Assembly (NCBI GenBank): GCA_905479815.1
Contig: CAJQOA010000140.1
Location: forward strand, 1-32,916
From: an uncultured Psychroserpens sp.
GTDB lineage: Bacteria; Bacteroidota; Bacteroidia; Flavobacteriales; Flavobacteriaceae
Length of the DNA: 32,916 nt
Direction of reading: 5' to 3'
Positions 1 to 32,916 of the stretch are shown in pieces (position 1 is the first letter of the stretch; each line of letters opens with the position of its first letter). The position numbers were made by a program, and so were the translations under genes. The notes below the pieces were generated by a model. It made no database searches. It saw only the letters and a program-made list of their open reading frames with translations, and was not told the origin of the DNA.

Positions 1-1488
1 GCAACAAGTCTTTCAGATAATAATACGTCAACAAATAACGCAAACAATACAGATTATAGAATTAATATGCTCAAAAAAGGCGATGGTGGCACATTTCAGT
101 TTACAAATGCGCATCATGAAACTGGTAAAGTAAGTACACGATGGTTGTATACTTACAAAAACGGAGTTGAGTATTGGGATTATGCAGCCCTTGCAATTAA
201 TTCGCCTATTCACCCTGGAGTAGGATATACTCAAAAAGGAACAGGAGTTGGTTCTGAACAACAATACCTATTTGAAGGAAAGCCTAATAATGGTACAATT
301 GCAATAAATGTTACAGATACAGGCGGTAGTGGATCTGTTCCAGCAGTATCAAAAACAGATTACTTATTAGGAAATCCTTATGCATCTGCAATAGATTTAC
401 ATAAGTTTATTGATGATAATGCAGGAGTTATTGATGGCACAATCCAACTATGGCAACAATGGAGTGGGACTTCTCATAATCTAGATTTATATGATGGAGG
501 TTATGCGCAAGTCAATAAAACAGGATCAGTTAGAGCATATCAGTTTGTTGGCATTGAAGGTGCGAATAATGGAAATCAAGATGGCACAAAAACACCAACA
601 AAATATTTACCAGTAGGTCAAGGATTCATGACAGAAATTGTTAATAATGGAACCATAGTATTTAAAAATAGCCAACGTGTATTTATCAAAGAGACAGATG
701 CTAACGGTTCATATACTAATGGCTCAGTGTTTTTTAAAACAGATCATACATCTAAAGATAAAAATAGTGCTTCTCAGGATGAAGAAGAAGAAGAGACGTT
801 TATGCAAAAAATTCGATTAGAATTTAATGCTGTAGATGGACCTGCAACAAAGAGAGAATTGCTTTTAGGATTTAGTAATTTTACTACAGACGATTATGAC
901 TATGGTTATGATGCTAAAAATATTGATGAAAATGATGATGATCTTAATCTGGTTTTAGATGATCAAAACATGATGATTCAAGCATATAGCTCAATAACTT
1001 CAGATAAATCTGTACCACTAAATTTTAAAGCTTCTGGAAGTTATAATTATAGAATAGAACTTACTCAATTAGAAAATATAGAAGCAGATCAAGAGATTTA
1101 CTTAAAAGATAATTTAACAGGCTATTATTTTGATTTAAGAACAGATCAGCATTATGAATTTTCTTCGGAAGAAGGAGAATTCGCAAGCCGTTTTGAGGTT
1201 GTATTTCAAGAACAAGAAGAATCACTATCAACAAATGATGCAGATTATGAGTATAACTTAATATATTTTCAAAATGAGACTAATAAATTGTTTGTAAAAG
1301 GCCTTCAAAGCGATGCAAAACAAGTTATGGTTATAAATATGTTAGGTCAAACAGTACAGGGTTTTACTCAAGTACAAGCTCAAACTTTAGATAATGGATT
1401 ACAAATTTCAAATCTCGCAACAGGAACTTACGTTGTGTATTTAAAGACGGATACAAGCGTGAAAACTAAAAAGATTATTATCAATTAG
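1..1488 (+). CDS. T9SS type A sorting domain protein, C-terminal part (5' end outside window)
   Basis: The reading frame is open from base 1, so the ATG at base 67 is internal and this is the last 495 residues of a larger protein. It ends in a T9SS C-terminal domain ([29 protein letters not shown], terminal KTKKIIIN), which directs secretion across the outer membrane and surface attachment or release. Upstream lies a module common in flavobacterial exoproteins ([47 protein letters not shown]). A flexible acidic linker encoded by a GAA run (bases 778-795) separates the two parts. No catalytic motif is visible. The same architecture recurs in the next gene, so this is one member of a tandem paralog pair. 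Export route is well supported; biological role is unknown, possibly adhesion. Confidence 0.9.
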   Translation, partial: ATSLSDNNTSTNNANNTDYRINMLKKGDGGTFQFTNAHHETGKVSTRWLYTYKNGVEYWDYAALAINSPIHPGVGYTQKGTGVGSEQQYLFEGKPNNGTIAINVTDTGGSGSVPAVSKTDYLLGNPYASAIDLHKFIDDNAGVIDGTIQLWQQWSGTSHNLDLYDGGYAQVNKTGSVRAYQFVGIEGANNGNQDGTKTPTKYLPVGQGFMTEIVNNGTIVFKNSQRVFIKETDANGSYTNGSVFFKTDHTSKDKNSASQDEEEEETFMQKIRLEFNAVDGPATKRELLLGFSNFTTDDYDYGYDAKNIDENDDDLNLVLDDQNMMIQAYSSITSDKSVPLNFKASGSYNYRIELTQLENIEADQEIYLKDNLTGYYFDLRTDQHYEFSSEEGEFASRFEVVFQEQEESLSTNDADYEYNLIYFQNETNKLFVKGLQSDAKQVMVINMLGQTVQGFTQVQAQTLDNGLQISNLATGTYVVYLKTDTSVKTKKIIIN

Positions 1489-1508
1489 ATTTAATTCAAA
1501 AAAAGATA

Positions 1509-1549
1509 AAAAGGCTGTTCTATAATTTATAGAACAGCCTTTTGTTTTT
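1509..1549 (+). terminator. Rho-independent terminator after the first T9SS protein
   Basis: A 16-bp near-perfect stem (1509-1524 with 1528-1543, core AAGGCTGTTCTATA) has a 3-nt loop and is followed by a T-rich tract. It sits 21 bases past the stop codon. The AAGGCTGT/ACAGCCTT core recurs in the terminator of the downstream paralog. Confidence 0.88.
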
Positions 1550-1886
1550 AAGACAAAACGTGATTTTGAAGAGGTTATCACTCTTAAATTTTTAACGATT
1601 AATTTAAAGTAGCTTATGCTTTGAGTTGAGTTGTGCGAAAAAACATAAAATAGGAATGTTATTAATCGTTGATTTCAGTATTTCATTTTTTTAAAATCAC
1701 CATTTAACTGATTTCTTAATCACTTTATCTAATTTGATATTAGTAGGTATAGTAGTCTATCTAACTAATGAGTAAATTTGTATTAAATAGTTGTCACACT
1801 AATAGTTAGTTTGATATATTATTTAATGGATGCCCCTCTAAAATCTATTGATTAAGCTTATCCAAATTTTAATTAATCCTTTTGTT
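1550..1886. other. Intergenic region between the two paralogs, with possible promoter
   Basis: This AT-rich gap has no convincing gene. The best regulatory candidate is TAAATTTG at 1773-1780, which fits the Bacteroidota -7 consensus TAnnTTTG, but no TTG at the usual -33 distance is visible. If real, the transcript leader would be about 100 bases. Nothing else is recognisable. Confidence 0.35.
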
Positions 1887-4800
1887 ATGAAGATTAACCT
1901 ACGTTTTTTATTACTACTTATCTCATTTTTTTGTATTCAATATTCTGTGTCTGCTCAAGATACAGATGGAGATACTATTGTTGATAGCATGGATCAAGAT
2001 GCTGATAACGATGGTATTCTTGATAATGACGAAAAAGGGAGTTCTACAGTAACTACCAATGAATGTGGTAGCGAGGAAGATTTTAATTTTAGTAATTCGC
2101 CTACAGAAATTTCGGGAGACGGGAACATAAGTACATTGTTAGATGGTGAAGTGTTTAGATTTACAAATGTTGGCCCTGGAATAGATGGTATTTTAACAAT
2201 AAATGCTCGTGTTAATGCAACTTGTGATTTATTGGACGATAATAATTCAGGACAGGTTAATTTTTTAAAGCCAGGTGTAAGGTCAGGAAGTTTAACTACA
2301 GGTCAAGAAGGCTATATAGAATACAACCTTCAATTCGTTGCAGCAGGAACTACAACATCGGTTGTTGTGCCTGAATTTTTTATGAACCTTAATGATATTG
2401 ACGGAGACAACCAAAAGGGCGAACGTATTAAAATACCTACACCTTACAGTTATGTCATAGATAATCCTACAGATGTGACGATCACTCAAGAGGGTAATTT
2501 TTTGATTGCAACTTCTGGGTTTACCAATTACCAAGGAACATCAAATGCGTTTTCTACAATTAATGTAAAAGCACGTTACTTTAATACCTCAAGTCTAACA
2601 TTTCAAATGGGAATTCTTGCTAGAACAAATATTAGTAATGTGGTAAGATATTTTAGTTTAGAATTTTCTTGTGTAAATAATTTTACAGATCCTCAAATTA
2701 CTTTTAGTGATGCAGATAATGATGGTATTCCAAATTACAAGGACATTGATAGTGACAATGATGGTATCCCAGACAATGTAGAAGCACAGTCAACTACTGG
2801 TTACATTCAACCTTCTGGAAGTTTTTCAACGACAGGTGTAGATCTTAATTATACTGCAGGTATAACTCCTCAAGATACAGATGGCGATGGTATTCCAGAT
2901 TACATTGATCCAGATTCTGATAATGATGGAACACCAGATATTTCAGAAAACGGAATGGGAAACACCCTTTCAGGAACAGATACTGATGCTGATGGTTTAG
3001 ATGATAATTTTGAAACTAACGGTATTAATGACGCAACACACGATGTAAATGAAGATATTACTAATCCAGCAACTTTACCAGATGCAGATAGTGATTTGTT
3101 AATTGGAGGTGATGTGGATTATCGTGATTTGTTTGATGCAAATCCACCAACAACAGCACAATTAGAGTTTGATGGTTTAGATGATTATTTAACCGTTGAT
3201 GGCTTTCTCGATGATTTAGATCAAGTGACTATTATGGCTTGGATAAAAATAGATAATTCAGCTACAGGAACTATGACCATAGCTGGAGAAGACGTAAGCT
3301 GTAGATTATTTGTTGAGAATGGAAATACTATTGGGTTCTTAACAAAAACAGTAGGAAATACATCACGTTCAATTATAAGCTCTCCAATAAATACTGAAGA
3401 ATGGCATCATGTAACTGGAGTATTTACTTCAACAACAGGTCGTAATGAATTATACATTGATGGTGAACTTGTAGGTTTCAATCCAGGAACTGCAGCTACA
3501 GCAGGAGCAAATATTGAAGTAACTACTGCTAGCAATGGTGCGTTTGAAATTGGGAGACGTTCAAGTAACATAAATAATAAGGAGTATTTTAATGGTGAGT
3601 TAGATGAGGTAAGAGTTTTTAACAAAGCTTTATCTGCAAACCAAATACAACAGATGGTCTTTCAGGAGATTACTAATAACTCTGGAAACGTCAGAGGAAC
3701 AATAATTGATAAAGATATTATAGAGTTTTCAAATTCTAATAACGTTTTATGGGCAAATCTTTTGGCATATTACCCTATGTCAGAAGTAAGAGGAAACGAT
3801 CTAAACGATTACTCACAATATTCAAGAACACTTAAGGTTACTAACATTAACTCAATTCAATCGCAAACTGCTCCAATGCCTTTTCAAACAAGTGCTGATG
3901 GAGACTGGAGTATTGAAAATACATGGTTACATGGTAATGTTTGGGATATTGAAAGTGAAGTGACTAATAAAGACTGGAGTATTGTTCAAATTAAAAATGA
4001 AGTAACATCTACAAATTCGCATACGAACTTAGGTTTGTTTATTGATCTAAATGAGAAATTGACTATTAGTGGAGATTATAAAATAGATAATTCTTGGTAT
4101 TTAGAACTTAATGGAACATTAGATCTTAGTAGCGACTCACAATTAATACAAGGAGAAAATAGTGATTTAGTAACCTCTTCTCAAGGAAAAATATTACGAC
4201 GACAAGAAGGAAATTCAAGTGTCTATTGGTATAATTATTGGGCGTCTCCAGTTGGAGTCACAAGTGCAACTACATTGGCTGATAATAACACTAACTTTAA
4301 TAATGCAAATAATACCAGTTACCAAATAAGCATGCTTAAACAAGGAAATGGAGCAAACGTTCAGTTTACTAATGCACATGATGAAGTTGGTAAAGTAAGC
4401 TCAAGATGGATGTATGTGTACCAAAATGGTGTTACCTATCTTGATTATGCTGCAATAGACGAAAACACGACTCTTCAGCCAGGTGTTGGTTACACTCAAA
4501 AAGGAACTGGAAATTCAGGCAGTGAGCAACAATATATATTTGAAGGAAAACCAAATAATGGTACTATTCTCGTTAATGGTATTGATACAGGTGGAAACGG
4601 ATCTGTGCCTGCAGTCTCTAAAACAGATTACTTATTAGGTAATCCATATCCTTCTGCAATTGATCTTCACAGGTTTATTCTTGATAATTCAACAGTTATT
4701 GATGGTTCAATTCAACTTTGGCAACAATGGAGTGGGACATCACATTTTTTAGATGATTACAATGGTGGTTATGCTACAGTAAACCTTAGTGGTTCAGTTA

Positions 4801-5738
4801 GAGCATCTCAATTTATTGGATTAGAAGGAGGAAACAGTGGTACTGAGGATGGTACAAAATTACCTACAAGATATCTTCCAGTTGGTCAAGGTTTCAATAC
4901 TGAAATCGTTGCTAGCGGAAACGTCATCTTTAACAACAGTCAACGTGTCTTCATAAAAGAAGCAGATGCCGATAATATGGATTCAGATTTAGGATCAGCA
5001 TTTCTTAGAACTGGTAATGATTCAGAAAATGATGCGGATTCCGAAGAAAACAGCATGCAAAAAATACGCTTAGAGTTTAATTCGGTAGATGGACCAGAAG
5101 CAAGACGCGAGTTATTATTAGCCTTTAGTAATTTCACTACAGACGATTATGATTATGGTTACGAAGCAGAAAACTCTGGTGCAGGGAGTGATGATATGAG
5201 TCTTATTTTAGAAGATAAATTAATGCTTATTCAAGCTTATAGTAATATTACAGATGATAAGGTAGTTCCATTATCTATTAAAACATCTGGAACTCATAAT
5301 TACGAAATAAAAATAACAGATCTTGTGAATTTTGATGACGATCAAGGCGTGTATTTGAAAGATAATTTTACTGGCGAAACTTTTGACTTGAAAAATGATC
5401 AAGGGTATGAGTTTTCTTCTGAAATGGGAACATTCAATAATAGATTTGAAATTGTTTTTAATCCAGGAGAAGCATTGTCTACTCAAGAAAACGATTACGA
5501 GTATAATCTTATTTATTTTAATAGTGACACTAATAAGTTGTTTGTAAAAGGTCTTCAAACCGATGTAAAACAAGTTATGGTTATTAATATGCTAGGTCAA
5601 ACCATTCAAGAGTTTAATCAAGTAGAAGCTCAAACTTTAAATAACGGACTTGAAGTTTCGAATCTAACAACAGGAGCTTATGTTGTATACTTAAAGACCG
5701 ATGCAACAGTTAAAACCAAAAAGATTATTATTAATTAA
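1887..5738 (+). CDS. Large T9SS-exported surface protein with calcium-type repeats and LamG-like domain
   Basis: The protein has 1283 residues from the ATG at 1887, chosen because it begins a clean signal peptide ([20 protein letters not shown], cleavage near SAQ); the frame also opens at a TTG at 1848 that would put a poor extension in front. Order: signal peptide; thrombospondin type 3-like Asp-rich repeats (near residues 25-50 and 270-380, e.g. [19 protein letters not shown]), which normally bind calcium; a LamG/concanavalin-like domain (about 424-591, [10 protein letters not shown] to [13 protein letters not shown]); a beta-rich region; the NPYPSAIDL / [10 protein letters not shown] module shared with the upstream paralog; and a T9SS type A sorting domain ending KTKKIIIN. 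It is likely a surface adhesin or glycan-binding protein. No enzyme active site is seen. Confidence 0.88.
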
Positions 5739-5763
5739 TTTTTTTGTAAAATAAGTTAGTAAG

Positions 5764-5798
5764 AAGGCTGTCTCATTATTATGAGAACAGCCTTTTTT
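5764..5798 (+). terminator. Rho-independent terminator after the second T9SS protein
   Basis: A 13-bp stem (5764-5776 with 5781-5794, one bulged A) has a TATT loop and is followed by six T. The outer stem AAGGCTGT/ACAGCCTT matches that of the terminator at 1509-1543, suggesting the terminator was duplicated with the gene. Confidence 0.87.
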
Positions 5799-5812
5799 AA
5801 TACTAAATTTTT

Positions 5813-5820
5813 TAGCTTTG
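5813..5820 (+). promoter_or_regulatory. Possible -7 promoter element TAGCTTTG
   Basis: This is an exact match to TAnnTTTG, but it ends only 4 bases before the ATG of the next gene. A transcript starting from it would be leaderless or would begin inside the start codon. No -33 TTG is visible, because the terminator occupies that place. Confidence 0.3.
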
Positions 5821-5824
5821 TTTT

Positions 5825-6415
5825 ATGAAAAAGTTGATAACTATAATCATCCTCACTTTTATAACTAAAAGTTATTCTCAAACTCAAGACGCTACAATTC
5901 ATTTTAATGATGGAACTTCAGTTTTTGGTTATGGAGAAATAAAAGATGATTGGAAAATTAAATTTAGAACTTCTCAAGATATTGATGCAGACATTTGGAC
6001 AGACAAAATGGTTTATGGGATTACATTTCATGGCTTTGAAGAAGATGTTGAGTATAGATACATGTACAAAAAGGAAGATCAAAGATATCCTTTGCTTTTA
6101 GAGGTGTTGACAGAGGGAGAAGTTACACTATACGCAGATACTTTTAGTTCTAAAATATTTATACCATTTGTTTCTGGTAATGTTTTCTCATTGTCTACAA
6201 TACAAATTCCAACCACAACTAAACTGTATGTGAATAGACGGTCAGATTTTATTATATCTAGCCTTAATGGCGGTTTTAAAAGAAAAATAAGAGCCTATTT
6301 TGCAGATTGCCCTATGTTACTAGAAAAAGTTAATAATAACGAGTTTGGACGACCACAAATAATAGAATTAGTTAATTACTATAATGACTTTTGTACAGAT
6401 TGGAATGAGGATTAA
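5825..6415 (+). CDS. Secreted protein of unknown function
   Basis: The 196-residue protein starts with a signal peptide (MKKLITIIILTFITKSYSQT, probable cleavage near residue 19), giving a periplasmic or outer-membrane-facing product of mixed beta character. The C-terminus has the pattern FADCPMLLEKV ... LVNYYNDFC, a Cys-Pro plus late Tyr/Asn/Cys signature that I associate with short uncharacterised Bacteroidota exported proteins; the two cysteines could form a disulfide. There is no lipobox, no sorting domain and no catalytic motif. It stands alone between a terminator and the ileS leader, so context does not suggest a role. Confidence 0.75.
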   Translation: MKKLITIIILTFITKSYSQTQDATIHFNDGTSVFGYGEIKDDWKIKFRTSQDIDADIWTDKMVYGITFHGFEEDVEYRYMYKKEDQRYPLLLEVLTEGEVTLYADTFSSKIFIPFVSGNVFSLSTIQIPTTTKLYVNRRSDFIISSLNGGFKRKIRAYFADCPMLLEKVNNNEFGRPQIIELVNYYNDFCTDWNED

Positions 6416-6481
6416 AACTCAATGTGACTTTTTAAACTTTTTAGTGTCTTATTTATTGAACGCTAATCCCTCATAAATTCA

Positions 6482-6550
6482 ATGAAAAACACGAAAAGAA
6501 TCTTATCATTAATTGCACTATTAATTATATTTAAGATCGTATTTTTTTAA
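6482..6550 (+). CDS. Possible 22-residue single-span membrane peptide
   Basis: The short frame begins with ATG and encodes a basic N-terminus (MKNTKR) followed by one hydrophobic stretch (ILSLIALLIIFKIVFF), then TAA with an in-frame TAG directly after. It could be a small membrane protein, or the leftover signal-peptide end of a decayed exported protein. It lies in the 283-base gap between the secreted protein and ileS. There is no homology evidence; the call rests only on composition and start/stop placement. Confidence 0.25.
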   Translation: MKNTKRILSLIALLIIFKIVFF

Positions 6551-6698
6551 TAGGTTTTTATAGAATACATCAGTATTAAATAAGGTATTAGAATAAACCT
6601 AACCTCACTAGGATTACTGCATTCTCTTTTTTGCCCTAACACACTTATAATTTTACCAAAATTCCTTAATTTCGCGACTCGACTAGAATATAGATAAC

Positions 6699-9600
6699 AT
6701 GAGCGCTAAATTTCCTGAATATAAAGGACTTGACTTACCAAAAGTAGCAGAAGAAATTCTAAACTATTGGGAGGAAAACAACATCTTTGAAAAAAGTATT
6801 TCCACTAGAGAAGGCAATGAGCCATTTGTGTTTTTTGAAGGACCACCTTCTGCAAATGGATTACCTGGAGTACACCACGTTTTAGCACGTGCTATTAAAG
6901 ATATTTTTCCAAGATATAAAACCATGAAAGGATTCCAAGTAAAGCGAAAAGCTGGATGGGATACACACGGTTTGCCTATAGAACTTGGTGTCGAAAAAGA
7001 ATTAGGAATCACTAAAGAAGACATTGGTAAAACAATCTCTGTAGAAGATTATAATGCCGCTTGTCGTAAAGCAGTCATGCGTTACACAGATGTTTGGAAT
7101 GACCTCACACAAAAAATGGGGTATTGGGTAAATATGGATGATCCATATGTGACCTATGATCCAAAATATATGGAAACTGTATGGTGGCTACTTAAAGAAA
7201 TCTACACTAAAAAATTAATGTATAAAGGCTATACAATACAGCCTTATTCTCCAAAAGCGGGTACAGGATTAAGTTCTCACGAAGTTAATCAGCCAGGAGC
7301 ATATCAGGATGTAACAGATACAACTGTTGTTGCTCAGTTTAAAGCTATAGAAAACACATTGCCAGATTTTTTACAAAACGAAGGTGATATTTATTTCTTA
7401 GCTTGGACAACGACGCCTTGGACATTACCAAGTAATACAGCATTAACGGTTGGGCCAAAAATTGATTACGTTTTAGTAGAGACTTATAATCAATACACGT
7501 TCAAACCCATGAATGTGATTTTAGCAAAGCCTTTAGTTGGAAAACAATTTGGCGGTAAATTGTTTAATCAAGTAGAGACTAAACCAGAATTAATAGAGTA
7601 CACATCTGGTGACAAACAAATTCCGTATTATGTTGTAAAAGAGTTTAAAGGAAAAGATCTTGTTGGTATTAAGTATGAACAATTATTACAATATGCGTTG
7701 CCTAATGATAATCCGCAAGATGCTTTTAGAGTCATTTCTGGAGATTTCGTGACGACAGAAGATGGTACAGGTATCGTTCATACAGCACCAACATTTGGAG
7801 CAGATGATGCATTAGTAGCAAAACAAGCGACACCAGAAATACCGCCATTATTAGTAATGGATGATAATGATAACTTAGTGCCACTTGTAGACTTGCAAGG
7901 TCGTTTTAGACCAGAGATGAAAGAGTTTGGTGGTAAGTATGTAAAGAACGAATATTATAATGATGGTGAAGCACCAGAACGTTCAATAGACGTTGAGTTA
8001 GCCATTAAATTAAAAGAAGAAAATAAAGCCTTTAAGGTTGAAAAATATAAGCACAGCTATCCACATTGTTGGCGTACAGATAAACCAATTTTATACTATC
8101 CGTTAGATTCTTGGTTTATTAAAGTGACAGATGTTAAAGGTAGAATGCAACAGCTTAACAATACGGTCAATTGGAAACCAGAATCAACTGGGACTGGTCG
8201 TTTTGGAAATTGGTTAGCAAACGCAAACGATTGGAATTTATCAAGATCTCGTTATTGGGGAATCCCATTACCAATCTGGAGAACCGAAGATGGTACTGAA
8301 GAAATCTGTATTGGCTCTGTAGGCGAATTAAAATCTGAAATGGCTAAAGCTGTTTCTGCAGGAGTACTTGCAAAAGATATCTTTGACGATTTTGAAGTTG
8401 GTAACTTTTCCGAAGAAAACTATGCAAAAATAGATTTACATAAAAACATCGTTGATGAGATTGTACTAGTGTCACCAAGCGGGCAACCAATGCAACGTGA
8501 GAGCGATTTGATTGATGTCTGGTTTGATTCTGGTTCTATGCCCTATGCACAATGGCATTACCCGTTTGAAAACAAAGAATTAATTGACGATAATAAATCA
8601 TTTCCTGCAGATTTTATTGCAGAAGGTGTTGATCAAACTCGTGGATGGTTCTATACACTTCATGCCATTGCAACAATGGTGTTTGATTCTGTAGCCTACA
8701 AAAACGTGGTGTCTAATGGATTAGTACTAGATAAAAACGGACAAAAAATGTCCAAACGCCTTGGTAATGCAACAGATCCATTTACAACTTTAGATGCATA
8801 TGGAGCAGATGCAACACGTTGGTATATGATTATGAATGCCAACCCTTGGGATAATTTAAAATTTGATCTCGAAGGTATTGAAGAGGTGAAACGTAAGTTC
8901 TTCGGAACATTATATAACACCTATTCATTCTTTACGTTGTATACTAATTTAGATAAATTCACTTATAGTGAAGCTGAAATACCTTTAGAAGAGCGACCAG
9001 AAATTGACCGTTGGGTATTATCTGAACTGCATACATTGATTCAAAAAGTAGATGATTATTATGCAGAATACGAACCAACTAAAGCTGCGCGAGCAATATC
9101 AGAGTTTACTCAGGATTATTTGAGTAATTGGTACGTGCGTTTAAGCAGAAGACGTTTTTGGAAAGGCGATTACGAGACCGATAAAATTTCGGCATATCAA
9201 ACTTTATACACTTGTATGGAAACGATTGCTAAGTTAGGAGCACCAATTGCACCTTTCTTTATGGATCGTTTGTATTTGGATTTAAACTCTGTATCAAATA
9301 AAGAAGCGTTTGAAAGTGTGCATTTATCAGATTTTCCTAAATCTGATGCATCATATATTGATAAGAGCTTAGAACGTAAAATGGAGAGTGCTCAAACAAT
9401 TTCTTCATTAGTATTATCGTTAAGAGCTAAGGAGAAAATTAAAGTACGTCAACCATTGCAAAAAATCATGATTCCTATTGACTCAAAAGAGCAAAAGGAT
9501 GAGATTATGGCAGTTGCTGAGTTGATTAAGTCTGAAGTTAATGTAAAATCGGTTGAGGTTTTAGAAGATGCGAGTGATATATTAGTGAAGCAAATTAAGC

Positions 9601-10106
9601 CTAATTTTAAAGTTCTAGGACCACGTTTTGGACAAGATATGAAAGCTATTGCGCAACTAATCAATGGTTTTGGAGCAGAGGACATCAAAAAAATCGAACA
9701 AAACGGTAGTTTAGACGTTGAAGTTAATGGAAAAAGTATTATTTTAGAACAGTCGGATGTAGAGATTACATCAAAAGATATTGAAGGTTGGCTCGTCGCA
9801 AGTTCTGGAGCATTAACAGTAGCGTTAGATGTGACTTTAACTGACGAATTGAAGAAAGAAGGTATTGCAAGAGAACTCGTAAATAGAATTCAAAACTTGC
9901 GAAAAGATTCTGGATTTGAATTGACTGATAGAATTAGTGTTCAATTTCAAAAAGATACGCATATTAAAAATGCGATAGAGACAAATTTAGAGTATATAAA
10001 GACAGAAACTCTAACTAATGAATTAGAGATTGTAGATAACTTAAATAGTGGTATAGAAATTGTGTTTGATGATGTAAATACCAAACTATTTATTAAAAAA
10101 TCATAA
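6699..10106 (+). CDS. ileS: Isoleucyl-tRNA synthetase, eukaryote-like (type 2) with GxHH signature
   Basis: The 1135-residue cytosolic class Ia synthetase charges tRNA-Ile. Length fits the long type 2 (eukaryote-like) IleRS rather than the E. coli form of about 940 residues. Seen: PPSANGLPGVHHVLAR at the nucleotide-binding signature (residues 49-64), KMSKR at 683-687, an editing-domain insertion with TWTTTPWTLPSNTAL-like residues (AWTTTPWTLPSNTA), and a C-terminal anticodon-binding region. The usual HxGH is changed to GVHH (residues 57-60), i.e. first His and Gly exchanged. Type 2 enzymes are known to be less sensitive to mupirocin, and published work on IleRS2 linked the GxHH form to very strong resistance. 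A DksA-like gene starts 3 bases after its stop, so they are probably co-transcribed. A near-consensus -7 box (TAATTTCG, 6667-6674) precedes the ATG. Confidence 0.97.
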   Translation: MSAKFPEYKGLDLPKVAEEILNYWEENNIFEKSISTREGNEPFVFFEGPPSANGLPGVHHVLARAIKDIFPRYKTMKGFQVKRKAGWDTHGLPIELGVEKELGITKEDIGKTISVEDYNAACRKAVMRYTDVWNDLTQKMGYWVNMDDPYVTYDPKYMETVWWLLKEIYTKKLMYKGYTIQPYSPKAGTGLSSHEVNQPGAYQDVTDTTVVAQFKAIENTLPDFLQNEGDIYFLAWTTTPWTLPSNTALTVGPKIDYVLVETYNQYTFKPMNVILAKPLVGKQFGGKLFNQVETKPELIEYTSGDKQIPYYVVKEFKGKDLVGIKYEQLLQYALPNDNPQDAFRVISGDFVTTEDGTGIVHTAPTFGADDALVAKQATPEIPPLLVMDDNDNLVPLVDLQGRFRPEMKEFGGKYVKNEYYNDGEAPERSIDVELAIKLKEENKAFKVEKYKHSYPHCWRTDKPILYYPLDSWFIKVTDVKGRMQQLNNTVNWKPESTGTGRFGNWLANANDWNLSRSRYWGIPLPIWRTEDGTEEICIGSVGELKSEMAKAVSAGVLAKDIFDDFEVGNFSEENYAKIDLHKNIVDEIVLVSPSGQPMQRESDLIDVWFDSGSMPYAQWHYPFENKELIDDNKSFPADFIAEGVDQTRGWFYTLHAIATMVFDSVAYKNVVSNGLVLDKNGQKMSKRLGNATDPFTTLDAYGADATRWYMIMNANPWDNLKFDLEGIEEVKRKFFGTLYNTYSFFTLYTNLDKFTYSEAEIPLEERPEIDRWVLSELHTLIQKVDDYYAEYEPTKAARAISEFTQDYLSNWYVRLSRRRFWKGDYETDKISAYQTLYTCMETIAKLGAPIAPFFMDRLYLDLNSVSNKEAFESVHLSDFPKSDASYIDKSLERKMESAQTISSLVLSLRAKEKIKVRQPLQKIMIPIDSKEQKDEIMAVAELIKSEVNVKSVEVLEDASDILVKQIKPNFKVLGPRFGQDMKAIAQLINGFGAEDIKKIEQNGSLDVEVNGKSIILEQSDVEITSKDIEGWLVASSGALTVALDVTLTDELKKEGIARELVNRIQNLRKDSGFELTDRISVQFQKDTHIKNAIETNLEYIKTETLTNELEIVDNLNSGIEIVFDDVNTKLFIKKS

Positions 10107-10109
10107 AAT

Positions 10110-10493
10110 ATGGCAAGCGATAACACAGTAAGATACGCAGATAAAGACCTAGAAGAATTTAGAGTTCTTATTCAAGAGAAGATAGTAAAAGCACAACACG
10201 ATCTAGAATTGATTAAAAGTGCATATATGAATGATGGTAATAACGGTACAGATGATACGTCGCCAACGTTTAAAGCTTTTGATGAAGGTAGTGCTGTAAT
10301 GAGTAAGGAATCTAATTCGCAATTAGCAATTAGACAAGAGAAATTTATTAGAGACCTTAAAAATGCGTTAATACGTATTGAGAATAAAAGCTATGGTGTT
10401 TGCAGAGTTACAGGTAAACTTATTAATAAAAAGCGTTTAGAATTAGTACCTCATGCAACATTGAGTATTGAGGCTAAAAATATGCAGAAATAA
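10110..10493 (+). CDS. DksA/TraR-family protein with degenerate zinc finger
   Basis: The 127-residue protein has an N-terminal coiled-coil-like helical region (about 8-90) and a C-terminal DksA-type finger fold (YGVCRVTGKLI ... RLELVPHATLSIEAK). DksA-family proteins bind RNA polymerase in the secondary channel and adjust transcription, often with ppGpp. In this protein the four finger positions, with the canonical 2-17-2 spacing, are C98, T101, S119 and A122: only one cysteine is left, so zinc binding is very unlikely while the fold residues remain. The gene starts 3 bases after ileS and is followed by a terminator before lspA. Family assignment is solid; whether it acts on RNA polymerase in a DksA-like way is inference. 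Confidence 0.85.
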   Translation: MASDNTVRYADKDLEEFRVLIQEKIVKAQHDLELIKSAYMNDGNNGTDDTSPTFKAFDEGSAVMSKESNSQLAIRQEKFIRDLKNALIRIENKSYGVCRVTGKLINKKRLELVPHATLSIEAKNMQK

Positions 10494-10579
10494 AACAGTC
10501 CTTTTCAATCATTGAAATTGTTAGCACTAAGCTGAAGCTGAAGTGTCAAATTGAAATAGGAATCTCATTTATAAAAAAC

Positions 10580-10603
10580 ACACCTCAATAGAGGTGTTTT
10601 TTG
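10580..10603 (+). terminator. Terminator between the DksA-like gene and lspA
   Basis: A 7-bp stem (ACACCTC / GAGGTGT) with an AATA loop is followed by TTTTTTG and preceded by an A run. It would end the ileS transcript, implying lspA has its own promoter or depends on read-through. Confidence 0.75.
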
Positions 10604-10675
10604 TTTCTAGAAAACCTGAAATAAAGCATGTGTTTAATAGAATAACTCTATTTTTACATCACGAAAATCCTAATA

Positions 10676-11293
10676 ATGTCATTAAAAAAGGCCACAATTT
10701 TAATTGTAATTATCTTACTTATAGATCAAATAAGTAAATTTTATATAAAAACACACTTTGCTCTTAACGAAAAGTTAGAGGTTTTTAGTTGGTTTCAAAT
10801 TGCTTTTGTGGAGAATGAAGGTATGGCTTGGGGAACAAAAATTAGTGATTTTGTCTCATTCATATCAGATAGAACAGCAAAAGTTAGTCTAACAATTTTT
10901 AGAATTTTGGCGGTTTTTGGAATTGGATATTGGTTGAAAAAATCTATTGTAGATAAAAGTTCGAGAACCTTGATTTTTGCGATTTCTTTAATACTAGCAG
11001 GTGCATTAGGTAATATTATAGATTCTGTTTTCTACGGAATAGTCTTTGACTCAAGTTTAGGTCAAGTCGCAACATTTTTGCCAGAGCAAGGCTACGACAC
11101 TGTATTTCATGGTAAAGTTGTTGATATGCTTCACTTCCCAATGTGGAGTGGTGTGTTGCCAGATTGGATACCGTCTTATGGAGGTACTTACTTTACATTT
11201 TTTGATCCTGTGTTTAATATTGCAGATATGGCAATAAGTACAGGTATTGGGATTTTAATTTTCTTTAATAAAAGAGCGTTTAGAACCATTTAA
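10676..11293 (+). CDS. lspA: Lipoprotein signal peptidase (signal peptidase II)
   Basis: The 205-residue inner-membrane aspartyl protease removes signal peptides from diacylglyceryl-modified prolipoproteins; several lipoproteins in this window would be substrates. Seen: first membrane span with DQISKFYI (residues 17-24), VENEGMAWG (45-53, the N-x-G-x-A-F/W motif), GNIIDSVFYG (112-121), and the catalytic pair D150 (VVDMLHF) and D184 (FNIADMAIS). It is longer than the E. coli enzyme (about 165 residues), with an insertion around residues 125-175, a form common in Bacteroidota. Its stop codon overlaps the stop of the convergent response regulator gene. Confidence 0.95.
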   Translation: MSLKKATILIVIILLIDQISKFYIKTHFALNEKLEVFSWFQIAFVENEGMAWGTKISDFVSFISDRTAKVSLTIFRILAVFGIGYWLKKSIVDKSSRTLIFAISLILAGALGNIIDSVFYGIVFDSSLGQVATFLPEQGYDTVFHGKVVDMLHFPMWSGVLPDWIPSYGGTYFTFFDPVFNIADMAISTGIGILIFFNKRAFRTI

Positions 11294-11700
11294 GCAGTTC
11301 TTGCAAATACAGCTTCCAATTCATCAATATTAACCGGTTTTACTAAATAGTTTTCAACACTAGATAATGATTTTGCTTTTTCAATTTCTGTTGCATTTAT
11401 TGAAGAACTTACAACGTAAAGCGTTATTCTCTTTTTAAATTTATTTTGAATTTTTGTAAATCGTTCAATAAATTCCCAACCATCCATAACTGGCATATTG
11501 ATGTCTAGTAAAATTATTTCTGGAATATCATTATGTCCTAAATTTTGAAGTATTGATTCAAAATAATCAATACCATCTTTACCATTATTAAATATGAGTA
11601 GGTTGTCACAAAGTTTTTTAGTTTCAATAATTTTTTTGACTAAGTTCACATATATGCTATCATCATCTATGATGCATGCCATTTTGATTTTCTCTGTCAT
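11290..11700 (-). CDS. Receiver-only response regulator
   Basis: The 136-residue single-domain CheY-like protein starts at the ATG ending at 11700, where the receiver fold begins (KMACIIDDDS); a longer frame inside the kinase gene is rejected. Seen: acidic pair D12/D13, phosphoacceptor D66 in LLDINMPVMDGWEF, Ser cluster VVSSS (96-100) and K121 in LVKPVN. There is no DNA-binding or enzymatic output domain, so it probably acts by protein contact or as a phosphorelay or phosphate sink. It lies 4 bases downstream of the histidine kinase and is almost certainly its partner. Its stop overlaps that of lspA on the other strand. Confidence 0.92.
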   Translation of the reverse strand: MTEKIKMACIIDDDSIYVNLVKKIIETKKLCDNLLIFNNGKDGIDYFESILQNLGHNDIPEIILLDINMPVMDGWEFIERFTKIQNKFKKRITLYVVSSSINATEIEKAKSLSSVENYLVKPVNIDELEAVFARTA

Positions 11701-11704
11701 ATTG

Positions 11705-13156
11705 CTAAAATTTAATGGTAAATGTAGTTCCTTTATCAACCTTGCTATCAACAGTAATTTCACCATTTAGGGATTCAATTTGATTTTTTGTTATAAATAA
11801 ACCAATGCCTACTGCGTCTTTATTGTAATGGAAGGTTTTATACATGCCAAACAGCTTGTCTCCAAATTTTTCCATATCAATACCAATACCATTATCACTA
11901 ATTTCTAAAATTAATCGATCTTCATTTTTAAAATCTATTGATGTCTTAAAATTAATAATTGGATGACGATCTGGATGTTTATATTTAATAGCATTAGTTA
12001 AAATATTTAATATAATACTATCCATATATGCTGGAACGTATGATATGACATCTCCAGCTTCAAAGTTAGAAGTAATCATTGCCTCATTAGTAGAAATAAT
12101 TTGACTTATTGATGTACACACTTGTTTTAGAGTTGTCTCTATACTAACGTTTTCTTTATGTTGATCTGCATTGGTTTGAATGGTGACGACTTCATTTAAA
12201 TGCTCAATAGTTTTGTTTAAACTACCAGATACATCTTTTATGGTGCCTAACAATTCTAGTTGTTCTTTAGGGTCGTCAATACTTTCAATGTAATGAACAA
12301 TCAATTCTAAATTACTACTATGAGATCTTAGATTATGCGACACGATATGAGCAAAATTGAATAGCCTTGAATTTTGTGAAGCGATAATTTCTGAAGTACG
12401 TTTTAAATGAATTTCCTTCATTTTAAAGTCGTCAATATCCTGAAAGATACCTCGTACTCCAATAATTTCCTTATCATGATTAAATACAGGTTTGCCAATT
12501 ACACGAGCCCAAAACTTCTCATTAGTTGATTTAACCATGAGTATTTCTAGATCAAATGGAGTTCCAGACATAGCGCAATTAAAATAAGCATCAGCAACTA
12601 TAGCTTGATATTCTTCAGCATTTAATTTTGGAGCCATGCGCAATGATGGAATATAGTCTTCTGGATACTTTAGGATTTTTCGTGTAATTTGATCCCAATA
12701 AGTTGACTTATTTTCAAAATCAATATACCAACTTCCAATTGAAGTCATTTCTGCAGTTTCCCGAGAATAATAATCACCATTTACCTTTTCGTGAGTCTTA
12801 ATTTTTGCTTTAAAAAAATAAACAGCCTTAGAATCTGTTTTTAAATTAACATCTAGCTCTTCATTTGTTTTACATATATACTCATCATATTCTCCTTCAT
12901 TATTTAAAAGGAATATATTCTGTTTAAAATTTACATCATATCTAACAAGGTTGTAAAAATTGTCCTTAAAAACAGATTTGTTTTTTGAGTGTATGATTTG
13001 ATTTAGAAAGAAATCTAGGTTGGTTTCTATCTTAGATGTATCATAGCCAAGTGCTGCTATAAAGGCGAGTGACCAAAAACTGGTGTTATCGTTTAATTCC
13101 CAATAGCAAATTTTGCTGTTAGGAATCACGTATTTCTGTACAATTGATTCTGACAT
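11705..13156 (-). CDS. PAS-domain sensor histidine kinase
   Basis: The 483-residue protein has no clear signal peptide or membrane span, so it is probably cytosolic. The N-terminal half holds one or two PAS-like domains; the second (about 138-250) has the PAS/PAC ending VIGKPVFNHDKEIIGVRGIF. The kinase core follows: H-box FAHIVSHNLRSHSSNL (268-283, likely phosphoacceptor H274), N-box ILNILTNAIKYKH (382-394), G1 DNGIGI (421-426), GIGLFITK (450-457) and terminal KGTTFTIKF. The HNLRS form is common in Bacteroidota PAS kinases, which are often paired with receiver-only proteins as here. The signal sensed is unknown. An 8-bp inverted repeat lies 22 bases upstream of its start codon. Confidence 0.93.
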   Translation of the reverse strand: MSESIVQKYVIPNSKICYWELNDNTSFWSLAFIAALGYDTSKIETNLDFFLNQIIHSKNKSVFKDNFYNLVRYDVNFKQNIFLLNNEGEYDEYICKTNEELDVNLKTDSKAVYFFKAKIKTHEKVNGDYYSRETAEMTSIGSWYIDFENKSTYWDQITRKILKYPEDYIPSLRMAPKLNAEEYQAIVADAYFNCAMSGTPFDLEILMVKSTNEKFWARVIGKPVFNHDKEIIGVRGIFQDIDDFKMKEIHLKRTSEIIASQNSRLFNFAHIVSHNLRSHSSNLELIVHYIESIDDPKEQLELLGTIKDVSGSLNKTIEHLNEVVTIQTNADQHKENVSIETTLKQVCTSISQIISTNEAMITSNFEAGDVISYVPAYMDSIILNILTNAIKYKHPDRHPIINFKTSIDFKNEDRLILEISDNGIGIDMEKFGDKLFGMYKTFHYNKDAVGIGLFITKNQIESLNGEITVDSKVDKGTTFTIKF

Positions 13157-13178
13157 TTTTTAGTAGGTTAATTGGGGG

Positions 13179-13205
13179 CACTAATAGTTTGGGGACATAT
13201 TAGTG
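13179..13205. repeat. Inverted repeat in the leader of the histidine kinase gene
   Basis: CACTAATA (13179-13186) and TATTAGTG (13198-13205) are perfect complements separated by 11 bases. It sits in the 105-base gap upstream of the kinase start, where the minus-strand promoter or leader should be. It could be an operator for a dimeric regulator or an RNA hairpin; no T tract follows, so it is not a typical terminator. Confidence 0.5.
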
Positions 13206-13261
13206 TTGCAATATACAAATAAAATACACTTTATCTAATTTATATGCGTTTTATCGATTTT

Positions 13262-13834
13262 TTAATATTTTGAGAAGTCGTATATATTGCTTGGAGTAAC
13301 GCAATAATCTATGTTAACATCATTTTTATTAATGTAAGAAATTTCTTCTTCTGAAGAAAAGAACGACAAACCAATTTTAATAGTTTTTGGTTTGCATTGT
13401 GCTAAAAATTTGTCATAGAATCCTTTACCATAGCCTATTCTATTACCTTTTTTATCAAATGCGAGCAAGGGCACGAAGACCACATCAATTTGCTCTGTGC
13501 TAATTGGAATCCCATTTGTAGGCTCTGGGATATTCCATTCATTTTTTTTAAGTACTGTATTGTCAGACAGTAAATAATGTGCCATTTCAAAAGTTTTAAA
13601 ATCACTTTTAGAGATGACAATGTGTTTGTCTTTACCAGAGAGAATACTTAAAATATAATCTGTATTGACTTCTTTTTGTTCTTCTATCGTCAAGAAAATG
13701 TGATAGAATGATTGCTCCCATATTGGTAATTTTAAAAGTTGGTTAGCAATTTCTAAACTCTTAGTTTCTATAGCGTCTTCGGAAAGTTTCTTCCGAAGCA
13801 ACTTATATGTTTTCCGTAATTCATTTTTTGTCAT
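13262..13834 (-). CDS. 5-formyltetrahydrofolate cyclo-ligase
   Basis: The 190-residue cytosolic enzyme converts 5-formyl-THF plus ATP to 5,10-methenyl-THF, returning a storage/inhibitory folate to one-carbon metabolism. Seen: Lys/Arg-rich N-terminus (ELRKTYKLLRKKL) and the family motif NRIGYGKGFYDKFL (131-144), followed by IGLSFF. Length matches the family. It is last in a minus-strand operon and its start overlaps the end of the aspartoacylase-like gene by 14 bases, indicating translational coupling. The first 20 codons contain an 8-bp hairpin built from two inverted copies of TTCCGAAG (13777-13798). Confidence 0.93.
   Translation of the reverse strand: MTKNELRKTYKLLRKKLSEDAIETKSLEIANQLLKLPIWEQSFYHIFLTIEEQKEVNTDYILSILSGKDKHIVISKSDFKTFEMAHYLLSDNTVLKKNEWNIPEPTNGIPISTEQIDVVFVPLLAFDKKGNRIGYGKGFYDKFLAQCKPKTIKIGLSFFSSEEEISYINKNDVNIDYCVTPSNIYDFSKY
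13777..13798 (-). repeat. Hairpin of two inverted TTCCGAAG octamers inside the cyclo-ligase gene
   Basis: CTTCGGAA (13777-13784) and TTCCGAAG (13791-13798) form a perfect 8-bp stem with a 6-base loop, about 36 bases after the start codon of the cyclo-ligase gene. The octamer is the core of the over-represented 12-mer in this window. Confidence 0.55.
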
Positions 13835-14798
13835 CCTTTAAGCCTGTTGAAATATGAAAGATAGCATCACCTTGATAAATGATTGGAGATTCGTTAACGT
13901 TAAAAATATAACCTGCATTAGGCGCTTTTACAAAGTGGTTGAAGCTTCCATATGGATCTGTAATATTTCCCAAAACATCATTTTTTTCAACGTATGCATT
14001 TATTGATACTGTGGCCTTAAACATGCCAGAAAATTTTGCTCTTAACCATTTACTATCTTCAATAATTATGGCTTCAGTTTTGGGTTTTGATACTTTAAAT
14101 TTAGTGTTTAACATTCCTAAATGATTTAAAACACGTTTAGCACCATTAACACCTGTATTTGTTATTGTCGTATGAATATTAAAAGACTTTCCGCCCTCAA
14201 ACAAAAGCATTGGCACTCCAAATTTGCTACATGCATTCCTAAATGATTTATTTAAGTTTTGCGAATAATATATAAAAGGAGCTCCGAAAACATGTGCTAA
14301 TTCTGTAAGTTTTGGGTCGTCTTTCACTATACGAATTTGAGCTGCATTAAAACGATCAGCACCACCTGTATGGAAATCCATTGCAAAATCAACATGAGGT
14401 ACAATTTCTTTCATCACAAAATGTGCAACTCTACTTGCAAGAGATCCATTTATACTTCCAGGAAAGACACGATTGAGGTCTCTACCATCTGGAAATAAGC
14501 GATCCATATTTAAAAAACCAAAAACATTTATTACTGGTACACAAATAATGGTTCCTCTTTTAGGCTTATTAATCCCTTTTGCAATAATTTGTCTAACGAT
14601 TTCAACACCATTAATTTCATCACCATGAATGCCAGCAGTCATTAATACTGTTGGTCCTGGTTTCTTAGAACGTTCAATAATTATAGGAACATCAAGTGTG
14701 TTACGAGTATGTAATTTTGCGACTTCAAAAGTAACCGTCGCACTTTTACCTAAAGCTATTTTTTCTCCTAATATTTCTAAAACGTCTTTATCACTCAT
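13821..14798 (-). CDS. Succinylglutamate desuccinylase/aspartoacylase-family zinc hydrolase
   Basis: The 325-residue M14-like metallohydrolase carries the zinc site GIHGDEINGVEI (H58, E61) and DFHTGG (H143), plus DLNRVFPG (107-114) and a likely catalytic Glu in LLFEGG (E201). A C-terminal beta barrel-like part (about 240-325, PYGSFNHFVKAPNAGYIFNV) follows, as in the family. Known members cleave N-acyl amino acids such as succinylglutamate or acetylaspartate. No arginine succinyltransferase genes are nearby; instead it lies 38 bases after rimK and overlaps the cyclo-ligase. A peptide- or glutamate-linked substrate is therefore more plausible than arginine breakdown, but this is inference. Confidence 0.88.
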   Translation of the reverse strand: MSDKDVLEILGEKIALGKSATVTFEVAKLHTRNTLDVPIIIERSKKPGPTVLMTAGIHGDEINGVEIVRQIIAKGINKPKRGTIICVPVINVFGFLNMDRLFPDGRDLNRVFPGSINGSLASRVAHFVMKEIVPHVDFAMDFHTGGADRFNAAQIRIVKDDPKLTELAHVFGAPFIYYSQNLNKSFRNACSKFGVPMLLFEGGKSFNIHTTITNTGVNGAKRVLNHLGMLNTKFKVSKPKTEAIIIEDSKWLRAKFSGMFKATVSINAYVEKNDVLGNITDPYGSFNHFVKAPNAGYIFNVNESPIIYQGDAIFHISTGLKDDKK

Positions 14799-14836
14799 AC
14801 AAAACTATTTATATGTAAGGTATTGTAGTTGAATTG

Positions 14837-15715
14837 TTATTTTTTAGCATTACGCTCAATAAATGTAATAATCGCTTTTGCTATATTTTTTCCAGTAGCA
14901 CCCTCAATTCCTTCTAATCCAGGAGTAGAGTTTACCTCTAATAATAAAGGGCCACGCGTAGATTGTAACATATCTACACCACAAACAGGTAGCTTTAATA
15001 CTTTTGATGCATTCATGGCTAATTTAAGTTCGTCTGCATCTAATTTGATAATATTTGCGCTTCCGCCACGATGAAGATTTGATCTAAACTCTCCTTCTTT
15101 TCCTTGGCGTTTCATTGCGCCTACTACTTGTCCATCAACGACCAAAGCTCTAATGTCTGCACCTTTCGCTTCTTTAATAAACTCTTGCACAATAACTCTA
15201 GCTTGTAGACCATTAAATGCCTCAAGTACAGATTCTGCTGCATTTTTACTCTCAGCTAAAACGACACCTAGTCCCTGAGTGCCTTCAAGAAGCTTAATAA
15301 TTACAGGTGTTCCACCTACATGTTCAATAACTTCTTCCACATCGCGTGAATAATTTGTAAACACAGTTTTTGGCATCCCAATACCTGCTTTACTTAAACG
15401 TTGTAAGCTTCGTAATTTATCACGAGAGCGTTGTATGGCATCTGATGTAGCGATAGTAAAAACACCCATTTCTTCAAATTGACGTACCACAGCGCAACCG
15501 TAAAACGTAACAGACGATCCAATTCTTGGTATAATTGCATCTACATAGTCTAGATAACGATCTTTATAAAAAATGGTTGGTTTTTCTTTTTCTATAATGA
15601 TGTCGCACTTAAGAGGGTCAATAATTTCGACCTGATGACCTCTTGATTCTGCCTCTTTTACAAGGCGATCAGTTGAGTATAAATGTGGGTTTCTAGATAA
15701 TATTACAATATTCAT
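14837..15715 (-). CDS. rimK: RimK-family ATP-grasp alpha-L-glutamate ligase
   Basis: The 292-residue protein matches E. coli RimK almost end to end: [11 protein letters not shown] at the N-terminus, [14 protein letters not shown] (86-99), [10 protein letters not shown], the ATP-grasp residues [43 protein letters not shown] and the metal-binding end [14 protein letters not shown]. RimK adds glutamates to the C-terminus of ribosomal protein S6 and can make poly-alpha-glutamate. The start overlaps the stop of the retropepsin-like gene by 4 bases (ATGA), so the two are translationally coupled. Target in this organism is unproven; it depends on whether its S6 has a suitable C-terminus. Confidence 0.94.
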
Positions 15716-16137
15716 GAATTCGAATTATTAAAGGATACATTTTCTAAATTGACATCAACTAAAAATTTCTTACTTAGAAATTGACGCCCTATCAAAACAG
15801 GAAATTTCATATCGTCTCTTGTGCTTAAAGTTAAGTTAATCTTATATGTTTTACCAAAGAATATGACATCAGATTTAATTTTATATCGGTTTTCTTTATA
15901 TCCGTTACTACTTTTAACATCTGTAATTGTATAGGTGTCAAAAATGATGTTTTCACTTTTAAAATTGGGATGACCCTTACTTTCAAAAGTGCAAATTAAT
16001 GTGTCATTTTTTTCTAAGATTGTTGAGCAATGAATAGCAGAGGTGTAAGCTCCAGTATCGATCTTAACATCTACATGTCTTAAACTGAGATTAGGGAAAT
16101 CGATTTTATCAATTCTCCCAATTACTTTTTTAGTCAT
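15712..16137 (-). CDS. Retropepsin-like aspartic protease (RimB-type, Zn_protease family)
   Basis: The small 141-residue protein has the single-domain aspartic protease signature [14 protein letters not shown] (24-37, catalytic D27), with the second half holding [17 protein letters not shown], the LIGR-x-F-L motif of this family. It has often been annotated as ATP-dependent zinc protease, but DTGA and length point to a retropepsin fold that works as a dimer. In Pseudomonas the related RimB is encoded with RimK and affects its activity. It is first in the operon and overlaps rimK by 4 bases, which supports a functional link. Function here is inferred from family and context. Confidence 0.85.
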
Positions 16138-16242
16138 TTTTGTATTTTAAAAGTGGCGAAAGGTAAACAATAAGTCAATTTAAAAAATAAATTTATGACC
16201 TAATTTTTAACACATAACAAAGAGGTTTTAAATAGTAAATAC

Positions 16243-16250
16243 TAACTTTG
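16243..16250 (+). promoter_or_regulatory. -7 promoter element TAACTTTG of uvrC
   Basis: This is an exact TAnnTTTG match in the 119-base divergent gap between the protease operon and uvrC. It ends 6 bases before the ATG, which would put the transcript start at or next to the start codon. No -33 TTG is evident at normal spacing. Confidence 0.45.
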
Positions 16251-16256
16251 ATAAAA

Positions 16257-18050
16257 ATGGATAAACCTACACTAGACATACAATTAAAAACCTTGCCAAC
16301 AGAGCCTGGAGTGTATCAATATTTTGATATAGATGATAAACTAATTTATGTAGGGAAAGCAAAAAACATAAAGAAAAGAGTTAGCTCTTATTTTACAAAA
16401 ACACATGAAAATGGTAAGACAAGAGTTCTAGTAAAAAAGATTTCTAGTGTTAAGCATATTGTTGTAGAGACTGAGACAGATGCACTTTTGTTAGAAAACA
16501 ATCTTATAAAAAAATACAAGCCACGTTATAATGTGTTGCTTAAAGATGATAAGACGTATCCTTGGATTTGTATAAAGAACGAACGTTTTCCAAGAGTTTT
16601 TTCAACACGACGTATTTTTAAAGATGGCTCAGAGTATTATGGTCCATATACCAGTATGAAAACGGTTTGGACATTGCTGGACTTGATTAAGGGGTTGTAT
16701 AGTTTGCGAACTTGTAATTATAATCTTTCCGAAGAAAAAATAGAAGCAGGTAAGTATAAAGTTTGCTTAGAATATCACTTAGGAAATTGTAAAGGACCTT
16801 GTGAAGATTTGCAGAGTGAAGCAGAATATAATATTCAAATTACTGCCATAAGAGAAATTATAAAAGGAAATTTTAAAGATTCACTCTCTCAATTTAAAAC
16901 CCAAATGAAACAATTAGCTCAAAATATGCAGTTTGAAGACGCACAGCGTATTAAAGAGAAAATAGAGGTTTTAGAAAAATACCAATCAAAATCAACAATT
17001 GTAAACCCTAAAATTAGCAATGTTGATGTGTTTAGTATTATGAGTGATGAAGGTTACGGTTATGTCAACTTTTTACAATTATCCTACGGAAGCATCATCC
17101 GGTCTCACACTTTAGAGATTAAAAAGAAATTAGACGAAACTGATTTGCAATTATTAGAATTAGCAATTACCGAAATTAGGCAACGTTTCAATTCTACATC
17201 CAAAGAAGTCTATGCACCTTTTCCTGTGAACTTAGGTAAAGACATAAAGGTTTATGTTCCAAAACTGGGTGATAAAAAGAAGATTCTAGATTTATCTCTT
17301 CGGAATGCAAAATACTATCGTATGGAGCGTTTTAAACAAGTTAAGATTGTTGATCCAGATCGTCATGCCAATAGAATCATGGCGCAAATGAAAGTAGATT
17401 TAGGTTTGCCTGAAGAGCCTCGTCATATAGAGTGTTTTGATAATTCGAACATACAAGGAACTAACCCTGTGGCTGCCTGTGTAGTTTTTAAAGATGGAAA
17501 GCCAAGTAAACGAGATTATCGTCATTTTAATATAAAGACCGTTGTAGGGCCAGATGATTTTGCATCTATGGAAGAAGTCGTCTATCGACGTTACAAAAGA
17601 TTATTAGATGAAAAGCAACCTTTGCCACATTTGATTATTATAGATGGAGGTAAAGGGCAATTATCATCATCTTTAAAAAGTTTGGATGCCTTAGGTCTTC
17701 GGAATAAAATAGCAATCATCGGAATTGCAAAGCGTTTGGAAGAATTATTTTATCCAGACGACCCAATTCCCTTATATTTAGATAAAAAAAGCGAAACGCT
17801 TAAAGTGATACAGCATTTACGAAACGAAGCACATCGTTTTGGTATAGAACATCATAGAAATAGACGAAGTAAGCAAGCGCTTAATACAGAGTTGGAAACG
17901 ATACCTGGTATTGGAGAACAGACAGTTGTAGCATTGATGAAGCAATTTAAGTCAGTGAAACGCATTTCCGAAGCAAAAAAAGAAGATTTAGAAAAAGTTG
18001 TTGGATTATCAAGAGCTCAAAAAATAATAGAGTATTACAGTAAAAAGTGA
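16257..18050 (+). CDS. uvrC: UvrABC excinuclease subunit C
   Basis: The 597-residue protein makes both incisions in nucleotide excision repair after UvrA/UvrB find the lesion. The ATG at 16257 is chosen over an in-frame TTG at 16248, which is part of the promoter box. Domains: GIY-YIG nuclease (PGVYQYFDIDDKLIYVGKAK, from about residue 17), four cysteines C153, C170, C178 and C182 matching the Fe-S cluster ligands of UvrC (CLEYHLGNCKGPC), UVR motif (FEDAQRIKEKIEVL, about 225-238), RNase H-like nuclease (ECFDNSNIQGTNPVAA, IIIDGGKGQL) and C-terminal helix-hairpin-helix repeats (IPGIGEQTVVALMKQF). Its stop shares GTGA with the next gene's start. Confidence 0.97.
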   Translation: MDKPTLDIQLKTLPTEPGVYQYFDIDDKLIYVGKAKNIKKRVSSYFTKTHENGKTRVLVKKISSVKHIVVETETDALLLENNLIKKYKPRYNVLLKDDKTYPWICIKNERFPRVFSTRRIFKDGSEYYGPYTSMKTVWTLLDLIKGLYSLRTCNYNLSEEKIEAGKYKVCLEYHLGNCKGPCEDLQSEAEYNIQITAIREIIKGNFKDSLSQFKTQMKQLAQNMQFEDAQRIKEKIEVLEKYQSKSTIVNPKISNVDVFSIMSDEGYGYVNFLQLSYGSIIRSHTLEIKKKLDETDLQLLELAITEIRQRFNSTSKEVYAPFPVNLGKDIKVYVPKLGDKKKILDLSLRNAKYYRMERFKQVKIVDPDRHANRIMAQMKVDLGLPEEPRHIECFDNSNIQGTNPVAACVVFKDGKPSKRDYRHFNIKTVVGPDDFASMEEVVYRRYKRLLDEKQPLPHLIIIDGGKGQLSSSLKSLDALGLRNKIAIIGIAKRLEELFYPDDPIPLYLDKKSETLKVIQHLRNEAHRFGIEHHRNRRSKQALNTELETIPGIGEQTVVALMKQFKSVKRISEAKKEDLEKVVGLSRAQKIIEYYSKK

Positions 18051-20290
18051 GATATAAAATTTTAATCATATTAATACTATTGAGTGTGTTTTCTGTGAAA
18101 GCGCAATCAAATAGCGACCTCAAAAAACCTAAAATAGGATTGGTGTTGAGTGGTGGTGGAGCAAAAGGTTTTGCGCATATTGGTGTTTTAAAAGTCATTG
18201 ACAGTCTTGGTGTTAAAGTCGATTATATTGCTGGTACAAGTATGGGAGCAATTGTAGGGTCTTTATATGCTTCTGGTTATTCGGGTAAACAGTTAGATTC
18301 TATCTTTAGTAACTTAGATTTTGATTCTGTTATTAATGATGATTTACCTCGATCTGCTAAAACGTTTTATGAGCGTAATAATACAGAGAAATATGGTGTC
18401 ATACTTCCGTTTAATAATTTTAAACTCAACCTGCCTTCGGCTTTATCTAGAGGTCAAAATGTGTTTAACTTGTATACTAAATTAACACTTCACGTAAGTG
18501 AAATCAATGATTTTGAGCAACTACCAATTCCGTTTTTTTGTATTGCGACAAATGTAGAGAATGGAGAGCAAGTCATTCTTGATTCTGGTAATTTAGCACA
18601 ATCTGTTACTGCTAGTGGAGCGTTTCCATCCTTATTTCAACCTGTTGAGATAGGTGATGATTTATTAATTGATGGAGGTGTTGTTAATAATTATCCAATA
18701 GACGAGCTTAAAGCAAAAGGAATGGATATTGTTATAGGTGTTGATGTACAAGACGATTTGGCAACGCGAGAGGATATGGTATCTGCTCTAGATGTACTGT
18801 CGCAAATTAATAATTTTAGGACCATTGATGATATGAAATTAAAGTCTAAAAAAACAGACATTTATATCAAACCAAATATCACAGACTTTACTGTGATTTC
18901 ATTTAGTGAAGGAAGAGAAATTATTGATAATGGTAAAATTGCTGCCTTACAAGAACTTGTAGCTTTAGATGAATTACCAAAAAAAATAAAGTATAAAGAA
19001 GAAGGTAAGTTAGAATTAGATCTGACTTCTAAAGATAGTATAACTATAAATGGAATTAGTATAACGGGTAATGATCGTTATACTAGATCTTATATTATGG
19101 GTAAATTAAAACTTAAAGGTGATGAGACGGTTAGTTATGCAGACTTTAATAAAGGTGTAAATAATTTAATTGCGACCAATAATTTTGATTCATTTCAATA
19201 TGATTTTAAACCATCTAAAGAGAAAGAGGGTTATGAATTTGCAGCAAACCTTAGAGAATCTAGAACGACTACATTTTTAAAGTTAGGAATACATTATGAT
19301 GATGTATACAAAAGTGCTGCGCTTGTGAATTTTACTAAAAAACGATTAATATTTAATAACGATATAGCATCATTAGATATAATCTTAGGTGATAATGTGA
19401 GATATAATTTTGAATATCTTATTGATAAAGGGTTTTATTGGAGTATTGGTTTACGCTCTAGATATAATCAATTTGAAAAAAGTATTAACAGCGAGTTACT
19501 TTTAGATGAAGAACAAATAGCGTTATCAGGAATTAACAAGTTAGATGTCAAGTTAAGAGATCAAACCAATCAATTTTATTTACAAACCCTATTTAGAAAG
19601 GACTTTGCGTTGAGCTTAGGAGCAGAACATAAAAGACTAAGTGTTAAGTCCGAAACCATAACGCTAGATACTGAAACCGATGAGTTTCTATTTGAAAACA
19701 CAGATTATATTAGTGTCTTCGCAAATTTGAAACTAGATACTTATGATAATATGTATTACCCAACATCTGGTGTTTATTTTAATGGTGATTTACATACCTA
19801 TTTATTCGCTTCAAAATTTAATCAGGGTTTTGATCGTTTTTCTATCGCAAAAGCCGATTTAGGATATGCATTTAAAGTTTCAGAAAAAATAAGTTTAAAC
19901 TTCCAATCTGGAGGTGGTTTCAAATTTGGAGACAACTCTACAAATGCACTAGATTTTGCTCTGGGTGGTTATGGTAACAACTTTATAAATAATTTCATTC
20001 CGTTTTTGGGTTATGATTACATATCACTTACAGGTAATAGCTATATAAAAGGATACGCAAGTGCAGATTATGAGGTTTTTAATAAGCAACATATCACCTT
20101 AGAAGCCAATTGGGCAAACATTGGAAATGATATTTATGAATCTGGTGAGTGGTTTACATTGCCAGATTACAGAGGTTATGCCTTGGGTTATGGTATTGAA
20201 ACATTTTTAGGGCCAATTCAAGGGAAATTTAGTTACTCACCAGAAGAAAGAAAAAGCGTTTGGTACTTTAATATTGGGTTTTGGTTTTAG
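18047..20290 (+). CDS. Patatin-like phospholipase with POTRA and BamA-like barrel (type Vd autotransporter-like)
   Basis: The 747-residue protein uses a GTG start that overlaps the uvrC stop (GTGA); the start is supported by the intact signal peptide MRYKILIILILLSVFSVKAQ. The patatin domain (about 29-310) shows the oxyanion motif SGGGAKG (35-41), nucleophile Ser65 in GTSMG and the dyad Asp209 in DGG. A POTRA-like segment follows (about 330-400, INGISITGNDRYTRSYI), then a 16-strand-type outer-membrane barrel ending YFNIGFWF. This is the PlpD/type Vd plan, so the lipase is probably passed through or held by its own barrel. It likely acts on phospholipid at the cell surface or outer membrane; substrate is unknown. 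Confidence 0.93.
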   Translation: MRYKILIILILLSVFSVKAQSNSDLKKPKIGLVLSGGGAKGFAHIGVLKVIDSLGVKVDYIAGTSMGAIVGSLYASGYSGKQLDSIFSNLDFDSVINDDLPRSAKTFYERNNTEKYGVILPFNNFKLNLPSALSRGQNVFNLYTKLTLHVSEINDFEQLPIPFFCIATNVENGEQVILDSGNLAQSVTASGAFPSLFQPVEIGDDLLIDGGVVNNYPIDELKAKGMDIVIGVDVQDDLATREDMVSALDVLSQINNFRTIDDMKLKSKKTDIYIKPNITDFTVISFSEGREIIDNGKIAALQELVALDELPKKIKYKEEGKLELDLTSKDSITINGISITGNDRYTRSYIMGKLKLKGDETVSYADFNKGVNNLIATNNFDSFQYDFKPSKEKEGYEFAANLRESRTTTFLKLGIHYDDVYKSAALVNFTKKRLIFNNDIASLDIILGDNVRYNFEYLIDKGFYWSIGLRSRYNQFEKSINSELLLDEEQIALSGINKLDVKLRDQTNQFYLQTLFRKDFALSLGAEHKRLSVKSETITLDTETDEFLFENTDYISVFANLKLDTYDNMYYPTSGVYFNGDLHTYLFASKFNQGFDRFSIAKADLGYAFKVSEKISLNFQSGGGFKFGDNSTNALDFALGGYGNNFINNFIPFLGYDYISLTGNSYIKGYASADYEVFNKQHITLEANWANIGNDIYESGEWFTLPDYRGYALGYGIETFLGPIQGKFSYSPEERKSVWYFNIGFWF

Positions 20291-20421
20291 GTTATTGAAA
20301 TTTTACCGATATTTGAGTCATGTTAAATCTCATCTTCAAAGATTTATTAAGTCATCTTCATTATCTTATCAAGAGAAATCCTGAATAAGACGCAATTTTT
20401 GTATCTTTAAAACACACATAT

Positions 20422-20443
20422 TTTATACAGTTTAATGTATAAA
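20422..20443. repeat. Inverted repeat in the hmgA upstream region
   Basis: TTTATAC (20422-20428) and GTATAAA (20437-20443) are perfect complements around an 8-base spacer, 26 bases before the hmgA ATG and just after a near-consensus -7 box (TATCTTTA, 20402-20409). The placement suits an operator or leader hairpin controlling tyrosine catabolism. Confidence 0.45.
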
Positions 20444-20469
20444 CAAATCAACTTTTAAATTTTAAAAAG

Positions 20470-21630
20470 ATGCCTTTCTATCATAAATTAGGAAAAATAC
20501 CACCAAAGCGACATACTCAATTTCGAAAAGAAGACGGGAGTTTATATGCAGAGCAATTGTTTGGCACAATAGGTTTTGATGGTATGTCCACCAATAGCTA
20601 TCATGAGCAAAGACCAACACAAGTAAAAGCAATTAAAAAACAATATAGTGTTGCTCCAAAAATTGCAAAAGCAAACCATATTCAATCTTATCGCTTGAGA
20701 GGCTTTCAAGTAAAGCCAGAAAACGATTATTTAGAAAGTAGAAAAGCAGTGCTCACAAATAGTGATTGTACTATTATTTTAGCAGCACCTAAACAATCTA
20801 CTACAGATTATTTCTATAAAAACTCAGATGCTGACGAGCTTATTTTTGTTCATAAAGGAACAGGGAAACTAAGAACCCATCTAGGTAATTTAGATTTTAA
20901 ATATGGTGATTATCTGGTTGTCCCAAGAGGAATAATCTATAAAATGGACTTTGATACAGAAGATAATAGATTGTTCATTGTAGAATCCAGACGACCAATT
21001 TATACACCAAAGCGTTATAGAAATTGGTTTGGCCAACTTTTAGAACATTCACCTTTTTGTGAACGAGATATACGTCAACCTCATGAATTAGAAACTAATA
21101 ACGAATCGGGAGAGTTTTTGATGAAAGTCAAAAAGCAAGGCGATATATTTGAAATGGTTTATGCGTCTCACCCTTTTGATGTTGTAGGTTATGATGGTTT
21201 TAATTATCCGTATGCATTATCAATTCACGATTTCGAACCTATCACAGGTCGCATTCATCAACCACCACCAGTTCATCAAACATTTGAGACAGATGCTTTT
21301 GTAGTCTGTAGTTTTGTTCCACGTTTGTATGATTATCATCCAGATAGTATTCCAGCACCTTACAATCACAGTAATATAGATAGTGACGAGGTGTTATATT
21401 ATGTTGATGGAGATTTTATGAGTAGAAACGATATTGATGCAGGTCACATAAGTTTACACCCTGCAGGTATACCTCATGGTCCTCACCCTGGAGCAACAGA
21501 ACGAAGTATCGGTAAAGTAAAAACAGATGAACTTGCAGTAATGGTGGATACTTTTAAACCATTACAGTTAACAGAAGAAGCTTTGAAAATAGCCGACGAA
21601 GATTATTATAAATCGTGGTTAGAACACTAA
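20470..21630 (+). CDS. hmgA: Homogentisate 1,2-dioxygenase
   Basis: The 386-residue cytosolic Fe(II) cupin enzyme opens the homogentisate ring to maleylacetoacetate, the step after HPPD in tyrosine breakdown. Seen: N-terminal region FYHKLGKIPPKRHTQFR, cupin residues GDYLVVPRGIIYKMDFD (146-162), and the iron site matching the family, H300, E307 and H336 (PYNHSNIDSDEVLYYV, PAGIPHGPHPG), with H290 as likely acid/base. It is shorter than the human enzyme (about 445 residues), as usual for this bacterial group. The hppD gene follows after a small membrane protein, so the two enzymes are probably co-expressed. Confidence 0.94.
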   Translation: MPFYHKLGKIPPKRHTQFRKEDGSLYAEQLFGTIGFDGMSTNSYHEQRPTQVKAIKKQYSVAPKIAKANHIQSYRLRGFQVKPENDYLESRKAVLTNSDCTIILAAPKQSTTDYFYKNSDADELIFVHKGTGKLRTHLGNLDFKYGDYLVVPRGIIYKMDFDTEDNRLFIVESRRPIYTPKRYRNWFGQLLEHSPFCERDIRQPHELETNNESGEFLMKVKKQGDIFEMVYASHPFDVVGYDGFNYPYALSIHDFEPITGRIHQPPPVHQTFETDAFVVCSFVPRLYDYHPDSIPAPYNHSNIDSDEVLYYVDGDFMSRNDIDAGHISLHPAGIPHGPHPGATERSIGKVKTDELAVMVDTFKPLQLTEEALKIADEDYYKSWLEH

Positions 21631-21642
21631 ATAGAATACTAA

Positions 21643-22134
21643 ATGTATAATAAGTTACCTGCAGATCCTACTGCAATGATTTTAGGAATAATAGCACTAA
21701 TAATGTCACTTGCAGGATGCTGCTGTGGTGTTTTTGCATTTATCCCTTTGATTATGAGTATCATTGGTTTGGTGATGGCAAATAAAAGCCTTAAAGAGTT
21801 TCAAGTAAACCCTAGCATTTATGAACCTCAAAGTAAGAGTAATGTGTCAACAGCAAAGATTTTAAATATCATTGCTTTAATCGTTAGTGCTTTGGTGACT
21901 CTATTTTATATCGCTTATTTTATGATTTATGGAGCGCTTATATCTACTGCAATTATGGAGGGTTATGAGTCGCAAAACAATAGTGATGATTATAATTACG
22001 AATGGGAAAGTGATAGTCTTTATGACTATGAAGATGATTATTATGAAATACAAGAAGATAGTATAAGTATCGATTCTCTAAATATTGAAGAATTGATAGA
22101 AACAGAAATAGAAATAGACAGTCTAAATAATTAA
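21643..22134 (+). CDS. Small membrane protein with acidic tail (DUF4190-like)
   Basis: The 163-residue protein has a hydrophobic N-terminal part with two close membrane spans (AMILGIIALIMSLAGCCCG and FAFIPLIMSIIGLVMA) and a third span near residues 72-98. The paired-glycine pattern with GLVMANKSLKEF resembles DUF4190 proteins. The last 55 residues are very rich in Asp, Glu, Tyr and Ser with no hydrophobic core, likely a disordered tail. It starts 12 bases after hmgA and sits between two tyrosine-degradation enzymes, but nothing in it suggests an enzymatic role. Function unknown. Confidence 0.78.
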   Translation: MYNKLPADPTAMILGIIALIMSLAGCCCGVFAFIPLIMSIIGLVMANKSLKEFQVNPSIYEPQSKSNVSTAKILNIIALIVSALVTLFYIAYFMIYGALISTAIMEGYESQNNSDDYNYEWESDSLYDYEDDYYEIQEDSISIDSLNIEELIETEIEIDSLNN

Positions 22135-22147
22135 AAAAATAAATTTA

Positions 22148-22159
22148 TTTTCTTCGGAA
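22148..22159 (-). repeat. Intergenic copy of the 12-mer TTCCGAAGAAAA
   Basis: It lies in the 64-base gap before hppD, on the minus strand. With the opposite-strand copy at 23448-23459 it brackets hppD. See the finding on the over-represented motif. Confidence 0.6.
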
Positions 22160-22198
22160 ATTTTAACACTCCAAAGAAAGTTCTAAAATAAAGTCATT

Positions 22199-23359
22199 AT
22201 GGCAAAAGAAGTAAAAAGTGTCGATTACGGATTGGAAAAAATCTTCGAAGGAGCACAAGATTTTTTACCACTTTTAGGTACAGATTATGTAGAGTTTTAT
22301 GTAGGTAATGCTAAGCAATCTGCTCATTTTTATAAAACAGCATTTGGGTTTCAATCCTATGCATATAAAGGGCTAGAAACAGGTTCTAGAGATTCAGTGA
22401 GTTACGTCTTAAAACAAGATAAAATTAGATTAGTGCTAACAACTCCTTTAAATAGCAAATCACCAATCAATGATCATATTGTAAAACATGGTGATGGCGT
22501 AAAAGTAGTAGCGTTATGGGTTGATGATGCAAGAAAATCATACGAAGAAACCACAAAACGAGGCGCAAAATCCTATATGGAACCAACTGTTGAAAAAGAC
22601 GAATTTGGTGAAGTCGTAAGAGCAGGAATCTATACATATGGTGAAACGGTTCACATGTTTGTTGAACGCAAAAATTATACAGGTACGTTTATGCCTGGTT
22701 TTCAAAAATGGGAATCAGATTACAATCCAGAACCTGTAGGATTAAAGTATATTGACCACATGGTTGGTAACGTGGGTTGGGGACAAATGAATACTTGGGT
22801 TAAATGGTATGAAGATGTTATGGGCTTTGTTAATTTTTTATCTTTTGATGACAAACAAATCCATACAGAGTACTCTGCATTGATGAGTAAAGTGATGAGT
22901 AATGGTAATGGACGTATCAAATTCCCAATTAACGAACCAGCAAAAGCAGCAAAACGATCTCAAATTGAAGAGTATTTAGATTTTTATGAAGATTCAGGCG
23001 TGCAACATATTGCAGTAGCTACAGATGATATTATTAAGACAGTAGCACAATTAAAGGCAAGAGGTATAGAGTTTTTACCTCCTCCTCCTCAGGCTTATTA
23101 TGATGAGATTCCTAAGAGGTTAGGAGAGCATATGGAGATGATGAATGAAGATATTAATGAACTCCAAAAGTTATCTATTATGATAGATGCAGATGAAGAA
23201 GGCTACTTGCTTCAAATCTTCACAAAACCAGTAGAAGATAGACCAACCTTGTTTTTTGAGATTATTCAAAGAATGGGAGCTCAAGGTTTTGGTGCAGGTA
23301 ATTTTAAAGCATTATTTGAATCTATCGAAAGAGAGCAAGAAAAACGAGGTACGTTGTAA
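22199..23359 (+). CDS. hppD: 4-hydroxyphenylpyruvate dioxygenase
   Basis: The 386-residue vicinal-oxygen-chelate enzyme converts 4-hydroxyphenylpyruvate to homogentisate, the substrate of HmgA. The N-terminal half (about 25-160) is the non-catalytic repeat. The C-terminal half carries the Fe(II) triad H187 (YIDHMVGNV), H270 (SGVQHIAVATDDI) and E354 (LFFEIIQRMG), with the usual C-terminal helix GFGAGNFKALFESIEREQ. Length is close to that of fungal and animal enzymes. It is 64 bases downstream of the membrane-protein gene and followed by a terminator, so it closes the hmgA unit. Confidence 0.96.
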   Translation: MAKEVKSVDYGLEKIFEGAQDFLPLLGTDYVEFYVGNAKQSAHFYKTAFGFQSYAYKGLETGSRDSVSYVLKQDKIRLVLTTPLNSKSPINDHIVKHGDGVKVVALWVDDARKSYEETTKRGAKSYMEPTVEKDEFGEVVRAGIYTYGETVHMFVERKNYTGTFMPGFQKWESDYNPEPVGLKYIDHMVGNVGWGQMNTWVKWYEDVMGFVNFLSFDDKQIHTEYSALMSKVMSNGNGRIKFPINEPAKAAKRSQIEEYLDFYEDSGVQHIAVATDDIIKTVAQLKARGIEFLPPPPQAYYDEIPKRLGEHMEMMNEDINELQKLSIMIDADEEGYLLQIFTKPVEDRPTLFFEIIQRMGAQGFGAGNFKALFESIEREQEKRGTL

Positions 23360-23386
23360 AAAACTGCTCAATTTTTTATAGTTTAG

Positions 23387-23420
23387 AAGCTCAATCTTAT
23401 TAAAGGTTGAGCTTTCTTTT
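23387..23420 (+). terminator. Terminator after hppD
   Basis: A 12-bp stem (23387-23398 with 23403-23414, one G-U pair, AAGCTCAA / TTGAGCTT) has an ATTA loop and is followed by TCTTTTT. Confidence 0.83.
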
Positions 23421-23447
23421 TATAGCTTTGTTTTGTGTGTGGCATAT

Positions 23448-23459
23448 TTCCGAAGAAAA
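23448..23459 (+). repeat. Intergenic copy of the 12-mer TTCCGAAGAAAA
   Basis: It lies between the hppD terminator and the next promoter, in sequence with no coding function. Confidence 0.6.
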
Positions 23460-23530
23460 ATAGAAGTTATTAATTAAAAAAACTAACACAACTATAACAC
23501 CTTTATTTATAATGGTTTCAATAAAATTTA

Positions 23531-23538
23531 TATTTTTG
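23531..23538 (+). promoter_or_regulatory. -7 promoter element TATTTTTG for the DUF3108-kynA-M23-pgi operon
   Basis: This is an exact TAnnTTTG match 74 bases before the chosen start at 23613, downstream of the hppD terminator. The -33 part is not clear. Confidence 0.45.
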
Positions 23539-23612
23539 GAATAGTAATTGTAATTCTACCTACTATACAATAAAATGAAATGGTAAAAGTTTCATTTATA
23601 ATAATTACGATA

Positions 23613-24404
23613 ATGAAAAATGTACTACTTATATTTAGTATCCTGTTTTACATGCAAGCCTCTTTTGCCCAGAAAGAGAGTGCGTTTAAAGATGGAGAAT
23701 GGTTTAAATTTGAAATGAGCTACAGTGGTATGCTTAAAGCAGGAAACGCAACATTATCTGTTGATGAAACAACTCTACAAGGAAAACCTGTGTATCACGT
23801 TACAGGAAAAGGCTGGACCACAGGTGCTATTAAATGGATTTTTAAAGTTAAAGATAGATACGAGAGTTATTTTGATAAAGAAACAGGAGTGCCTTATAAG
23901 TTTATAAGAAAAATTGATGAAGGTGGTCACACAAAAAATATTGAGATAGACTTTGATCATAATAAGAAAGAGGCCTTAGTAGAAAATAAAAAATACAAAA
24001 CCAAAAAGACAGTTACGACAGAGCCTAACGTTCAAGATATGGTGTCTGCTTTTTATTACCTGCGTAATAATTATGAAACTGATGATATAAAGGTTGGAGA
24101 TGTTGTAGAGTTAGATATTTTCTTTGATGAAGAGAATTTTGGTTTTAAACTTAAATACTTAGGAAAAGAAACTATTGAAACAGAAATAAATGGCGCTGAC
24201 GTTAAGATAAAAACGCTTAAGTTTAGACCATATGTAATGGCTGGTCGTGTTTTTAAAGAAGAAGAAAGTTTAACACTTTGGGTAAGTGCAGATGAAAATA
24301 AAATACCACTTAAAATAAAAGCAGATTTAGCTGTTGGTTCATTAAGAGCAGATCTTGTAGAATATAAAGGTCTCAAACACTATTTCCCAATACAATTTGA
24401 CTAA
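23613..24404 (+). CDS. DUF3108 exported protein
   Basis: The 263-residue protein starts at the ATG at 23613, which begins a normal signal peptide (MKNVLLIFSILFYMQASFAQ); an in-frame ATG at 23580 would add 11 hydrophobic residues in front and is less likely. The mature part is beta-rich, starting DGEWFKFEMSYSGMLKAGNA and ending ADLAVGSLRADLVEYKGL, the pattern of DUF3108, a periplasmic family of uncertain function with an elongated beta fold. It begins a tight operon: kynA starts 4 bases after its stop. A link to tryptophan catabolism is not evident from the sequence. Confidence 0.82.
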   Translation: MKNVLLIFSILFYMQASFAQKESAFKDGEWFKFEMSYSGMLKAGNATLSVDETTLQGKPVYHVTGKGWTTGAIKWIFKVKDRYESYFDKETGVPYKFIRKIDEGGHTKNIEIDFDHNKKEALVENKKYKTKKTVTTEPNVQDMVSAFYYLRNNYETDDIKVGDVVELDIFFDEENFGFKLKYLGKETIETEINGADVKIKTLKFRPYVMAGRVFKEEESLTLWVSADENKIPLKIKADLAVGSLRADLVEYKGLKHYFPIQFD

Positions 24405-24408
24405 CTAA

Positions 24409-25338
24409 ATGGATGATTTACATAAGTTTGATGATATTATCGAACAGCTACAAGAGAAATTTACAAAAATAGGTCAAGACACAGAAGACCATTTACATGG
24501 CTTGCTTCACAGCAAGCCTATTACATATTGGGACTATATACAAACCGATGCCTTACTAAATCTTCAAATTCAACGCACGACACTTCCAGATGAGATGGTG
24601 TTTATTGCTTATCATCAAATTAATGAACTCATTTTTAAGATGATTTTATGGGAAATCCAGCAAGTTGCAGAAGAAGAGAATTTAAATATCGCTTATTTTG
24701 AAGAAAAAATTATGCGTGTAAGTCGTTATTTCGATATGCTTACAACCTCCTTTGATATTATGAGAGAAGGTATGTCTATAGAACAGTACATGAAATTTAG
24801 ATACACGTTAACACCAGCAAGCGGATTTCAAAGTGCACAATATAGAATGATAGAATTCGCATCTACAGAGCTTATTAATCTTATAGACTACAGGTTTAGA
24901 AAAACTATAGATCGTGATACACCTTTTGAGCATGCTTCTGAGCATTTATATTGGCAAGCAGCAGGAAAGGATTACAAAACAGGAAAGAAATCAACACTTC
25001 TAGTTAATTTTGAAAAACGTTATAAAGGCGATTTTATTCGTTTCATGCAAACGTACAATACAAAGAATTTATGGTCTAGATTTAAAGAACTTCCTGAGAA
25101 AGATCAAAAAGATGAGGGTTTAATCAAAGCCATGCGTCATTTTGATTATACTGTGAATATTACATGGGTAATGGCACATTACAATGCAGCACGTCACTAC
25201 ATAGAAAGTGGGACAGGTGATGGAGAAGCAACAGGAGGAAGTGATTGGAAAAAATATATGCATCCTAAATATCAAAAACGCATATTTTTTCCTGAACTTT
25301 GGAGCACAGATGAAATAGAAAACTGGGGAAACAACTAA
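24409..25338 (+). CDS. kynA: Tryptophan 2,3-dioxygenase
   Basis: The 309-residue cytosolic haem enzyme converts L-tryptophan to N-formylkynurenine, the first step of the kynurenine route. Seen: YWDYIQTDALLNLQ (40-53), AYHQINELIFKMILWE (67-82), the substrate-binding signature TLTPASGFQSAQYRMIEF (133-150), and ITWVMAHYNAARHYIESGTG with ATGGSDW (about 250-280), where H263 best matches the proximal haem ligand. No kynureninase or formamidase is present in the window. It is the second gene of the DUF3108-kynA-M23-pgi unit, 4 bases after the first. Confidence 0.94.
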   Translation: MDDLHKFDDIIEQLQEKFTKIGQDTEDHLHGLLHSKPITYWDYIQTDALLNLQIQRTTLPDEMVFIAYHQINELIFKMILWEIQQVAEEENLNIAYFEEKIMRVSRYFDMLTTSFDIMREGMSIEQYMKFRYTLTPASGFQSAQYRMIEFASTELINLIDYRFRKTIDRDTPFEHASEHLYWQAAGKDYKTGKKSTLLVNFEKRYKGDFIRFMQTYNTKNLWSRFKELPEKDQKDEGLIKAMRHFDYTVNITWVMAHYNAARHYIESGTGDGEATGGSDWKKYMHPKYQKRIFFPELWSTDEIENWGNN

Positions 25339-25359
25339 TAATTTACAACCAATAAATTA

Positions 25360-26646
25360 ATGCAACCAAAACAATTATTAATAGCACTTATGTTATGCAT
25401 TTGTGTTTTTTCATGTAAAAAAGAAGAAAAGACAGAGGTAGAACCATTACAAGCAATTGTTGAACCAGAACCTATTAAAGAATTTGGTTTTATTCTTGAA
25501 GATTATATCGTAAAAAGAGATACTATTAGAAAAGGGGATAGTTTTGGAGAAATCTTAGAACGTAACCATATAGGTTATCCTAGAATTTTCAATATTGCAG
25601 AAAAAGTCAAAGATAGTTTTGATATTAGAAAACTTAAACTTGGCAAACCCTATACTTTATTGTGCGCTAAAGACTCACTTCAAACGCCTGAGTGTTTTAT
25701 ATATCAACTAAATAATATTGATTATGTTGTTATAAAATTTGCTGATTCTGTCATTACTTACAACGAAAAAAAACCAATAACCATCGTACAAAAAGAGGCA
25801 TCAGGTATTGTGATGAATAGTCTTTCTGAAACCATGGAACAACAAGGTTTGCCTTATGAGTTGATTAATGATATGAGTGATGTTTACGCTTGGACAATAG
25901 ATTTTTTTAGACTTCAAAAAGGAGATAGTTTTAAAATTGTTTACCAACAACGATTTATTGAAGATTCTATTTCTGCAGGAATAGAAAGTATAGATGCAGC
26001 ATATTTTAAACATAAGGACGAACCGTTTTATGCGTTTAATTTTGAGGTGGATAGCACGAAAAACATATCAGATTATTTTGATGAAAACACTAAGAGTTTA
26101 AGGCGAACATTCCTAAAAGCACCTGTACAGTTTAGTAGAATATCATCTCGTTATAATTTAAATCGTCGTATTAAATACTATGGTTATAGATTAAGACCAC
26201 ATAGAGGGACCGATTTTGCAGCACCAATTGGAACAGAGATTTTAGCAACAGCAAATGGTACAGTTACTGAGTCTACAAGACGTGGCGGAAATGGGAAATT
26301 CGTAAAGATTAAGCATAATGGTACTTATAGTACACAATACTTACATATGAAAGCCCAGAATGTAAAAAAAGGCGCTTTTGTAAAACAAGGTGATGTGATT
26401 GGTTGGGTTGGTATGACAGGAAATACTGGAGGACCACATGTGTGTTATCGTTTTTGGAAAAACGGTAAAGAAGTAGATCCATTCAAAGAAAAATTACCTG
26501 CAGCAGAGTCTATCCCAGACTCTTTAAAAGCAAATTATACAGAGTTTATCAAGCCGTTAAAAATACAGTTGGATAACATTCAATTTAAAGAAAATAAAAT
26601 AGAAATTCCTTCGGAAGAAGAAACACTTACCAGTAAAATTCAATAA
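25360..26646 (+). CDS. M23 peptidase lipoprotein with LysM/OapA-like domain and HxC motif
   Basis: The 428-residue protein carries a lipoprotein signal peptide (MQPKQLLIALMLCICVFSC, lipid-anchored Cys19). Residues about 48-105 resemble the LysM/OapA region of MepM-type endopeptidases (IRKGDSFGEILERN). The LytM domain (about 245-385) has H281 and D285 (PHRGTDFAAP) and YLHM, but the usual HxH is HVC (residues 360-362, GGPHVCYRFW), replacing the second His, normally a zinc ligand, with Cys. Cys could still bind zinc, or the enzyme may be an activator without hydrolase activity. It likely acts on peptidoglycan cross-links at the periplasmic face. Its stop and the pgi start overlap (TAATG). Confidence 0.9.
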   Translation: MQPKQLLIALMLCICVFSCKKEEKTEVEPLQAIVEPEPIKEFGFILEDYIVKRDTIRKGDSFGEILERNHIGYPRIFNIAEKVKDSFDIRKLKLGKPYTLLCAKDSLQTPECFIYQLNNIDYVVIKFADSVITYNEKKPITIVQKEASGIVMNSLSETMEQQGLPYELINDMSDVYAWTIDFFRLQKGDSFKIVYQQRFIEDSISAGIESIDAAYFKHKDEPFYAFNFEVDSTKNISDYFDENTKSLRRTFLKAPVQFSRISSRYNLNRRIKYYGYRLRPHRGTDFAAPIGTEILATANGTVTESTRRGGNGKFVKIKHNGTYSTQYLHMKAQNVKKGAFVKQGDVIGWVGMTGNTGGPHVCYRFWKNGKEVDPFKEKLPAAESIPDSLKANYTEFIKPLKIQLDNIQFKENKIEIPSEEETLTSKIQ

Positions 26647-28292
26647 TGGCATTAAAAACAATCAACCCTACATCAACTAAAGCTTGGAGTAAATTACAAG
26701 CACATTTTGAAACTATAGAACATACACATCTTAAAGATTTATTTGCTCAACATACTAATCGAGCAAATGATATGACTATTAAATGGGACGATTTTTATGT
26801 TGATTATTCTAAACATAGAATGTCAAAAGAAACATTGGGTTTGTTGTTAGAACTAGCAAATGAAGTGGGTCTTAAAGATGCTATGAATAAGTATTTTGGA
26901 GGTGATGTTATTAATAAAACAGAAGGTCGTGAGGTTTTGCATACAGCATTGAGAAGCCCAAAATCTGCTGAGGTTTTAGTCAATGAAGAAAATGTGATGC
27001 CAGAAATTTTTGAAGTAAAGTCGAAAATTGAAGACTTTTCCAAAAAAGTGATTTCGGGGGAATTAAAAACATACACAAATCAATCCTTTACAGATGTTGT
27101 GAACATTGGTATTGGTGGTTCAGATTTAGGTCCAGCAATGGTTGTCGATTCTTTAGCTTTTTATAAGAATCACTTAAAGACTCATTTTGTAAGTAATGTA
27201 GATGGCGACCATGTTAATGAAGTTATTAAAAACTTAAATCCCGAAACGACACTTTTTGTGATTGTTTCAAAGACATTTACAACTCAAGAAACGTTGTCTA
27301 ATGCTAATACTTTAAGAGAATGGTTTTTAAAATACGCACCTCAAGATGCGGTATCAAAACATTTTGTTGCAGTATCTACAAATATTGAAAAAGTTAAAAC
27401 GTTTGGGATTGATGAAAAAAATATTTTTCCAATGTGGAATTGGGTTGGAGGTCGATTTTCTCTTTGGAGTGCCGTTGGACTATCCATTAGTTTAGCGGTA
27501 GGTTTTGATAATTTTGACAGCCTACTTTTAGGAGCTCATAAAATGGACGAGCATTTTAAAACCGAAGATTTTGATCAAAATATCCCAGTAATCACTGCTC
27601 TTATAAGTGTTTGGTATAATAATTTTTTCAATGCAGAAAGTGAAGCAGTCATTCCATATTCGCAATATCTAAATCAATTTGCAACGTACCTTCAACAAGG
27701 TATTATGGAAAGTAATGGGAAAAGTGTAGACAGAAATGGAGATAAGATAAATTATCAAACAGGTACTATCATTTGGGGAGAACCTGGTACAAACTCACAA
27801 CATGCGTTCTTTCAATTGATTCATCAAGGAACTAAATTAATTCCTGCCGAATTTATTGGATTTGCAAAACCACTTCATGGTAATCAAGACCATCAAGATA
27901 AGCTCATGTCAAACTTTTTTGCACAAACGGAAGCTTTAATGAGTGGTAAATCTCCAAAAACGGTTACAGATGAGTTGAAAACTCAAGGCGCATCCGAAGA
28001 AAAAATTAAGGAACTAACTCCTTTTAAAGTATTTGATGGGAATAAACCAACAACGACTTTTCTAATTGATAAGTTAACACCAGAAAGCTTAGGGAAGTTA
28101 ATTGCGATGTATGAGCACAAGATTTTTGTTCAAGGTATTATCTGGAATATTTTTAGCTACGACCAATTTGGTGTAGAGCTAGGAAAACAACTTGCAAATA
28201 CTATTTTAAAGGAGTTTAATGACGTAAATGTTATTAACAATCACGACGATTCTACTCAAAACCTTATTAAATACTACCAAAACAAGAGTTAG
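26646..28292 (+). CDS. pgi: Glucose-6-phosphate isomerase
   Basis: The 548-residue cytosolic enzyme interconverts glucose-6-phosphate and fructose-6-phosphate. Seen: VNIGIGGSDLGPAMV (152-166), the first PGI signature around WNWVGGRFSLWSAVGL (about 262-277), catalytic E355 in GIMESNGKSVDRNG, and the second signature FGVELGKQLA near the C-terminus. Length matches the E. coli enzyme. Its ATG shares one base with the stop of the M23 gene, so translation is coupled. It ends the operon; no strong hairpin terminator follows within 160 bases. Confidence 0.97.
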   Translation: MALKTINPTSTKAWSKLQAHFETIEHTHLKDLFAQHTNRANDMTIKWDDFYVDYSKHRMSKETLGLLLELANEVGLKDAMNKYFGGDVINKTEGREVLHTALRSPKSAEVLVNEENVMPEIFEVKSKIEDFSKKVISGELKTYTNQSFTDVVNIGIGGSDLGPAMVVDSLAFYKNHLKTHFVSNVDGDHVNEVIKNLNPETTLFVIVSKTFTTQETLSNANTLREWFLKYAPQDAVSKHFVAVSTNIEKVKTFGIDEKNIFPMWNWVGGRFSLWSAVGLSISLAVGFDNFDSLLLGAHKMDEHFKTEDFDQNIPVITALISVWYNNFFNAESEAVIPYSQYLNQFATYLQQGIMESNGKSVDRNGDKINYQTGTIIWGEPGTNSQHAFFQLIHQGTKLIPAEFIGFAKPLHGNQDHQDKLMSNFFAQTEALMSGKSPKTVTDELKTQGASEEKIKELTPFKVFDGNKPTTTFLIDKLTPESLGKLIAMYEHKIFVQGIIWNIFSYDQFGVELGKQLANTILKEFNDVNVINNHDDSTQNLIKYYQNKS

Positions 28293-28366
28293 GTAATGTT
28301 AAATACTTAACTAATTATCAGTATTCTAATTTCAGAATTTAAGAAAAATTTAAGTAATTTTACATG

Positions 28367-28452
28367 TTAATAAATCTTAACATTATGGTAATATAGTATC
28401 GTTTAAACAGACGTATTTTTGCCGAAAATTAAAACTCTTTAATAAATCTTAA
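28367..28452. repeat. 14-bp direct repeat flanking the TonB receptor promoter
   Basis: TTAATAAATCTTAA occurs at 28367-28380 and again at 28439-28452, the second copy ending 3 bases before the ATG. The -7 box lies between them. The copies could be regulator sites, or the second could be part of the translation start region. Confidence 0.5.
28414..28421 (+). promoter_or_regulatory. -7 promoter element TATTTTTG of the TonB receptor gene
   Basis: This is an exact TAnnTTTG match, followed by GC, 34 bases before the ATG, giving a leader of about 28 bases. No clear -33 TTG is visible. Confidence 0.5.
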
Positions 28453-28455
28453 ACA

Positions 28456-30996
28456 ATGAAAAAATTTTCAAAATGTTTATTGGTACTTGTAGTCTTTTTG
28501 TGCACTACGCTTGCCTTTTCACAAAGCACATTAACTGGTAAGATCTTAGGATCAGATTTTAATGAGCCTTTACCAGGAGCAAATATTGTTGAAAAAGGAA
28601 CATCGAATGGGACAACTACCGATTTTGATGGAAACTTTACACTAAAAACTAATGCATCTACAGGAGAGCTAGAAATCTCTTTTGTAGGTTACAATTCTAA
28701 AACGATTTCTTTTTCTGGAGATCAAGATTTAGGAACAATTACTTTAACTTCTAGTGAAGTTGGTTTACAGGAAATTCAAATTATTGCATCTGTTGCAGTA
28801 GATAGAAAAACACCTGTTGCTGTCTCTACAATTAGAGCTGCAGATATTGAGTTAAAATTAGGAACTCAAGAATTCCCTGAAGTTTTAAAGTCTACTCCTG
28901 GTGTATATGCTACAAAATCTGGTGGTGGTTATGGTGACGGTAGAATTAATCTTCGTGGATTTAATTCTGAAAACGTTGCAGTAATGATTAACGGTGTTCC
29001 AGTAAACGACATGGAAAATGGTCGTGTATTTTGGAGTAACTGGGCTGGTTTAGGAGATGTTACAAGTTCTTTGCAAGTACAAAGAGGACTTGGTGCTGCT
29101 AAAGTTGCTGTGCCATCTGTAGGTGGAACAATTAATATTTTATCTAAAACTACAGATGTTGAAGCTGGTGGAAATTTCTATACAACTTTAGCTAATGATG
29201 GTTTTGAGAAATTTGGTTTAACATATTCTACTGGTTTAATGGAGAATGGTTTTGCTGCAACAATCTCTGCTTCTAAAACTGATGGTGATGGTTATGTTGA
29301 TGGAACTCCATTTAATGCAATATCTTATTTCGTAAACCTTTCTAAGCAAATTAATGATGATCATAAATTGTCATTTACAGCATTTGGAGCTAAGCAAAGA
29401 CATGGTCAAAGACAAAACAGACATACTGTAGCAACTTATAGAGCAAGTGAAAGAGGAAATAAATTTAACTCAGATTGGGGTTATAAAAATGGTCAATTAA
29501 CAAATTCTGAAGATAACTTTTATCACAAACCACAAATTTCTTTAAATCACTATTGGACTATCAATGATAAAACAAGCTTGTCTACGGCAGCTTATGCGTC
29601 GTTTGGTTCTGGTGGTGGAGGAGGAACTGCTGGTGATAACAGTAAGTTCTTTTTAGACAATACAGATTATAGATTAGGAAATTTAGGTACTATCGATTTT
29701 GATAGAATTGTAGATGAAAACGTTGCCGCAGGTGTAAATGGATCTGAATCTATTTTAAGAGCATCTCGTAATGATCACAAATGGTATGGTTTATTATCTA
29801 CACTTAAAACAGACTTAACAGATGAGTTAGTGCTTTTAGCTGGTATAGATTACAGATATTATAGAGGAATTCACTTCCAAGAAGTAACAGATCTTTTAGG
29901 AGGTCAGTACTTTGCAGAAGATAGTGATGTAAATAATCCAAATCGCCAAACACAAGTTGGTGATAAAATTAACTACAACAATGATGGTATCGTAGGTTGG
30001 TTAGGAACATTTGGTCAATTAGAATATTCTAAAGATAAATTAGCTGCATTTGTATCATTATCTGCATCTAATACATCATACAAACGTGTAGATTACTTCA
30101 ATTATTTAGATAGTGATCCATTACAAGAGACAGATGCTACTAACTTTTTTGCTTATGGAGCAAAAGGTGGAGCTAATTATAATATTGATGACAATCATAA
30201 TGTATTCGCTAATTTTGGATATTTTGAGAAAGCACCTTTCTTTAGATCAATCTACCCAAGATTTAATAATGATGAAGTTAACTCAGATGCAGAGAATCAA
30301 AAAATCACAAGTTTTGAACTTGGTTACGGTTTTAGAGGTGAAAAATTATCTGCAAACGTTAACGTATATCATACCGCTTGGAATGATAGAACAGAGATCG
30401 CAACTTTTCAACGTCAAGATGGAACTTTAGCATTTGCAAATATCTTAGGTGTAAACGCATTACACAAAGGTATCGAGGTTGATTTTGTATACAGAGCTAC
30501 AGATGCTCTTAAATTAACAGGTATGGCATCTATTGGTGACTGGAGATGGAAGAACAATGTTGAAGGTGTAGAGATTAGAGATGAAAATCAAGTTGTTATT
30601 GAAACTGTAGATATTATTATTGAAGATTTACATGTAGGTGATGCAGCTCAAACAACGTTTGCATTAGGAGCTAATTACAAATTAGGAGCTAACACAACAA
30701 TTACTTTAGATTACAACTATTTTGCAAATTTATATGCAGATTACGATCCTAGTGATCGAGGAACTGCTGGTCCTGATGCATGGGAAGTACCTGCTTACGG
30801 TATTTTTGACACTGCTGTAAGACATAAATTCAAATTTGGTAAATTTGATGCTGTGCTAACGGGAAGAATCAATAATATTATTGATACAGAACATATTACA
30901 GATGCTCAAGATGGATCAAATTCAGATGCTCTTACATCAAGAGTTTATTATGGTTTTGGAAGAACATTTAGTGTTGGAGCAAAACTTAATTTTTAA
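28456..30996 (+). CDS. TonB-dependent outer-membrane receptor
   Basis: The 846-residue protein has a signal peptide (MKKFSKCLLVLVVFLCTTLA, mature near Q23), a carboxypeptidase-regulatory-like domain (about 24-105, LTGKILGSDFNEPLPGANIV and TDFDGNFTLK), a TonB plug (about 118-230, FPEVLKSTPGVYATKSGGG, RINLRGFNSENVAVMINGVP) and a 22-strand-type barrel ending in FGRTFSVGAKLNF, with a terminal Phe typical of BAM substrates. It takes up a substrate across the outer membrane using TonB energy. It is shorter than most SusC proteins and its partner is not SusD-like, so I cannot say whether it carries glycan, iron complex or something else. The lipoprotein gene starts 11 bases downstream. Confidence 0.94.
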   Translation: MKKFSKCLLVLVVFLCTTLAFSQSTLTGKILGSDFNEPLPGANIVEKGTSNGTTTDFDGNFTLKTNASTGELEISFVGYNSKTISFSGDQDLGTITLTSSEVGLQEIQIIASVAVDRKTPVAVSTIRAADIELKLGTQEFPEVLKSTPGVYATKSGGGYGDGRINLRGFNSENVAVMINGVPVNDMENGRVFWSNWAGLGDVTSSLQVQRGLGAAKVAVPSVGGTINILSKTTDVEAGGNFYTTLANDGFEKFGLTYSTGLMENGFAATISASKTDGDGYVDGTPFNAISYFVNLSKQINDDHKLSFTAFGAKQRHGQRQNRHTVATYRASERGNKFNSDWGYKNGQLTNSEDNFYHKPQISLNHYWTINDKTSLSTAAYASFGSGGGGGTAGDNSKFFLDNTDYRLGNLGTIDFDRIVDENVAAGVNGSESILRASRNDHKWYGLLSTLKTDLTDELVLLAGIDYRYYRGIHFQEVTDLLGGQYFAEDSDVNNPNRQTQVGDKINYNNDGIVGWLGTFGQLEYSKDKLAAFVSLSASNTSYKRVDYFNYLDSDPLQETDATNFFAYGAKGGANYNIDDNHNVFANFGYFEKAPFFRSIYPRFNNDEVNSDAENQKITSFELGYGFRGEKLSANVNVYHTAWNDRTEIATFQRQDGTLAFANILGVNALHKGIEVDFVYRATDALKLTGMASIGDWRWKNNVEGVEIRDENQVVIETVDIIIEDLHVGDAAQTTFALGANYKLGANTTITLDYNYFANLYADYDPSDRGTAGPDAWEVPAYGIFDTAVRHKFKFGKFDAVLTGRINNIIDTEHITDAQDGSNSDALTSRVYYGFGRTFSVGAKLNF

Positions 30997-31007
30997 AAAA
31001 AAGAAAA

Positions 31008-32684
31008 ATGAAAAAAGTAATTTATTTATTCGCTTTAGTGGGTATAATCTTTACAGGTTGTAACCCGTTAGATGATATCAATGCAGAAATTGATGCTATT
31101 CCAGATGAGCCAAATGTAGGTGCATTTGAGTACACACTTATTGATGCAGATTATGACCGTTTTGACTTAAGCTTCGGGAACTTTGGTTCTGAGCTACAAG
31201 CAAAAGATTCTATTCCATTATTATTAGAAGAATTATATCCTTTATATGGTGAAGGGTCGTCAGTTTTAGTTAATTATGATCTTTTTATTGGATCTGCAGA
31301 AGGTGTTAGTGATTATACTGGAGCAACAGCATATCAATTAACAAACGATGATTATGCAACAACTGGAAGTGATGCTTTTGGTTTTTATCCAGATGTAGAT
31401 GCAACTAATGAAATTCCTAATGTATTAGGTGCTCAAATTGCTGATCCTGTTGATGGGCAATTAGTATTAGCGACTTATAAGCAATATTTTGAAAACCCTG
31501 TAGTTGGTTTAGCAAATGTATACCAAGCAACTTTCCCTGATAGTTATGATGACTTTGAATTGATATCAGTATCTGGTCCTGACGAATTAGGATGGACTGT
31601 TGGAGCTGCAAATGTTCAAGGTTCTGCTTTTAATGGTTCTGCAAACGCTCTTGAAGAGTGGTTGATTTCTCCAGAAGTTGATTTAACAGGAGAGTCTGGT
31701 TTATCATTCCAAATCACTCAAGAAATTGATTTTTTAGGTGATGATACTTTAATTGATATCTTAATCTCTACAGATTATAACGGTGGTGGCACTGTTGCTG
31801 ATGTAACAGCTGCAAACTGGACAGCTATTAGCTTTGATAAAACTATCTACGGAAGTTTAACAACATCTGAAGATTTTGATTTTTCTGCTTATGAAGGAGA
31901 AACAGTTCATGTAGGTCTTAAATACAGTTCTACAGATAATGATTCTCCAAGATGGAGAGTTCAAGATTTCGCTGTTAGAACAATTGGTGTTACTGGAGAT
32001 ACAGATTCTAAAGGAGAATACTTCGTTTACGACGGTGGTTCTTGGGAAGAAGCAGAAGATGTATACTATTTAAGTAATTCTGATTATGATTCTATGGGAG
32101 AAGGTAATGGACAGCCAGGAGCTTTTAATAACTTTAGTAGTTCTACTCCTGCAGATAATTACTTACCAACATTTTTAAGTATCTCGTATCCTTTTGCTCA
32201 AGAAGAAGATCAGATTTTTGTAATCTACAAATACTTCTCAAGTAATAGTGGTGCAGGAATTAGAGGAAACTCTTATATGTTTATCAATGGTGCTTGGATG
32301 CCTCATGAAAATGTGATTTCTACGTCGTTACAATTTGGTTTTACTGATGGAGAATGGGTTCCTGATAATACTATTAGATACATGATTACTGCTGGTAACT
32401 TTGATTATATCGAAACAAACTATGCAGCAACTGTAGGTTTTGAAGATGCAGTATCAAGTATGGCTAATTTTGGTAACTTTGATAGAAGACCTTCTAACGA
32501 TGCTTACTGGAGTAATGATATGATTTTGACTGTATTTGCTGATCTTTTAGAGAATGTTATAGCTCCTGGAGCAGCAGATGATCAAAAATATGTAATCGCT
32601 GTTGATATCTATGATGGTAGTAACGGGATTGAAGAATTCAGCTTAATAAAAACAGCTGGTGAATGGATTTACAACGTAGAGTAG
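31008..32684 (+). CDS. Surface lipoprotein with choice-of-anchor J-like domain, TonB receptor partner
   Basis: The 558-residue lipoprotein has signal peptide MKKVIYLFALVGIIFTGC, lipid-anchored Cys18. After an acidic linker the middle part (about 180-330) resembles a cleaved-adhesin/choice-of-anchor J jelly roll (DELGWTVGAANVQGSAF, EEWLISPEVDLTGESGLSF, HVGLKYSS, RWRVQDFAVRT). The C-terminal half contains repeated Tyr-rich pieces (EYFVYDGGSWEEAEDVYYL, SYMFINGAWMP) and ends AVDIYDGSNGIEEFSLIKT. It is co-transcribed with the receptor and probably sits on the cell surface as its substrate-binding or lid subunit, by analogy with SusD although the folds differ. It is strongly acidic with no enzyme motif. 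A terminator follows. Confidence 0.85.
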   Translation: MKKVIYLFALVGIIFTGCNPLDDINAEIDAIPDEPNVGAFEYTLIDADYDRFDLSFGNFGSELQAKDSIPLLLEELYPLYGEGSSVLVNYDLFIGSAEGVSDYTGATAYQLTNDDYATTGSDAFGFYPDVDATNEIPNVLGAQIADPVDGQLVLATYKQYFENPVVGLANVYQATFPDSYDDFELISVSGPDELGWTVGAANVQGSAFNGSANALEEWLISPEVDLTGESGLSFQITQEIDFLGDDTLIDILISTDYNGGGTVADVTAANWTAISFDKTIYGSLTTSEDFDFSAYEGETVHVGLKYSSTDNDSPRWRVQDFAVRTIGVTGDTDSKGEYFVYDGGSWEEAEDVYYLSNSDYDSMGEGNGQPGAFNNFSSSTPADNYLPTFLSISYPFAQEEDQIFVIYKYFSSNSGAGIRGNSYMFINGAWMPHENVISTSLQFGFTDGEWVPDNTIRYMITAGNFDYIETNYAATVGFEDAVSSMANFGNFDRRPSNDAYWSNDMILTVFADLLENVIAPGAADDQKYVIAVDIYDGSNGIEEFSLIKTAGEWIYNVE

Positions 32685-32706
32685 TAATTCAAAAACTTTA
32701 AATTAT

Positions 32707-32741
32707 AAAAAATGCCTATCGAAAATCGATAGGCATTTTTT
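32707..32741. terminator. Bidirectional terminator between convergent genes
   Basis: A 16-bp stem (32707-32722 with 32726-32741, core ATGCCTATCGA) has a 3-base AAA loop, an A run on one side and a T run on the other. It can serve both the lipoprotein gene and the convergent gene on the minus strand. Confidence 0.9.
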
Positions 32742-32754
32742 TGTGTTTTCTATT

Positions 32755-32766
32755 TTCCGAAGAAAA
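32755..32766 (+). repeat. Intergenic copy of the 12-mer TTCCGAAGAAAA
   Basis: It lies in the short space between the terminator and the stop codon of the convergent minus-strand gene. Confidence 0.6.
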
Positions 32767-32779
32767 AGATGTAATTATT

Positions 32780-32916
32780 TTACTCTTTCCACTCTACGGT
32801 TTCCATAATATGCTTTATATCGTTTTTAAGATATGCTGCTGCTGGTAAAATAGAATCGTAGTTAGGTTTTGCGTAGAAATATAAAGAGCCAGTTAGAAAG
32901 TGGTTAATGCTATCTG
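32780..32916 (-). CDS. gldD: C-terminal end of a probable GldD gliding-motility lipoprotein (5' part outside window)
   Basis: The minus-strand frame is open to the window edge and ends at 32780; 44 residues are visible. They include HFLTGSLYFYAKPNYDSI, AAAYLKNDIKHIMETVEWKE. The pattern GSLYF-x-x-x-PN-x-DSI followed by an amphipathic helix and a closing ETVEWK matches my recollection of the C-terminus of flavobacterial GldD, a lipoprotein needed for gliding and T9SS function. GldD would fit with the T9SS substrates at the other end of the window. The fragment is short and the name is tentative. Confidence 0.6.
   Translation of the reverse strand, partial: DSINHFLTGSLYFYAKPNYDSILPAAAYLKNDIKHIMETVEWKE

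Follow-up and report, generated by a model that had tools for sequence, protein, structure and literature searches.

An abundant octamer maintained at the DNA level in Psychroserpens and other Flavobacteriaceae, a candidate DNA uptake sequence

Why does one short word recur through genes and gaps alike in a stretch of flavobacterial DNA? The window, the whole 32,916-nucleotide stretch analyzed here, comes from an uncultured Psychroserpens sp. (contig CAJQOA010000140.1). A sequence-only reading had counted in it seven copies of a 12-mer and about 14 of its core octamer, with chance estimates of about 0.01 and less than one, respectively. Both counts and both estimates held. All seven 12-mers were found where they had been placed (mean of 0.01 expected; none of 100 shuffles reached 7), and the octamer TTCCGAAG occurred 14 times (Table 1) versus 0.55 expected, with a largest shuffle of 3. 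Over-representation of the word is confirmed and extends far beyond the window. The source genome (G000) carries 925 copies of the octamer and 206 of the 12-mer, versus 134 and 3 for the reversed words, an imperfect whole-genome control that is sometimes itself rare outside Flavobacteriaceae; the counts are neither near background nor confined to the window. As claimed, three of the seven 12-mers (22148, 23448, and 32755) lie between ORFs. That coding copies spell Ser-Glu-Glu was correct for three of four (5039, 8408, and 16727) but not for the copy at 1159, which is antisense to its ORF and reads Phe-Ser-Ser-Glu in frame.

Table 1. Octamer sites in the window
Feature	Position	Strand	Context
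octamer TTCCGAAG	1163..1170	-	12-mer 1159-1170; antisense in ORF 67-1488 (sorting-tail protein)
octamer	5039..5046	+	12-mer 5039-5050; sense, ORF 1848-5738; aligned place in L031, L034, and L035 also has the word
octamer	8408..8415	+	12-mer 8408-8419; sense, isoleucyl-tRNA synthetase; common to L031, L034, L035, and L037
octamer	8900..8907	-	antisense, isoleucyl-tRNA synthetase
octamer	13777..13784	-	5-FTHF cyclo-ligase gene; inverted pair with 13791
octamer	13791..13798	+	5-FTHF cyclo-ligase gene; inverted pair with 13777
octamer	16727..16734	+	12-mer 16727-16738; sense, uvrC; common to L031, L033, L035, L037, and L040
octamer	17298..17305	-	antisense, uvrC
octamer	17697..17704	-	antisense, uvrC
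octamer	17966..17973	+	sense, uvrC
octamer	22152..22159	-	12-mer 22148-22159; between ORFs 21643-22134 and 22199-23359
octamer	23448..23455	+	12-mer 23448-23459; between ORFs 22199-23359 and 23580-24404
octamer	26609..26616	-	antisense, M23 peptidase ORF 25360-26646
octamer	32755..32762	+	12-mer 32755-32766; downstream of ORF 31008-32684

The natural unit is TTCCGAAG with a preceding T and an A-rich tail rather than the 12-mer, which is merely the commonest extension of this broader motif. Among 8-mers, TTCCGAAG ranked top both in the G000 sample (137 versus 6.5) and in that of G006, a single-contig genome of the same genus (256 versus 11.2). The word is not its own reverse complement (its complement is TTTTCTTCGGAAA), its flank preferences are asymmetric, and its tolerance of variants is one-sided, a protein-like pattern. 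In Winogradskyella, a different word, GGAATTCC, stands out.

Selection at the DNA level, one of the explanations offered by the sequence-only reading, is backed by two lines of evidence. Shuffling of synonymous codons in G006 gave 11.5 copies versus 202 observed (17-fold excess). This excess, along with use of the word in all six frames, rules out codon usage or a preference for Ser-Glu-Glu as the explanation. The word is also conserved in position among relatives: between enriched species (the window, L031, L034, and L035) it was retained at 66 of 108 places versus 656 of 4,099 (16%) for words of the same composition, in sets that were chosen after the counts in the same loci were known and whose pairs are not independent, since they share species and run both ways. 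The low set comprised L032, L036, L040, L048, L043, and L046, and the comparison indicated that maintenance is confined to some lineages.

A genome counted as enriched if it had 400 or more copies and reached three times the reversed-word control or more, a cut-off that leaves out genomes at two to three times (such as G310, G300, and G117). By eye from the tables, 27 of 299 Flavobacteriaceae genomes in 18 genera were enriched, and the highest count in the family was 2,678 copies versus 245 for the control. Outside the family, where raw counts were used because the control is imperfect, none of the sampled genomes had more than 430 copies. Within one genus, copy number ranged from 278 to 2,174, about seven-fold between species; close relatives within one genus ranged from about 18 times the control down to 1.1 times. 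Searches of an open-access library turned up no report of such a word in Flavobacteriaceae.

Copies are evenly distributed, with a variance-to-mean ratio of 1.2 over 21 stretches of G006 (11% of the chromosome sampled). One stretch, which resembles a mobile element, had 2 copies versus a mean of 12.2. Enrichment between genes was found for the 12-mer in the source-genome sample (8 of 39 copies, with a non-coding share of about 8%). The octamer did not generally share this enrichment: intergenic copies and non-coding shares were 13.7/9.5% in G006, 8.8/7.8% in G000, 17.7/16.0% in G285, 4.0/8.3% in G145, and 15.8/16.4% in G322. Within genes there was a slight antisense excess (346 versus 288, summed over five genomes), and codon-atypical genes were depleted of the word in G145 only, not in G000 or G006.

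A binding site for a nucleoid or chromosome-organizing protein, favored chromosome-wide, would fit the even spread on both strands, the protein-like tolerance, and maintenance in some lineages only. Such a site set would lack the regional pattern of terminus or division-control sites, and its copy number would have to vary as widely as observed within one genus; we consider this explanation unlikely. Alternatively, a DNA methylase, together with an associated repair of the mismatch type, could maintain the word; this mechanism has been proposed for the cyanobacterial HIP octamers, which are likewise dispersed and highly repeated and whose abundance depends on lineage (PMC4390886). HIP words are palindromic, however, whereas TTCCGAAG is non-palindromic with asymmetric flanks and one-sided tolerance, and this proposal seems quite unlikely.

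Chi sites show strand polarity relative to the replication origin. The length, abundance, and genic location of the word would suit a Chi-like recombination site read by AddAB or RecBCD, but leading- and lagging-strand copies numbered 130 and 126 in G006, and splits by local skew in five genomes were 74/76, 47/52, 25/23, 29/26, and 39/42. With no replication-strand bias in any of these genomes, such a site is improbable. The Chi-like, segregation-polarity, and regional nucleoid-site readings that had been suggested from sequence are all weakened by the even spread and the lack of strand bias. Finally, the idea of a short repeat, mobile or able to form hairpins, that spreads by insertion is largely refuted, with hardly any probability left to it: although TTTTCTTCGGAAA could form a UUCG-type hairpin and the window holds an inverted pair (13777/13791), 489 of 528 ortholog alignments had no gap over the word, and its flanks showed no pairing covariation, which also disposes of a hairpin or terminator reading.

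Copies arise by substitution, not insertion. This origin, the even spread, the absence of strand bias, the shuffle excess, and the retention between species speak against explanations by codon usage, by a mobile repeat, or by sites that are regional or polar in the manner of Chi or KOPS. From the earlier interpretation, DNA-level maintenance is supported and spread as a repeat is contradicted; of the options it offered, an uptake-type site is probably the best.

The explanation that we favor, and to which we give about an even chance, is that the word serves as a DNA uptake sequence and that its reader is the pilus-free import machinery described in Riemerella. Flavobacteriaceae may recognize their own DNA, comparable to the self-DNA labels of Haemophilus and Neisseria. 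In Psychroserpens and part of the rest of the family, the uptake sequence would be TTCCGAAG, in most cases preceded by T and followed by an A-rich stretch. Its putative reader, a surface protein, would bind free double-stranded DNA bearing the word and would tolerate TTCCGCAG and TTCCGTAG. Import would proceed via an outer-membrane beta-barrel and a DUF5689 lipoprotein, and then ComEC and DprA. If DNA with the word is taken up preferentially and then recombines into the chromosome, point mutations creating new copies would be favored over time, and copies would accumulate evenly on both strands.

Genes for parts of this putative pathway are present. All 23 genomes of the genus have a strong DUF5689 copy with a long open frame directly upstream; in G006, the only genome in which the barrel domain was identified, the DUF5689 gene adjoins a barrel with a carboxypeptidase-regulatory domain. 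ComEC was found in all 60 genomes tested, enriched or not. Proteins of the DUF5689 and ComEC families are described as essential for transformation in Riemerella (PMC8459023). R. columbina is reported to prefer its own DNA in a paper that lists frequent k-mers, those examined here being A-rich, and says that their function needs study (PMC7965970).

Neither gene explains where the word is abundant. ComEC is universal among the 60 genomes and hence uninformative, and DUF5689 does not discriminate (26 of 27 enriched genomes, read by eye, versus 271 of 299 overall; the sole enriched exception, G246, is 68% complete). The uptake explanation is weakened by this lack of correspondence between known competence genes and the word, by the range among close relatives (about 18 to 1.1 times the control), which is fast for a recognition system, and by the restriction of depletion in codon-atypical genes to G145. 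A suggestive pair was seen in genus g50, where G300 has DUF5689 and 516 copies (control, 219) and G075 lacks it and has 91 (control, 209). Type IV pilus machinery was rejected as a factor: strong matches to PF00437 (PilB-type ATPase) occurred in just 6 of the 27 enriched genomes, a by-eye count that takes G322 and G246 to be among 11 unlisted genomes without a match, and G000 (88.7% complete) gave only a weak match (E of 3e-4).

Abundance of the motif tracks with a secreted second DUF5689 protein, which 8 of the genus's 23 genomes encode (Mann-Whitney P of 1.4e-5, uncorrected; P of 0.01 after phylogenetic correction with lambda set to 1, which fitted best among five values). As a cause of abundance this protein is a lead only, because a single high-copy clade accounts for five of the eight carriers. 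By sequence, the DUF5689 lipoprotein had only weak matches to solved structures (best E of 0.17), and the secreted protein had mainly sorting-tail matches. A bolder proposal, possible but doubtful, is that the SusCD-like barrel and DUF5689 lipoprotein pair is a sequence-specific, pilus-free DNA importer, perhaps helped by the second DUF5689 protein, and that this importer has filled entire genera with words of the TTCCGAAG type. Uptake sequences would then have arisen independently once more.

If the word does label self-DNA, biased transformation becomes testable in a large environmental group, the word would point to what a Riemerella-type uptake machine reads, and adding it to donor DNA could help the genetics of hard-to-transform environmental flavobacteria. 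Even if the uptake explanation is wrong, a maintained octamer reaching 2,678 copies and differing about seven-fold between congeners needs explaining.

Among known systems, mobile short repeats differ from the flavobacterial word in their insertion signature (489 of 528 ortholog alignments here are ungapped over the word), and KOPS and MatP-, Noc-, or SlmA-type sites differ in showing polarity or regional clustering, neither of which was seen (21 stretches of G006 for clustering). Chi is also a frequent octamer inside genes, but with a polarity that the word lacks. HIP1 and related cyanobacterial words are dispersed, over-represented octamers in some lineages of their group; they are palindromic and mostly GC-rich (PMC4390886), and the flavobacterial word is neither. 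The word resembles the USS of Pasteurellaceae and the DUS of Neisseriaceae, short non-palindromic words that occur within genes, on both strands, in numbers from the hundreds into the thousands. To our knowledge, uptake words are established only in these two families, both with pilus-based uptake. The A/T-rich tract beside the core of the flavobacterial word resembles the Haemophilus USS. Uptake sequences are described as generally unbiased between the strands of a genome (PMC2346458) and as forming related dialects between relatives (PMC3630211). The word shares with them that lack of bias and a strong genome-wide over-representation (925/134 in G000). Other uptake systems have been described with a bias toward gene ends and an excess of inverted pairs; in G006, no clear bias toward gene ends was observed, and close inverted pairs numbered 11 versus 9.4 expected, 5 of the 11 in the -+ arrangement. 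Word and phylum also differ, uptake here is putative, and a Neisseria-type DUS with a pilin receptor differs in its type IV pilus (no strong PF00437 match in G000 or in 21 of the 27 enriched genomes). No recognition word has been assigned to the Riemerella system, but its machinery is matched here by DUF5689 throughout the genus, the neighboring barrel in G006, and ComEC in every genome tested.

The seven 12-mers and fourteen octamers (TTCCGAAG) that the sequence-only reading had counted in the window were all recovered at their positions, against expectations of 0.01 and 0.55. In the whole source genome (3.3 Mb in 265 contigs, 88.7% complete), the 12-mer occurs 206 times and its reversed word 3 times, and the octamer occurs 925 times versus 134 for the reversed control. 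TTCCGAAG was the most over-represented 8-mer in 417 kb of this genome (137 versus 6.5 expected from an order-3 Markov background; z = 51), a sample made up of the window and 20 stretches from contigs known to hold a 12-mer, in which octamer density is biased upwards. It also ranked first in 420 kb of evenly spaced stretches of G006, a single-contig genome of the same genus (256 versus 11.2; z = 73). The genome-wide comparison that had been proposed as a check thus puts the octamer far above background in samples of both genomes. The window's isoleucyl-tRNA synthetase shares 94% identity with its Arcticiflavibacter luteus counterpart and 89 to 91% with those of named Psychroserpens species, which places the source organism in the Psychroserpens group.

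Whole-genome counts identified 27 of 299 Flavobacteriaceae genomes, in 18 genera, as enriched (at least 400 octamers and at least three times the reversed control). Among the nine genera with two sampled genomes and at least one of them enriched, both were enriched in seven; in g81 and g92, one of the two was. All three genomes sampled from the window's genus were enriched, and counts among 23 genomes of that genus ranged from 2,174 (control, 118) in G006 down to 278 (179) in G020, with 293 (269) in G014. No count above 430 was found outside Flavobacteriaceae in 395 genomes across the phylum, some of them within the family. In G032 and G286, both of genus g11, TTCCGAAG was rarer than its control (7/54 and 5/60), as if avoided or low through composition.

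The motif unit is TTCCGAAG with T favored at −1 and an A-rich stretch from +8 onward, the 12-mer being its commonest extension. G at −1 is rare (1 to 3% in G006, the source genome, G145, and G285; 6 to 10% in G122, G322, G057, and G084). The variants TTCCGCAG (82 versus 7.5 expected), TTCCGTAG (66 versus 7.0), TTCGGAAG (47 versus 11.2), and TGCCGAAG (12 versus 1.7) were enriched in G006, and many other changed forms were at or under expectation. Because the changes tolerated vary with position in the word, the pattern looks like that of a protein reading DNA. A nucleoid-protein site or a methylase-linked word would be a possible alternative to the uptake reading proposed below. The related words TTCTGAA, TTCTGAAG, and TTTCTGAA were likewise enriched in evenly spaced stretches of G145, G285, and G122, possibly as a dialect of the word. 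The palindrome GGAATTCC is possibly a separate word of Winogradskyella, with 84 copies (15.9 expected) spread over 22 of 24 loci (e.g., L045, L067, and L075), a count that shared coding sequence may inflate, the loci being orthologous. GC-rich long repeated words in 200 kb of G322 (L171 to L180), among them GAGTCTCACG with 38 copies, suggest a family of longer dispersed repeats; CATTTTTG and related words in G285 (L151 to L160; 98 versus 25 expected) suggest another dispersed family.

A very short dispersed repeat, also suggested from the sequence, was not borne out, and a mobile repeat was largely ruled out: of 528 ortholog alignments covering 69 sites in 11 related loci, 489 had no gap within the word (154 matched it exactly, 123 differed at one position, 115 at two, and 97 at more), and those of the 39 gapped alignments that were listed fell mostly in poorly aligned stretches. 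Octamer copies are gained and lost through point substitution. Among four enriched species, 66 of 108 aligned places retained the word, versus 656 of 4,099 for same-composition words. Retention was 14/159 from enriched to low-count species (616/6,377 for same-composition words) and 2/28 within low-count species (746/8,378); the species sets were picked after the counts were known, and species pairs are not independent. Retention is thus a property of enriched lineages, in which the word is actively kept. The low-to-enriched value (14/27 versus 616/6,765) fits ancestral sites kept in enriched species or parallel gains.

Codon usage was rejected as the cause, since the word was found in all six frames and in-gene octamers exceeded 20 synonymous-codon shuffles in all five genomes: G006 (202 versus 11.5), the source genome (111 versus 8.1), G285 (62 versus 11), G145 (132 versus 22.7), and G322 (64 versus 7.8). 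This excess upholds the DNA-level selection that had been suggested. An RNA hairpin was rejected because no covariation was found around the word. Summed over five genomes, 288 octamers were sense and 346 antisense to genes, a slight antisense excess. The check for strand bias relative to replication revealed none in G006 (130 leading, 126 lagging; replichores from the sign of GC skew) or by local skew in five genomes (74/76, 47/52, 25/23, 29/26, and 39/42). Octamer spread was near Poisson over 21 stretches of G006 (variance/mean, 1.2) and more uneven over ten contig starts of G322 (3.9). The word-poorest G006 stretch, L219 (P = 4e-4 as one stretch, about 0.01 as the lowest of 21), has a GC content of 0.377 versus 0.343 for the sample, encodes ParB, DUF932, efflux, rhodanese/metallo-lactamase, and TauE proteins, and looks like an integrated mobile element. 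Within the window, uvrC and a facing octamer pair are tabulated; uptake words of other groups are enriched in repair genes, according to others cited in PMC2346458.

Locations of features and octamer/control counts of five of the enriched genomes
Feature	Sequence	Coordinates	Observation
uvrC	Window	16248-18050	4 of the window's 14 octamers within 1.8 kb; single gene
Facing octamer pair	Window	13777-13798	14 bases apart, at 5-FTHF cyclo-ligase gene start
Similar octamer pair	L035		Position aligned to the window pair
Word-poorest stretch (L219)	G006, contig 1	3420001-3440000	2 octamers versus mean of 12.2
Secreted DUF5689 proteins of G006 and G015	L252, L253	8036-9697, 8283-10034	Similar C-terminal part, same gene neighborhood
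Barrel/DUF5689 lipoprotein locus	L222-L244, L260	4489-8831 (L260)	Very divergent allele in G009, G002, G020
Octamer/control	G322		2,678/245
Octamer/control	G057		2,187/322
Octamer/control	G107		2,099/257
Octamer/control	G287		1,976/302
Octamer/control	G084		1,495/187

DUF5689 was found in 271 of 299 Flavobacteriaceae genomes, so its presence by itself cannot account for the word pattern. In the genus, 8 of 23 genomes encode close relatives of another DUF5689 protein, which is secreted and consists of a variable N-terminal part, DUF5689, and a sorting tail. The copy in G006, the query source, is identical, and those in seven other genomes are 51 to 80% identical over about the C-terminal two thirds (E of 3e-97 or lower). 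Best matches in the other 15 (E of 2e-45 or weaker) covered other parts or the sorting tail. The copy in the source genome runs to a contig end, and its open frame was under the DUF5689 threshold in hmmscan and over it in the genome search. When the 23 genomes are ordered by octamer count, the eight carriers take ranks 1 to 6, 8, and 10, and carriage was associated with the octamer/control ratio (rank test, P = 1.4e-5; on the isoleucyl-tRNA synthetase tree, several of whose deeper branches are poorly supported, P = 0.01 with lambda set to 1 and 3e-5 with lambda set to 0). Five carriers, including the window's genome, cluster together (bootstrap, 94), with ratios between 6 and 18. This protein is a candidate reader of the word, a lead and not proof. 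Its N-terminal part is of the lamin-tail type in G006 and unrelated to that in G015. Trees of the DUF5689 lipoprotein and of the frame upstream disagree with the isoleucyl-tRNA synthetase tree (e.g., in grouping G009 with G002 and G020), a discordance suggestive of exchange at the locus; the divergent allele there (branch, 1.92; support, 100/100) crosses the species tree.

We propose that word-rich flavobacteria may take up DNA with a sequence bias and without a pilus, given the uptake-like word pattern, the Riemerella-type genes, and the usual lack of a strong PilB-type match (none in the source genome or in 21 of 27 enriched genomes). ComEC was found in all 60 genomes tested; a strong DUF5689 match, directly preceded by a long open frame, was found in all 23 genomes of the genus. 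Against biased uptake, the competence genes tested are not distributed in step with the word, these genomes show no clear gene-end bias or inverted pairs, and octamers are depleted in codon-atypical genes of G145 (0.17 versus 0.42 to 0.52 per kb) but not of the source genome or G006. Among the matches listed from the open PubMed Central literature, none described a recognition word for Flavobacteriaceae. R. columbina is described as preferring its own DNA, with no word identified in that account (PMC7965970). Flavobacteria, broadly defined, possess their own uptake machinery: a transposon screen in Riemerella anatipestifer yielded ComEC, DprA, ComF, RecA, and four essential proteins without known counterparts. 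Two of these four are an outer-membrane protein that carries a carboxypeptidase-regulatory domain and the DUF5689 protein adjacent to it; homologs are reported from Psychroserpens (PMC8459023). G006 has the same pair: a protein of 950 residues contains the carboxypeptidase-regulatory domain, and next to it comes a DUF5689 protein of 477 residues whose start resembles that of a lipoprotein. Like the uptake sequences of Haemophilus and Neisseria (PMC2346458), the flavobacterial word is dispersed, unpolarized, born by substitution, and maintained.
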